A stretch of 64,000 nt of DNA, from assembly GCA_947561395.2 (NCBI GenBank), contig OX387190.1:21198858-21262857 (forward strand), given 5' to 3'. This document shows positions 1-64,000 of the stretch, piece by piece. The translations under genes were made by a program, and so were the position numbers. The DNA is from Buxus sempervirens. Taxonomy: Eukaryota > Streptophyta > Magnoliopsida > Buxales > Buxaceae. How positions within the stretch are numbered: position 1 is the stretch's first letter; every line of letters begins with the position of its first letter. The notes under the pieces are model-generated. The model was not told where the DNA came from, searched no databases, and worked only from the letters and a program-made list of their open reading frames with translations.

Positions 1-313
1 CTAACCCTTACAACAACAACTAGATAACAATCATATTTTTGGGTTAAAGTGGTAAAAAGCCACTTAGAAAGTGGAATCTGCAGATTTAAGTAAAATCTCC
101 AAAAGCAACTCAAGTTTTAGGCTTCAAAACATGTATTCTTCTTGTTTAAATTTCAGATTTTAAATTTATTATAAATATTATATGTATCACAATAAGAATG
201 TTATCATTTATATTACCTAATTAAGCTTAGCTTTTTATACTAAATTGGATAAAAGACCTTAGTCATGCAATTTCTCACAGCTAATGAAATTGAATTTCTT
301 AATGAACTTATAA
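1..313. other. Flanking AT-rich intergenic DNA
   Basis: No gene, repeat or RNA is recognisable here. It is the host sequence into which the neighbouring Pack-MULE inserted. Confidence 0.6.
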
Positions 314-1424
314 TAAATTTTAGGGTTTTTTACAACAACACCCCCTGAGGTTTGGGTAATGGGCACGCGCTATCCCTGTGGTTTAAAACTGATCACTTGT
401 AACTCTTGAGTTTTATAAAACAGTCGATTTCTACCCCTACCATCAGTTGGAGAGCAACGGTGTAAAGTGTTAGATTTTTAAAGACCAAACTATCCCTCCT
501 TTCTTAACAGTGACCCGCCCCTTTCTCTCACAAAACCCTTCTCTCACAAAACCCCCCATTCAACGAACCCTTCTTCCTCCTCTCTTGTTATTGGTTTTGT
601 TTTTGGATTGGTCCCCTCCACAGATTCTCTCCTCAGAGAAAACAGAAGAGAGATTAGAACTGGTACACGAATTGAGATCAGCTACTGCTTCCAAGATGGA
701 GCAGGCCTTGGTGACACAAGGTGGAAGAGAAAATGGAGTGGTGTTATGTTGATGGAAATTCTGGATATCCTCTAGTAATAAGGATGCAGGATTCTGAAGG
801 GCTCCAGGGTTGAAATCATCCACGTTAATATCTAGGTTTCTAGATCTCCTGGAAGACCTGCTTCTACTTATTGTCTGGGGTTTGGGAATTTCAGCACCTC
901 TTGATCCTGTTGCCACTGTGACCTCATTGGTCTTTGGAGGTACTATCTCTTTAGCTCCAATTGGTTCTTTCACAACTACAATGTGCTGCTGCTGCTCCCT
1001 TGGCTTGCAATTCATGACATTGCTCTCCAGTTGGTCTCTGCTGTTAGGGGCATTAGTCCCTTGAGGAGCAGCTTTGTTGCTTCTTTCATCAGGCTTCTGC
1101 ATTAAACAGAAACTCCAGTAAAAACAGTGAAATTTCTACTTCTAAAGAAGAAAAGAGGAACCATTTATTCTGAAGAAGGCACTAGAATGAATGCTGTTGA
1201 TAACAGTGAACTCACCTGAGATTGAAAATCAGAGGGTTTCTTCATCAGAGCAATAGCGGCATCCCCGTTTTCTGTGTTCCTCTTTGCAGCCTTGTTACAG
1301 TTCTTCTGATCCTGAGATTTCAGTGCATTTTGTTCATTTCTGAGAGAATTGTTGTCAATGTCACTCAATGGGTGTCTTCTGTGAGGAGAGTGCTCTGCCT
1401 TTCTTGAAGAGTTTCGGCCGACAG

Positions 1425-2085
1425 ACGCTTGTTGATGAGAAGTATTGTCGTGCAACAAAATGAATTATTTAGAAATAAAAACAAACTGCAATGCGACGTC
1501 AATTTAGGATTTCATTTTGTTCTTTTTCCACTAATTGCGTAGTTTTAGGGCTCTGATTACAAGTGTAGTTAGTTGACCTATGTTTGCGAGTTTCGAAGCC
1601 ATGAATTATTTGATACATGGAGGAGGCTTCAGGAGAGACAGATTGTAATTTAAGGTGTTTCGAGTGTGGGTATTGAGGAGTGAGTCGGAACATGATTGAT
1701 TTCCCGCCGCTCCAACACAAGCCGGAAAGCAATGATGCCACTGCTGAATTTCAACGGGGATTGGAGGAGCTGATACGGGGTCATCTGGATGATTGCATGT
1801 CATTGGCTTCCTGTAGCTCCACTCGCGAGCAGGAGGACGATGACAATGAAGGTGATCAGCTTGTGCGCCGGAGACGACGATCAGATCTTGAAGGTGATGA
1901 TTTGGCAGAGTCTTCTGCTGCTCGGAGGCGTCATTCCTGTATACCGAGTAGATGGGCTGCCCGGCAGGCTCAGGAGATGTTCACGACTATTGAGAGGCGG
2001 AATCGTGAGTCTGAATTGATGGCTCTTGCGGGGTTGCATTGAGTCTCAATGTTTACGCTTGTTGATGAGAAGTATTGTCGTGCAA
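1425..2085. repeat. 31-bp direct repeat flanking the inner capture
   Basis: The 31 bases at 1425-1455 recur without change at 2055-2085; both start ACGCTTGTTGATGAG. They encode the same peptide of the outer captured gene (HDNTSHQQA, read on the minus strand). Removing one copy plus the 0.6 kb between them makes the outer frame continuous. This marks the exact insertion point of the RING-gene piece. Confidence 0.9.
1692..2042 (+). pseudogene. Captured 5' piece of a plant RING-type protein gene
   Basis: The frame opens with MIDFPPLQHKPE, continues through LEELIRGHLDDCMSLASCSS and a basic stretch, and closes with RWAARQAQEM and RRNRESELMALAGLH before a stop. From memory this matches the N-terminal part of large plant RING/U-box proteins in which that last motif continues into a serine-rich region. 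No RING domain is present, so only the N-terminal part was taken. The DNA just upstream (about 1461-1690) looks like its 5' leader. It lies opposite in strand to, and inside, the other captured gene, with a 31-bp direct repeat at both junctions. Confidence 0.65.
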
Positions 2086-2689
2086 AACTACTACTCTAGC
2101 ATTATTGGCAGGAGACAGAGATCGAGGTGAGGCCGCAGACCTGAGACCCGCCTCCCCATTTATCTTCGCAGATACCCTTTTGGATCCCGTTGCAGATTCT
2201 GTGATTCCAGCAGCAGAACTCTTGGTCTTGTTGGAAACAGAAGCAGGGACTGCAACCATCTTTCCAGGCCTAGATTTGTCGGAGACGGAGGTCGGAGCTT
2301 CAGATCTCCTACCGGGAGAGCGACTCAACCTTCTTCCACCACTTCCGCTTCTCCTCATCTCTTCTCCTGAAGCAGACGAAGCACGATCTCTATCGCCGGT
2401 AAGTCGTCTCCACTCGCCGGGTGACTGTCAAAGAGAGAAGGAGGAAGAAGGGTTCATGGAATGGGGGGTTTGGTGAGAGAAAGGGCGGGTCACTATTAAG
2501 AGAGGAGGGATAGTTTGGTCTTTAAAAATCTAATACTTTAACATCGATGCTCTCGAAGTGACGGTAGGGCAGAAATCGACTGTTTTATTAAACTCGAGAG
2601 TTATAAGTAATCAGTTTTAAACCACAGGAATAACGCGTGCCCATTACCCAAACCTCAGGGGCTGTTGCTATAAAAAACCCTAAATTTTA

Positions 2690-3173
2690 ATGAGACCCCT
2701 ACCCCTCCCGATACTACCCTAAATGTTGGTACTAAAAATGCATCATTTTCTATACACAAAAGCAAAAGAGCAAAAACTTTTGCTGTCAGGAAAGTTTTTA
2801 AAAATTCAAGAAGTAGAAGGGGTTGGACTTAAGGCAGTTTGTGTTCAGAGGAAACATGCTTTAGTTGTAAAAGTTCTAGTGGTACAAGACACTTAACAAA
2901 AAATATTTGTAGAAGTGTCTTCCTGAACATGATGGTAGAGACCTTAGGAAGACCCAAATTTCTACTAGTAGGTCTAATATCGTTAAATTTTCTTTTTGCC
3001 AACTAGAAGATAGAGAAGTACTAATAAAATGGTTAATTCAAGATGAATTATCTTTAGATAAATAGAAAGTTGAAGATTTAATCAAATGATAATTGGAACT
3101 TTAAAACCACAATACATATTTTTTATGCAACTCTCTTAGGAATGCTTCCTTAGATTAATGAGAAGATTATAAT
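2690..3173. other. Intergenic, nothing recognised
   Basis: AT-rich sequence with no convincing reading frame or repeat. It may be decayed Ty3 element internal DNA, because integrase-like coding begins immediately after it. Confidence 0.4.
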
Positions 3174-3531
3174 AATCAGAGACAAACTGAAGGTAACTCA
3201 GAGCCGGCAGAAGAGCCATGTTGATAAAAGGATGAAGTTAGAGTTCAATGTGGGGGATTTTGTATTTCTGATGGTGTCTCCTATGAAAAATGTTTCCAGG
3301 GTTAGTAAGAGAAACTGGCACCAAGATACATCAAGCCCCATGAAATTTGTGGAAAGAATTAGAGCAGTGGCTTATAGATTAGCCTTACCATCTCAATTGT
3401 CTATATTTCATGATGTTTTCCATGTATCAATGCTTAGGCAGCATGAACACAACCTTGACAAATTAGGATGTCCTAGGAACAAGAATCTAAAACTCAGAGA
3501 TTGTATCCATAGAAGAATAGGTATGTTTTAA
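3174..3531 (+). pseudogene. Ty3/gypsy integrase C-terminal relic
   Basis: The translation contains KSHVDKRMKLEFNVGDFVFL, SPMKFVERIRAVAYRLALP and IFHDVFHVSMLRQHE. This is the GPY-type C-terminal part of a plant Ty3/gypsy integrase, in which a VGDxVFL motif is followed by VAYRLALP and HxVFHVSML. The normal glycine-rich GPF/GPY core is damaged, and no RT, RNase H or catalytic integrase core precedes it. It is a decayed end of an old element. A purine-rich tract and a TGTAAC LTR-like start follow at about 3555-3570. Confidence 0.75.
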
Positions 3532-3566
3532 ATTTCCAAGATGAAATTTATTTAAGGAGGGTCAAA

Positions 3567-4080
3567 TGTAACCACCCTAATCCAAACCTTGACTTTGACT
3601 CGGGTAAAACCATATACCAATCAAAAGTAGGAGACAGAAGTCTTAGGTTTTCTCACTTTTCACTGGTTGAGTGTAGGATTAACCCTTCATGAGCATATAC
3701 AGGATTAACCTATCAATAATCAACAATTGAAAGGCTATGGTCACATGAAAGAGAGAATTCCAGTTGCTTAGACACTTCTTCAAAGAGTTCTGAAGTCATG
3801 AAGTCAATTTACCATTCATCTCTGTTCAGCCATCTACAACCCCTTTTGTATATTCATATTGCTTGTAAAATTAACTTTTGCTGAAAAAGATATTAAGTTA
3901 TTCTGCTTGAATCAACTCTCCTTCTCCTTGTATTATGATAACAGTACCAGTCCATTTATCAGTCCCATTTTAACTGGTTCACACCTGGTTTTAACCTAGT
4001 CATATAAGTTCTGATAAGGTTCACACAGTTCTGATTAGGTTTGAAATAAACCAATGGGATGTCAAGTTCATGGTTCAACC
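3567..4080 (+). mobile_element. Possible 3' LTR remnant of the Ty3 relic
   Basis: Immediately after the integrase relic there is a purine tract (AAGGAGGGTCAAA) and then TGTAACCACCCTAATCC, the expected order of polypurine tract and LTR start. No second LTR or end point can be seen, so the right border is a guess. The rest, up to the poly-C tract, has no feature I recognise. Confidence 0.35.
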
Positions 4081-4451
4081 AGCCGGTTTGGACAAAGGTT
4101 CACTCTTAATTAAAAATCAAAGGAAAGAGAGTTGAGAAAAGAAGGCAATGGTCCCCAAAGGAAATGAGCAAAGCAAGGAGAAGGTTCCTGGAAAGCCTGT
4201 TGGCACACGTGTGGCATAATCATGTGAAGCAACAAGGCAACTTCCAAGCAATCATTCACTCTCATTACCAAAAAAAAAAAAAAGCAATCATTCACCCCAT
4301 GTATCTTAGATCCCTCACAGAAGCCCAAGCTTTTACAACTTGATAATAGAATGTGTAAATTCAATCACATTTTCGAAGTAAAGCATGTGGTGGGTCACTT
4401 TGCTCATGACTTCCATGCGAGGAAGGGCCCAACAATCCCACCACACCCCCC

Positions 4452-4452
<1 letters not shown>

Positions 4453-4508
<56 letters not shown>
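4453..4508. repeat. Poly-C homopolymer of 56 bases
   Basis: An uninterrupted run of C, preceded by shorter C runs from about 4445. It lies about 210 bp upstream of the auxin carrier start codon, in its likely promoter or 5' leader. The length may be an assembly estimate. Confidence 0.9.
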
Positions 4509-4718
4509 ACAAGCCAAACTGCTAAAGAAATGTTAAAAGGAAGAGGAATGCAAGAAGAAGGAGAAGCAGCAGCAGAGGAAGAGGGGCTACTGCTAAAGAA
4601 ATAAAGGAAGAGGAGTGCAAGAAGCAGAAGAAGAGCTGCTCTTCTTCTGTTTGTTTGTGGTCTCTAGACTAGACCCTTTTTAGTTCTTAATTTATCTCAG
4701 CACAAGTGATTCTTAACA

Positions 4719-7000
4719 ATGGCGTCGGAGAAAGTTGAGACTGTAATTGCAGGGAACTACGTCGAGATGGAGACCGAAAACAGCAACTCTAAGGGCACTA
4801 AGAGCAAGTTATCGAAGTACTTTTGGCATGGCGGTTCCGTGTATGATGCGTGGTTTAGTTGTGCTTCGAATCAGGTACTTGCAACGATGATCATTGATTA
4901 TGTTTATTACTGTTTCATAAGAATGTAACAGATGATAATGATACAATTTTTTTCTCTTTTGAACTTTTTTGTTGTTGTTAATTTATTGTGTAGGTTGCTC
5001 AAGTGCTTCTCACATTACCTTATTCATTTTCTCAACTGGGGATGCTATCTGGAATTATTTTCCAACTCTTTTATGGGTTGATGGGAAGCTGGACTGCTTA
5101 CCTTATTAGTGTACTTTATGTTGAGTATCGTACTAGAAAGGAGAGAGAAAAGGTGGATTTCAGGAACCATGTAATTCAGGTACTATACACCCTTAGATCT
5201 CTCTCTCTCTCTCGACCCATCAATTATCTTGAATTCATTATCTTGATATAATGCAGTGGTTTGAGGTACTGGATGGACTACTGGGGAAACACTGGAGGAA
5301 TATAGGCTTGTTTTTCAACTGCACTTTCCTTCTCTTTGGATCTGTAATTCAGCTAATTGCCTGTGCAAGGTACTATGAGAAAAAAAAATCAAAGCAACAC
5401 AAAATAAAGCAATTAATTATTATTGATAATTTAAGCTATTGTTTCTATTTGTGTATAAACAGTGTGTAGAGAGTGACTTTTCTCATATATATCATCCATG
5501 GATGTTGCAGTAACATTTACTACATAAACGACAATCTCGACAAGAGAACTTGGACATACATCTTCGGCGCCTGTTGTGCACTGACCGTTTTCATCCCGTC
5601 GTTTCACAATTACAGAATTTGGTCCTTCCTAGGCCTCTTGATGACAACTTACACAGCATGGTATCTCACCATTGCTTCCCTCATCAATGGCCAGGTAGAC
5701 TTGCTTATGTGATTTATCATTTCATCTTGGTTTCGAGTAATTTTCTACTTAACTTATGAATTTTCTTTGTTTCTTCATCTGGGGTGTCTCAAGATTGAAG
5801 GAGTAAAGCACACAGCACCATCAAAAATGGTTCTCTACTTTACCGGAGCAACCAACATTCTATACACCTTTGGTGGACATGCTGTCACAGTGTGAGAATA
5901 TCACTTTTGGAAATTTCATCTTTATACAATGCTTATCATACATCTATCTCATAAATATGTGCACATATAGATAATATAAACACTAATGTGCCTCAGTTGA
6001 ATATTGGGGATTTAATTACCACAGGGAGATAATGCATGCAATGTGGAAGCCACAGAAGTTCAAGCTGATATACTTGTTTGCAACACTCTATGTGCTGACC
6101 TTGACTCTACCATCAGCTATTGCAGTTTACTGGGCTTTTGGGGACATACTCCTTGACCATTCCAATGCTTTATCTTTGATCCCAAGATCTGGCTTCAGAG
6201 ACATTGCTGTTATTCTCATGCTCATTCATCAGGTGACCAAACATCTGTTCACTGAACTGAATGGCTTCATTAGTTCATTTAAGTAATGATCAAAGATGTT
6301 CTAGGCTAAATAAATTCATATCATTTCATTCTCCATGGTGCAGTTCATTACATTCGGATTCGCCTGCACTCCTTTGTATTTTGTGTGGGAGAAGCTCATA
6401 GGGATGCACGACGAGAAGAGCATATGCAAGAGAGCTCTGGCTAGACTTCCAGTGGTGATACCAATATGGTTCTTGGCAATTATCTTCCCCTTCTTCGGAC
6501 CGATCAACTCCGCAGTTGGATCTCTCCTTGTTAGCTTCACTGTCTACATTATCCCAGCTTTAGCCCACATGATAACCTTTGGTTCGGCTTCGGCAAGAGA
6601 GGTTAAGCTTCTCAGTCCTCAGTAAACCTTTTTTGTTACCAATTCACTAAGCTAATGTTCAGCAGGGATGCTAGTTAGGACCCTTCACCATCTTCATCAT
6701 GAAAGGAGGTCTGAAACTTTTGAATTCATTGTTGGTTATATAGATTTATATGATACCTAATAGTTTATTTTTCTTTCCTTTTTTGGCCCCCTCTCTGTTT
6801 TACAGAATGCAATTGACAGACCCCCATCATTCCTAGGAGGATGGGCAGGAGCATACTCCATGAACACCTTTGTGGTGGGATGGGTTTTAGTTGTGGGGTT
6901 TGGGTTTGGAGGATGGGCAAGCATGCTCAACTTCATTCATCAGGTGGATACATTTGGGGTCTTCACTAAATGCTATCAGTGTCCCAAACAGAAGTCATAG
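4719..7000 (+). CDS. Auxin influx carrier, AUX1/LAX family (LAX2-like)
   Basis: Proton-coupled auxin uptake carrier of the plasma membrane (amino acid/auxin permease family, about ten to eleven membrane segments). There are eight exons: 4719-4874, 4994-5179, 5257-5369, 5511-5694, 5794-5891, 6025-6232, 6344-6601 and 6806-7000, all with GT-AG introns. The joined frame is 465 codons plus stop, in the family range. Conserved stretches include HGGSVYDAWFSCASNQ, QVLLTLPYSFSQLGMLSG, WFEVLDGLLGKHWRNIGL, NDNLDKRTWTYIFGACCA, ILYTFGGHAVTVEIMHAMW and WASMLNFIHQVDTFGVFTKC. The first ATG is in the right place for the family. The protein ends right after CYQCP, so the usual proline/histidine-rich tail is shorter. 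The N-terminal ETVIAGNYVEME resembles LAX2-type members; the exact paralogue is uncertain. No disabling change is seen. Confidence 0.95.
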
Positions 7001-9577
7001 ATTTACTTTCTACATATAAAGAAAGTTGAATATAGTGTGTAAAGGACTATCTCCTGTAAATTTTTAGTTAACTAATCCTCTTAAGATGTGTAATTCCCTT
7101 TGCTTCTGTGGGATTTTCTCAACCTTATCCATCCTTGTACCAACGGGCTAAATGCTTTAGCTTTATCATGAGCTATATCTACAGCTTAATTGGATATTTC
7201 TTGGTGCTGCAATACATTTTTCCAATTGTGACGTTTTCGTCGCTTCCTTTTGGCTTTGCTTATCGACAAAAAAAGAAAAAAGAAAAAAGAAAAAAATGAA
7301 AGTAGGATTGTGAATTTGGGTATCTAACTAACAACCAAAGTAGCCAACAAGAAACCTTCAATAATCAATATTTTTTTTTAGTGATAACCTTCAATAATCA
7401 AGTTTATCATTAGAATGCGCATGCTTTAACTAATTGACTGATTAGAGGTTTATGACTCCCTCTGTTCTGATTTTACCAAATGTTTAGATGAAAATATCAC
7501 CATTTTGAGAGGATATGGGCCAAGATATGGCCCACAAATTAGTCAATCCAGGTTGATTTTATGGTGGGTCAGAGAACAGCAGTAAAGGTCCATATCCATG
7601 GCTTGGTAGGCTTGTGGTGACATTTGATCTTGATTCTTGATGATTAAAGTAACTTTCACCCCTTAAAAAATATATGAAAGATCAAAAGATATAAAAGCCA
7701 ACACTCATCCACCTTCTTACCCCTTGCTATCTTCCCCTCCTTACAGCTCTAAAGCCTGCAAGTAGAAAGCAAACTTCCCCTTCAACACCTAATCCAAATT
7801 GATTCTGCAAGGAAACATGAGGAAGAGAAATTCATTTCAGGAGAAATGATTACATATGCAGCAATAAAGAGACAGTATGATCTGAAACATATCTTAAACA
7901 GTATAATGCATCCAAGGATGTTGAAACCAACATATCCAGCTTCGAATGGGGACATCACATCTGTCTTCATGGGGCAACACCAACATTCCCTTAGAATTTA
8001 TCAACCAAGATGAGAACTGTCTGTTGACTGTCTTGTGTCTCATATTATTTTACACCATTATCAATGAATCCACCCATCTCAAGGAGGAAAAAATGAAAAA
8101 GGTTATTTTGACCAGCCATTGATTTTCAAAGTTAAATGGGACCCCTGTTTGTTATAGAAATTTTTGGGTACTGCAATCTGATATGACACTTCATGATCCC
8201 CTGTTATATTCAATGAATAAACACCATGGAATGATTATAACCATTGATTATGCATTAGATTTTTCAAGATGAACAAAAATTGATCAGATGGTGTGGATTA
8301 TCTGATAGCAGCTCTAGTACTGGGGCAAACCATTACAGAAAGGTTACACCATAGTTTCTCCTCTTAAGATATACTATACTATGTTAGTGTTGTCATGTGT
8401 ATATAATCATGCATCATTCCAACTACTTCACAACATACATGAATTGTTACAGGTTACAACCCTCAGTGTCTGATTGGTTGGCTTTTAATCTTTCAACTCA
8501 ATTCTGTGTTTCCATTCATGTTGTTGGTTTATGAACTTCGGAATCAAATCTATAGGAGGGCCTTGGAAATCAACCCTGCTACCCATTGATAGACACATAC
8601 TTTCCAAAAGATTCAAGATCATTTGATGTGAAACAAAAGGGTGGCTTCACATGCTTGGCACTTGATACTTAACTAGCAAGTAACATGCTATATTTCCTTT
8701 AAGTGAGACTTGAATCAGACCTTTTAACAGCAACACTCACAAAAAGCTATTCCAATTCTCAAAATAAAGTGCAGTCATCATTTTTTTCCATCTTTCCTTT
8801 TTCTTCTCCTGTTCTTCTCTGTGGCTACTTAAGAATCTAGAAAAGATGGATCTAGTGGGAAAAGGGCGAGATATGACTTCAGATGATGAAGGTTTTAGAA
8901 GATGTTTGGTAACATGTCACAGCAGCGAGTTCCATCAGTTCAACCAGAAAACCAACTGATCTAAACCAATAGCATACCTCTGATTCATATACTTTTAATC
9001 TGAATTTAGGTTAGATTGGATTGTTCGACTTATGGGTTCAAGATGTTAGCTCCGAATTGGATTGTTTTATTTTAGGTTGATTTCGAGACTAATCTCAGTT
9101 TGATTTTGGGTTACTGTCAAACCAAACAAAACTCAACCGAGGTGCACCTCTTGCTTGTACCGTTTGTTCAAATAGGCTATAATAGTTATAATTTGCAGAA
9201 AAGATGTAAAATGGATAAAGGCTTATCCTTTGGATTAATAGGTTCCCTTCTGCACGTCCATGTCTTTTGTTTATGATTGTCTTTTAATCTCTTCATAGGC
9301 TTGAGCGTATCCAAATGCCTTTCTATTTGGAAATTTAGAGTCTCGCCATATTTGATGATTTGTTTCTACCCATCTGCCACTCTGAGTTTTAACCCAGCTA
9401 GAGCTTAAAGATCCTTGCAATATGATGAACCTAACCAGTTCACTTACTGAAGAGCCTACACATTGACAGTCCTAAAGAGCAAACCATCTTGAGTTTGAAG
9501 GGGATGGTTACAATTACAAGCAGTGAAACAACATATTTGTACTGAGCTTCTGCAATATTCTGATTTAGTAGATTTTG
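7001..9577. other. Intergenic, including 3' flank of the auxin carrier
   Basis: The first few hundred bases are the likely 3' untranslated region. Beyond that I see AT-rich DNA with purine runs near 7267-7297 and no gene-like frame. Short frames here lack codon bias and family resemblance. Confidence 0.5.
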
Positions 9578-9585
9578 GTTGTGAT

Positions 9586-9854
9586 CAAGTTTTACCATTT
9601 TGGTGCCACTAGGCACGCCGTGTTGGAAAAATCGATAACACAAATATTGGGGGGTTTTTTTTTATTTTGGAAAATTTTCACTTAATTTGGACGAAATTTC
9701 ACCAATTTAGATAGATAAAATATTTTTTTTTCAAAAAATGTAGCTCAACACGCTGCCCTGTTTTGCCGGTACGCCACTAAAAATCACCAAAAATACAAAT
9801 CGCCAATTTTTTTTCAGCGAAACGTGCCACTAGGGATTTTTTAGCAAAATTTCA
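9586..9854. mobile_element. Small TIR element (MITE), same family as the one at 63330
   Basis: A 269-bp block starts CAAGTTTTACCATTTTGGTGCC and ends with an inverse-type sequence (AGCAAAATTTCA). It is flanked by near-identical 8-bp repeats GTTGTGAT (9578-9585) and GTTGTGAC (9855-9862). The first 20 bases resemble the start of the element at 63330, and both contain GCGAAA and GTGCC motifs. The 8-bp duplication suggests a hAT-type origin. There is no coding capacity. Confidence 0.5.
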
Positions 9855-9862
9855 GTTGTGAC

Positions 9863-12246
9863 AATAGAACTAGGGGAAGATCAGAATCACAAAAGGAAGC
9901 TACATAATGGGATTAGAGTATAGCTGACCAAAGATGCATTACTAAAAGTGGTGACCAAAAGCTCAAAAGGGAGTTACCAAGATATGTTAATCGAAGGGAA
10001 AAGACGAGAATTCCTCAGATTTATCATCAGAGTGTGATTCCAGATAGTTGCTTAAATTAAGATAATCCATGCCTCTTGACTTCTTTTGCTCTTCCCAGCA
10101 ATTATTATTTAATGTGACCCCTACAAAGAATCAAGTTGAATCTAAGCACCAGAAATTCAATATGCTGAGACAGGAAATTAGTTCATTTGAGAAACCTAAA
10201 GTAGACCATCTATCATGGGCAACCGCAGAATTAAGAGTGCCAATTACTGCATAACAATCATATTGAAAATGTAACAGAAGATGAAAGTCATAACATCTAG
10301 TATTCTCTTAGTACAATAGTCAGGGCACCTGCAAACGAACAATTGAAAAAGCATCCAACTTGTCATGGAAAATAGACGCATGAACATAGAAGCTGGGAGT
10401 AAGAAAAATGTCTACCAGCATTCACTAAGCATTCATCTGTTGTAATATAAATGACATAAGATCAGAACAAGCATAAAGTCAGCCTTGGATCTCCCAAATT
10501 TAGACTTGAGAATGATGATTGTCTTCCTTAATTGCAGCCACAAGGATACAAGGTAGCAATTTTCTCCCAACAAAAGCTTGTCAACATGCCCTACCAATTG
10601 CAATGGGATACAAGATTCAAATTCAAAGCTACTTAACCCTAGCATCCTTTGATCATAAAAATAAGTCCTACAAGGAAAGTTTATTATCTGCCTTAAAAAC
10701 AACAACAATAACAAAATGCTTATCCTAACTAGTTGAGGCTAGCAATATGAATCATGTTCAATGAATCTGTCAAAAACCATATTTTCAATCGAATTATAAG
10801 CATTTAGATCAATTCTGAACCCCGTCCAGGTTCTTTTGGCCTTCCTCTCACAATCTAAAATCCTTCAATGAGTACACTATCACATCTTCATACAACTGCC
10901 TCCTTAGGTTTTCACTCATGCCCAGTCACCCAGGCCTTCTTTGCCTAATTTCTTCCATCTTATATCTCCTATTTGTGCAACATTTAGACACTCTTATAAC
11001 TAGTTACTACTGTCTATAATGGAAAATCTCAAATTTTCGGATTAAAAAATTCAGCAAAAATTGAGGGGAAGGGAAGAAAAACAAAACTCTTTGCAGTTGT
11101 AAACATTTCCAAATTGAACTAAAGAATTCGCAGATTAGAAACTTCAAAAGTTTTCAGATTAGAAAAATCAGAAGAAGATATCAAGCGCTACATTTCAATC
11201 ACTATGATGAAAGGATGGAGAGCCCAGGAATGAAAGAACACCCCCAACTCCTGGGAAGGTCAATTTCTGTTCCGAAATTTTAGCCAGAAGAAAAAAATAT
11301 GGACTCATGATTGATAAATTCAGTTGTGCACTATTCAGAGACACACTTCTCAGTCGAAACATAGCAATCAAAACCCAAGTACTGCAGCAAGTAAGACCAG
11401 ACCTTCCAGGTTTTTATTTTTGTGTTCAATCTCTCAAAACCAAATTATAAAAGCAGACAAAAAATCAAACTTCCATATTATACAGCTTCAAACATTATTC
11501 AAACATCAAACAAGTTATAGTTGAATGAAAAATAATGCAAGACAATATTTTCACCAGAAGGGGATAGGTGTGGATGACAATGAGGTGTATATACAAGAAA
11601 CAGACACCAAAATAATTCAAGAAAACACACAAAGAGGGGTGATAAGAAGCAGTCTCGAACTCAAAATTTCATTAGATATGTGTTTCATGTGCATTTCTCA
11701 AATGTTTGACCACACCTCCCTAGGTTACCCTCTAATACTTACACTTCCCACCAATTAACTTTTACTGGGGATATTGTTTGACACTCCACCTCACTCAGAA
11801 ACATGTTTTCCTGTACGTGTAGTTTTTTCTGTCCAGTGAACCAATGAAGAAGTACATTTTCAGTCCTGTTATTTATATTATTACCTAAGAACTCAACCTG
11901 GACTGTGTAAGAACTGGAACTTATCTAGAAACCCAGATGTAGCAAGTCAATGAAGTCATATCTAATAAAGTCACAGCATTAAAGAAAAATATATGCACCC
12001 ACGGATTCAAAATTCAAAATCGATGCAAGACCAGTAAATTTTTTCCGCTAATTTTTCATCAAAACAAATTCCCCATTCTCTGAATGATCATGGTGTCTTA
12101 TACTTCTTTGCTAGAAATTCTTTAGTTGTTACTTTATGTAGCAACACTCCAAACAGCATCAGCTGTTGAGGCAGGGAACTCAAATGTGGAAGGTAATTTG
12201 GAAAGCCTCAGCACATGTACTATGAATCGACCCCAAAAAATAAACA
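9863..12246. other. Intergenic, nothing recognised
   Basis: AT-rich, with scattered short frames that have no family resemblance. No RNA gene or clear repeat was found by eye. Confidence 0.5.
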
Positions 12247-12255
12247 TTAAAATTT

Positions 12256-12769
12256 GGGAAATCTACACAAAGCTTCCTTTCAAGTTCAGTAAAATCAGAA
12301 ATATCTCCCTTCATGTTTCTGAAATAAAATTTACCTCCCTCCATATTTGGTTCGTTATATCATTTAAGTCCCATTTACCAAGTGATTAGTGGAGTTTTTG
12401 AGTAAAAAAGATGAATTTAATTAATTTTAGATCGTCTTACCATTATAAAATTGTTAGCCAAGATAAATAATAGTTTATTAAAAAAAATTTCCGAATTAAA
12501 TTATAATTTTCCCTCTTGTTTTCTTTTCAAAATTAAATTTGTTACAAGGTAAATTGATATCAATTTAGACAATTAACTTTATGAAGGTAAAATAGTTCCA
12601 ATTAATAAAAGTTCAAAAAATTTACTAAAAACTTTGGCTGTCACTCAAGAGAAGGGTGGTAAATGTTACAATCAACAACATTTGGGGGGAGTAAAATGAT
12701 ATTCTGAAAACATTAAGGAAGGTTTTTGTAAGTTTACCAAACCTGAAGAGAGCTTTGTGTTATTTACTG
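12256..12769. mobile_element. Non-autonomous Mutator-like MITE
   Basis: A 514-bp element with degenerate terminal inverted repeats of about 85-90 bp. The left end (ACACAAAGCTTCCTTTCAAG and onward) pairs with the complement of the right end (ACACAAAGCTCTCTTCAGG and onward). It is flanked by a 9-bp duplication TTAAAATTT (12247-12255) and TTAAAATCT (12770-12778) with one mismatch. There is no reading frame. The interior is AT-rich. Confidence 0.6.
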
Positions 12770-12778
12770 TTAAAATCT

Positions 12779-15428
12779 TGGATCGGCCATTGAAAAATGT
12801 GATAAGACCAAATATGCACGGATCATAGGCTGATATAGTTTAAAAAAAAAACATAGTGAACGTGAATCGCCAAAATTCTTTATCATGGATGAGTTACTTC
12901 TTTCCACTAGTATTTTTATAATGCATTCCCATTTCCTCAGTCAATGCCAGTTCAGACTTTGCAAGCCAGATTATTCCCAAGTTCTTCAAGAACTAACCCA
13001 TACATGATAAAGAACTAAGTGGATAACGATGCTTCACAACTGCAGGGAGTAGTGGGTCAATATATGGATTAATCAAGGAAACACTGAGAATTATAACTAA
13101 TTAGACAGAGTAATGTGTCAGGAATTAATACTATGTTTCCAGCTCCCAGACCAGGATGGTCAATCAAAACTGATGACTGGTACAGACCAGCCAAACCGTT
13201 GTGATGAATCCACCAATTGACATATTATTTTACATATAAACCGAGTTTTCCAAGTAACCAAAGCATCCCAGACCCTGTGGCAGTCGAATTCGGTCACCCC
13301 TGACTGGCCAACACAGTTCAAGGTCTCAAACATTGGGAAACCTCATAGTTTATAGAAAATGTTAATTTCTGTCATGATTCATGAAAACAAGCAAAGATAA
13401 ACAAGAAGAAGGAAAACTCAAACGACATTAACTCATACATTTCAAGAGAGTCGTTTCACAGTAACATCACATATTCCAAATTAATAAAACAATTAGATGC
13501 TGCTGATAACAACAAATAACATTCTTTTCTAATATAGCAACAACTATTCATTATATAGAAAATTTTAAATGCATACCTTTTAAAGACGATTTCCGAATTA
13601 TTGTCTAGCAAATTATCTGAGCAGCATAATGCAAAAAAGTGTAAGATGCACACTTTTGTAACAATAAAATAATTTCAATCTTGCATTTCCAAGTCAAGGG
13701 TGCTTCTAGAAGCAATATGGTCCACCAAAACCAATTATGGGAATAACATGCTCAATGTCTTACCAATTATTCAGCTATAAAACTCAAAAAATCAGTTATG
13801 ATTAGCAACCCAATGTGACAATGAAACCAATCAGAATCGTTACTTAATATGATCATCATGTCATCAGATTTGGAAGCCATCAAGTTGAGGCCTCAATAAC
13901 CCAGAAGACGCCATCCCTCTAGTCACTGGTACAGATGGGGTATCCATGCAAGAGGGCAAAAAGAAAAACCACACAAAGGTCCAAAAATAAGATATCCTTA
14001 AGACAAAAACCAAGTGACAAGATGATCCTAACTAATTGATATTAAATTTTGATAGAAAAAAGGAGAAAGAAATGGGAATTGCATAAATCTGGGGGCTAAT
14101 TATCAAACTACACTATTATTTTCATACAACATGCTACATGCTTCTCCCGTTCTTCTGATAAGATATCTGATCAACTGATTGCTACTGTTGGTTCTTTTTT
14201 TTTTTTTTTTTGATGAATGGATTGCTACCGTTAGTTCTTCTTCCATTTATAAGTTAAAAAAAAAACTGCAGTTAAAGAAAGAGAAGGAGAAAATATAAAA
14301 AAACAAAAAAAGGAAAAAAAAATGGCAAAAGAGGACAAAGATAGGGAGGAAGGGAAGGAGTGGGGAGGCCTACCAAGGATTGGTAACTTATGCCCGATGG
14401 GGAAAATGGGAATTTATCTTCCACCAACCACAAAGTATAATTCTTGTTGGGTTTAAATTTGTTATTGTAATTACTTATGTAAAGCTATCCAAACAAGGAT
14501 AAGGCATCTCTTTAATTCAGCCTCACTATAAATGGAAAAATTTATGGTTCTTCTTGATTGAACCAAATACATCTGCGTACATCAAGTCCAATTACAATAT
14601 GCTCCACACATTTTCTCTTCATTATTCCTGCCTAAAAAAAATACCGAAACGGACATCCGCAATAAGATAAATGGTTACAATAAATTGCAATACACCAGGA
14701 ATTCAAACCACAGACAACCATCAGGAAAATGCAAAGGACTAAGACAGGCTACTACCTATTTGAAGAATAGTAATATCACAACCTTTTACCCAAAAGCATC
14801 CACACAGTTCCAACCTTTCTTAGCTGCCCTAAAGCCTGTTTATACTAGCCAGAATTGCAGTTCAGAAGAACCAATACAGTTCAACATTCAGTAACCTCTA
14901 TTTCAAAGGGTGATCAAATTTCCCTCAAATAATAGCTTCCTTCATTTTTCACAGGAAATAGGAAACAGCACAAAGGTGTTTCCTTGGACCGAAGGTGCAA
15001 CATTGCCAACAAATTAGACATTTGAAACTCCGAGACACATATAGAAAAATTACGTGTATTATCTTAGCATCCCGAATGGAAAAATTCATTGCAAGAATAC
15101 AATCAGAGACATAAACACCTATAAGGAGAAAATGCAGCCAGCTCAAACCCCAAAATAATTGACAAAAAGATTTTCATTAATTATAAAGCTAACAAAAACC
15201 AATAAGAGGCCCACAGATGTAAATAAGTTAAGAACTAAAAACTAAATCTATATCTTCTATTCACAGTTACGATAAAGACATTCTGCAAATTAGTCGATGC
15301 AAAATGAAGTGAGTTCCCTGCCATCACATGGACACATAATCAACAATATAACCACCATTATCAGACCTTATCCATCTTCATCCTTCCTTGAAAAAGATAC
15401 GAACAAAAGGACGACAGACCCATTCTGA
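12779..15428. other. Intergenic, including 3' flank of the cold-shock gene
   Basis: AT-rich sequence with poly-T and poly-A runs (about 14196-14212 and 14256-14320). No supported gene. The last few hundred bases before 15429 are the likely 3' untranslated region of the minus-strand cold-shock gene. Confidence 0.5.
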
Positions 15429-16346
15429 CTAGTCTTGATCAGGGCAATCTTTGGCAAGATGACCCTGCTCCCCACAATTAAAACAGTGTCCACCACTACC
15501 GCCGGAATATCCAAAAACACCACCTCTGTCACGACCACTACTTCTTCCTTGATTACAATCCCTTGCTAAATGACCAGTTCGCCCACAATTATAACAAGCA
15601 CCTCCATCTCCACCACCACCGTCACCAACAACACTATTGCCTCTGCCACTTGCTTGACAATCCCGCGCCAAATGACCGGTTCGACCACAATTATAACACG
15701 GACCAAGACCAGGACCGCCACCACCTCCGTGACAATCCCTAGCCAAATGACCAGTTTTTCCACAATTGTAACACGCAGCGCCACCATCACCTCCACCACC
15801 TTTGTAACAATCGCGAGCGAAATGATCAGTTTTTCCACAATTATAGCACGCAGCGCCACCATCACCACCACCTCCGCCGCCATCGCCACTACCACTACCA
15901 CTACCTCTACTGCCGTAACGACCAACGCGGCTATCCTGATAACATTCCCTCGCGAAATGGCCCGCTTGCCCACATTTGTAACAGGCACTACCACCAAAGC
16001 CTCCATCACCCATCCTTCCTCCTCTCATTCCACTCCTTCCTCCTCCTCTACCATAACCTCCACCTCTGCTCATTCCGCCGGAAATCCCTCTCCAGTCACC
16101 ACCACTACCGCCACCGCCGGAACTATCGGGTCTCACCACATCGACAGCCTTGGTTCGTCCATCCTCACCAGTTTCAACCACGAACTCCACCTCCTCACCT
16201 TCCGAAAGGGTTCGGAACCCATCCGACAGGATGGAACGCTGATGAACGAAGAGATCCTCGCCACCTTCGTTAGGAGTAATGAACCCAAAACCCTTATGAT
16301 CATTGAACCATCTCACGACACCCATTGATCTGTTTACCTGAGCCAT
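15429..16346 (-). CDS. Cold-shock-domain protein with six CCHC zinc knuckles
   Basis: A nucleic-acid-binding protein of the plant CSP/glycine-rich type, probably an RNA chaperone acting in nucleus and cytoplasm. The N-terminal cold-shock domain (about residues 8-75) carries RNP-1-like KGFGFITP and RNP-2-like DLFVHQ. A glycine/arginine-rich region separates it from six CX2CX4HX4C knuckles: [42 protein letters not shown], two copies of [14 protein letters not shown], and [15 protein letters not shown] prefer the ATG giving [14 protein letters not shown] (305 residues); a second in-frame ATG six codons upstream is possible. Intronless. From memory, long Arabidopsis members have seven knuckles, so six is within normal variation. 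The second knuckle has Asp before its His where the others have Gly. Confidence 0.93.
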
Positions 16347-17092
16347 TATTCTCCTGCAACTCAACTACGTAAAACCCTAAAACAGAAAAAGAAAGCGCAG
16401 AACCTCTCGATACACCCCTCCTCGTAACACCTATTCATGGAAGTAACCGAAGCTCTTACAATGGCGGCGACGGCTTCTTGTCCTTCTTAAGTCAGGAATC
16501 TGCGAAGATGAAGGATCATGATGACCGATCCAACGGCGGAAATCTGAATTAGTCTCTTTTCATTTTTACTGTACAACGTGTTGACCTATCATTGGTTCAG
16601 GGTAAGGTCTCATGACATATAAATAAAGTGCGTCGGATACAAAAATTTCGTTGACATCAAGTCAATGAGAACAACGGTCTGTTTTACATCAAATGATCAA
16701 AATGAGTCAAAGACTTTACCGTAGAATCTAAACGTGGTGGTGTTTTATTGGATACATGAGCTATCATGTGAGGTTTGCGTGAGGACGTCACTCATCAAGG
16801 GTATTTAAGTACTTGTCTACTTTCGTTGGTGGAAGACGAAAAGGTTTAAAAGGGACCTTGTTGTCCAAGCAACATCGAGTCTTGCCCTCCAAGAAACTTT
16901 AATAAAGCCTCGAAGGACTCGCATCCTACCGCAGCGGAGGCCGCATCCAGTCTCTCATGGAGAGGGTGGGTCCCACCATTTATTGGAGGCCCCCATCATT
17001 CATTTGGGGCCTCACAGCCTTCATGTGAGAGGCTGTATGCAGCCTCTGCTGCATACGATGTCCATCCTCAAAACACGGTCCCAAATCGAAAT
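16347..17092. other. 5' flank of the cold-shock gene and intergenic DNA
   Basis: The first part is the probable 5' leader and promoter of the minus-strand cold-shock gene. No firm TATA or cis-element can be assigned. The remainder has no gene-like frame. Confidence 0.4.
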
Positions 17093-17300
17093 GAAATCAT
17101 CTACTGTAATATTGTGCGGCAGACATGTGCAGCGCCGTGGGATGATGTTACATGTAACATCTCACGGCCTATATTTTTTCTGTTAAAATATCTTTTCACA
17201 TCGAAAACTGTGAAAAGATACAAGCCGTGAGATGTTGCACATGTCAACATCTCACCGGAGCTACAAATGTCTGCCGCACCACCTTGTGGCAGACGATTTC
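17093..17300. repeat. Foldback element (about 208 bp)
   Basis: The left arm (GAAATCATCTAC, then GTGCGGCAGACATGTG) pairs with the complement of the right arm (GAAATCGTCTGCC, then GTGCGGCAGACATTTG). Inside each arm is a smaller dyad, with CATCTCACGGC or its complement appearing in both. Nearly the whole block can fold back on itself. It looks like a foldback MITE. No target duplication was resolved. Confidence 0.5.
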
Positions 17301-17869
17301 AACCCTCCAAAATCTGCTAGAACAGTTGTACTTACGGGCTTCTGGTTCTGGGTGGCCCTTTGCATTTTTTAAAAATAAAAAATTGAATAGTATATTTATT
17401 AAAATTTATTTATTACTTTATTTAAGAAACATTTGGCATGCATGTAATTAGAGTTGTAAGTTTCGCCCAACCCGATCTAAACAATAGCCGAGATAAGACT
17501 TTAGGTTTGGATTTGGGTTTGGATTGGACTTAGTTTTAAATTTGAAGTTGAGTTTTGGTTGGGCTTCGGTTCATGCTTTGTGGCCTAAAAAACCTAAATT
17601 AAAGAATAAATTCATGAGTTATATCCAAATATAACTTTCCAAGGAATAATCCCAAGACTTATATTCAAACATAGTTTTTTATATGATATTTCTCTCTTGT
17701 TTAAAAGAATTAAGAGTTATTCTCTCTCTTATATTTGAAGAAATTGGGAGTTGTTATTTTTCCAACATGCTATTAAGAAAATTACAACATTAATGATTTG
17801 TTTATACTAGTTTTATAGAACCTTGAAAAAAGGGTATTGACCATATTAAAGTGAAATCTATGGAGATGG

Positions 17870-18640
17870 TGTAAGCACCCAAATTTTACACCTTGAAATT
17901 GCACAAAAATCAAGGTGAAACTAGAGACCCAAATTCCTTGCATAATTTTGCTCATGTGATAGAGAATGTTGAACCAAGCACGTTGGAAAAACCGCGCTCA
18001 AATCCGATGAAAAATGAGCGAGTTATGGGTTCATAAAATTTAAGGGCAAACTTAGAAATTTGGAGGTTCTATATTTTACTGTTTTTAGTGACACATGGTG
18101 TGACCAAATGCGCACCATGTGAAATTTCATGGTGCACTCAAAATGTGTTGTGGCTTTATTCAGAGTTGTTGACTAAGTCAAGGAAGAAACAAATAAAAAT
18201 TGAAAAAAAAAACGAAATGGGAAAATGCTTTTAAATTGAAGACTCGGAGTTTACGGGGGACTTAGAATCTAGGATGTCGTTGGGAAGTTCGGGAGATAAG
18301 GAAGGATTGTCAGTGATAAATATTACAAGGAGAGCGACTTGGGAGAAGGTGACAGCGATAAAAGGAGGTCGCTGGAGAGATTGGGGGAAGGGGGTGTACG
18401 TAGGAGAAAAAAAAATTTAGGGGGTACGTCTTAAAGAAAAAGAAAAAGGGTACTACAGATATTCTGGGTTGGAGGATAGAGAGGACTTGAAATCGGCTTG
18501 AACCCCTTGCTGGAATATCTGCTAGTCCAACGGTGAGTGGGGTGTACACGTCTGTAAATGATACTAACATGTATACCCTACTCACCGTTAGACCAAAAGA
18601 TCTTCCACCGTAGGCTCCAGCTGACATGGCCTCGATAGAG
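17870..18640 (-). mobile_element. Possible decayed Tat-type LTR fragment
   Basis: On the plus strand it starts TGTAAGCACCCAAATTTTACACC, which resembles the start of the solo LTR at 52539 (TGTTAGCACC and TTTTTGCACCCC). About 150 bp in, it has a line like CGATGAAAAATGAGCGAGTTATGG, echoing the conserved AAGTTATGAG region of those LTRs. No end or target duplication was found, and orientation is uncertain. Weak support. Confidence 0.25.
18525..18593. repeat. Perfect-arm hairpin, 26-bp arms
   Basis: The left arm starts GTCCAACGGTGAGTGGGG and the right arm is its near complement ending CTCACCGTTAGAC, with a 17-base loop between. About four mismatches occur over 26 pairs. It could be a very small foldback element or a stem-loop in a transcript. 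Confidence 0.6.
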
Positions 18641-20300
18641 AGCTCTCTCTATTTCGTTTTGTATTTTTAGGTTGCTCCAAGCTTTTGCACCCACGTTTTC
18701 CTATCAATCGATCTCCGGCAACTCATCCAAACTCTGATCACATATCATATATCGATCCTTCTCCTTCAGCCTTCTGCAACACCTTCTCGGTCCATCTCCG
18801 AGCGGCAATTCAACATAAGATCAAGTAAAATTAAACTCACAGTTCCGGCATTCAAATATCCATTTAATAATCAGGCAATGAGTACTTTAAGGAGTACTTT
18901 AGGTACTTTGTTTCGGTCATAGCTCATCACTTCCTTTCGTTTTATGTTGATCCAAAGCAAATCTGGCTATGGTCGTTGGTCTTCAGATGACCCTCGGACG
19001 ATTGATAAACCATCCATGACATCGAACGATTGGTTGCATCTTGATAACGATACATCTATAAGCCACTGTTTCTTTAGGAATATAAGTAAATATATAAAAG
19101 TTCACCACCCCTACAATCAGTTTGACCTCTTAGTAGGAACGTTTTATATGGTATCAAAGACAGAGACAATACACATAGAATATTTTTTTTTCTACCGTTC
19201 CTACTAAAACTTAAAGGGAAAATTATGGAAAATGGACACTTTTTAAGAATATTTATAAAAACAGCCCACTAAGATCCCAAATTTCAAAAAAACTCGACTT
19301 TTTAAATTTAATTGCTCTGCAGGGTGAAGTTACGGTAGCACATTCCAAATGTCGTTTTTTCCCTTACACATAGGTAGGGAAACACGATAGACCCTCTTCC
19401 CCAAAATCCCTTCATTTGAAAACACCATCCAAACGAGAAGGTTTAGGGATTTTCCCCCATCAAAGGCCATTTGGTTCAAGGGAAATAGAGAAGATCCTCT
19501 TTGCCAATCGAGACAAGAGGGAAAGAGAGGGAAGCTCGCCACGACCACACCTGTTTGGCATCGCCGCGAACCCCCCTATTTGTGGTCATCGCCGTCGTCG
19601 TCGTCGTTGCCCACGGCGCCATGCCCTATTTGCCCTCGTCACCGTGTTCCACGACGCCACGTCCTCTTTGCCGTCATTGTCCATAGTTAAACTTCTGTTC
19701 ATCTTCAGCTTTGAATAATGAGGGATTAGGGCTTTTGGGTTGCCTTCTTTATTGTTACAATTTCTGGTTTATTTTGATGCCAAGGATCTTTTTCAACCAA
19801 ATTTTATGCCTTGTTTATTTCTAATACTTTTTAAATTGTCAGAAGGAAGTGTAATCTGATATACAACCCAGCGAACTTGCTTGTGCAATTTTGAACTTTT
19901 TCTTTGTTGCATTTTTCTTTCAAACTTGCTTCTCACAGGTGAACTCTCTGAGAAATGATGGGGGATGTTAATGCTATAGAAGCATACTGGAACAGGATAA
20001 GAATTATCTTGCAATAATAAAACGACATGGTGCAATTCGTCTCAATTGCCCTATCACATTTTACCTATCTCTTGTCACATAGTCTAAATTTTGTTTTCCT
20101 TTAAAAATTTTCGGTTAAGCTCAAGTAAGGAAACTTTTTTTAACTCTATTGTATACTAATATATTTTTGAATATAAGTTGATGCTTAATTGTCTTTTTTT
20201 CTTTTAGATTATATATGAATATGATGCAAAGTCTTGATTATTTGTGTTTAGAAACTATTACCATGGTTGGATGTTGAAGCTATTGAATCGGAAGAAATTT
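18641..20300. other. Intergenic DNA left of the Copia element
   Basis: The region around 19380-19690 is GC-richer and gene-like in composition, with a CGTCGTCGTCG run near 19590. No frame resembles a known protein. A transcribed leader or first exon broken by the Copia insertion is possible but not shown. Confidence 0.35.
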
Positions 20301-20486
20301 TGTTTACATCTTCTTTCTCACTCTTTTTACATTACCGAGATGTGCTTTATATAATGATACAAAAGGGATATTCCTGGGGAATATTATAACAGAATGATCT
20401 TCTGAGCAGGTTCTAGAAGATATTCTGTTATGGTTCAGCTTTTGGGTTTAGTGGTTCAATTAGGCATGGATGATGATGGTTTAACA
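20301..20486 (-). repeat. Copia 3' LTR
   Basis: 186-bp copy matching 48239-48421 almost base for base. It is preceded, in element direction, by the C/G-rich tract at 20487-20493 that is the polypurine tract on the coding strand. Confidence 0.9.
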
Positions 20487-21671
20487 GCCCCCCTCAAGTC
20501 AAGCGGCAGTGGACGAAGGCGTAGACTTGCACAAGTGGATAGGAAATGAGCTGCAGATAGAGGCTTTGTGAAAACATTAGCGAGCTGATCCTTGCCGGAG
20601 ATGAAAGATACCGAAAGAGAGTTGTTGAGCACACGTTCTCTTACAAAGTGAAAATCAATCTCCACATGTTTAGTTCGAGCATGAAAGACCGGATTAGAGG
20701 AGAGATAAGTGGCACCCAGATTGTCACAATAAACCAAAGGTGCTTGGGGAAGATTGATACCAAGATCTTTACACAGATGCTGAAGCCAAATTATTTCTGC
20801 AACTGTATTAGCAACACCTTTAAACTCAGCTTCAGTAGATGATCGTGCAATGGTAGGTTGTTTCTTGGATGACCAAGAAACAATATTAGACCCAAAAAAT
20901 ATACAATAGCCACTAGTAGATCGCCGATCATCTGGGCAACCAGCCCAATCAGCATCAGAGAAGGCCACAAGATTGAACGAAGAGCTGGGTGTGATCAGTA
21001 AACCAAGATGGATGGTGTGCTTGAGATATCGAAGAATTCTTTTGACGACCTGCCAATGAGGGACACGAGGGGCATGCATGAATTGGCAGACTTTTGCAAC
21101 TGCAAAGGCTAAGTCTGGCCTGGTGAAAGACAAATATTGCAAAGACCCCACTGTGTTGCGATAAAGAGTGGGATTATCAAACAAATTCCCAGAAAAAGTG
21201 CTAAGTTTTTCCGAGGTAGACATTGGAGTCTTGACAGGCTTGGCCAAATGCATATTAGTGTGCAGCAGCAAATCATTAATGTATTTTTGTTGGGTAAGTA
21301 ATAATCCAGCAGGAGTAAAAGAGGCTTCTATACCCAGAAAATAATGAAGTTGCCCAAGATCAGTAATGGGGAAATCAGCTCTAAGAGCATTGAGAAGTGC
21401 AGAAATACTATCCAAATTGGTGCCTGTGACAAGTAAATCATCAACATAAACCAATATGTAGAGAGAAATACCACCAGAGATTCGCACAAATAGAGAGGAG
21501 TCCGCTAATGAAATAGTGAAACCAAGCTCAATAAGGCGGCAACTTAACCGAGAATACCATGCTCTAGGGGACTGCTTGAGGCCATAAATAGCCTTATGCA
21601 ATTTGCAGACATGGGAAGGATATTGAGGGTGGACGAAGCCAGGTGGTTGTGCCATATACACTGTCTCTGAT
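20456..21671 (-). pseudogene. Copia pol 3' part: reverse transcriptase and RNase H
   Basis: Contains KAIYGLKQSPRAWY and the RT catalytic YVDDLLVTG, FLGIE and SLQYLSFTRPDLAFA, then RNase H motifs DADWAGCPDDRRSTSGYC and STEAEFKGVA and the tail TKHVEIDFHFVRE. The frame is open throughout and its stop lies inside the 3' LTR. The upstream part of RT lies 20.9 kb away at 42559 because the Tat element inserted between residues of the FLHGPLS-to-YMAQPPG stretch. On its own this is a fragment. Confidence 0.95.
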
Positions 21672-23318
21672 TGTGAGACATGGGAAAAAAATCAATCTAA
21701 ATGATTTCCTCGATCATCACACGGGATTAAATAAAATAAAGAGTCGCCACCATTCAATTTAGGTGTGAATGGACACCAAAATTTTAAATAAGCACAAAAG
21801 GCAAATTTTAGGGTAAAATATCCCTCCTAAAAAAACAACCAGAAATGGGTAAGGGGATTAGGTTATGAACAGGGGAAGGTATTAGGCACCCCTATTCATC
21901 CACACAAGGTGGTTGCCAGGTATTTGTTCATGTTAAAATAAAGGAAAAAGCTTGCTATAGAAATCACGAAAAATCACAAAAAAGGAAAAAATATATGGTT
22001 TTTTTCATATGAATAGTCTGATTGATCCAGAACTATCAAATATGATCATACCATTCCTAGGGTTTCATGATCAAAACAAAATTGAGATAAAATCAATTTA
22101 AAGTGAAAAATCCAAAAATCTGGCTTCAAGTCAAAATTCTAGAAATCTAGAAAAATATAATTTTTATAAAATATTTCAAAATTGAACTTGAACAGTCCAG
22201 GATATAGATAAAGCCCAAATTTCACATTAAATCAGAAAATCAAAACCAAAAATACCCACATTGATGAAAAACACCAAAAGGGGAGAATTTAGACCGTAGG
22301 GTCTTCTCTCAATAATGAAAAACAATGTAAAACCACATCATGAAACCCTAGAATTTATTTTTAGGCTTCTGGATTCAGATCTACCATATTGATCATGATA
22401 GATCCAAGATCTTAGCCTAAAATCACAAAAATCACGAAAACAGTGCTGTGGGTGCAAAAGTGGCAAAAATCCAAATTTTGGCAAAAAGAGGGGATCTCAT
22501 GCTGTAAACATCATGGATTCATGTTATTCATTCAGATATATCATAAAAAGCATTAAAACATGATCAGGATATTCAAAACAGCCACATCTCACAAATTAGA
22601 GCACATGGGGGTCTACCCTACGGATCCACCTGTTCTCTTTTCCCCTAGTTCTCTCTTCACGTTTTACGGCTAGAGAGACTCTTGAGGTACTTGGAGACAA
22701 GTTTAGGAATACAAAAACAGATATGGCCTTATTCTACAGCAATAGAGATGATCCTATTACATCTAGAATTGAAGACAGAATATAAAAAGGGATAGGGGAC
22801 TTACCTGGATTGAGCAGGCAAAGCAGCAGGGGTTCCTCTTCTTCTCTTGGGAGCTTCTTAGAATTCCTTGGACTCAAAATTTCGTGGCCCTTAGCTAGAG
22901 GAATGAGCCTCTATTTATAGACACACCCAGGGGCATTGTTGGTCCAAGGAGATATAGCCTGATCCTCAGGATAGAGAGAAATATAGAGATAATGCCCATC
23001 CATAGTGGCTTCAGCGAATAAAATACTTAATTCGCTCGTTTAAAGATATATTGGACTTCAAATAAAGCTCGGAAATCGAGAGGAGGACAAAACTTGCACG
23101 TGTCTTTAATGCCCGTAAATGATTTACGGTCCAATGGTGACCGCATTAGTACTACGGGCGCGCCTGCCCGTAGATATTTTGCGGGCGAGATAGGCCCGTG
23201 AATCCAATACGGGCAAAGCCTGTTCATTCTATTTTTAGGCTTTTTTGACCTGTTTTTAAGCTCTAATTACATGTTTTTATTATTTTCTCATTTGGCAGTG
23301 CAATTTGGGGTGTCTACA
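21672..23318 (-). repeat. Tat element 3' LTR (1647 bp)
   Basis: On the coding strand it starts TGTAGACACCCC and ends CCCATGTCTCACA. A TATA box (complement of CTATTTATAG, 22911-22920) lies about 190 bp downstream of the palindrome array at 23111-23214. A PBS-like 9-mer TGGCGACTC sits 70 bp from the 3' end (21741-21749). The short open frame over the palindrome array is not a gene. Confidence 0.97.
23111..23214. promoter_or_regulatory. Palindrome array A (3' LTR, four units)
   Basis: Four 21-bp dyads of the form GCCCGTA-N7-TACGGGC start at 23111, 23139, 23166 and 23194, so the steps are 28, 27 and 28 bp. Half-sites deviate by one or two bases (GACCGCA, TACGGTC, GCGGGC). The N7 core sequences differ from unit to unit while the half-sites are kept, which points to selection on half-sites. 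Confidence 0.95.
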
Positions 23319-23334
23319 GCTGCCCCCTCTTTGC
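23319..23334 (-). other. Polypurine tract of the Tat element
   Basis: Read on the coding strand, AAAGAGGGGGCAGC immediately precedes the 3' LTR start TGTAGACACC. This is the plus-strand primer site for reverse transcription. Confidence 0.8.
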
Positions 23335-23668
23335 TGGTAATTGGAACCAATTACAAGCAGAGAGCAAAAAGACCCGCCAATTGCACTTTCTGAGATTCTT
23401 GTATAATCAATTGCACTTTGCAAGGATTAAAGAGATGATTTTTGAAAAAAAGAATTGATTGTGGAAGATTTGCTAAGAAATCCCTCAGCTTAAGGGCCAA
23501 ATCCTCCTCTCTCCTCTCACTGAGCACTTGTGGGCTATGAAGTGAGATTTAAGACAAAATTTTTAAACAAAAGTGGGTATGGTGGCAATCCTTGCAACTT
23601 ACAATTAATATAAACATTAATCTCTTAAAAATTGTGAGAAAATGATAAAAATATGCAATTTTGGCTTC

Positions 23669-23772
23669 GCCCGTATTTGGCTTACGGACAGACCCTATCC
23701 GTAGAGGGTTCACGGGCGACCGGGACCGTAATGGGCTCACGGGCGTCTGATGCCCGTATTGATGTTACGGAT
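23669..23772. promoter_or_regulatory. Palindrome array B (upstream of the antisense mobile-domain gene)
   Basis: Four 21-bp units at 23669, 23697, 23724 and 23752, with steps 28, 27 and 28, the same rhythm as array A. The units are GCCCGTA/TACGGAC, ATCCGTA/CACGGGC, GACCGTA/CACGGGC and GCCCGTA/TACGGAT, each with a 7-bp core. It lies upstream of the leader and 5' untranslated intron of the plus-strand gene. No clear TATA box follows. Confidence 0.9.
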
Positions 23773-24148
23773 TTTACTTTTCTTCTTAAACTCGCGACCG
23801 CGACCATTTCTCTTCTCTGCTCGCATTTGGCCCTAATTCTCTTCTGTCCGTATCTTCTTCTCCGGTCATTTCTCATCTTCTCCAAATCTCCGACGCCTCA
23901 CACTGTTCTTCTCCGGCGACTTTCCTATTTCCGGCGACGATTTGCCCATTCCGGCTACGATTTGCCCATTCCGACGACAACCTGCCTTCTTTATTGGGCG
24001 ACTATTCCCTTCTTCTGCAACCATCCGATCAGTGTTCGAAGGTTCTTCATTGACTTACTCAAATTATTCGGCTTCTTTTTCTCTAGGAGCTTGGTGGATC
24101 AGAGGTTCGACCGCTGCTTACTTGTATTTCTTTCTTTAATCCTTCCTG

Positions 24149-24908
24149 GTAAGTGGCCGAAACACTTATTCCTGTTGCAACCAATGTATTGCAAATAACC
24201 ATATGACTGAACTAGCTTGGCTCATGCATGAATTTGCTCTGATCCGAAATTTGTTATGCTATGATCTGGATGCCCAATATATGCCGAATCTGTTATTGTT
24301 TTGATAATTGCTTTATGAACAAATAAGCTCCATCATGCTATAAGTTCTGTTGTAAATCCTGATTCTTCTTGGTTTGTCTGAAATTTGCCCACATGCCTGT
24401 AACCTTTTTTACTCAGATTTGATTTCTTCTTTGAATTTCTACTTTGATCTTGTATGCTTCTAATTGAAATTCTGATTCCCTTTTATCATTGGCAAGTTAG
24501 ACCGAATTCCTTGCTAATTGATTACCCTGACTTTGCATGATATTTTTGATTCTATCTTTACACATAAGTTGTTGCTATATCTCACTTTAACTTGAATGAT
24601 TTAGGCTACCTTCCTTGCTTACTATCCCATCTTACTGTTTAGAGCATCATCTTGCCTTTTCCTTGTTGTCATCTACTTGGCCTGTCCTGAAACCAAACAA
24701 AACAAAATAATTAGGCATAAGTAACAAGCCATTATAAGATAGTTGAACTTCCTAAAAATTTCTTAAAAGAATAATCTTCTTTGATCAATTCCTGATTTGG
24801 TCATGAATATCTAAATCCTTTTTCTCATTTTCTTTTCCATGTAAACTTGATAAAAATGAAAATCAAACAATCAAGAAATAATTAATATCTCCCTGATTTG
24901 AACCGTAG
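24149..24908 (+). other. Probable 5' untranslated intron of the antisense mobile-domain gene
   Basis: A donor TTCCTG|GTAAGTGG at 24149 and an acceptor ACCGTAG directly before the ATG at 24909 bracket 760 bp of T-rich, intron-like DNA without coding. This is inferred from splice consensus only. A leader intron ending right at the start codon is common in plant genes. Confidence 0.5.
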
Positions 24909-27799
24909 ATGGCCCGCCTTAGGTCAGCTTCCCGAGATCCTACAGATGAGCCTTCCTCCTCGAGGGTTAGGCGAGATCCTGCTGATGTGGCCTCGTCATC
25001 GAGGGCCGAGAGGGATTCTGATTCTGATATCCCAAATTTCCCTTCTGGGGATTCGCGTGAGGCGACCCCAGAGGTATACTCTAACCTTTCTGCAATTTAA
25101 TATCCTTTCCCAAAATATATCTTCCTGATTCTTCAATTATTTTCTTTTAGCCGGCTGTTGAGGCTTCCGGCAGAGATAGGAGCTGTAGCAGGCGTCGAGC
25201 TGGAGGCGTAGATAGAGACCTTGATGAGGGTCATAGAGGAGGCCGCAGAGGGGGCCGTGGCAGAGATGAGGCCAGGACCAGGGTTGAGATCCCTGAGGAG
25301 GTGGCTGCCCAGATTAGGGACACTGATCTTCTGCATGGTTTGAGGACTCATCCTTCAGCATGTGTTAGGGCGGATATCCCTTTGAATTTTGCTATGTCCC
25401 ATTATAGAGGGAGTTGGGCCAGCTTTACTAGATTCTTGAGAGCTTGCAGTTCGGCTTATCGTCGGGAGCTAGGATTGTACGGTTTCGGCATGTTTATCAC
25501 TATTCCGGACGTACGCTTGGATCGAGCCCTCATTGCAGCATTATTGGAGAGGTTTTTCCCAGAGACCTTGAGCTTCCACTTCCCAGATATTGAGATTGGG
25601 ATCCGGCCTTCTGATTTCACGCTCATCACCGGGATTAGGATGATCGGTGATGTTATTACTGAGATGGCGATGCCAGAGGCTGAGGAGATCGCTGGTTATC
25701 TTGGATACATTGTGCTGCCTCCTGAGGCATGGGATCGGGGGAGAGCTAGATTGTCTCTGACATGGTTGAGAGAGACTTTCAGGAGGAGGCAGTTTGGCCA
25801 GCTTGCTGCCGGTGACCATGTTTTCCCATTTGCCTTCCGATTCCTCTTTCTATATATGATGGGATCCTGCTTCTTCCCAGAGGACACGACTTCAGTTAGT
25901 CCTTACTTCTTGAGTCTTCTGGGAGATCTGCAGCGGGCGAGGAGGTATGCCTGGGGCCCGCTCATATTTGGTACTATTCTGGCTGGCCTGCGCCGATCAG
26001 TGAGCGGCCTCTCTACATCCAGAGGGGCTGGAGTTGGGTGCAGGTTCTTCTGGCCCTTCTTGCAGGTGAACCTTATTTCCCTTCTTTTTCTTTATCTCTT
26101 TCTGTTTATCTCTCATTTTATATTCCTCTAACTGTTTTCTTCTTTCTTGCAGTTTTTTGCTAGGGTTTATATACCCTATTTCCGCCCTACCTCTACGATG
26201 CCTGAGGAGACGTATCCCATGGCACTTAGATGGTGTCATGTAGAGCATGACTCTGAAAAGAGTCGTCCCAGGTCCGCCCGGGCCCACTTAGACAGGTTAT
26301 ACCGGTCTGAGGTAATCTTCTTTAATTCCTCTACTTCTTCTTTTCTTTTCTTCCTGGATCGCACATCTGATGTCTTGTTCTGTTTTCAGCTATTTGTCCC
26401 CAGGATGGAGGACATTCATGAGGTGTTGGCCCTGCAGGCAGCCAGAGATGATGCATTTGTCCCTGACCAGAGACGACAGAGATACCAGTTCTTTATTGGT
26501 CAGCTGGGCAGCATCTGGTATTGCGGCGAGCGCTTCTTCTTTCAGCATGTGGGAGAGCCACGGATTCCTGCCATCCCGCCAGATACTACTCCTTTCTATC
26601 CTCCTATGCCTGTTGATCCTGCCCAGTTCTTGGATTGGACTGAGGCAGAGACATTATTGGAGGAGGGTGACTATGATGCCTGGTTCAGGCGATCTTCTGT
26701 TGGGTGCCTCATGTCACCCATGCCTGTCCGTGGCGGAGTCACGGAGATAGGCGGGGTAGTGATTAGGGCCTACGATACCACGGTATGCTTTCTTCTTTTG
26801 TGATCTTCTATTTCTATTTCATCTGTCCTTTAGCATTTTTCTGACTTCTTTCTTCTCTATTTCAGGAGGCTCAGTTGGCAGAGATCCGGTCTCGCTATGC
26901 TGATCTAGAGCGCCAGCGTGACGCAGCGATCGCTGAGCGGGACGCCCTCTATATCACTATTTCCGATCTCCGGGGGCAGCTAGCCAGAGCCCAGGGCCAG
27001 GAGGGTCCATCTGATGCACAGGACCAGGCGGGTCCATCTGATGCACAGGACCAGGCGGGTCCATCCGATACTCAGGTTAATTTCTTCTTTTATTTCCATT
27101 CCTGCTTTTGTATTTGTTTGTCTTGTTCTGATTGAATTTTTCTCTTAGTTTCAGGAGTACACAGCTGGTCCCTCTTCACCTGCTTCACCCGTGCCTATGC
27201 ATTTCCGGGATGAGGTGTTTTCTGTGGCACGGGTGGAGTTCGTGACGTCTCCTAGTCCAGTGGAGGTTCCTGCAGCAGAGCCCGAGGTCGAGGCTGATAT
27301 TGTACCTGCTACTGAGGACGTGCCAGAGTCTGCCCCAGTAGCTGAGACGGCTCCTGCTACATCTGCTGATGTTGATATGGATTCGGTTGTGGACGCCGCT
27401 GTGGTAGAGCCTACCGTGGAGACTGCGGTGATGGCGGAGGCTACAGCTGATCCTGTAGAGCCTGGGGTTGATGCTGATGTACCTGAGACCTTTGCCCCTG
27501 CTAGTCCTACTATGGAGGATATCGAGGAGACGCATGCTGCTGTGGATACGTCAGAGGAGTCTTCCCGTACTGATTCTGATGTAGATACTTCAGGGTATGT
27601 CCCTCCTGATCATCCTACTGCTGGCCTTGTACCTTTATATATGTGGCATGATGTTCAGTCTGTTTTGAGCAGGATGCCGCGTAGCACAGCCCGCAATGTG
27701 GTGCGGCATGTCTTTGAGCGCAGGCGATCTTCAGGCCGAGGACGAAGCAGAGGACGAGGCCGTGGCAGTAGGGTCGGACCTGCATGGTCATTAGATTAG
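24909..27799 (+). CDS. Antisense plant-mobile-domain-like protein of the Tat element
   Basis: Six exons: 24909-25073, 25151-26065, 26153-26311, 26390-26782, 26866-27075 and 27155-27799. All are multiples of three with phase-0 GT-AG introns of 77-87 bp, giving 828 residues. The N-terminus is Ser/Arg/Asp-rich, with an RGGRRGGRGR stretch. Residues about 130-350 resemble the plant mobile domain (FFPETLSFHFPDIEIGIRP, DFTLITG, FRFLFLYMMGSCFFPEDTT, RRYAWGPLIFGTILAGL). A coiled-coil candidate follows (LERQRDAAIAERDAL), then three GPSDAQDQA-type repeats, an acidic Val/Pro/Glu-rich region and a basic RGRSRGRGRG tail that could bind nucleic acid or direct nuclear import. It runs opposite to gag-pol, so its introns are not removed from the genomic RNA and persist through retrotransposition. 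The biochemical role is unknown. Cellular mobile-domain proteins (MAIN, MAIL1) act in nuclear gene and transposon silencing. Confidence 0.8.
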
Positions 27800-28003
27800 G
27801 ATTATTCATATACACTTGTATTTTTTTTTGGTAAAAGTGATGTAAACATTCATGTATATAAAAGGAGTTTGATTTATTTCCATTTGTGTTCTTTCTTCTT
27901 TATTTATAGTATTTATTACCTCATGAATGTTAAGCAGGGACAGGTGAAGCTTAGGGAAACAAAGGAAATTAAAAATTCCCATTTTTTTGCATTTTTCCGA
28001 AGG

Positions 28004-28135
28004 AACCGTATTTATACTACGAGCAAGCGGTGCCCGTAAAATTGCTACGGGCGTACCTTGCCCGTGAAGTTTTCACGGTCAGGCGTGTCCGTAATGCCTA
28101 TACTGGCGCGCCTTGCCCGTAATATAATTACGGAA
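28004..28135. promoter_or_regulatory. Palindrome array C (promoter of the second antisense gene)
   Basis: Five 21-bp units at 28004, 28032, 28060, 28087 and 28115, with steps 28, 28, 27 and 28. The best unit is GCCCGTA-N7-TACGGGC at 28032. The last unit ends 22 bp before a TATA box, so the array sits directly at a core promoter. Confidence 0.95.
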
Positions 28136-28156
28136 TTTACTGCCTTGCGATTTTTT

Positions 28157-28166
28157 CTATATAAAC
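28157..28166 (+). promoter_or_regulatory. TATA box of the second antisense gene
   Basis: CTATATAAAC lies 22 bp after array C and about 90 bp before the ATG at 28257. This spacing predicts a short leader of about 60-65 bases. Confidence 0.75.
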
Positions 28167-28256
28167 TCCTAGGGAACGTCATTGTGACACTTTTATTGAT
28201 TGGAAAACTCCCTGAGCACGTCTTTTCTCGCTTTCCTTGGCTTCTTTGGCGCTTCC

Positions 28257-30008
28257 ATGGCTTCCCCTACGCCGCTTTCTCCTGCCGTTGAATCTCCTCC
28301 TGCAAGACAACCTGTTAGATCAAAACCTCCGAATCTTACCAGGTACAATATTGTGGATTCCTTTTATGATAGATGGGTTAACTCCATGACCCTTGATGAG
28401 GAGATTCGTTGGGATTCCATTCACTTAGGGCACATCCTACACCTCCCTAAAATTCCCTTTAAGTGGGAAATCATTGAAGCTTTGATAGGCCATTGGGTAC
28501 CTGGGCTGAATCTCTTCCGTTTTGATGATAAAGAGATGACTCTTACCATAGAAGAGATTGAAACCATCCTTGGCCTTAGATTTTCTGAAAAAGTTGTGAA
28601 CCCACCCCTAAAGCTTAGTTATAAAAAAGAGGCTTCCACTTTCCTGGGTATAGGGAAGAAGGACTTAGGAAATTCTGATGCACTATTGACCTTGTCCAAG
28701 ACCTTTTTGACTGAAAAACTTCTGAGGAGTAATGACAAGGACTCTAGGTTTAATGCATTGACCCTGATAGTGGTCAATCAGCTGCTTTTTCCACGGGGTG
28801 ATGACCAGGTTGACTTGGCTCTTATCTCAGTTATCTGTCAGGTTAGGGAACGCGAGAGGTTGGCCCCTATGATCCTAGCAGAGATATATCAGGCACTTAC
28901 TGATTGTTATTTCAGGAAGAAGAAACGCTTCCTTGCCTGCGCCCCTATCCTACAGGTAAAATATGCATGTATTTTTTTTTTCTATTTTTTTTTTCTATTC
29001 TTCCTTTCCTTTCTTTTTTTCTCTCCTCTTTTTTTTTTTTCTTCCTTTTTCTTCTTTTTTTTTTCTTTTTTTTTTCTTTTTGGAAATAAATTGAAATACT
29101 CCCTTTTTCTGCAGCTTTGGTTGCTTGACCATCTTAGCCAGGTTGAAGAAATAACTCGCCGCTTCTTTCCAAGATTGAAAGTTCCTGTTTTGATGAGCAA
29201 TAGGGGATGTCCTAACATCCAAGGTGGCAAGCAAGGCTGGTTCACTTTCTTGGGTACTCTCCAGGATGATCAAGTGAGATGGCCTGGCACTTATCAGCCC
29301 ACTCCAGAGACAGTGATCAGCTTTAGAGATAGAAACTTTCTGGCCCTAGCAGGCTTGAAATCTGCTGTTCTCTATCTTCCTTTGAGGGTTCTTCGGCAAT
29401 TTGGAGCGACCCAGGGAATCATGATTCCCACAGGTTATGAGAGCTTTATAGGGCCACTTACTTCAGCCACCATGGGGCTAAATGCTCAATTAATGAAAGA
29501 GTGGTCCTATGTTTGCTTTCTGCGGGGTCCAGTCTTTTCTGAGTCCCATGTGAAGGACTACCACTTCTGGATCAAGGAACAGGTGCAGAGTCATGCCCCA
29601 GTACCAGAGGATCCTCCTGCAGTTCTTCCTCCTACTTATGAGGACATTCTGGAGTTAGAAAGGGCAACCCATAAACGGCTTCAACAAATATGGGTACGGG
29701 AGGCTCAAGAACTTAGGATAAAAGTTCTTTTTCTGGAGAGGCAGCTTGAAGAGCAGAAGTCTGGCCGCATTGCCATAGAGAAGAAACTTGAAGAACAAAG
29801 GCAGGCTCGTCGCTTTGAAGTCCGAGTGATGCGGAAGAAGTATCAGGATTCCTTGGCTGACCTTAGGGCGCTGAAGATCAAGCTTTCCTTTTCAGATGAG
29901 GTCATCTCCTTTTTGAGTGATCCTGAGGCAGAGGGTGCTTCTGGAATCATTGCAACTCAGGCAGCTAGGATTAGGGAGCTTGAGGAGCAGTTAGGGAGTA
30001 GGGATTAG
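28257..30008 (+). CDS. Second antisense protein of the Tat element (DUF7745/mobile-domain-like)
   Basis: Two exons, 28257-28955 and 29115-30008, around a 159-bp T-rich GT-AG intron, giving 530 residues. The intron happens to stay open, so an unspliced frame also exists. The chosen ATG (MASPTPLSPAVES) follows the TATA box. Motifs ILHLPKIPFKWEIIEALIGHW, FDDKEMTLTIEEIETILGL, LLFPRGDDQVDLALISVI and PMILAEIYQALTDCYFRKKKRFLACAPILQLWL match my memory of the DUF7745-type domain found in plant transposon-related proteins and distantly related to the mobile domain. The last 120 residues are strongly coiled-coil (LEEQRQARRFEVRVM, ARIRELEEQLG), suggesting self-association. It has its own promoter and palindrome array and converges with pol. 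Function unknown. Confidence 0.75.
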   Translation: MASPTPLSPAVESPPARQPVRSKPPNLTRYNIVDSFYDRWVNSMTLDEEIRWDSIHLGHILHLPKIPFKWEIIEALIGHWVPGLNLFRFDDKEMTLTIEEIETILGLRFSEKVVNPPLKLSYKKEASTFLGIGKKDLGNSDALLTLSKTFLTEKLLRSNDKDSRFNALTLIVVNQLLFPRGDDQVDLALISVICQVRERERLAPMILAEIYQALTDCYFRKKKRFLACAPILQVKYACIFFFYFFFLFFLSFLFFSPLFFFSSFFFFFFSFFFLFGNKLKYSLFLQLWLLDHLSQVEEITRRFFPRLKVPVLMSNRGCPNIQGGKQGWFTFLGTLQDDQVRWPGTYQPTPETVISFRDRNFLALAGLKSAVLYLPLRVLRQFGATQGIMIPTGYESFIGPLTSATMGLNAQLMKEWSYVCFLRGPVFSESHVKDYHFWIKEQVQSHAPVPEDPPAVLPPTYEDILELERATHKRLQQIWVREAQELRIKVLFLERQLEEQKSGRIAIEKKLEEQRQARRFEVRVMRKKYQDSLADLRALKIKLSFSDEVISFLSDPEAEGASGIIATQAARIRELEEQLGSRD

Positions 30009-31004
30009 ATTCTTTCATCATTTTTTTTTTTATCATTTTTTTTTTCATACTTTTTTACAAAAGCAAACTCCATTAGTGGAAAGATATTAGATTTAATTCA
30101 AAAATAGGTTTTATATTATTGGCCTCAGAATTCTCAGATGCTTATAAAAACAGAAGTTTTATGAAAAAGTATTTGATTTCTCATCATTGGCCAAAGTATA
30201 GTTTTTTTTTTTTTTTTGAAAGCTGATCCAAAACACTTAATCACATATAATTAAAGGAATTAAAATCAGGTTGAATAATGAAAAGGGTAGTCCAAGCAAT
30301 AGGGAGAGACCAAATTTGTCTACCCCGTGACCTTTAGAATCATCCCCTAATGATTTTTCCTTCCTGATTGGCCTTGCTAATCTGCTCAGTTTCCAGTGCT
30401 CATGCTGATTTGAAACTTAGACCCCATGATCAACTCATCCCTTGATTCTTTTCTTTTTTCTTTTCTTTTTTTTCTTTTTTTTCTTCTTTTTTTTCTTTTT
30501 GCCCTTCTTGCCCCTAGTGCCAATTACGGTTTTCACTAGGGTTGGCCTCTGCATTCCGTCATCACCAATCTTACTCTGAAAGTTGAATGAATATACTAAA
30601 ATCACCGAGGTCTTAATAATAGGACGAAACAAAGGCTAGGTTCGGTTTATGAAAGAAAAGGTATTAAAGGCTCAAAATTTTCTAAGTGTGAAAATGGGTC
30701 AACTGGACTTACAGTCATGGTGGATTCAATCCCATTCCCCTTCTTTTGTATTTGGCATTTATTTGCCCCTATTTTTTTCTTTTTCTCTTTTTTTTTTCTT
30801 TTTTTTTTCAAATTTTTTCTTCTTCTTTTTTTTCTTTTTGCCCCTATTGGCCTTGCCCTTATTGGCTTTGCCCTAGTATAAGGCTGTAAGTCCAGTTTGG
30901 GTTTAACAAAAAAAATACGAACCGGCTCAAATTGGTTTGACTAGGGATTCAAATTTTGGGATATAAAGAACAATGGCCTCAGATCCTTTCCTAGTAATAT
31001 TCAT
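30009..31004. other. Convergent 3' region between the antisense gene and pol
   Basis: About 1 kb between the stop codons of the plus-strand gene and the minus-strand pol. It holds long T and pyrimidine runs (about 30018-30055, 30198-30216, 30450-30500 and 30770-30840) and no frame with family resemblance. Both transcripts must end or overlap here, so double-stranded RNA is possible. Confidence 0.6.
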
Positions 31005-34000
31005 TCATGGAAAATATCTCTTTACTGCATCAGAGTTAATTGGCTCAGGAAAATCCTTCCCATCCATTTCTGCTAAGATGAGAGCACTCCCTGATAGGAC
31101 CTTCTTGACCACATAAGGTCCTTCCCAATTTGGTTTAAACTTTCCACGTGGATCTTCCAAAAAGGGTAAAATCTTCTTTAATACCAAATTTCCTTCTTGG
31201 AAAGTTCTGGGCTTCACCTTTTTATTGTAAGCCCTAGCCATCCTCTTCCGATATATTTGGCCATGACTAAGTGCCTTCAAACGCTTTTCTTCAATTAAAT
31301 TGAGTTGATCATGTCTAGACTGTATCCATTCAGCTTCTTCTAATTCTGCTTCCATTAGCACTCTTAGTGAAGGTATTTCCACTTCCACTGGTAAAACTGC
31401 TTCCATTCCATAGACTAAGGAGTATGGGGTTGCCCCTGTAGAAGTCCGAATTGAGGTTCTGTAAGCATGTAGAGCAAGTGGCAGCATTTCATGCCAATCT
31501 TTAAAACTCACTACCATTTTCTGAATAATCTTCTTTATATTCTTATTCGCTGCTTCCACTGCCCCATTCATCTTTGGTCTGTAAGGCGCTGACTTGTGGT
31601 GGGTAATCTGAAATTGTTCACACATCTTCCTCATGTCTTTGTTCTTAAGGTTTGAAGCATTGTCTGTTACTATGGCACTTGGCAAACCATAGCGGCAAAT
31701 GATGTTGTGCTTCAAAAACTTAAGAACATGGCTACTTGTAATGTTTGCATATGAAGCTGCCTCTACCCACTTGGTGAAGTAATCGATTGCTACAAGTATA
31801 AACCTGTGTCCATTTGATGCCTTTGGAGAGATCATGCCAATGACATCTATACCCCACATAGAAAAAGGCCACGGAGATGTCATACTGTGTAATTCACTTG
31901 GGGGTGCATTCTTGTTATCTGCGTATACTTGGCATAAATGACACCTTTTAACGTGCATATAGCAATCATGCTCCATAGTTGACCAGTAATATCCCAATCG
32001 CAGAATCTTCTTGGCAAGCATATGCCCATTCATATGGGGTCCACACACTCCTCCATGTACCGTTTCAACTATCCTTTCTGACTCAGTCTTTGCAACACAT
32101 CTAAGTAGTATATCATTGTGTGATCTTTTGTACAACTGCCCACCACTTAGTAAGAACTGTCCTGCCAGCCTCTGTATTGTTCTTTTCTCTGTAGAGGTGA
32201 CATTTTCTGGTAAACTTCGATCATTTAGGAAGTTCTTAATGTCTTGAAACCATGGTACTTCTTCTTCTGGGGTTTCTTCTAAAACAAGGCAGTAAGCTTG
32301 TTCATCTCTGACTTCAATTTCCAATGGTCTAATATCAACCCCTTCTGGCATACTGACCATTGAAGCCAATGTTGCTAAAGCATCTGCAAACTGGTTTTTG
32401 GCCCTTGGCATATAATTGAAGGAAATTCGAGTAAACTTGGTGCTTATTTCTTCCAAATACTGGTGATAGGGGATCAATTTGTGATCCTTGGTTTTCCATT
32501 CACCAGTTGTTTGGAAGATGATAAGACTCGAATCCCCATATACGTCAAGTTCCTCTACTTCATGATCTAAGGCTGCTTGCAATCCAATTATGCATGCTTC
32601 ATACTCTGCTATATTGTTCGTGCATTGAAACCTTAACTTCACTGCGATTGGGATATGTGCCCCATCTGGCTTGATCAGAACAGCCCCTATTCCATTTCCA
32701 TTCATATTGGCGGCCCCATCAAAAAACATTTGCCATGAGCTTTCGCCTTCTTCCTCTTCAGCAAACAAGATTGCCTCATCAGGGAAGTTGGTCTTTAAGG
32801 GTTGGTATTCTGGTAAAGGGTGTGCAGCTAAGTGATCTGCAATGGCTTGACCCTTAATGGCCTTTTGTGTGATATAGGTGAGGTCAAATTCAGAGAGCAA
32901 CAACTGCCACTTTGCTGTTCTGCCAGTTAAAGCTGGTTTCTCAAATAGATACTTCAAAGGGTCCATTCGGGATATCAATAAGGTGGAATGACTAAGGAAA
33001 TAGTGCCTTAGTCTCTGAGTTGCCCATACTAAAGCACAACAAGTCTTCTCTAAGGGGGAATACTTTGCTTCATATTCTGTAAATTTCTTACTCAGGTAGT
33101 AAATCGCCCTCTCCTTTCTGCCTGTATCGTCATGCTGTCCTAAGACACACCCCATTGATGTCTCCAAAACAGATAAGTATAGAATTAATGGCCTTCCTGG
33201 AGTTGGTGGTACTAGCACAGGTGGGTTCAATAAGTATTCCTTTATTGTGTCAAAGGCTTCTTGGCAATCATCATTCCAGATTGTCGGGTTATTCTTTCTT
33301 AAAAGTTTGAAAATTGGTTCACAGATAGCGGTGAGCTGTGCTATGAACCGGCTTATGTACTGAATCCTCCCAAGAAAACCCCGAACTTCCCTCTCGGTTC
33401 TAGGTGATGGCATTTCAATGATGGCTTTAGCTTTAGCTGGGTCAATCTCAATTCCCCTTCTGCTTACTATAAAGCCCAACAATTTTCCTGATGTAGCCCC
33501 AAAGACACATTTCGCAGGGTTAAGCCTTAGACTGTATTTCCTAAGCCGGTCAAATACCTTCTTCAAGTTGATCAAGTGGTCTTCTTCCTCACATGATTTG
33601 GCTATCATATCATCCACATAGACCTCCATCTCCTTATGGATCATATCATGGAATAAGGCTGTCATGGCCCTCTGGTAGGTTGCCCCAGCGTTCTTAAGTC
33701 CAAATGGCATGACAGTGTAGTGGAAGGTACCCCAAGGGGTGATAAAGGCTGTCTTCTCTTGGTCTTCCTTAGCCATCTTAATCTGATTGTACCCAGAAAA
33801 CCCGTCCATGAATGAGAACAGGCTATGTACAGCGGTGTTATCCACTAAGATATCTATGTGTGGAAGAGGAAAATCATCCTTTGGACTTGCCTTATTCAAA
33901 TCTCTATAATCTACGCACATTCTGACTTTTCCATCCTTCTTTGGTACTGGCACTATATTTGCAAGCCATTCGGGGTATGTGGACACTGCTAAGAATCCAG

Positions 34001-34631
34001 CTTGGAATTGTTTCACCACTTCATCTTTAACCTTCAATGTCCATTCAGGTTTTAACCTTCTTAGTTTCTGCTTAACTGGCTTAGAGTCTGGTAGAATGGG
34101 TAGCCTGTGCACCACCATATCTGTGTCTAACCCTGGCATATCCCGATACGACCATGCGAACACATCTTCATAATCAGCCAAAAATCGTATCATTTCATCC
34201 TGCTGTACCCCAGATAGGCATACCCCAATCTTCACTATTTTTGGGTCATCTTCGGTCCCTAGGTTGATGGATATGGTCTCTTCAATATTGGGTTGGACCC
34301 CCTTTTCATGACGCTCTAATTGGTATGTGATTTCTTTTGGAACGTCGTCTTCTTCGTCCTCGGTCTCCTCTTCAACCCCCATTAGGTCAAAGTCGAGCTC
34401 AAGGTCGAAGTCATACTCATCCTGATCCAATTCCGTTTGCTTATATGGTTCATAAATGGTTTGGACCTTTTTGAAAAATTTATCTTTTCTAGAAAAAACT
34501 GAAAAATCTTTTTGTGTTATTTGAGAGCCTTCTACAAAATCTTTCCCTGAAGACGAAGGCTCATTAAAACCTTCAGGAAAAGGGCATTCCACTAATGGAG
34601 TTTTTTTTTGGAAGCCATGTCTGTTTGCCAA
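31005..34631 (-). CDS. Tat element pol: RT, RNase H, archaeal-type RNase H, integrase
   Basis: A single open frame of 1208 codons. RT (about residues 200-400) has MPFGLKNAGATYQRAM and catalytic YVDDMIAKS. The first RNase H (about 480-560) has SMGCVLGQ and KYSPLEKTCCALVWA. A second, archaeal-type RNase H (about 630-760) has FFDGAANMNGNGIGAVLI, NNIAEYEACI and NQFADALATLA. Integrase has the zinc-binding HH-CC (GGVCGPHMNGHM then RCHLCQVYA), catalytic WGIDVIG, VTDNASN and MNGAVEAANK, and the usual C-terminal GNLVLKKI and FKPNWEGPYVV. Dual RNase H marks the Tat lineage. Frames before RT are acidic. The frame starts inside the end of gag-protease in a different phase, so it probably depends on ribosomal frameshifting. 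No catalytic residue appears lost. Confidence 0.96.
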   Translation of the reverse strand: MANRHGFQKKTPLVECPFPEGFNEPSSSGKDFVEGSQITQKDFSVFSRKDKFFKKVQTIYEPYKQTELDQDEYDFDLELDFDLMGVEEETEDEEDDVPKEITYQLERHEKGVQPNIEETISINLGTEDDPKIVKIGVCLSGVQQDEMIRFLADYEDVFAWSYRDMPGLDTDMVVHRLPILPDSKPVKQKLRRLKPEWTLKVKDEVVKQFQAGFLAVSTYPEWLANIVPVPKKDGKVRMCVDYRDLNKASPKDDFPLPHIDILVDNTAVHSLFSFMDGFSGYNQIKMAKEDQEKTAFITPWGTFHYTVMPFGLKNAGATYQRAMTALFHDMIHKEMEVYVDDMIAKSCEEEDHLINLKKVFDRLRKYSLRLNPAKCVFGATSGKLLGFIVSRRGIEIDPAKAKAIIEMPSPRTEREVRGFLGRIQYISRFIAQLTAICEPIFKLLRKNNPTIWNDDCQEAFDTIKEYLLNPPVLVPPTPGRPLILYLSVLETSMGCVLGQHDDTGRKERAIYYLSKKFTEYEAKYSPLEKTCCALVWATQRLRHYFLSHSTLLISRMDPLKYLFEKPALTGRTAKWQLLLSEFDLTYITQKAIKGQAIADHLAAHPLPEYQPLKTNFPDEAILFAEEEEGESSWQMFFDGAANMNGNGIGAVLIKPDGAHIPIAVKLRFQCTNNIAEYEACIIGLQAALDHEVEELDVYGDSSLIIFQTTGEWKTKDHKLIPYHQYLEEISTKFTRISFNYMPRAKNQFADALATLASMVSMPEGVDIRPLEIEVRDEQAYCLVLEETPEEEVPWFQDIKNFLNDRSLPENVTSTEKRTIQRLAGQFLLSGGQLYKRSHNDILLRCVAKTESERIVETVHGGVCGPHMNGHMLAKKILRLGYYWSTMEHDCYMHVKRCHLCQVYADNKNAPPSELHSMTSPWPFSMWGIDVIGMISPKASNGHRFILVAIDYFTKWVEAASYANITSSHVLKFLKHNIICRYGLPSAIVTDNASNLKNKDMRKMCEQFQITHHKSAPYRPKMNGAVEAANKNIKKIIQKMVVSFKDWHEMLPLALHAYRTSIRTSTGATPYSLVYGMEAVLPVEVEIPSLRVLMEAELEEAEWIQSRHDQLNLIEEKRLKALSHGQIYRKRMARAYNKKVKPRTFQEGNLVLKKILPFLEDPRGKFKPNWEGPYVVKKVLSGSALILAEMDGKDFPEPINSDAVKRYFP

Positions 34632-37600
34632 ACAAACGCGGCTTCAAAAGTAAGAGGAGTTTCCTCCCAATTATTCAGAATAAAAGAATCTGGGGCAGGG
34701 ATACAAGCCTGCTCCTCAAGTTCAGGGTCTGCATCTGAGATCACCAGTACTGGGTGAGTTGCATTGCCTGCTTCTTCGGTAGGGCCAGTTCCAGATGGAA
34801 CTTCTACTGCAGCCCAATCAATAAAAGGTAGCTCCTCTGCTACTTTTTCTTGGTTGCCTTCTGTCATGGCAAAGAATGCCCCTATGTCCTCAGAAAAATC
34901 CTGCTTTTGTTCTGTCTGTGGCCCAGGCCCACCAGATGCTTGTGGGGGTGGAACACATGGCTGTATTGTGGAGGGTTTAGGTTTCTGGAATGGGTTGACA
35001 TTGTAGTATGGGGGTTTGGCCTGATCCTCAGGAGGAGACAGCTGAATCAGGTGAGACAGCTTAGGAAAAGTTTCCCTGATGTGTGGGAATTTCATAGCTT
35101 CTATCTGCCCCTGACTTTTCCATTTCCTTGGCTTGGACCCCAATCCTGCTCTGTGAACCATCTTCTTAACCTGAACTGGTTCTATCCTTCCTTGTAGGTT
35201 AACCCCCAGACCTTTTCCAGGGTGAAAATGATACTTTTCTAATACATTTTTGACCATTTTTTCAGCGCAGGTCAATTTTCCTTCTTTTTGCTGATACCCC
35301 CCAGGTATATAATTCACAGCTTCAAACTGAAAAGAGTGAAATGCCATCTTATCTGCTGTCATTTCCGTGTTAATACAGGGTACATCAGGGGACCACATGG
35401 GGGGAACCAAATTTTCGGCCAGGACGGTAATCACCTTTTGCCCTCTAATATACTTGACTCTTTGGTGGAGGGTAGATGGTATGGCCCTAGCTGTATGAAT
35501 CCACGGCCTTCCTAGGAGCAGGTTGAAAGCCGCAGGTATATCCATCACCTCAAATGTGATGTTGAAAATATACGGTCCAATTGTGACCGGCAGTTCAACC
35601 TTCCCTAGGGAGTGTGTTTTAGAGCTGTCAAATGCTCTTATAATTCTTCCGTTTTGTTTTATTTTGTTTCGCTCCAGATTGAGCTTAACAAAGGTTACTA
35701 ATGGGCAGACATTGAGGGCTGACCCATTATCAATCAAGACCCGGGCTATCATGCAGCCCTTACTGAGCACAGCAATATGCAAAGGATCCACATGATGGTA
35801 TCCTGCTGGACTAATTTCAGTTTCAGAAAAGGTTATGACATTATGGGATAATATTTGACCAACCATCCGGCCTAGTTGGTCTGGTTCAATGTTTTTAGGC
35901 ACATGGGCCCCCTGAAGTATCCTTAACAAGGAGTCCCTATGTTTTTCTGAATTTAACAATAATCCCAGAATTGAGATCTGGGCAGGGACCTTGTTCAACT
36001 GCTCAATGACATTGAACTCACTCTTTTTTATTACCTTAATGAGGTCAGCAGCCTCACTGTTAGTTACCTGAGGGGCCTCTTCCCCTACTTTGGCCTTGCC
36101 TTTATTTCTTTCTTCTTCTTTATCCTTCTCTGTTTCTTTCTGTTTTTCTTCCACCCCTACACACTTTCCTGACCTCATCATGAGATTTACTTCTTCCTTG
36201 CTTTCAACTGCAGGGCATGTAGTGGTAAATGCCTCACTGTAGTTCCATGGTACAGCCGATTCAGAGTAGGAAGGCTTGGGGACATTCACCACCAATGGGG
36301 GAAGTTTGGGCTTGGCGATGGAAGTCTGAGTAATAGGAACATTAACAACCAATGGAGGTAGTTGTTTTGGTTGAGGGGTTGCAAAAGGGACTGATGCACA
36401 ATTTATGACCAATGGTGGCTTAGACTGAATGGGTGGAGTGAAAGTGGATGGATTAATGACCAAGGGTGGCTTGGTGATGTTCATCTGGGCCATGAGGGAT
36501 GAGACCCGGTCCAAAGATGAGCTAATGTTCTTTGCAGCACTATCATTCCCCTTTGAAATCATGTTTATTTCTTTGCCTTCACTTCTCCTGTCAAAATATA
36601 CTTTGACCGTTGTCCCTATGGGAGCAATTAATTGAGATGGGTCAAAGGTTATTTTGTCAGAAGAGATGACTCCTATGACATTAGATGGGCCTGCCCCGTG
36701 ATGCTGGGGCAGTGGGTTTTGTCCAATATCGGTTCTTGGAGGATTGGAAGCCCCTGTATTGAAAGACAAGGTATTCTGGTCTAGTAAATCCTGAATGGCA
36801 TGTTTCAAAGGCCAGCACTTGTCTGTAGGGTGCCCAGGTGCACCCATATGGTAATCACAAGTGGTGGAGGGGTCAAAATTTCTCCCCTTAGATGCATTCG
36901 GATTAGGTTCTCTTAAGGTGATATACCCTCCTTGCAATAAAGTGGGCAGCAATTGAGAGGGAGTCATTGGAATAGGGGTGAAAACCCTATTTCTCCTTGC
37001 TGCAAAATAGGCGTCCTTTTCCTCTTTGGTAAAAACCCTTTTTTGGTCTGAAGGTGCTGTTGGAACATTAACCCTCATAGGGGCCTGGGTAGGTGGAGAT
37101 GGAGTAGGAAAATGAGCAGGTACGTTGATTTGTATGGGCTTGTTAGGGCCAGATGGTGGCTGTACCATGTTTACCTCACCCTCCTTCTTATTCCCATTCT
37201 TTTTTGTCCCGCTTCCTTTCTTTAGGTTGGGGTCCTGCTGGCTAACCATGGCGGAGTGGTCAATTATCTTACCTGACCTTATTCCATCCTCAATTCGGTC
37301 AGCCACCTGAACCAAAGCTGCAAAATTAGTGGTGGTCTGACCCACCAAGTGGCTGTAGAATGGTTGACCCAAAGTGCTTATGAAGGTAGAAATCATTTCC
37401 TGTTCTAGCATGGGTGGCCTGACCTGGGAGGCCGTCTCCCTCCATCTCTTGGCATATTGCCTTACAGTCTCCTCCCTTCCTTTGCTCATTCTCATGACGT
37501 CGTACCTATCTGGCATGATTTCTGAATTGAACCGATATTGAGCCAGGAAGGCATCGGCTAGGTCCTTCCATCTTTTGATCTTCCCATGGTCCAGAGTGGC

Positions 37601-38290
37601 GAACCATCTTAATGCGGTTCCTGTTAGGCTCCTTTGGAAAAGTTGGATCAAGATACCCTCATCCTGCCCGAACTGGCATAGGGCACCACAGTATAACTTT
37701 AGGTGGCTCATGGGGCAACCAGTGCCATCATACTTGTCCAAGTCTGGGCACTTAAACTTGGCCGGCAGGTTAACATTGGGGTATAGGCACAAGTCTTCAA
37801 AATTGGTGCCTCCAAAGTTGTTTACCCCTTTGACTTCCCTTAGTTCATCCTGGATCATTTCTAACTTATGCATGAACTTTCTTTCAACCTCTTCCCTTAT
37901 CCTTTCCTTTTCCTTAGCCTTGTTTGATTCAGCTGTCTCATCCCTGGTTAGTATAGGTTCAGGGGTGGGTTCATAGACGGGTTCAGGAGTTGGTTGCACT
38001 GGAGGTGGAACATTGACTTGGGGTGGAGGTGCAGGGTTGGATGTGGATGCCTGGTTCTGGGCCTGCATTTGTTGGGCTTGCACTTGTTGGGCCTGTACTG
38101 ACAGTATGTTCTCTAGCATTCGGGCCAGTCCTGCCACTTGTTCTTGGAGTAGAACGACATCTGGATGAGGAGCATCAACTTCATCTTCAATGGGATTCAT
38201 GGCTCGAGCTCTTGATCTGGTTACAGGAGCTATGATTGCGAGTGTATTAGTACCTGGATACAAGATAAAGGAAAAGATATCAATGCTCAA
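34592..38290 (-). CDS. Tat element gag-protease polyprotein
   Basis: Open frame of 1232 codons. The retrotransposon gag domain (about residues 165-330) has FKCPDLDKYDGTGCP, LFQRSLTGTALRWF and DLADAFLAQYRFN. A zinc-knuckle-like CDYHMGAPGHPTDKCWPLK lies near residue 480 and long Pro-rich linkers follow. The aspartic protease, about residue 850, has VLIDNGSALNVCPL and, further on, NLLLGRPWIHTARAIPSTLHQ. A G-patch-like stretch (HFHPGKGLGVNLQGRIEP) lies near residue 1015. The start is uncertain: the first Met is 38290, but MNPIEDEV after the conserved APVTRSRARA is also possible. The stop TAG lies at 34592-34594, 40 bases inside the pol frame. Confidence 0.95.
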   Translation of the reverse strand: MSIDIFSFILYPGTNTLAIIAPVTRSRARAMNPIEDEVDAPHPDVVLLQEQVAGLARMLENILSVQAQQVQAQQMQAQNQASTSNPAPPPQVNVPPPVQPTPEPVYEPTPEPILTRDETAESNKAKEKERIREEVERKFMHKLEMIQDELREVKGVNNFGGTNFEDLCLYPNVNLPAKFKCPDLDKYDGTGCPMSHLKLYCGALCQFGQDEGILIQLFQRSLTGTALRWFATLDHGKIKRWKDLADAFLAQYRFNSEIMPDRYDVMRMSKGREETVRQYAKRWRETASQVRPPMLEQEMISTFISTLGQPFYSHLVGQTTTNFAALVQVADRIEDGIRSGKIIDHSAMVSQQDPNLKKGSGTKKNGNKKEGEVNMVQPPSGPNKPIQINVPAHFPTPSPPTQAPMRVNVPTAPSDQKRVFTKEEKDAYFAARRNRVFTPIPMTPSQLLPTLLQGGYITLREPNPNASKGRNFDPSTTCDYHMGAPGHPTDKCWPLKHAIQDLLDQNTLSFNTGASNPPRTDIGQNPLPQHHGAGPSNVIGVISSDKITFDPSQLIAPIGTTVKVYFDRRSEGKEINMISKGNDSAAKNISSSLDRVSSLMAQMNITKPPLVINPSTFTPPIQSKPPLVINCASVPFATPQPKQLPPLVVNVPITQTSIAKPKLPPLVVNVPKPSYSESAVPWNYSEAFTTTCPAVESKEEVNLMMRSGKCVGVEEKQKETEKDKEEERNKGKAKVGEEAPQVTNSEAADLIKVIKKSEFNVIEQLNKVPAQISILGLLLNSEKHRDSLLRILQGAHVPKNIEPDQLGRMVGQILSHNVITFSETEISPAGYHHVDPLHIAVLSKGCMIARVLIDNGSALNVCPLVTFVKLNLERNKIKQNGRIIRAFDSSKTHSLGKVELPVTIGPYIFNITFEVMDIPAAFNLLLGRPWIHTARAIPSTLHQRVKYIRGQKVITVLAENLVPPMWSPDVPCINTEMTADKMAFHSFQFEAVNYIPGGYQQKEGKLTCAEKMVKNVLEKYHFHPGKGLGVNLQGRIEPVQVKKMVHRAGLGSKPRKWKSQGQIEAMKFPHIRETFPKLSHLIQLSPPEDQAKPPYYNVNPFQKPKPSTIQPCVPPPQASGGPGPQTEQKQDFSEDIGAFFAMTEGNQEKVAEELPFIDWAAVEVPSGTGPTEEAGNATHPVLVISDADPELEEQACIPAPDSFILNNWEETPLTFEAAFVWQTDMASKKKLH
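34601..34609 (-). promoter_or_regulatory. A9 slippery run at the gag-pol overlap
   Basis: On the coding strand gag reads TCC AAA AAA AAA CTC CAT TAG. Pol is in the -1 phase across the same nine A residues (AAA ACT CCA TTA). A run that contains A AAA AAA heptamers is a classical -1 slip site. A one-base length change in this copy is the alternative explanation. Confidence 0.6.
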
Positions 38291-38458
38291 TTAATCTCAT
38301 TCACATGCCTAAGAATGCCTACGTGCAAGCTGGGTGAACACGAGTTTGGATTTTTCTTTATTTGCTTCTTTTTTATTTATTTATTTATTTATTTTTATTT
38401 TGAATTGAATTGTTGGAATATTCTAGGGCTTCCAACAGGTCCCACAAAAGAGAGAAAG

Positions 38459-38679
38459 GTCTGAAATTCAAAGGCTTTCAGAGGCCCGGGGTTTTTTTGA
38501 AGAAGGTCTAAAATTCAAAGGCTTTCAGAGGCTCAGGGATATTTTTGGAAAAGGTCTGAAATTCAGAGGCTTTCAGAGGCTCAGGGATATTTTTGGAAAA
38601 GGTCTGAAATTCAGAGGCTTTCAGAGGCCCGGGGATTTTTGATAAAAGTCTGAAATTCAAAGGTTTTCAGAGGCCCAGG

Positions 38680-38712
<33 letters not shown>

Positions 38713-39360
38713 TGAAATTCAAAGGCTTTCAGAGGCCCAAAAGTTATGAAATTCAAAGGCTTTCAGAGGCCCAAAAGAAAAAGGTCTGAAATTCAAAGGC
38801 TTTCAGAGGCCCAAAAGTTCTGAAATTCAAAGGCTTTCAGAGGCCCAAAAGAAAAAGGACTGAAATTCAAAGGCTTTCAGAGGCCCAAAAGTTCTGAAAT
38901 TCAAAGGCTTTCAGAGGCCCAAAAGAAAAAGGTCTGAAATTCAAAGGCTTTCAGAGGCCCAAAAGTTCTGAAATTCAAAGGCTTTCAGAGGCCCAAAAGA
39001 AAAAGGTCTGAAATTCAAAGGCTTTCAGAGGCCCAAAAGTTCTGAAATTCAAAGGCTTTCAGAGGCCCAAAAGAAAAAGGTCTGAAATTCAAAGGCTTTC
39101 AGAGGCCCAAAAGTTCTGAAATTCAAAGGCTTTCAGAGGCCCAAAAGTTCTGAAATTCAAAGGCTTTCAGAGGCCCGGAGTTTTTTTGAGAAAAAGTCTG
39201 AAATTCAAAGGCTTTCAGAGGCCCGGGGTTTTTTGAGAAAAAGTCTGAAATTCAAAGGCTTTCAGAGGCCCAGGATTTTTTGAAAAATCTGAAATTCAAA
39301 GGCTTTCAGAGGCCCAAGAGTTTTGAAAAAGTCTGAAATTCAAAGGCTTTCAGAAGCCCA
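38459..39360 (-). repeat. Minisatellite in the Tat 5' leader (about 22 copies)
   Basis: A repeat unit of 34 or 40 bp with the core TCTGAAATTCAAAGGCTTTC then AGAGGCCC occurs about 22 times. In the middle, 34-bp (joined by AAAAGT) and 40-bp (joined by AAAAGAAAAAGG) forms alternate. Outer copies have longer spacers rich in T or G. Each unit holds a small dyad, TCTGAAA-N9-TTTCAGA. It lies between the leader array D and gag. Confidence 0.95.
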
Positions 39361-40886
39361 AGGAACCTTTCTCTCACATTTTTTCTTTTAATTATTTTGT
39401 TTGTTTGTTTGTTTTTTTTTTTTTTTGTTTTTTTTTGTTTTTTTTTTTTTGAAGCATTTTATTCAAACTTGTTCCCCTTTATCGTTATTTAAAGGTTAAA
39501 AGAATATTTTAGTGGGAAAAACTGATTAAAGTTGAATATTCCGAGAAAACCGTATACACATTACGGTCCAGTCGTGCCCGTATTCAAATTACGAGCCTGC
39601 CGTGACCGTATGCAATCCACGGGCGAGCCTAGCCCGTATAATCAGTACGGGCAAGCCCAGCCCGTGTACTAAATGCGGTTTTACGGAACCTTGTTATATT
39701 TTTTTCAGTTTTTACATGGTTTGATCACTTTAATTGCTCATCCAAACGTACGGTTCACCCAGTACAGAGCTTCTAAACTGTCCCAAAGTGGACTTTGGCC
39801 TATTTGTAAAACACATGCTAGGGAGGGCACATGTACCCTCCAAATTGACATCATACTCAAGAATTTGATACCCTTTTGTTGCCTCTTGTGTGTACATAGG
39901 GTAGGATTGATTCTAAACAGAGTTAGAAACTCTTCCTATGGGCTGCACCAACTTTTAGCAAATATGCATATTTTGGGACCAATTTTATCCCAAACCCATG
40001 GGTACCATGACACCCATATGATATGAAAATAATGCAAAACAATAGGATTACCTTGTTACCTTGTTTACCTTGAATATAGCCTCCGCATTATGCCCTGGTT
40101 TGTAAGCCATGCATACGGCCTTCCCACAATCATACAAACCCCATATTCCCACGTAATTGTGTAATTTAGCCAAAAACGTGTAACTCCACCTTCAAGCGTA
40201 GGGGTTTTGGGTTTTGGCTTAATGGCAACTTAGCACTCAAGCCTAGTGATGACCAGAATCCCAGATCCACATTATCATCACATCATTAGCTCAAAGTTCT
40301 AAGGTGAATGTTTTCACTTTCGCTTTCCGAAGTATCGACCTCGTTGCGCCAAGCTACACACATTCGGGTTCAACTTCCTATAGGTTAAGGGTAGGCTGTG
40401 TAAAAATAAAAGGTGCACAGTGCATTGTAAAAATAGGTCACATTCACAACGTCCCAAACCCTTGCCACTCTTTTCGCAGCCATGCATAAACAAACCAAGG
40501 CATAATAGGAAAGCATATTTAAAATAAACAAGTAAATAAAGCAATCCTATAGCACCCAAAACATGCTCATAAAAAAAAATCATCTATCATGCAAACATAT
40601 GATCATGTTATACACCCAAAATCATCATGGAGATCATGCTGAAAATTAACATATGCTATCCTAAAAATATAGCAAGAAATAAGCATATTTCAGCAAAACG
40701 GACCTCCCCTACGCATGTTTGTAGAAACAATCCTATAAATCAAAATTAAGCATGTTTCTACCCCCATGAATTCCTAAGCAATAATTCAGATTTAAAACAT
40801 ACTCAACATGCTTAAGAACACAAAATAGCAAGCAAATCAAAAAATCAAAACATGAACAAAAACACCTAAAGGCTGAAATCCACAAG
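39361..40886 (-). other. 5' leader of the Tat element
   Basis: Untranslated DNA between the primer-binding site and the minisatellite, with T-rich runs at 39390-39450 and palindrome array D at 39548-39680. No coding frame resembles a known protein. Confidence 0.6.
39548..39680. promoter_or_regulatory. Palindrome array D (Tat 5' leader)
   Basis: Five 21-bp units at 39548, 39576, 39604, 39632 and 39660, with exact 28-bp steps. The unit at 39632 is the perfect GCCCGTA-N7-TACGGGC. It lies upstream of gag inside the leader. No TATA box is evident within 150 bp on either side. Confidence 0.95.
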
Positions 40887-40904
40887 TCCCCAGCAGAGTC
40901 GCCA
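40887..40904 (-). other. Primer-binding site of the Tat element
   Basis: Coding-strand TGGCGACTCTGCTGGGGA begins two bases after the end of the 5' LTR. It is complementary to a tRNA 3' end. From memory it fits a plant arginine tRNA with about one mismatch, the type reported for Ogre elements. Confidence 0.85.
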
Positions 40905-40906
40905 GT

Positions 40907-42553
40907 TGTGAGACATGGGAAAAAAATCAATCTAAATGATTTCCTCGATCATCACACGGGATTAAATAAAATAAAGAGTCGCCACCATTCAATTTAGGTG
41001 TGAATGGACACCAAAATTTTAAATAAGCACAAAAGGCAAATTTTAGGGTAAAATATCCCTCCTAAAAAAACAACCAGAAATGGGTAAGGGGATTAGGTTA
41101 TGAACAGGGGAAGGTATTAGGCACCCCTATTCATCCACACAAGGTGGTTGCCAGGTATTTGTTCATGTTAAAATAAAGGAAAAAGCTTGCTATAGAAATC
41201 ACGAAAAATCACAAAAAAGGAAAAAATATATGGTTTTTTTCATATGAATAGTCTGATTGATCCAGAACTATCAAATATGATCATACCATTCCTAGGGTTT
41301 CATGATCAAAACAAAATTGAGATAAAATCAATTTAAAGTGAAAAATCCAAAAATCTGGCTTCAAGTCAAAATTCTAGAAATCTAGAAAAATATAATTTTT
41401 ATAAAATATTTCAAAATTGAACTTGAACAGTCCAGGATATAGATAAAGCCCAAATTTCACATTAAATCAGAAAATCAAAACCAAAAATACCCACATTGAT
41501 GAAAAACACCAAAATGGGAGAATTTAGACCGTAGGGTCTTCTCTCAATAATGAAAAACAATGTAAAACCACATCATGAAACCCTAGAATTTATTTTTAGG
41601 CTTCTGGATTCAGATCTACCATATTGATCATGATAGATCCAAGATCTTAGCCTAAAATCACAAAAATCACGAAAACAGTGCTGTGGGTGCAAAAGTGGCA
41701 AAAATCCAAATTTTGGCAAAAAGAGGGGATCTCATACTGTAAACATCATGGATTCATGTTATTCATTCAGATATATCATAAAAAGCATTAAAACATGATC
41801 AGGATATTCAAAACAGCCACATCTCACAAATTAGAGCACATGGGGGTCTACCCTACGGATCCACCTGTTCTCTTTTCCCCTAGTTCTCTCTTCACGTTTT
41901 ACGGCTAGAGAGACTCTTGAGGTACTTGGAGACAAGTTTAGGAATACAAAAACAGATATGGCCTTATTCTACAGCAATAGAGATGATCCTATTACATCTA
42001 GAATTGAAGACAGAATATAAAAAGGGATAGGGGACTTACCTGGATTGAGCAGGCAAAGCAGCAGGGGTTCCTCTTCTTCTCTTGGGAGCTTCTTAGAATT
42101 CCTTGGACTCAAAATTTCGTGGCCCTTAGCTAGAGGAATGAGCCTCTATTTATAGACACACCCAGGGGCATTGTTGGTCCAAGGAGATATAGCCTGATCC
42201 TCAGGATAGAGAGAAATATAGAGATAATGCCCATCCATAGTGGCTTCAGCGAATAAAATACTTAATTCGCTCGTTTAAAGATATATTGGACTTCAAATAA
42301 AGCTCGGAAATCGAGAGGAGGACAAAACTTGCACGTGTCTTTAATGCCCGTAAATGATTTACGGTCCAATGGTGACCGCATTAGTACTACGGGCGCGCCT
42401 GCCCGTAGATATTTTGCGGGCGAGATAGGCCCGTGAATCCAATACGGGCAAAGCCTGTTCATTCTATTTTTAGGCTTTTTTGACCTGTTTTTAAGCTCTA
42501 ATTACATGTTTTTATTATTTTCTCATTTGGCAGTGCAATTTGGGGTGTCTACA
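40907..42553 (-). repeat. Tat element 5' LTR (1647 bp)
   Basis: Same length as the 3' LTR, with only two differences seen. It drives gag-pol on the minus strand. TATA box complement CTATTTATAG at 42146-42155, palindrome array upstream at 42346-42449, PBS-like 9-mer at 40976-40984. Confidence 0.97.
42346..42449. promoter_or_regulatory. Palindrome array A' (5' LTR, four units)
   Basis: Identical to array A of the other LTR, with unit starts at 42346, 42374, 42401 and 42429. It lies about 190 bp upstream of the gag-pol TATA box. Confidence 0.95.
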
Positions 42554-42558
42554 CTGAT

Positions 42559-44147
42559 AAAGGTCCATGCAAGAAAGCATTCTGAACATCATATTGGCGT
42601 ATGGGCCATCCATGGGAGACTGCAAAAGTTAAAACAAGCCGAATGGTGGTAGTCTTTACTACAGGGCTAAAGGTTTGATCATAATCCACACCAGGCTGTT
42701 GTAAAAACCCCTTGGCAACAAGTCTGGCTTTCCTTCGCTCAATAGAACCATCAGCAAAACATTTTGTGCGAAAGACCCATTTACTTGTGATGGTATTTGA
42801 GGATTCAGATGCAGGAACTAAGGACCATGTGTCATTAGATAATAAGGCATTAAACTCCTTTGTCATGGCATCACGCCATTCTGGAAATTTCTGAGCAACT
42901 GAAAAACAGGTGGGATTCTCCGGAACAGAAGTTGTGGCAATTAGCATAACTCGTGGAGGAGGCCACCGAATAGTCCCATCAGTGAACTGGCGGGGTTGAG
43001 CTGTGTTGGTCCTTGATTGAGTGATCATGGGATGTTCTGTTTGGTGAAGGTTGGGTGCAGGTACAGCAGGTGGTGAAGAGGATGTGGGAGAAATAGTAGG
43101 TAGAGAAGCAGAGGAAGAAGGCGAAGGAAAAGGAGCTGGGCCAAGAAGTGAAGGAGAGGAAGTGAGGGGAGGATCCTTGGGTGGTGGGGATATAATAGGT
43201 AGGAAAGTGTGGGTGGGCTCAGGAGATGAAGTGGACTGGGTTTGTGTAGCAAAAGGGAAGGAGTGCTCATTGAAACGGACATCTTTGGAGATGATGATAT
43301 TGCCTGTATTGATGTTATAACAAAGAAAGCCATGATGTTTTGGGCTTAACCCAAAATAGACACAAAGAGTAGATCTGAAATCAAACTTGTGTTTGTTAAA
43401 GGGTCTGGTTAGGGGCCAACAGGCTGAGCCAAACACACGCAGATTAGAGAGATTGGGTTGTTTCTGATATAGAAGAAAGAAAGGAGAATGGTTCTTGAGG
43501 GTGGGTGAGGGAAGTAAATTAATCAGATAAACAGCATGGAGGAATGCATAAGACCAGAAACGAAGAGGGATAGAGGCATGAGCAAGGAGAGCTAGACCAA
43601 ATTCAACAATGTGGCGATGTTTTCGCTCGGCCACTCCATTTTGTGAATGGGCATAAGGACAGGTAAACCGATGCTTGATGCCAATAGAAGAAAGGTAAGA
43701 AGTGAATGATCGAAATTCCCCCCTGAATCCGATTGAAATTGTTTGATTTTTAGATTAAATTGAAGTTCAACTTGGGATTTAAATTTGAGAAAAACATCTA
43801 GTGCTTGAGATTTATATTTCAAAGGAAACAACCATGTGTATCGAGAGAAATCATCAACAAAAATGATATAATATTGATAACCATCTGAAGATACATGTGG
43901 TGATGGACCCCAAAGGTCTGAAAAAATTAAATCAAGTGGTGCAGTAGACTTAGATGAACGGGATGGAGCTGGTAACTGATGAGATTTAGCCATAGCACAT
44001 GCATCACAAAAAGCCATGGAAGAAGCATTGGTAAAAGGAAGATGATGTTGCTGAAGAACAGTGTGAACAATACGTAGAGAAGGATGACCAATACGAGCAT
44101 GCCAGAGTTGTAGAGGAGCAGCAGTAATGTGAGCCTGAGAAAAGCTT
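42559..44147 (-). pseudogene. Copia pol middle part: GAG-pre-integrase, integrase and RT start
   Basis: From the solo LTR inward it reads LWHARIGHPSLRIVHTVLQQ, an HX-CX2C zinc finger (FCDACAMAKSHQLP), LIFSDLWGPSPH and FQSDSGG. A one-base loss in the G run of that last catalytic motif shifts the frame near 43715. The correct phase then continues with [16 protein letters not shown] and, later, the RT start [19 protein letters not shown] and [13 protein letters not shown]. The frameshift makes the polyprotein non-functional independently of the insertions. Confidence 0.92.
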
Positions 44148-44152
44148 GAAGG

Positions 44153-46929
44153 TGTGAGACATGGAAAAATCACCGGAGTGACCTCCCTCCGTCACCACAC
44201 GGGGCTCGACGTAAAGAGTGGGAGTCGCCACCATTCATAATTTGGAGGTGAGAATGGACACCAAAAGAGTGAAAAATAAGCAAAAAGAGATAAAAGAAAC
44301 ATTCTAGGATAAAAATAACCCTACTTGAAAATCAAATCCAGAGATGGGTAAGGGGATTAGATTATGAATGGGGGAAGGTGTTAGGCACCTCCATTCATCC
44401 ACACGAAGTGGTAGCCAAGTGTTTATTCATGCTAAAAAGGAAAATAAGAAGCTTGCTAAAAAATCATGAAAAAAGCCTTGAAAAAGGAACAATGTATGAT
44501 ATTTTCACATGAAAACCTAGATGGATTCTGGATCCTCTCTTATGTCAATATCATTTCTGGAATATCTCAAAAGATAGAAATCAAAGCACAAGTTATTCAA
44601 AAACCAAGTTGAATCAAATCCGGAAAATTCGGTGAAAAGTAATGCCATTTGTCTTGAAATCATTCAAATACAATTTTAAATCACATCAAACCAAATCCAT
44701 TTGAAAGATTATAGTAAATAAGGGTCTCATGCAAAATTTCACTTCATTCCGATAAAAAACTTAGGAGTTATGCTCCTTTTAGGGTTGCTGCTGAGGATTT
44801 TTAAAAGTGATGAGTAGGCAACTTTGGGAAATTCAATAGAAAAATCCACTCCATGAAAATCCACGAAATTAGGTGTGATTGAAGTCTGTATGGCCATCTT
44901 TCAAAAGAAACTAGCCTCATACAAAGATCCCTTCGGACGTGCCTTGGGTGGTCTCCCGAACAGGCCCCGAAGATCACCGTTTTACCCAGAAAAGTACAAA
45001 GGAACAGTTCTGAGTAAATCGGCTACCAATAATTCAAATGGAATTCAAAAATTATGAAACCAACTGGATTTGAAAATAGACTCATAAAGGAGTATCCAAA
45101 AACAAAAATCACTTGAATCGGATTTAAAACGAACACATGGCGCTCCGTCGAAGTGACAAGTTCTGTATTTAAACCTGAACTGACCAATCAACTTCGACAG
45201 AGAGGTGTCAAAAATCTGCTTGATAGAAATTCATGATTTTTGGTAGGTATGAACTAGACAGCCTCACCTTTCCCATGGTTCTGGAATCACTCCAAAATTC
45301 ATCCGGATGATGAAGTTATGAGTATCCGAAGTTAGGGTACAGTTGCTGTCAAGTAAACCCTAATCCGAATGAAACCAATACAAAAATGTGATAAAGTATG
45401 TGCAAATTCGTGCAAGATGAACAAAAACCTTTAGAAATCATTTGAAAACATTTCAGAATTGATCGAGGCAATTTATTAGGGATTTATCACTATGAAAGTA
45501 ATAAATCTCCAAATAGGAGCCTATTCCGCCAAAATAGTGCATTGTGTGCAAGATTGAAAATCCATACAATAACAATATAACAATATAGCATGCATATAGA
45601 TTCAATAAAATAAGGTTCTAGAACAGCCTAGGGTTCCGTTCCACTATCGTTTCCCTTTGTTCTCTCTCCCCGTTAAACACGGTTCTTCAAGATAATCAAG
45701 GGTACTTTGAATGGGAACGGTTTGCAATCAATCAAAAGGCCTTATGCTACATGGGTTCTAGTACTAGGGTCAATCCCCAGTCTCGTTTCTCCTAGATCCC
45801 GCCTTCACGTTTTACGGCTGGGGGGAGTCTTGAGATACTTTGAGCCGGGGAAGGATTTCCACACATACAAATAAAGCTTTATTCTACAGAAAGGTAGAAG
45901 AAGAGATCTAGATCTAAGAAATTAAAATACAGAAAATAAGAAGAGGTTGAGGCTTACCTGGGGTTCTGGAAGCAATCCGGCAGCGGTTCCCTTCTTCACT
46001 CGGAGCTCTTCGATCTCCAAAAACTTGGCCATTTGCTTGAGGAAGAGCCTCCTATTTATAGGCAAAGGCTAGGGTTGTTGGTAGACACAACTTAATGTCT
46101 AGAACCCTCCAACTTTAACCCTAGGGTTGTTTCCGAGATTTCCCCTCATTTAATGAGGGACATGATGGTAAAAAGTGATTTCTCTCGGAAAACCCTAATT
46201 TTGAGCAAAATTAATGTATCTGGCATCTCAGGCCGGATACACTAGAGATTTAATGTATCCGGCATATGATGCCGGATACACTAACTTTTCCTTGTATCCG
46301 GCACTTTAGACCGGATACAAAGGAAAGTACTTGTATCCGGCCTGGGTTGCCGGATACAGGTAAAAAAGCCATTTTTTCCACATTTTAACACAGGCAATAC
46401 TTATTTACATGTAATATCGTTTAAGTAAATGTCCTCGTATTTTTTAATCTCCATTTACTTAAGATATTACATGTAAATAAGCAAACACCCCCCCATTTGA
46501 ATCCATTAAAAATAGTTCCAGACCCAAATTCCAAGTGAATAAAAAGTCAACTTTCCAGTTCTAGGCGAAATTCCGATTTTTCAGGTCTGGAAAAAAGGTT
46601 CAATATGTTAAAACCAAGGTATTCGCCAAGATTTAAAATCTCAAAAAATTATTTTATGCAATAACATGGCTAAAATCCTGATTACCGGGAAAAATTATCT
46701 TGAAATCTGGCTTTAAAAAATATTTCATTTTCTGGGGTCAAAAGTCAACAAAATTCAACCGGAAAAAGTTTGACTTTGCACAAAAGATTGAATTCGGGCC
46801 TTTTCCTTTTCCGTTTTGGATTCAAATGGGTTAAGTATCTCAAACCCAATGCAAAGAATTGAAAATTCCAATAAAATATTTCTCTCCTTCAAGATTTATC
46901 AAAAATCGTGCAATTTTGGGGTGTCTACA
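44153..46929 (-). mobile_element. Solo LTR of a Tat-type element (2777 bp)
   Basis: Plus-strand ends TGTGAGACATGG and GGGGTGTCTACA match those of the full-length element's LTR. The target duplication GAAGG is intact at 44148-44152 and 46930-46934. Inside are a TATA box (complement of CCTATTTATAGG, 46052-46063), a PBS-like 9-mer 70 bp from the 3' end (44222-44230) and a palindrome array of a different sequence at 46216-46357. Lack of internal DNA with an intact duplication means LTR-LTR recombination after insertion into the Copia element. Confidence 0.93.
46216..46357. promoter_or_regulatory. Palindrome array I (solo LTR, different half-site)
   Basis: Four 25-bp units GTATCCGGC-N7-GCCGGATAC start at 46216, 46255, 46294 and 46333, exactly 39 bp apart. 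Flanking T and A extend three of the four dyads. The 7-bp cores differ (ATCTCAG, ATATGAT, ACTTTAG, CTGGGTT) while the half-sites hardly change. It lies about 150 bp upstream of the TATA box. Confidence 0.97.
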
Positions 46930-48238
46930 GAAGGGGAGGTGAATTTGTAGAGACCATTACTTGTGGTTGTCCCTTGAAGAAGTATCTTCCCTGAGTTGCA
47001 ATCCTTGACATAAAAACAGTGAGAAAAGAATTCAAAATAAACATGATTGTCCAAACAGAATTGGCGAACTGAAACCAAATTCTTGGTAAAAGTGGGAACA
47101 CACAAGAGATTTGTTAGAATGTAAGGAGAAGGAGAAGATGGAAAAGATGCAGAACCAGAGTGAGAGATAGGTACTGAAATACCATTGCCAACACGAAGAT
47201 GTTCTTCGCCCAAATATTCAGCAGACTGCAAATTCAGATTAGCCAGATCACTGGTGACATGATTTGTAGCAGCTGTATCGGGGTACCAGCTCATGTCTGA
47301 AACACTGTTAGAGACTGAATAATTTGCAGCAATAGGAGGTGCTGATGTATAGGCTTGATTAAATCGATAGAAACAATTAATGGCAGAATGTCCAGCTTTG
47401 TTGCATACTTGACAGATGAGAGAGTAATTTGAAGAAGAAAATCCAGTGGGTTGATGACCTGAGTTACCAGAGAAACCACGTCCTCTACCAAAATTGGAGT
47501 GACCACCACGACCTCTTGAATAGATAAAACGCCCACGAGAAAAATTTCTGCCACGATTGTTGGAAGGTGCTCGAGTGGTGGTGTTTACAGAGATATCAGT
47601 AGAAATGGTGTGATGTTGGAGTCTAGCCTCATGAGCAAGAAGATGTCCCAACAATTCGTCTGGAGAAATGGGATCTAAACGAGTAGTGACAGATGAAACC
47701 AAGGCATCATATTCTGTTCCAAGGCCTGCTAACAGATATGGGATGAACTCTGAGGAGGATAGAGGACGTCCAGCTGCTGCTATGGTGTCTGCAAGCATTT
47801 TTGCACGGCGATAATATGTTGAAATGGAATCTGATCCTTTCTTCAGAGAAGCTAACTGGAGCTGAGTTTGTATAATACGAGCTTGAGATGTTGAAGCAAA
47901 TGTAGATTCCAAAGAAAGCCAAACATCTCTAGAAGTTTTACAACCAATAACCTGAGAAATGAGGGTTTCAGATAGAGATGAAATTAATGTAGACATAACC
48001 ATCTGATCTTGTTGAACCCAAATTTCATAGTCAGGATTTGGGGAACAATCATCAAGAAGAAGGTCTGGAGCTGGATGGGTGCCATCAACATATTTGTAGA
48101 GTCGCTGTCCATGCAGATATGGCACCAGTTGAACTTTCCAGAGAAGGTAATTTTCAGGGGTAAGCTTGACAGAGATAATGTGTGAGACATTTGGTAGAGG
48201 GAGAGAAGGTGAGGTTAGGGAAGGTGAAGAAGAAGAGG
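46930..48238 (-). pseudogene. Copia gag and protease
   Basis: The frame contains VKLTPENYLLWKVQLVPYL, the gag core (IWVQQDQMVMSTLISSLSE, AKMLADTIAAAGRPLSSSEF), an RGRG-rich region, the zinc knuckle CQVCNKAGHSAINC and the protease motif WYPDTAATNHVTSD followed by LRVGNGISVPISHSG. The frame runs open back into the 5' LTR without a convincing initiator, so the start codon and primer-binding site seem to be deleted. It is cut at its 3' side by the solo LTR. Confidence 0.93.
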
Positions 48239-48421
48239 TTACATCTTCTTTCTCACTCTTTTTACATTACCGAGATGTGCTTTATATAATGATACAAAAG
48301 GGATAATCCTGGGGAATATTATAACAGAATGATCTTCTGAGCAGGTTCTAGAAGATATTCTGTTATGGTTCAGCTTTTGGGTTTAGTGGTTCAATTAGGC
48401 ATGGATGATGATGGTTTAACA
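48239..48421 (-). repeat. Copia 5' LTR
   Basis: 183-bp direct repeat of 20301-20486. The coding strand starts TGTTAAACC. The bases that follow its inner end are gag codons instead of a primer-binding site. Confidence 0.9.
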
Positions 48422-48622
48422 TTGGAAATATAGGATCGGCAATGCTTTAAAAGCAAAGTGTCTTCATTTTAGTTGACTATTGTATGTGACAACTTTCCAT
48501 TTCCCCTTTTTCCCTTTCTAAATCTAGGTTAGTTTTTGGAAATGATGAGTTTAAAGGGATCCCCTTGTATGATTGGTGCATCATCATGGTATAAACAAGT
48601 AAACCTGCTTATCCAATGCTAG

Positions 48623-48677
<55 letters not shown>

Positions 48678-49134
48678 GATGTCAATTCCAGGTAAAAGGA
48701 AAGACACCATTCACACTATTGCTTGCATATTTAAATTTTTGTTTTGCGTTTTTTAACCCCGTTATTGAGAGAATGAAGGGTTCATTGCTTCTTGTTGATA
48801 GCATCTTTATGATTCAGATGCATTGATTAATAAAAGAAGAGTAGTTAGTAGTATTGAGAAGCATGCATTTCTTTTATTCTTGTTACACTGTATAAGCTGA
48901 ATCATGAGAGTTTTAATCAAAATTTTTTCCCAATAATTGAGGTAATGGCTTTTTATTATTTCGTAATGGTTTTACTGTGTACTCTGGGTCGAGAGAATGG
49001 CGTTTCCAACAAGTATTTCTAACATACCAATTGGCAATTGTTAGGTATCCCAACAAGAGTTGGATCGTATGCGTGCATCATTGCTCATGATGCATGATGA
49101 GTACGATATGTTTGTCGCATATTTTAGATAGATG
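48422..49134. other. Host DNA right of the Copia element, with a CT microsatellite
   Basis: No gene-like frame. A CT repeat of about 25 units lies at 48623-48673. Confidence 0.6.
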
Positions 49135-49865
49135 GGTGGTGTGCGCACCTAAAACCTGGCCTAGATCGCACACCGGGCGCACTTTTTTGTGCGTGCCACG
49201 GGACTTTCGGAGTCGCCACTGCCTGAGAGGTGCAGGCAGACACGGTTTTGCCCTAATCGGATCTAAGTCTTGTCTGCGGCTTTTCAGAGTTCTAGCTAAG
49301 TCCTCGGTTACGATCCGGGGAAGTCCTAAGACACCCCGGCCCGCCCCGTCGGTCTGACGGGTCCCTCGGGTCTCCCTGGTTTATGAGTCAATTTCACCCT
49401 TCCTAGACCAGCATGCGGTTTATTGGGTCTGGTGGGGCCCTCAGAGGGTGTGGGTCCCTTTTATTTTGATTTTATCTTTTTTTATTTAGCGAAGTGGGTC
49501 GGACCCGGGTCCCGTTGGAAGACCCGTGGGCTGCCATGGTTGGGCCTGGGGCCCATTTGGGTTATTGGGTAACCCATTTAGTTTTTTATTTACAATTTAT
49601 TTGGGCTTAGTGGGCTTGGAATGGGCCCATTAGCCAAGGGTCAAGGGGCCTGGGCCTGTTTATTGAAAACAGGCCTGGTATAGGCCAGTCCAAATGTGGG
49701 CCCCTTAGGTGGGCCCAAGGTGATCTTGGTGGGCCCATCTGGGTCCACAGTCCATAAATGGGCTTAAAATAGCCCAAGAAGTCTAAAGGGTTGGTTCAGG
49801 CCGGTTCAAGTCGGCTCATGTCCAACCGGGCCGGAAATTGAGTTTTTTACATTATTTTTACATCT

Positions 49866-49969
49866 GCCCGTATATGTTATACGGGCAGCCTTTGCCCGTG
49901 GATAACATCCGGGCCCGCCTGCCCGTGAAGCAAACACGGTCCCGCCTGGACCGCTCTGAGTTTACGGGC
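49866..49969. promoter_or_regulatory. Palindrome array E (TATA-distal, four units)
   Basis: Units at 49866, 49894, 49921 and 49949, with steps 28, 27 and 28, the same as arrays A and B. Half-sites vary (GCCCGTA, GCCCGTG, GACCGCT; TACGGGC, TCCGGGC, CACGGTC). It lies downstream of the TATA box in LTR direction, in the R/U5 part. Confidence 0.93.
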
Positions 49970-50750
49970 GCAGCTTGTTTTGCACTTTTGCTGCCGATTT
50001 TGCTGGGGATCAGTCCCTTGGCCTTCTCAGATGTTCTGGTAATTTTAGATGGACTTCTGGATTCTTCAAAGTCCTTTCCTTTCCTCTTTTGGCCTAAAAG
50101 GCCTCCTTCTTCTTTCTTCCTTTTCGATATGAGAGCCGGCCTCTTTTTGGATGATCCATGATCATCTTGTGGAGAGGGGAAATGGGAAATTACAGGGAAC
50201 CTATTTGTCTTCAAGAAGGATTCAATCTCTTCACATTAAGAACTTAAAAAAGTTATTTAATTAATTAATCGAAGTATTCTTTAGGCACTTCTTTTCTTCC
50301 TTCCTTGTAATGATCCACTCCCTAATACCATCTCCTCATGATACTCAAAATAGCAACTAAGTTAGTAACATAAAAAGTGTTTAAAAGAGACTTAGAAAAT
50401 GAAGTCAAAATGAAAACATTATAAAATCCAACATACTTACAATATGGTTTTTGTTAGTGATGACTTCTCCGGTGAATTTGGCAGCGCTTCCGCGTCCTCC
50501 AAAGATTCTCAAGTTGGTTTTGAAAAGGGGTTTGTTAGGAGGCCATACTCAAAGGAGGGTTAGGGAAAGCTTGGGCATGGTTTTGGTAAGACAGGGGTAT
50601 TTTGGGAACAAAAGAGGTTTGGGTTAGGGGTGGTGGCAATTGGGCAGAGTGTGGCCGAGGTAATCACACAGACAGAGGGGGGAGAGGCAAAGAGGATCAG
50701 CTTGTCCAAATGAAGGGGGTGGCCTCTCTATTTATAGGCAAAATTTCCGT

Positions 50751-50965
50751 GCCCTTATTTGAAATACGGGCATGCCTTGCCCGTACTTCAAGTACGGGCG
50801 TGCCTTGCCCGTAATTCAAATACGGGCGAAAAACGAATATTTGCAATTATCGCAGATTCGGCCGTACGGGACGCGTGTCCCGCCGTACAGTGACGCGTGT
50901 TTCCTTCTATAAGCGTGCCCGTACTTCAAATACGGGCATGCCTTGCCCGTAATATAAATACGGTC
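50751..50965. promoter_or_regulatory. Palindrome array F (TATA-proximal, three plus two units)
   Basis: Units at 50751, 50779, 50807, then 50917 and 50945. The 110-bp gap equals four steps of 27.5 bp, so both halves are nearly in phase. The gap holds another dyad, GTACGGGAC around GCGT then GTCCCGC (about 50864-50886). The array starts 13 bp upstream of the TATA box. Confidence 0.93.
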
Positions 50966-51532
50966 CAGCACGTTTTAAAAATGTTTGGATTTCAAACCTT
51001 TATTCAATTTGGTTTTTTGCAAGATTCTTATTCGATTTTTCGATTATTTTATTAAAAAAGCGAGATTCTCTTTATTAAAATATTATTAAACACATTTATC
51101 TTATTTATTTTATTGGTTTATTCCATTTTTGCTGCTTTTTTTTGCCACATGGGCAGTTTTTCTGAAACTTCAACTGCTCATAACTTCTTCATCCGGTGTC
51201 CGATTCCAGCAAACTTAGTGTCGTTGGAACCGGCTCGGAACCACCTATCCACTGGGATCAGGCCTGGTAGTTGAATTGGGGCCGAGCAAAAAGTCAACTT
51301 TTCGCTCCCCAAAAGTTTGACCAGCTCATATCTTTTCCATCTGGACTCCGATTCCAGCAAATTCGGTTGCGTTAGAATCGTATCGAAATGCTCTTTTCAA
51401 TGAGATGAAGTTTGATGGCCAAATTCACTTGAATCAAAAAGTCAATTTTTGACCCCCTCAGGGTTTGACTAAAAGTTTGACTTTTCATTTTTTGCCATTT
51501 TAGGGGTGCAAAAATCAGGTGTCTACAGGTGG

Positions 51533-52533
51533 ACATGAGAGTATGACAAGAGCTTTTCCTTTTCTACTCTAAATATGGAAACATGGTTTACTATCTCTTG
51601 TTATTGCTCTTGTTATGTTATTTCTAGTGGAAACAAGCTCTCCTTTAAATATCTTAACTCTCATACATTTAATCTCAGGTAGATAGCAGCCGAGTCCCAA
51701 GTGTCTATGGTTTGGCCAAGATATTTTGTTACTTAAGGTATGGAGACAAGTTAAGATATGCATTGGTGTTTATTTGATTACTCTATTTTGCTGCTATATA
51801 GATCAAGAGGCAATCAAGAGGCATATATATCTCTTTTGTCTTTCTTTTTTCTGATCAATTTTCTATGGATTATAAAATTGTGACCGGTGAGTGACTTGAG
51901 TTCTCTTTAGGTGGTATGAATTAGTATAGAGCTCATACTGACTTGTTCATGCTATGTCTAATGAACTTGAATTGTGTTTGTATCCATTGAATTTTTGACT
52001 TTGTGTTTGAGGGATAGATTATTCTTGAAATTTACTTTTGTTATGATCTTCACTACTAATTTCACTTGCACATTTTCAGGTCGACATGATCATAATGCCG
52101 ACCACAATTGGTCAAATGGGTAAGCTGCTTACACATAAAGTCACAATTGTGGAATTGAAGCCTTGGACTCATATGTTCATTAACGAACTGATGGGGCACT
52201 ATTGACTCTTGGAGAAAGCTCACATTTAACTTTGTATTATGGGTCATTTTGTAATTTCAAACATTGTGTTTAGGTGTTTTGTATTGGAATTATGTATATT
52301 CATATATATATCTATAGGTAGGATTCAAGTTTTTTCATGCCACCCATAGGTGTTTTAAGTTTTAGCAATCCTCTTTTAACTAGAGTGCTTATAATAATAT
52401 TCATAGAACTCATGAGATACGAATTGGTTCATTCATACTACATCTTACGTTAGCATCCATTTTCTGCATGGACATGGGACTGTGTCACAGGTATCAGTAG
52501 CCTTTGGCGTAACTTACATTCCTCCTACACAAA
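51533..52533. other. Host DNA between the two inverted solo LTRs
   Basis: About 1 kb of AT-rich sequence with no gene-like frame, RNA or repeat recognised. It is not related to either LTR. Confidence 0.5.
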
Positions 52534-53112
52534 GTAGGTGTTAGCACCAGATTTTTGCACCCCTAAAAAGAGGAAAAATGAAAGTTCAAACTAAAAGTCA
52601 AACCTTGAGGGGTCAAGAAATTGACTTTTTGATTTAAGTGGATTTGACCATCAAACTTCATCTCATTAAAAAGAGCATTTCGACACGGTTCCAACGCAAC
52701 TGAGTTTGCTGGAATCAGAGTTCGGATGAGAAAGTTATGAGTTGGTCAAACTTTTGGGGAGCGAAAAGTTAACTTTTTGCTCGACCCCAATTCAGTTACC
52801 AAACTTGATCACAGTGGATAGGTGATTTCGAGCCGGTTCTAATGACACTAAGTTTGCTTAAATCGGACACCGGACAAAGAAGTTATGGGCAGTTGAAGTT
52901 TCAGAAAAACTGTCCATGTGGCAAAAGGGCAGCAGAAAATAGAATTAACCAATAAAATAAATAAAATAAATGTATTTACTAAATATTTTAATAATATTTT
53001 AAATAAAAAGAATCTCGTTTTTTAATAAAATAATCGAAAAAATCGAATAAAATCTTTACAAAAAATCAAATTGAATAAAGGTTTGAAATCCAAACATTTT
53101 AAAAACGTGCTC

Positions 53113-53327
53113 GCCTGTATTTGAAATACGGGCAGGGCGTGCCCATATTTCAAATACGGGCACACCTTCTGGAAGGGACACGCGTTGTTGTACGGCGGGA
53201 TACGCATCCCGTACGACCGATTCGGCGAGATTTGAAAATGTGTGTTTTTCGCCCGCATTTGAAATATGGGCAAGGCACGCCTGCATTTGAAGTACGGGCA
53301 AGGCATGCCTACACTTCAAATACGGGC
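53113..53327. promoter_or_regulatory. Palindrome array G (TATA-proximal, two plus three units)
   Basis: Units at 53113 and 53141, then 53251, 53279 and 53307: steps of 28 with a 110-bp gap, the mirror image of array F. Left half-sites have decayed by C-to-T type changes (GCCTGTA, GCCTGCA, GCCTACA), whereas right half-sites are mostly TACGGGC. It ends 14 bp before the TATA box. Confidence 0.92.
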
Positions 53328-54162
53328 ACGATCTTTTTTGCCTATAAATAGAAAGGTTGGCCCCCCATTCGAACATGCCAACCTCTTAGAGCCTCCCCCT
53401 CTCCTTCCTCGTTGTTTGCACGTCCAACCCCTGCCCAAGTCCTGCCACTCCTAATACCAAGCACCAAAATACCCAAAATACCCTTGGTAAGCCCAAACCT
53501 TGCCCAAACTCTGCCTTTTTCTCCTTTGAATACAAGAAGCCTAGCAAAAACCTTTCAAAACCAATTTAGAAAACCGAAGGGGACGCGGAAGCGCTGCCGA
53601 AATTCTCGGAAGACCTCAACACATCTAAAGCAAGGTAATGTTAATACTGTAAGTATTGTTTACAATTTTCCATTCAATATGAGTAAATATTGGCTAATCT
53701 CGGTATCCTTATAAGTTTATTTTCTACATTTGACTCTTCCCATACTTATTCTAATCTCTTTCTTGCTTGTTGTACATCCTGAGAAATATACTTAAGGAAA
53801 ATTACCTACATAAGAAAGGAGGAGAACATCTACAAGTCAAAAGGGACATCTAAGTTAATTTCAAGCCACTTTAATGAATTCATTTTGTTTGTTTATTATA
53901 GAGGGATATGTCCTTAAAAATCTGTTGTACCCCATGCCCTCCTCTCTCTTTCCCTTCTTGGTGTTGGTCACGGGTGATTAAAAGATGAGCTCACTTCTTC
54001 AAAGAGTGCAAAAGAGAGAAAAAGAATAACTTTAAGACCAAATGAAGTAAATGCATTGCTGTGGAAGCGGATGAAAACCCTGATGGACGTCACTGGACCC
54101 CCTAAAAGACCTACCGGAGTGATCTCAATCAAAGTCGGAGCAAAATGGCGAAATTGAGAAAA

Positions 54163-54267
54163 AACCGTATACTCAGAACGGTCAAGGCGTGACCGTAGTT
54201 AATCTACGGTCTGACCTGAATTGTATTAAATTTACGGTTCTGACCAGACTGTGAATTAAATACGGTC
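54163..54267. promoter_or_regulatory. Palindrome array H (TATA-distal, four units)
   Basis: Units at 54163, 54191, 54219 and 54247, all 28 bp apart. They use the variant half-sites AACCGTA, GACCGTA and GACTGTG with TACGGTC or TACGGTT. The third left half-site (AATTGTA) is decayed. Confidence 0.88.
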
Positions 54268-54986
54268 ATTTAACAACTTAAAAAACCATTTTTCTGACCC
54301 GGGTGGACCCAAATCCAACCCGAACCGGTCTAAATCGACCCTTAAGATATTTTGGGCTGTTTTGAGTCCACTTTTGGACCATGGGCCCACCAAGATCCCC
54401 TTGGGCCCACATGAGTGGCCCACATTTTGACTGGCCTATACCAGGCCCGTTTTCAACAAACGAGCTCGAGGCCACTTGACCCCTGGCTCATGGGCCAAAT
54501 CAAAGCCCAAGTGTAAATAATTTAGTTAAATAAATAAACCATAAGGGTTACCCAATAACCCTACTGGGTCCAAGCCCAATCTTGGCAATCCACGGGTCTT
54601 CCAACGGGACCCATATCCGACCCACCTCACATAAATAAAAAGATAAAAATGAAATAAAAAGGGGCCCACACCATCAGAGGGTCCCGTCAGACCAAAGAAG
54701 TGACATGCTGGTCTAGGAAATTATGAAAATTGACTCAAAACCAGAGAGACCCGAGGGATCCGTCAGACCGACGAGGTGGGTCGGGGTGTCTTCAGACTTC
54801 CCCGGACGTAATCGAGGACTTAGCCAGAACTCTAATAAGCCGCAGACTAGACTCAGACTGGGATAGGGCAATCGCCGTGTCTGCCTGCACCTCTCAGACA
54901 GTGGCGACTCCAAAAGTCCCGAGGCACGCACGAAACCACGTGCGCCCCGTGTGTGATCTAGGTCATTTTTAGGTGCGCACAGTAGG

Positions 54987-55938
54987 CAGCGAACATTAGG
55001 CTCATCATGAAAGGCTCATATTTATAAACATTTCTAGAGGCATGCCCACGCGAAACACGTTGGCCATATGAAACTCACAGATGACTCGAGGTCAACCTAA
55101 TCTAATTAAATTATTCAGACTTCGACTTTCTAATTTTCATTTTGTTTCTTTTACTTAGAATATTAAAAAAGGACACAAGAATCTAACTAATCCACTTTTG
55201 ATTGTTTGTATTCTTTTGAAGTCATTAGAAAAACTGTATAACCGTTCTAGCTGCCATTCCTTGGAGATGATGATTGTAGAATCTTTCTTCCAAGTCCAAA
55301 GGAGATATATGAGACCATTATAGATGACGTTTAGATTGCACATCAACATTATAAACATTATGTTGTAGAATGCATGTGTTTTGACACCGTAGTTGTTGAT
55401 GTGGCAACCAATCGTTGGTTAGATGATTTGATCCATTAAATATTCATATAATAATTAAAACATTCAACTATAACCTATTTAAGTATTATTAAAAATTATT
55501 ATTGTTGTTTAAAAATCATCACTAAATATTAATTTATTCATTTTATAAAGTATCACTAAACCCTAAATTTTCCATAAGATTATGTATTGGCTTCATGAGA
55601 TTCTAATTTTTTTGAAACTAACCTTTCAATGAAATTCAAGAATAGATTCTAATAATTTAATCGACCTTGGATTTCTTTTTTTTGGGTAGAATAAAAGGAA
55701 GGAAGGGCTCACCAGCATGGCCGACCTCCCTGCGTGTGACCATAGTGACTTCTCCCCTGCCACTGAATGTTCAGATTGAGCCATAGCTACCAACCAACAT
55801 CACCTTAGTCAGGTTGGACCATCACCACACTCCATATTACCACAAAAATGCAATGAACCTTGCAATTGGGGTCCAATCCTTATGACTAGCCCTACATGTT
55901 GAGGATTTGATCCTAGGACCTCCATCCCTCCAAAGCCA
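54987..55938. other. Intergenic, nothing recognised
   Basis: AT-rich host DNA with no gene-like frame. Confidence 0.5.
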
Positions 55939-55946
55939 CACACAAG

Positions 55947-56476
55947 TAGGGTTGCTTATCGAGCCAGGCCGGCCTGGCACGTGCCCTAGTAGCGAGCCAT
56001 GCTGTGCCAGCCCTATAGGGCCCTGGACTCGGCAAGGCATGACGGGCCACGGCTCGTGAAGCATGCGAGCAGCATGACACGCTTTAAGCGTGCCTTACTG
56101 TGTCGGCCCGCATGCTTGCCCAATTTTTACCATTTTTTTAGAATTTTCTATGTTTTTAAGTAATGCAAAATTACAATTTTTAGTAATAGAAATTCTTTAT
56201 TTAAATTTTTTTTAGAAAATTATATCCCAATATGTGTTAATGATAAATATATTTTTTTAGAATTTTTTGTGTTATTTATTTATTTATTTCCTTTTTCTTT
56301 CTAAATTTTTTAATAAATATATTACATTGCCTACGGGCGGCCTGCTAGCCAGTGTGCCTAAGCACAGCATAGTCTAGCCTTAGCCATGCCATGGGCTAGA
56401 CGGTGCTTGGGTATTTATTGAGTTATGGGCTAGGCACAGCTAAATGTGCTTGTGCCGGCCCCGATAAGCAACCCTA
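55947..56476. mobile_element. hAT-like MITE (530 bp)
   Basis: Terminal inverted repeats TAGGGTTGCTTATCG and its complement, each followed by a GC-rich arm, around an AT-rich middle. Flanking 8-bp sequences CACACAAG (55939-55946) and TACACAAA (56477-56484) agree at six positions, compatible with a worn hAT target duplication. There is no coding. Confidence 0.6.
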
Positions 56477-56484
56477 TACACAAA

Positions 56485-56782
56485 CAAACAATAGGACCAT
56501 TGGGCCACCACTTCCGTTGTGAGCGACCTTGGACGCTACCGATCGAGCACTGAGGATTGGAATCCTCTTTAACTACAGCAGATCATGACTATGGCTTTCG
56601 GTTGAACCCTGTGCGTAGTCGTCGGCATTTGATTGACAGAAAGAAGCACGGTTCGTGAACTTTTTTTTTTTGGTAACGGACGGTTCGTGAACTTGGTTGG
56701 GCATCTGGAGACGTAGAACGTTAAACAAATTATTAGGGCCCTTCACGTCCTTTTCGTGTTGTCCTACTCTGTCGTACCTCCT
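56485..56782. other. Intergenic, nothing recognised
   Basis: Short host segment between two transposable elements. No gene-like frame. Confidence 0.5.
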
Positions 56783-56791
56783 TTGTTTCAT

Positions 56792-58070
56792 GGCAAAATT
56801 ACATAATAGGTTTCTTTTTGGAAAGTTTTACAAAAGTTTTACTTCAGGTGGTAATTTTCCGTTCCACAGGCACTCAAGTGGACAGTTCTATCCCTTGGTG
56901 AACTACCGGCGTCAAACATCACAATTCAAAACTCAGCGGCATTTTCCAATCTGTTTCCTTTACACAGTCCCTGAATCAAGACCGCGTAACTGGAGGCATC
57001 AGGCGGAACAGTGAAAATTACGACATCTGGGATCGTACCCTTCTCACGCATCAGTCTGTCTTTGCAGAGACCATCAAGCATCGCTACCACATTGCGGGCA
57101 AGATCGTTTTCCTTCATTTTTTCTGAAAATCTCATTTGCATCTTGTGGGGGCTGCTTTAGCTTCTGTTCTGGGATTTTGAGCGCGAGCATTTTGGCCTGG
57201 ATGGTGAATTTTCTAAGAAGGAAAAATTAATTTTTAGTTAAACTTTTTCAAAATAATTAAGATAAGTCAGAAAAGTTCTAAGTTTTAATTTTTAATGAAT
57301 TTTATAAAAATAATTAATTTTAGTAATATTTCAATGTTAGTAACAAATTCTTCCGAGATGCCCTTGTATGATCATCTTGGGGATGAGGTAAGGAATAATT
57401 AATTTATAATAATAAAATGTTATTAAAAATTAATTATTTTGATAAAGGTTTAAAAAATAAGTCAAAGCTTGAGGACTGAACCTTAATTATGTTGAAAAAG
57501 TTTCACTAAAAATTAATTTTCCCTTTAAGAAAACCAATGCTCTGATCCCTTCCACAAAAACTATCATGTAATTTGTCATCTCCCTTTTCTCCTCTCAGAG
57601 GTCTGTTAAATAATCGAAGAGGGGAAATTGGAGCGGATTTCTTTAAATTTTCGTCGTCATTATCGAAGTCACTACCCATGTCGAATATGCGGATTGAACA
57701 ATCAGTGGTAGATATACGCTTACCCATTCTCAGCTCAGGGGTTTATTTCGACATTGATCTGGAATGATTTGATGAGAGCTTTTCATCTTCTCATTATTTT
57801 CTACATTTCCAAGATTAGATTTCCCGAGAGAAAGGCCTTCAGACCGATCGACTCGTCTCTCCCCTCTTAAGGGCCTGTTAGGAATACGATCTGGAATAAT
57901 TTGGTGAGATTGGTTCCTTCATTCGTCATATTCGGTTGCATCCCTTATTATTATTATTTTTGCCTCTCGCTGTTCCAGCATTCAAGTGCACAGTTTTACA
58001 AAGCACCTCATAGCCTTACTTCCTTAACAACTGTTCTTTCCAAAAAGTAAACCTATTACATAATTTTGCC
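56792..58070. mobile_element. Pack-MULE with a PPR gene fragment
   Basis: Degenerate terminal inverted repeats begin GGCAAAATTA and extend about 100 bp (for example AATAGGTTT and TTTTTGGAAAG in both arms). They are flanked by a perfect 9-bp duplication TTGTTTCAT at 56783-56791 and 58071-58079. The interior carries a piece of a pentatricopeptide-repeat gene. It inserted directly upstream of the fluoride-exporter-like gene. Confidence 0.8.
56880..57141 (-). pseudogene. Captured PPR (pentatricopeptide repeat) gene fragment
   Basis: The minus-strand frame reads MLDGLCKDRLMREKGTIPDVV, then PPDASSYAVLIQGLCKGNRL and ENAAEF. These are typical plant P-class PPR repeats (Y-x-V-L-I-x-G-L-C-K). The next repeat (VMFDAG, SP) is present but out of frame after 56926, so it is broken. 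Whole PPR proteins of this class bind organellar RNA; this piece of about two repeats cannot. Confidence 0.7.
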
Positions 58071-58079
58071 TTGTTTCAT

Positions 58080-59897
58080 AGAACTTATCAATTTGGTTTT
58101 CTACAGGATCTCAATTCGGTTGGTTTAGGGTTCTTCTTTGACGAAATGACGGGTTTTTATCAGGTCAACTGCTATGAAAACGATGTTCTGGTGGGGTTTG
58201 GCCGGCAATGTCGTGAGGCTTTTTTTTGTCTGACCAGAAGTCTTATCTGGCGCGTCTTCAACCCTCCGTCTTTTAGTCTTAAAGGAAAGAAACTCTTCTG
58301 CTCTTTCATCCCTTCCCCAAAGCGCCTCAAAGTTCTCTCTCTCTCTCTGCGTGCTTATTGAAGAGAAGTTATTCTGGCAAGATTTAGTAGGGTTCGAAGA
58401 ACTTGTTCAAGTGCTGGTTGACGCCGTTAATTCATGAACGCGAAGGCTTGACCTCGCCGCTGGTCTAACCGAAATCGGTAAGTGCGTTCGACCATTCTCT
58501 CTCTCTCTCTTTCTCCCTCTCTCATTCTCTCACTAGCTATCGTTGCCCTGGTTGAGCTCTCGCTTTGGAATCTCTGTTCGATTATTTTCATGTTTGTAGA
58601 CCTTTTTAGGATCTGGGGGTTGGCATTCTTTATGTTTCGTTGCTTTTACTGTTCATCGGGTTGTAGCTTTGCTTTTCCTGGATTCTGTATGATTGCAGGA
58701 ACTCTCTTTCCCTCAGTTCCTATAGGTTGGAATTATTTTAGCATTATTATTGCTTTTCAATCTGCGTCCTCGCATTTGTGCGATGGATGGACCCATCTGA
58801 GAGAACAAAAGCGATCAAAAAAAGCTCTCTTTTCACAAATTGCATTTTTGTTGGTGCAGAGAGAGGCTCCACAGGATCTCAATTGGTTGTGCGGGCATGA
58901 TAGTAGCAGGAACTGTTTGGGGCAATTTGTGTATAAAGGCCCCAAATCGTCACAACCGTTGGTTTCATCTGTGAATTATGATCCACCCGTACCCATGAGA
59001 TGGCATCTAATTGGATGAAAGTCATTAGTGGATATCAATCAATGATTTAAAAAGCAGGACTAGTATATTGAACCAGTAAGGAGGTGGATCTGGTTCAACC
59101 AACGGTTCAAATGTAATTAAAGAAAAAAATAGAAAAACTTGGAAACTATTCTATTTAATCTCGTTTGCAAGAGGTTTTTACAGATCTATACTTGACTTTT
59201 TTCGGTAATATCAATTCTATAATCAAGCAAGACGGAGGTTTGTTCCAAACTGTTGATATGTTGATTAGATGGTTCAAGCTGTTCAACCGGCTGGTTGGTT
59301 ATGTTTTTCAAACAGTGATGGAGATGGCTGGTTTCTAAACTGACCCATAAACCCACCTTAACCTGTCTGAATCCCTTTACTACAACACCCTTGATTGGTT
59401 CATAAAAGATGGGACGCTCAATAACAATGCCAGATCATTACTATATGAGGCAAAAGGGTCACATATCAGTAGGAAGATAAATCTGGTGAGACAACAGGAA
59501 TAGCTTCTGCCTCTTTTCTATTTTTTTACTTTTTCAGTTTATAGATGTAAAGAATATTATGATATTTGATTCCCCAGCTTTATTTGTGAAAAAATATTAA
59601 CGACAGGCCTTGCATCTGGTGAAACTGCTGCCATGTGAATAAATGAATTATTGCTTACCTGTTCACTCCATATAAAACAATGGAGTCAGGGGGCATGGAT
59701 TTGGCATATATAAATGGATGTTTGTTATTTATTCATTTATTTTGTTAAGCTACTATCTGAATCAGTTGACCATCCTTATGTGCAATAGGATATACAATCA
59801 CCTTATCTTTTGGTGTTTCAGTTTTTTGCAATCTATCGATTCTTGCTTTTGCAGAATTATCCATACCAAGAGCCATAACCTGGAAGCTAATATTGAT
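58080..59897 (+). other. Upstream region and leader of the FEX-like gene
   Basis: Contains a CT-rich stretch (58497-58535), a donor-like GAAATCG|GTAAGTG at 58478 and an acceptor TTTTGCAG at 59854, compatible with one leader exon ending at 58477 and a second starting at 59855. Another acceptor-like site, GGTGCAG, lies at about 58859. Exact leader structure needs transcript data. Confidence 0.4.
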
Positions 59898-60998
59898 ATG
59901 GGTCCTGGAGGAAATACTAGAGAATCTCAATTGAACAGTGCTTCAGATAGGAGCTCATCAGACAGAGGTCTAACTCAAGATGGTGCCCATAGTGGTGGTG
60001 ATGGAACTAATGTCTTTGAGCCAAGACGAGTCACATCCTTTGGTAGGACAAGTAGTTCAAGTTCTTCTTGGAGAGGGCGTTCCTTGAGTTTTCGTGTTGC
60101 TACTCAAACAACTGATGACATTGAAAGTGAGAACGTTTCTGAGGCAGGAGATATCGGTGATCGAGCTCTTCGTAGTGGTAGATTCTCTGAGAGTGGTAGC
60201 CTCAGGTTGTCCCTAGATAATACAATGGATGATGAAGTTGTGCCTGTTCCTGAGGATGTTTTGTTGCAGTCATATGCTCTTCGGTCCCGTGATTCTGCAG
60301 CATTACCCACCACATCGCCAGTCTCGCCATTGCCTTTGGAAATCATATCTCCTCTTCCCAGTGATTCGATATTGTACTCAAGAGACAATGATGAAGAAAA
60401 AGCGTTCCACAAATCAGGCCAACCTGAAAAGGTTAGTTCTTTTAACTTTTAATCCAATTTATTGTTAGAACTTTTGGTATCATGCTTAATTTTCTATGAT
60501 ACAAGAACAGCAGTAGAGAGTTTACCTTCGACTATTCTTTGATTGAATTGGATCACAAAACATCTTAATAATTGTGCCATTGCTGAAGCTTGACATTACA
60601 TTATGGGCAATAGACTTTGTTGCCCATTGACGAAACATCTTAATAATTGTTCCTTCCTGCTTAGAATAAAAGATGTTTCTTTGGCTTCTTTTGTAGCTGG
60701 TTTGGAGGAATAAAAGGAAAACTTTTTGTTATGTTGAAATTGACAGCATAAATTGTGACAAAGGCAGTCATTATCCAAAACTCTAGTTGCATAATTGGGG
60801 GAAACGAAAATAAACACCAATAACTGAGAAAATTAAGACCCTGACATGATACTATATCGAGAATTTTTTGTTTTAACTAGCTGACCTCAAGATTTTATGA
60901 CATAATATGTTTATTTGCAGGAAAGCAGTGAAGAGGTGTCCCTGTCGTTGGAGTATATTTCATGCCTCTTGCATTTATCTGTTTTTGGAATTCTTGGG
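59898..60998 (+). CDS. Fluoride export channel FEX/CrcB-like protein, N-terminal part
   Basis: First coding exon 59898-60431 (178 codons from MGPGGNTRESQ) and second 60921-60998 (26 codons), joined in frame by a GT-AG intron. The gene continues past the window. The N-terminal region is Ser/Arg-rich and hydrophilic (SENVSEAGDIGDRALRSGRF, ESGSLRLSLDNTMDDE, VPVPEDVLLQSYALRSRD), and the second exon gives LEYISCLLHLSVFGILG, the start of the first membrane helix. I recall this combination from plant CrcB/camphor-resistance homologues, which export fluoride across the plasma membrane. The channel domain itself is not in view, so the call rests on the N-terminal part. The next intron is longer than 3 kb. 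Confidence 0.68.
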
Positions 60999-61920
60999 GT
61001 AATATGCTGAACTTCCAGTTTTACCTTTTTTCCCCCTCTCTTTTCTTACCTTGACCTTTTAAAAGAGTTCTCATTCTTCAATGGGCAACAAAGTTTGTTT
61101 CAGTGGACCAAAAGTCATCTTGAGAATTTTATTTAGGATTTATCATTTGACACTCTTTACTTCTCCCTTTCCTCAAGTTCCAGATTCAGTATATTGTTTG
61201 AAACACTGTATAACTTGGAGACTTTTGTTAAATGTTAGAAATTATTGAGTTTCAAAGCTACGAACCACACCAAATCTGATTAGGTGTTTCTGCTATTATT
61301 AGTAAGACATGTTTTCCTTTTTATTTCTGCAATTATTAATTTCGGAATCTAGAAAGAACAGCTATTTATCTGGGAAATTTTTAAATATGCTCTTAGAAAC
61401 TTTTTATGGTAGAGAGTGTATAGGTATCAATTCAAAAGATTATTTCTTCGTGACGAATTGAGCTCTTTATTGACAGTTCTACATAAGCAACTGTTGAATT
61501 TAACAAGGCACTTTTATCCACATAGCCTTGTGGAAAGCTATGTATATTTCCCATGATTGTTTATTAGGGATAGGGGTCCATTTGGTGTTGGTTGTGTTAT
61601 TTCTGAATAATCAAGAATTTAATTGAAGAGGAAAAAAAAGTCATAAAGTCATCTGTCAGAGATGGCCAACAACAGGTAACCAGCAGAACAAGATAAAATT
61701 GTACAGAAGTAAAGAATTAGTAAACAAAACCAAGAGAACAACTTAATGCCCTCTCGTACAAACCTCCTTCAACTGAATCCTGTAGAAGATACCCTCTCCT
61801 GAAGTCTCACGCTTAGTAAGTGAATGTCATGCCTTGTTGATGATGGTAGATCTGAAATATTTTCATTCCTAGTCACCTTAAGAAACAAGAATGAGAAGAA
61901 ACACATTCCCTAGTAGAAAA
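60999..61920 (+). other. Long intron of the FEX-like gene, first part
   Basis: Begins with the donor GTAATATG. AT-rich, with no exon matching the expected continuation of the channel domain. Confidence 0.45.
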
Positions 61921-62229
61921 TTGTAAACAATAGATTGGTCTAATTTAGTTATGAAATGCCCTTTCCTTTTTGCAGTCATCAAGGAGTCTGTTGTGGACAA
62001 AAGAAGTTTTAGAAGCGAACTCGCTAACTTGTATTGGGCTTTCCATCTTGAACCTCTCTTATTAGAAAGTTGTAAAATTGTAAACAATAGATTGGTCCAA
62101 TTTAGTTATGAAATGCCCTTTTCTTTTTGCAGTCATCAAGGAGTCTGCTATGGACAAAAGAAGTTTTAGAAGTGAAATCACTAACTTGTATTGGGCTTTC
62201 CATCTTGAACCTCTGTTATTAGAAAGTAG
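61921..62229. repeat. 157-bp tandem duplication
   Basis: The block starting TTGTAAACAATAGATTGGTC at 61921 recurs at 62078 with a few differences, extending to about 62229. It lies inside the presumed long intron. The short frames across it are side products of the duplication. Confidence 0.85.
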
Positions 62230-62234
62230 TATGA

Positions 62235-63085
62235 AAGAAAAAAAGGGAAAGATAATGAAGTATAATATGATGGCCTTATTTAGGTTGTAGGCATTATATA
62301 TACATACCTATTGATCATTTTGAAAGCTAATATATCTTCCAAAGCAGCATGATTCTTGGAAATCAGATGCTAATTGGGAACAACAAAGCAAAAACATTGA
62401 AGTGATGGTGAAAAAGACATTATATATATTCAAATGTAGTGGTTGAGTCCTATAAGATATAATTGGTGGTTGAGACCTGTAAGAAATATTGGAAGAAATA
62501 TATTTATTAGCGAAGTTGACCGTAGCGTGACTTTCAACTTTTCTATTGAGCCGATGTGCTATATACTCTGATGTAGAAATGAATTGCATCAAGATATGTA
62601 TTAAAATGGTGGATATTTAAAACAAATCCTATTTGGATACGAAAGTATGTTAAAAATATGACAAAACAAAAATGTTTCTCACATCATAAGCCTAAAGGAA
62701 GAATATACAGTGATATGGAAACAAATCAACATATGTGTAGACAATTGAAAACTTTAGAAAAAAAGATTAATTTCGAGATTAACAAAATCTATAATATGCT
62801 AAGTAAGCCAATAAATTGAGTAAGATAATAATTCACGTAACACTTAATACAAAAAGACACAAAATGTTTTATAATCCATACAAATATCAACAATTAATAA
62901 AAATCTATAAGAAGGTTTGAGTCTTTGAGAATTTAAAAACTAGTTTAAAAGAAACATCTCAAACTAAGTATGTAAAAATGCAAAAGTATATTTGAGTCTT
63001 GAGAATTGAAATAAAGGCTTTATTCCATTTAGTCCTTAGGTGTATTCTCTTTTGGGCATCTGCTAGCATTTCTTTTAATGGGCTG
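62235..63085. other. AT-rich intron or intergenic DNA
   Basis: No exon, RNA gene or repeat recognised. Confidence 0.45.
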
Positions 63086-63329
63086 GATATCTAGGATGTT
63101 TTAGTTTGTGAAAATTTTCAGAATTTGTAGCAGTTTAGATCTTTTATTTCCTGTACATTGTTAGTGTACATGTATCTCTTGATGATTTCTATTTTAATAT
63201 AATTTTCTCTAGTATCGATATCTAGGATGTTTTAGTTTGTGAAAATTTTCAGAATTTGTAGGAATTTAGATCTTTTATTTCCTGTACATTGTTGGTGTAC
63301 ATGTATCTCTTGATGATTTCTATTTTAAT
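63086..63329. repeat. 131-bp tandem duplication
   Basis: GATATCTAGGATGTTTTAG at 63086 recurs at 63217, with three or so differences over 110 bp. The second copy is interrupted at 63330 by a small TIR element. Its missing tail (TAATATAATTTTCTCT) reappears at 63754 beyond that element. Confidence 0.85.
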
Positions 63330-63748
63330 CAAGGATCGACTTTTCGGTGCCGAAAAGGCTTGCTGGCGAGATGTCGGCGAAATGCCGGCGAAAAGGGCCG
63401 AAAAGGCTTTTTTAGCGAAATCGGCGGCGTGCCGGCGAAATGCCATTTTTTGCAGAAAAAAAACATAAATAAGTTAAAAAATATATAATAGACATGATTC
63501 TATACAATTTATATGCGAAAAGTAGATAGAATAAGAAAGTATTTTATCTAATTTATGAACAAATACAAGCACATGAACATAAACAATTACAAGGCTACAA
63601 CTATAAGCACATTAGACCAATTTTGCGAAATTGGCAGCATGTCGGTGGCGTGCCGGTGGCACCCTAGCGAAATGCTGGGGATACCATTTCGGAGTCATTT
63701 TTCATGCTGCTAAGGGCATGAAAAGCGAAATTTTGGTGTCAAATCTTG
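63330..63748. mobile_element. hAT-like MITE (419 bp)
   Basis: Starts CAAGGATCGAC and ends GTCAAATCTTG (inverted match at most positions), with target duplication ATTTTAAT at 63322-63329 and 63749-63756. It interrupts the second 131-bp repeat, which proves it was inserted. Its first 20 bases resemble the element at 9586. The interior is rich in GCGAAA and GCCGGCG. Confidence 0.75.
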
Positions 63749-63756
63749 ATTTTAAT

Positions 63757-64000
63757 ATAATTTTCTCTATTACCAATAAAAAAAAAGTTTAAAAATTCAA
63801 TAATAATCAACAAAAAGTTAGTATGAATAAAAAATTTGAAACCCAAATAATATAGTAATCAAAAACCAGATTTAAAAAAAAATTGATAACAGTATGGGGA
63901 TTGAAAAAAATAATTATATTAGTAATGTGATAAAAAAATTTAAAACCCAAATTTCAAGTTTTATTAAAATTTAAATAACATTTTGATGTTTTTAATTAAT
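63757..64000. other. AT-rich window end
   Basis: Continuation of the interrupted repeat and AT-rich DNA, with no exon seen. Confidence 0.5.

Follow-up and report, generated by a model that had tools for sequence, protein, structure and literature searches.

Introduction

VANDALs are DNA transposons of the MULE type. Their VANC proteins act as sequence-specific anti-silencers, for which motif binding and demethylation have been shown (PMC5735166, PMC10398659). For palindromic promoter repeats, the nearest precedent lies in the Sireviruses (Ty1/copia), where, in the sections consulted of PMC2829016, palindromic CGG-CCG repeats occupy U3 upstream of the TATA box, resemble CpG islands and have extra copies 5′ of ENV. 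In Retand elements the region from pol to the 3′ LTR contains antisense genes; these elements also have tandem repeats and TRP28, a proposed DNA-binding regulator, and 57% of Ogre elements encode a plant mobile domain (PMD) (excerpts of PMC11963269 and PMC6317226). The host PMD proteins MAIN and MAIL1 are needed for genes with a specific promoter motif (PMC7156037 and PMC9899485, in part).

Palindromic promoter arrays do not figure in the accessible portions of the Retand/Ogre papers, where the string "palindrom" occurs twice in PMC11963269 (the passage being a cited reference) and zero times in PMC6317226; PMC6911290, in its accessible part, deals with insertion-site palindromes rather than arrays at promoters. 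Among the titles, abstract openings and passages surveyed in open-licence text, a weak negative, no description of such arrays in Tat/Ogre elements was seen. Here we describe arrays of a palindromic dyad in a Tat-type element, found in a 64-kb stretch of plant DNA (the window).

Results

The window contains one full-length element with two additional genes on the opposite strand:

21672..42553, minus strand: full-length Tat-type (Ogre-like) Ty3/gypsy LTR retrotransposon, delimited by its LTR pair, 5-bp TSD (CTGAT) and domains
21672..23318, minus strand: 3′ LTR, 1647 bp, 2 differences from the 5′ LTR; TATA-like CTATAAATAG at 22911-22920 (minus strand)
24909..27799, plus strand: antisense gene 1, plant mobile domain PF10536 (E 9.2e-18 on ORF 25151-26131), putative splice sites
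28257..30008, plus strand: antisense gene 2, DUF7745 PF24924 (E 1.3e-23), also PMD (4.2e-15), one putative intron (28956-29114)
31005..34643, minus strand: RT-RNaseH-integrase ORF, order RT-RH-INT by domain matches
34592..38290, minus strand: gag ORF with a G-patch match by domain scan, protease presumed
40907..42553, minus strand: 5′ LTR; TATA-like CTATAAATAG at 42146-42155 (minus strand)

These borders are wider than the range of 23111..42449 given in the original prediction. The LTRs begin and end with TG..CA and are flanked by a 5-bp TSD, and the PBS and PPT are correctly placed; read by eye, a PBS-like TGGCGACTC and a purine tract adjoin the LTRs. The element has the RT-RNaseH-integrase order and gag domain of the Tat type, and its antisense genes with PMD lie between pol and the 3′ LTR, as described for this lineage in the sections consulted of PMC6317226 and PMC11963269. 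The protease in the gag ORF (34592..38290) is presumed, as the domain scan gave no match to it. Six ORFs scanned matched neither a DNA-transposase nor TRP28, Rfam returned nothing at gathering score across 22800-55000, and viral contigs yielded no relatives of the RT or DUF7745 pieces.

The domain scan places PMD-type domains in both antisense genes. Gene 1 has several putative introns and an RG-rich C-terminus. The gene 2 protein is predicted to end in a long C-terminal helix, probably a coiled coil, which could serve dimerisation. Its single-sequence structure (mean pLDDT 43) is too poor for a fold search, the better parts being this helix and a stretch translated from the putative intron. 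No homologue of gene 2 was matched among 7996 candidates scored in a protein search, nor was any solved structure in the PDB.

We scanned the window for the dyad GCCCGTA-N7-TACGGGC, a match requiring at least 10 of the 14 arm letters. This mechanical scan recovered 22 units in the element, tiling all five places in which arrays had been predicted (listed without strand):

23111..23214: array A′, 4 dyads, U3 of the 3′ LTR; starts 23111/23139/23166/23194, spacing 28-27-28
23669..23772: array B, 4 dyads, 5′ of the antisense PMD gene; starts 23669/23697/23724/23752, spacing 28-27-28
28004..28135: array C, 5 dyads, 5′ of the second antisense gene; starts 28004/28032/28060/28087/28115, spacing 28-28-27-28
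39548..39680: array D, 5 dyads, gag leader; starts 39548/39576/39604/39632/39660, spacing 28-28-28-28
42346..42449: array A, 4 dyads, U3 of the 5′ LTR; starts 42346/42374/42401/42429, spacing 28-27-28

The unit starts confirm the predicted rhythm common to A, A′ and B. Window-wide the scan gave 44 matches: the 22 in the element arrays, 17 on-lattice in two solo LTRs, fam2a and fam2b (E, 4; F, 5; G, 5; H, 3), and 5 strays (38091, 49654, 53207, 54098 and 54445). The 39 on-lattice matches agree with an earlier count of about 40 that included the solo LTRs. Among 100 dinucleotide shuffles of the window the mean was 5.1 matches and the maximum 12, and the longest chain at 26-29 bp spacing, 5 in the observed sequence, was 1 in all 100. 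Every match (44/44) falls within Tat-type LTR/element DNA, which makes up 45% of the window, and the 35.5 kb of non-Tat DNA, a small sample, contains none.

Array A stands 190 bp upstream of the TATA-like box in the 5′ LTR. Across the window CTATAAATAG occurs five times, once in each of five LTR copies and always downstream of a U3 dyad array, at a distance of 13-190 bp. Ahead of the second antisense gene, TATATAAA (28158-28165) stands 22 bp downstream of array C. The claim that every transcription unit carries an array is partly conjectural, because array D lies in the 5′ leader away from any recognised promoter, and array B is separated by about 1.1 kb from the probable start codon (24909) of the PMD gene, with no TATA-like word just after the array (23773-24160). 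The sequence does bear out that dyad arrays occur element-wide in the non-coding DNA 5′ of genes.

Three solo LTRs lie downstream of the element in the window (arrays again without strand):

44153..46929, minus strand: solo LTR fam3, TSD GAAGG; identity to the element LTR 74% near the 3′ end and 70% around the TATA-like box
46215..46358: fam3 array, 4 units of a different dyad, TGTATCCGGC-N7-GCCGGATACA, period 39, 153 bp upstream of the TATA-like box (46052-46061)
49140..51527, minus strand: solo LTR fam2a, TSD GGTGG
49866..49969: array E, 4 dyads, 28-27-28, fam2a LTR, downstream of the TATA-like box
50751..50965: array F, 3+2 dyads, fam2a LTR, ending 13 bp from the TATA-like box (50728-50737)
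52539..54981, plus strand: solo LTR fam2b, TSD GTAGG, 80% identical to fam2a (BLAST, two long pieces)
53113..53327: array G, 2+3 dyads, fam2b LTR, 14 bp upstream of the TATA-like box (53342-53351)
54163..54267: array H, 3 matches, downstream of the TATA-like box in the fam2b LTR, partly decayed, most half-sites of the ACCGTA type

As predicted, solo LTRs carry the same dyad as the element, but these two, fam2a and fam2b, belong to a separate, second family of LTRs, in which one array lies in U3 and another follows the TATA-like box. The fam3 array, overlooked in the original prediction, places a different dyad in the matching U3 position of a related LTR. A global alignment of the element (fam1) and fam3 LTRs is non-collinear in the middle, so that homology of their arrays is anchored by BLAST at the TATA-like box and LTR end and is not proven base by base. 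The candidate VANC-like switch of motif is represented by one solo LTR that has no coding region, making any co-change of protein and motif conjectural.

Each dyad consists of two RMCCGTR half-sites facing inward over a fixed 7-bp spacer (CCG-N11-CGG). We assessed conservation in 22 distinct units of arrays A-E. Between arrays, half-sites are 78% identical and cores 28.6%, against 29.9% expected from composition. C3, C4 and G5 of the left arm are invariant in all 22 units, and the corresponding right-arm positions are kept in 20/22, 21/22 and 22/22. The N7 spacer is present at 22/22 lattice positions, with linkers of 6 bp (4/17) or 7 bp (13/17). The two arms vary independently, 119/154 arm positions matching within dyads versus 121.1 with right arms reshuffled. 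Arrays A-E have sharp edges, with 4 or 5 units each, and their longest self-repeats are 7-10 bp. The test attached to the original prediction, slower evolution of half-sites than of cores, was applied to the fam2a/fam2b pair; in this one comparison, a weak result, identity was 38/56 for half-sites, 15/28 for cores and 179/285 for flanks, the half-sites being barely better kept than the flanks (68% vs 63%).

CpG observed/expected ratios are 0.99-1.65 in arrays A-G and 0.90 in the fam3 array, compared with 0.49 for the window and 0.33 for LTR sequence outside the arrays. At the CpG of several fam2b half-sites, C has changed to T or G to A.

Discussion

The arrays resemble the Sirevirus repeats in their CGG/CCG dyad motif, their location upstream of TATA, their CpG richness and their recurrence before accessory genes. 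They differ in belonging to a Ty3/gypsy element, as the RT-RH-INT order indicates, rather than Ty1/copia, in having triplets arranged as CCG-N11-CGG with a random 7-bp core (A-E) and strict periodicity, and in accompanying antisense PMD/DUF7745 genes instead of ENV. With VANDAL/VANC the locus shares short-motif arrays in non-coding regions, extra encoded proteins and related elements with different motifs (here one related LTR). However, the host is an LTR retrotransposon with no DNA-transposase match in six ORFs, and the VANC motifs (YAGTATTAY, AGTTGTCC/AC) are by inspection not dyads. Antisense genes with PMD between pol and the 3′ LTR are held in common with Retand/Ogre elements, while TRP28 of Retand is unmatched in the six ORFs scanned. 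The MAIN/MAIL1/PP7L complex likewise ties PMD proteins to a specific promoter motif, DOWN, but that motif (CATGCAGTTT) differs from the dyad, serves host genes, and direct DNA binding is unproven there according to the passages at hand. The DOWN motif of Arabidopsis PMD-dependent genes bears no resemblance to the dyad half-site.

We estimate a probability of roughly 50% that the arrays are clusters of 4-5 candidate sites for a dimeric, sequence-specific protein at the element's promoters, read by its antisense PMD/DUF7745 protein or proteins. The arrays, their positions, the pattern of conservation and the other dyad of a related LTR are computed results, whereas we infer that a protein binds, which protein it is and which way it acts. 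A dimeric protein would occupy the dyads at the LTR, which drives gag-pol, and at both antisense genes; its most likely source would be one or both antisense genes of the element itself. The candidate reader is probably an element-encoded regulator that would work in the manner of VANC anti-silencing, and the resulting self-recognising circuit would switch the element on, or keep host silencing off, as VANC does on VANDAL. Related families would then change the half-site and keep the slot and the design. The fuller scheme, in which an antisense-encoded dimeric PMD regulator marks its own promoters with dyad arrays and half-site swaps within a conserved slot and N7 spacing separate self from non-self in Ty3/gypsy, giving PMD a role in DNA recognition, is offered tentatively, at somewhat less than even odds.

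The dimer part of the original prediction fits the constant N7 (22/22), conserved half-sites, random cores and independent arms, while the variable linkers and the abrupt ends of arrays A-E after 4-5 units disfavour its polymerising alternative; taken as a whole, the earlier interpretation is partly supported. Conserved half-sites around random cores, independently varying arms, and RNA folding no better than in half-site-preserving shuffles together point to a protein that binds DNA as a dimer in preference to either RNA hairpins or a minisatellite evolving neutrally. RNA stem-loops (for packaging, translation control or as a siRNA source) or DNA cruciforms are therefore very unlikely, even though folding against dinucleotide shuffles gave z of −6.0 for the gag leader, −6.0 for the gene C array, −4.9 for U3, −13.2 for fam3 and only −1.4 for B. 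The arms show no co-variation (119/154 vs 121.1 reshuffled), and in ten tests on arrays A-E, controls that shuffled the cores and linkers but preserved the half-sites gave MFE z from −1.9 (gene C array, minus strand) to +1.2, so that no structure was seen other than that of the half-sites. For A-E we rejected hairpins and cruciforms on these two grounds, despite the strong plain z in 4/5 arrays. We give equally little credence to a functionless minisatellite generated by slippage. Copying does occur, as the similar cores of the fam2 U3 arrays, their exact self-repeats of 24 bp (F) and 13 bp (G), and an 18-bp word common to array C and fam2a array F attest, and tandem repeats are present in about half of the Retand elements surveyed (PMC11963269, in part). 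In A-E, though, cores at random identity beside half-sites 78% identical, self-repeats of only 7-10 bp, and a size of 4 or 5 units led us to reject slippage, as did the placement of every U3 array ahead of the TATA-like box; slippage is possible for the repeats in the fam2 U3.

That the arrays are enhancers read by a host transcription factor of the stress or cell-cycle type, which the element would exploit at its promoters much as has been proposed for the Sirevirus motifs, with the antisense proteins irrelevant, is an alternative that we consider possible yet rather unlikely. The U3 arrays lie within 13-190 bp of TATA-like boxes, and the Sirevirus palindromes upstream of TATA and 5′ of ENV match mainly sites of stress-related factors (PMC2829016, sections consulted). 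One of the 13 Sirevirus motifs in that excerpt, AATCCGGCTWRCCGGATT from Citrus, has half-sites close to ATCCGGC of fam3, with a different superfamily and protein set. An element-specific reader more readily accommodates the arrays before the antisense genes and the change of dyad in a related LTR, and 0/44 matches lie in the 35.5 kb of non-Tat DNA, a small sample. CpG-rich boxes that tune chromatin by nucleosome exclusion or methylation, with no dedicated protein, would account for the raised CpG ratios (0.99-1.65 in A-G and 0.90 in fam3, vs 0.49 and 0.33) and for the C to T and G to A changes in fam2b, but leave the fixed N7 dyad, the 27/28 rhythm and the letters flanking CCG unexplained; moreover, some other parts of the element, such as those near 23881, 26871 and 27677, equal most arrays in their number of CpGs per 104 bp. 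We regard this reading as improbable.

Candidate sites at the LTR and both antisense genes, and another site in a related element, open the way to a direct binding experiment, which would bear on the role of the Retand/Ogre antisense genes (PMC11963269) and on contact between PMD and DNA (PMC9899485). If the element's own protein does bind, sequence-specific self-activation or anti-silencing would extend from VANDAL DNA transposons to LTR retrotransposons, and a mechanism would be at hand for host PMD genes, MAIN/MAIL1 among them.

A two-unit dyad pattern (linker 9-13) was also searched in viral contigs and prokaryote genomes. One stretch was found in the viral contigs, non-plant by eye, and at least 113 in the prokaryote genomes, where about 20 two-unit matches are expected in 257 billion bases at equal base use. 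Paired similar dyads are thus not unique to plants. Among the matches listed, 56 of the 80 prokaryote titles are Betaproteobacteria, Burkholderiales or Paraburkholderia. We judge the bacterial pairs unrelated to the plant arrays.

Dyad arrays in Tat-type sequences

A mechanical scan for the dyad GCCCGTA-N7-TACGGGC, in which two half-sites (arms) flank a 7-bp core, returned 44 matches in the whole window at a threshold of at least 10 of the 14 arm letters, compared with a mean of 5.1 and a maximum of 12 in 100 dinucleotide-preserving shuffles. The scan recovered every array coordinate of the original prediction, which had described an element-wide cis-regulatory module read by a dimeric or polymerising DNA-binding protein. 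All 44 matches lie within four Tat-type sequences that together cover 28,491 of the 64,000 bases:

21672-42553, minus strand: full-length element, 5-bp target duplication CTGAT
44153-46929: solo LTR fam3, target duplication GAAGG
49140-51527: solo LTR fam2a, U3 array split into 3+2 units
52539-54981: solo LTR fam2b, U3 array split into 2+3 units

Twenty-two units form five arrays of the element (A and A′, U3 of the 5′ and 3′ LTRs; B and C, before antisense genes 1 and 2; D, gag leader), 17 lie on the 27-28 bp lattice in fam2a and fam2b, and the remaining 5 are strays. The chains are 5, 5, 4, 4, 4, 4, 3, 3, 2, 2 and 2 units long, and none of the 100 shuffles contained a match pair 26-29 bp apart.

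The two LTRs of the element (1647 bp each) show 2 differences, and both a PBS-like TGGCGACTC and a purine tract are found at the expected places. One gag ORF and one RT-RNaseH-integrase ORF are present, and two opposite-strand genes sit between pol and the 3′ LTR, a layout similar to that of Ogre and Retand in the available portions of the published descriptions (PMC6317226, PMC11963269). Gene 1 matches the plant mobile domain (PMD; E 9.2e-18). If introns are inferred, a reading frame can be followed from an ATG at 24909 to an RG-rich C-terminus along one of 999 open splice combinations, so the exact splice positions are provisional. No TATA-like word occurs in 23773-24160, directly after array B on the PMD side. 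Gene 2, with one inferred intron, matches DUF7745 (1.3e-23) and the plant mobile domain (4.2e-15), and TATATAAA is positioned ahead of it, 22 bp past array C. A protein search that scored 7996 candidates found no homologue of gene 2, and a long C-terminal helix is the sole usable part of its predicted structure.

The element lies within an older Ty1/copia insertion (about 20304-48421), which was recognised by copia-type matches to gag, integrase and RT (RVT_2). This insertion also encloses fam3, and its 183-bp repeats at 20304-20486 and 48239-48421 are 99.5% identical. In the gag leader of the full-length element, another long tandem array occupies 38455-39360; it has units of 34-48 bp and 19 exact copies of the dyad TCTGAAA-N9-TTTCAGA.

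Half-sites, cores and linkers

Site statistics were based on 22 distinct units, counting array A once and adding array E of fam2a. The left-arm CCG is invariant and the counterpart triplet of the right arm is retained in 20/22, 21/22 and 22/22 units by position, with more variable letters beyond the triplet. Between arrays A-E, half-sites are 78% identical, a figure somewhat inflated because units were picked by match threshold (chains are unaffected), and cores are 28.6% identical versus 29.9% from composition alone. Core length is 7 bp in 22/22 units, and 13 of the 17 linkers between neighbouring units measure 7 bp and 4 measure 6 bp; by post hoc arithmetic, the chance of 22 unchanged cores is ~0.003 if core length varied like the linkers. 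As all lattice positions within arrays A-E are occupied, the constant N7 is not due merely to the N7 search. Each of these arrays stops abruptly at its fourth or fifth unit. AT-rich cores alternate with GC-rich linkers. The CpG o/e ratio ranges from 0.99 to 1.65 across arrays A-G and reaches 0.90 for the fam3 array versus 0.49 in the window, a CpG richness equalled by some other stretches of the element.

Arms within a dyad match at 119/154 positions, compared with 121.1 when right arms are re-dealt. Dinucleotide shuffling gave strong folding z-scores for 4 of the 5 arrays folded (fam3, -13.2; array B, only -1.4), and shuffles keeping the half-sites gave -1.9 to +1.2 in ten tests of arrays A-E. 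We therefore reject RNA structure for arrays A-E, as arms match no better than re-dealt ones and z stays within this range with half-sites kept.

Related solo LTRs

Near its 3′ end the fam3 LTR is 74% identical to the element LTR; in the region of the TATA-like box the figure is 70%. It carries a dyad of its own, TGTATCCGGC-N7-GCCGGATACA, in four copies spaced exactly 39 bp apart; this array lies upstream of the TATA-like box at a distance of 153 bp (190 bp for array A). The middles of the two LTRs align poorly, so this slot is shared by position and not by base-level homology. The CCG register relative to N7 is the same in both dyads, possibly by chance. Each of the five LTR copies contains the word CTATAAATAG once, and the window has no further occurrence. 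A perfect 19-bp inverted repeat, CTTATTTACATGTAATATC (46400-46481), adjoins the fam3 array on the LTR-start side.

In both fam2 LTRs a gap of 13-14 bp separates the U3 array from the TATA-like box, downstream of which lies another array. Aligned to fam2b, taken 2 and 1 bases short of its two ends, fam2a is identical at 1706/2357 positions over the whole LTR, at 171/215 in the U3 array zone versus 221/299 in its flanks, and at 62/104 in the downstream array versus 179/285 in its flanks. The proposal that half-sites evolve more slowly than cores across copies was followed in this pair only; with 38/56 half-site and 15/28 core positions identical in the downstream array, the pair speaks only weakly for half-site constraint, and solo LTRs have no reason to remain functional. 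The fam2b downstream array (54163-54267) has mainly ACCGTA-type half-sites (GACCGTA, AACCGTA) and its fam2a counterpart mainly GCCCGTA/G, possibly a subfamily-wide shift. A different palindrome-like stretch, CGGGACACGCGTCCCG (minus strand), separates the fam2a U3 array halves at 50828-50916; fam2b has CGGGATACGCATCCCG.

Candidate readers of the arrays

The feature itself is real, and the arrays are most likely a regulatory design read by a protein. In the simplest reading, 4-5 dimer sites would serve each promoter, that of the LTR and those of both antisense genes, with a further cluster in the leader. These candidate sites may be read by an antisense PMD/DUF7745 protein, which we consider a likelier reader than a host factor because arrays stand ahead of the two antisense genes as well as the LTR promoter, because a related LTR has another motif, and because the analogous VANDAL/VANC system works through motif arrays, which change between related elements in the available parts of the reports (PMC5735166, PMC10398659). 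Host plant mobile domain proteins act, directly or not, on genes whose promoters share a particular motif, according to the portions available of PMC7156037 and PMC9899485.

The main rival, reading by a host factor, is backed by the repeated motifs of Sireviruses, which in the accessible part of PMC2829016 resemble the present dyads in symmetry, CGG/CCG triplets and CpG richness, and in their placement upstream of the TATA box with a further cluster ahead of an accessory gene. Palindromic repeats are a known feature of promoters in plant LTR elements, and the arrays described here are a variant of that kind; an element-encoded recognition circuit, the more novel reading, is a possibility.

Similar dyad pairs, CCGTR-N7-YACGG, occur in bacteria: 56/80 among the matches listed are from Betaproteobacteria/Burkholderiales contigs, and many pairs measure 47 bp in all, perhaps representing an unrelated bacterial repeat family.
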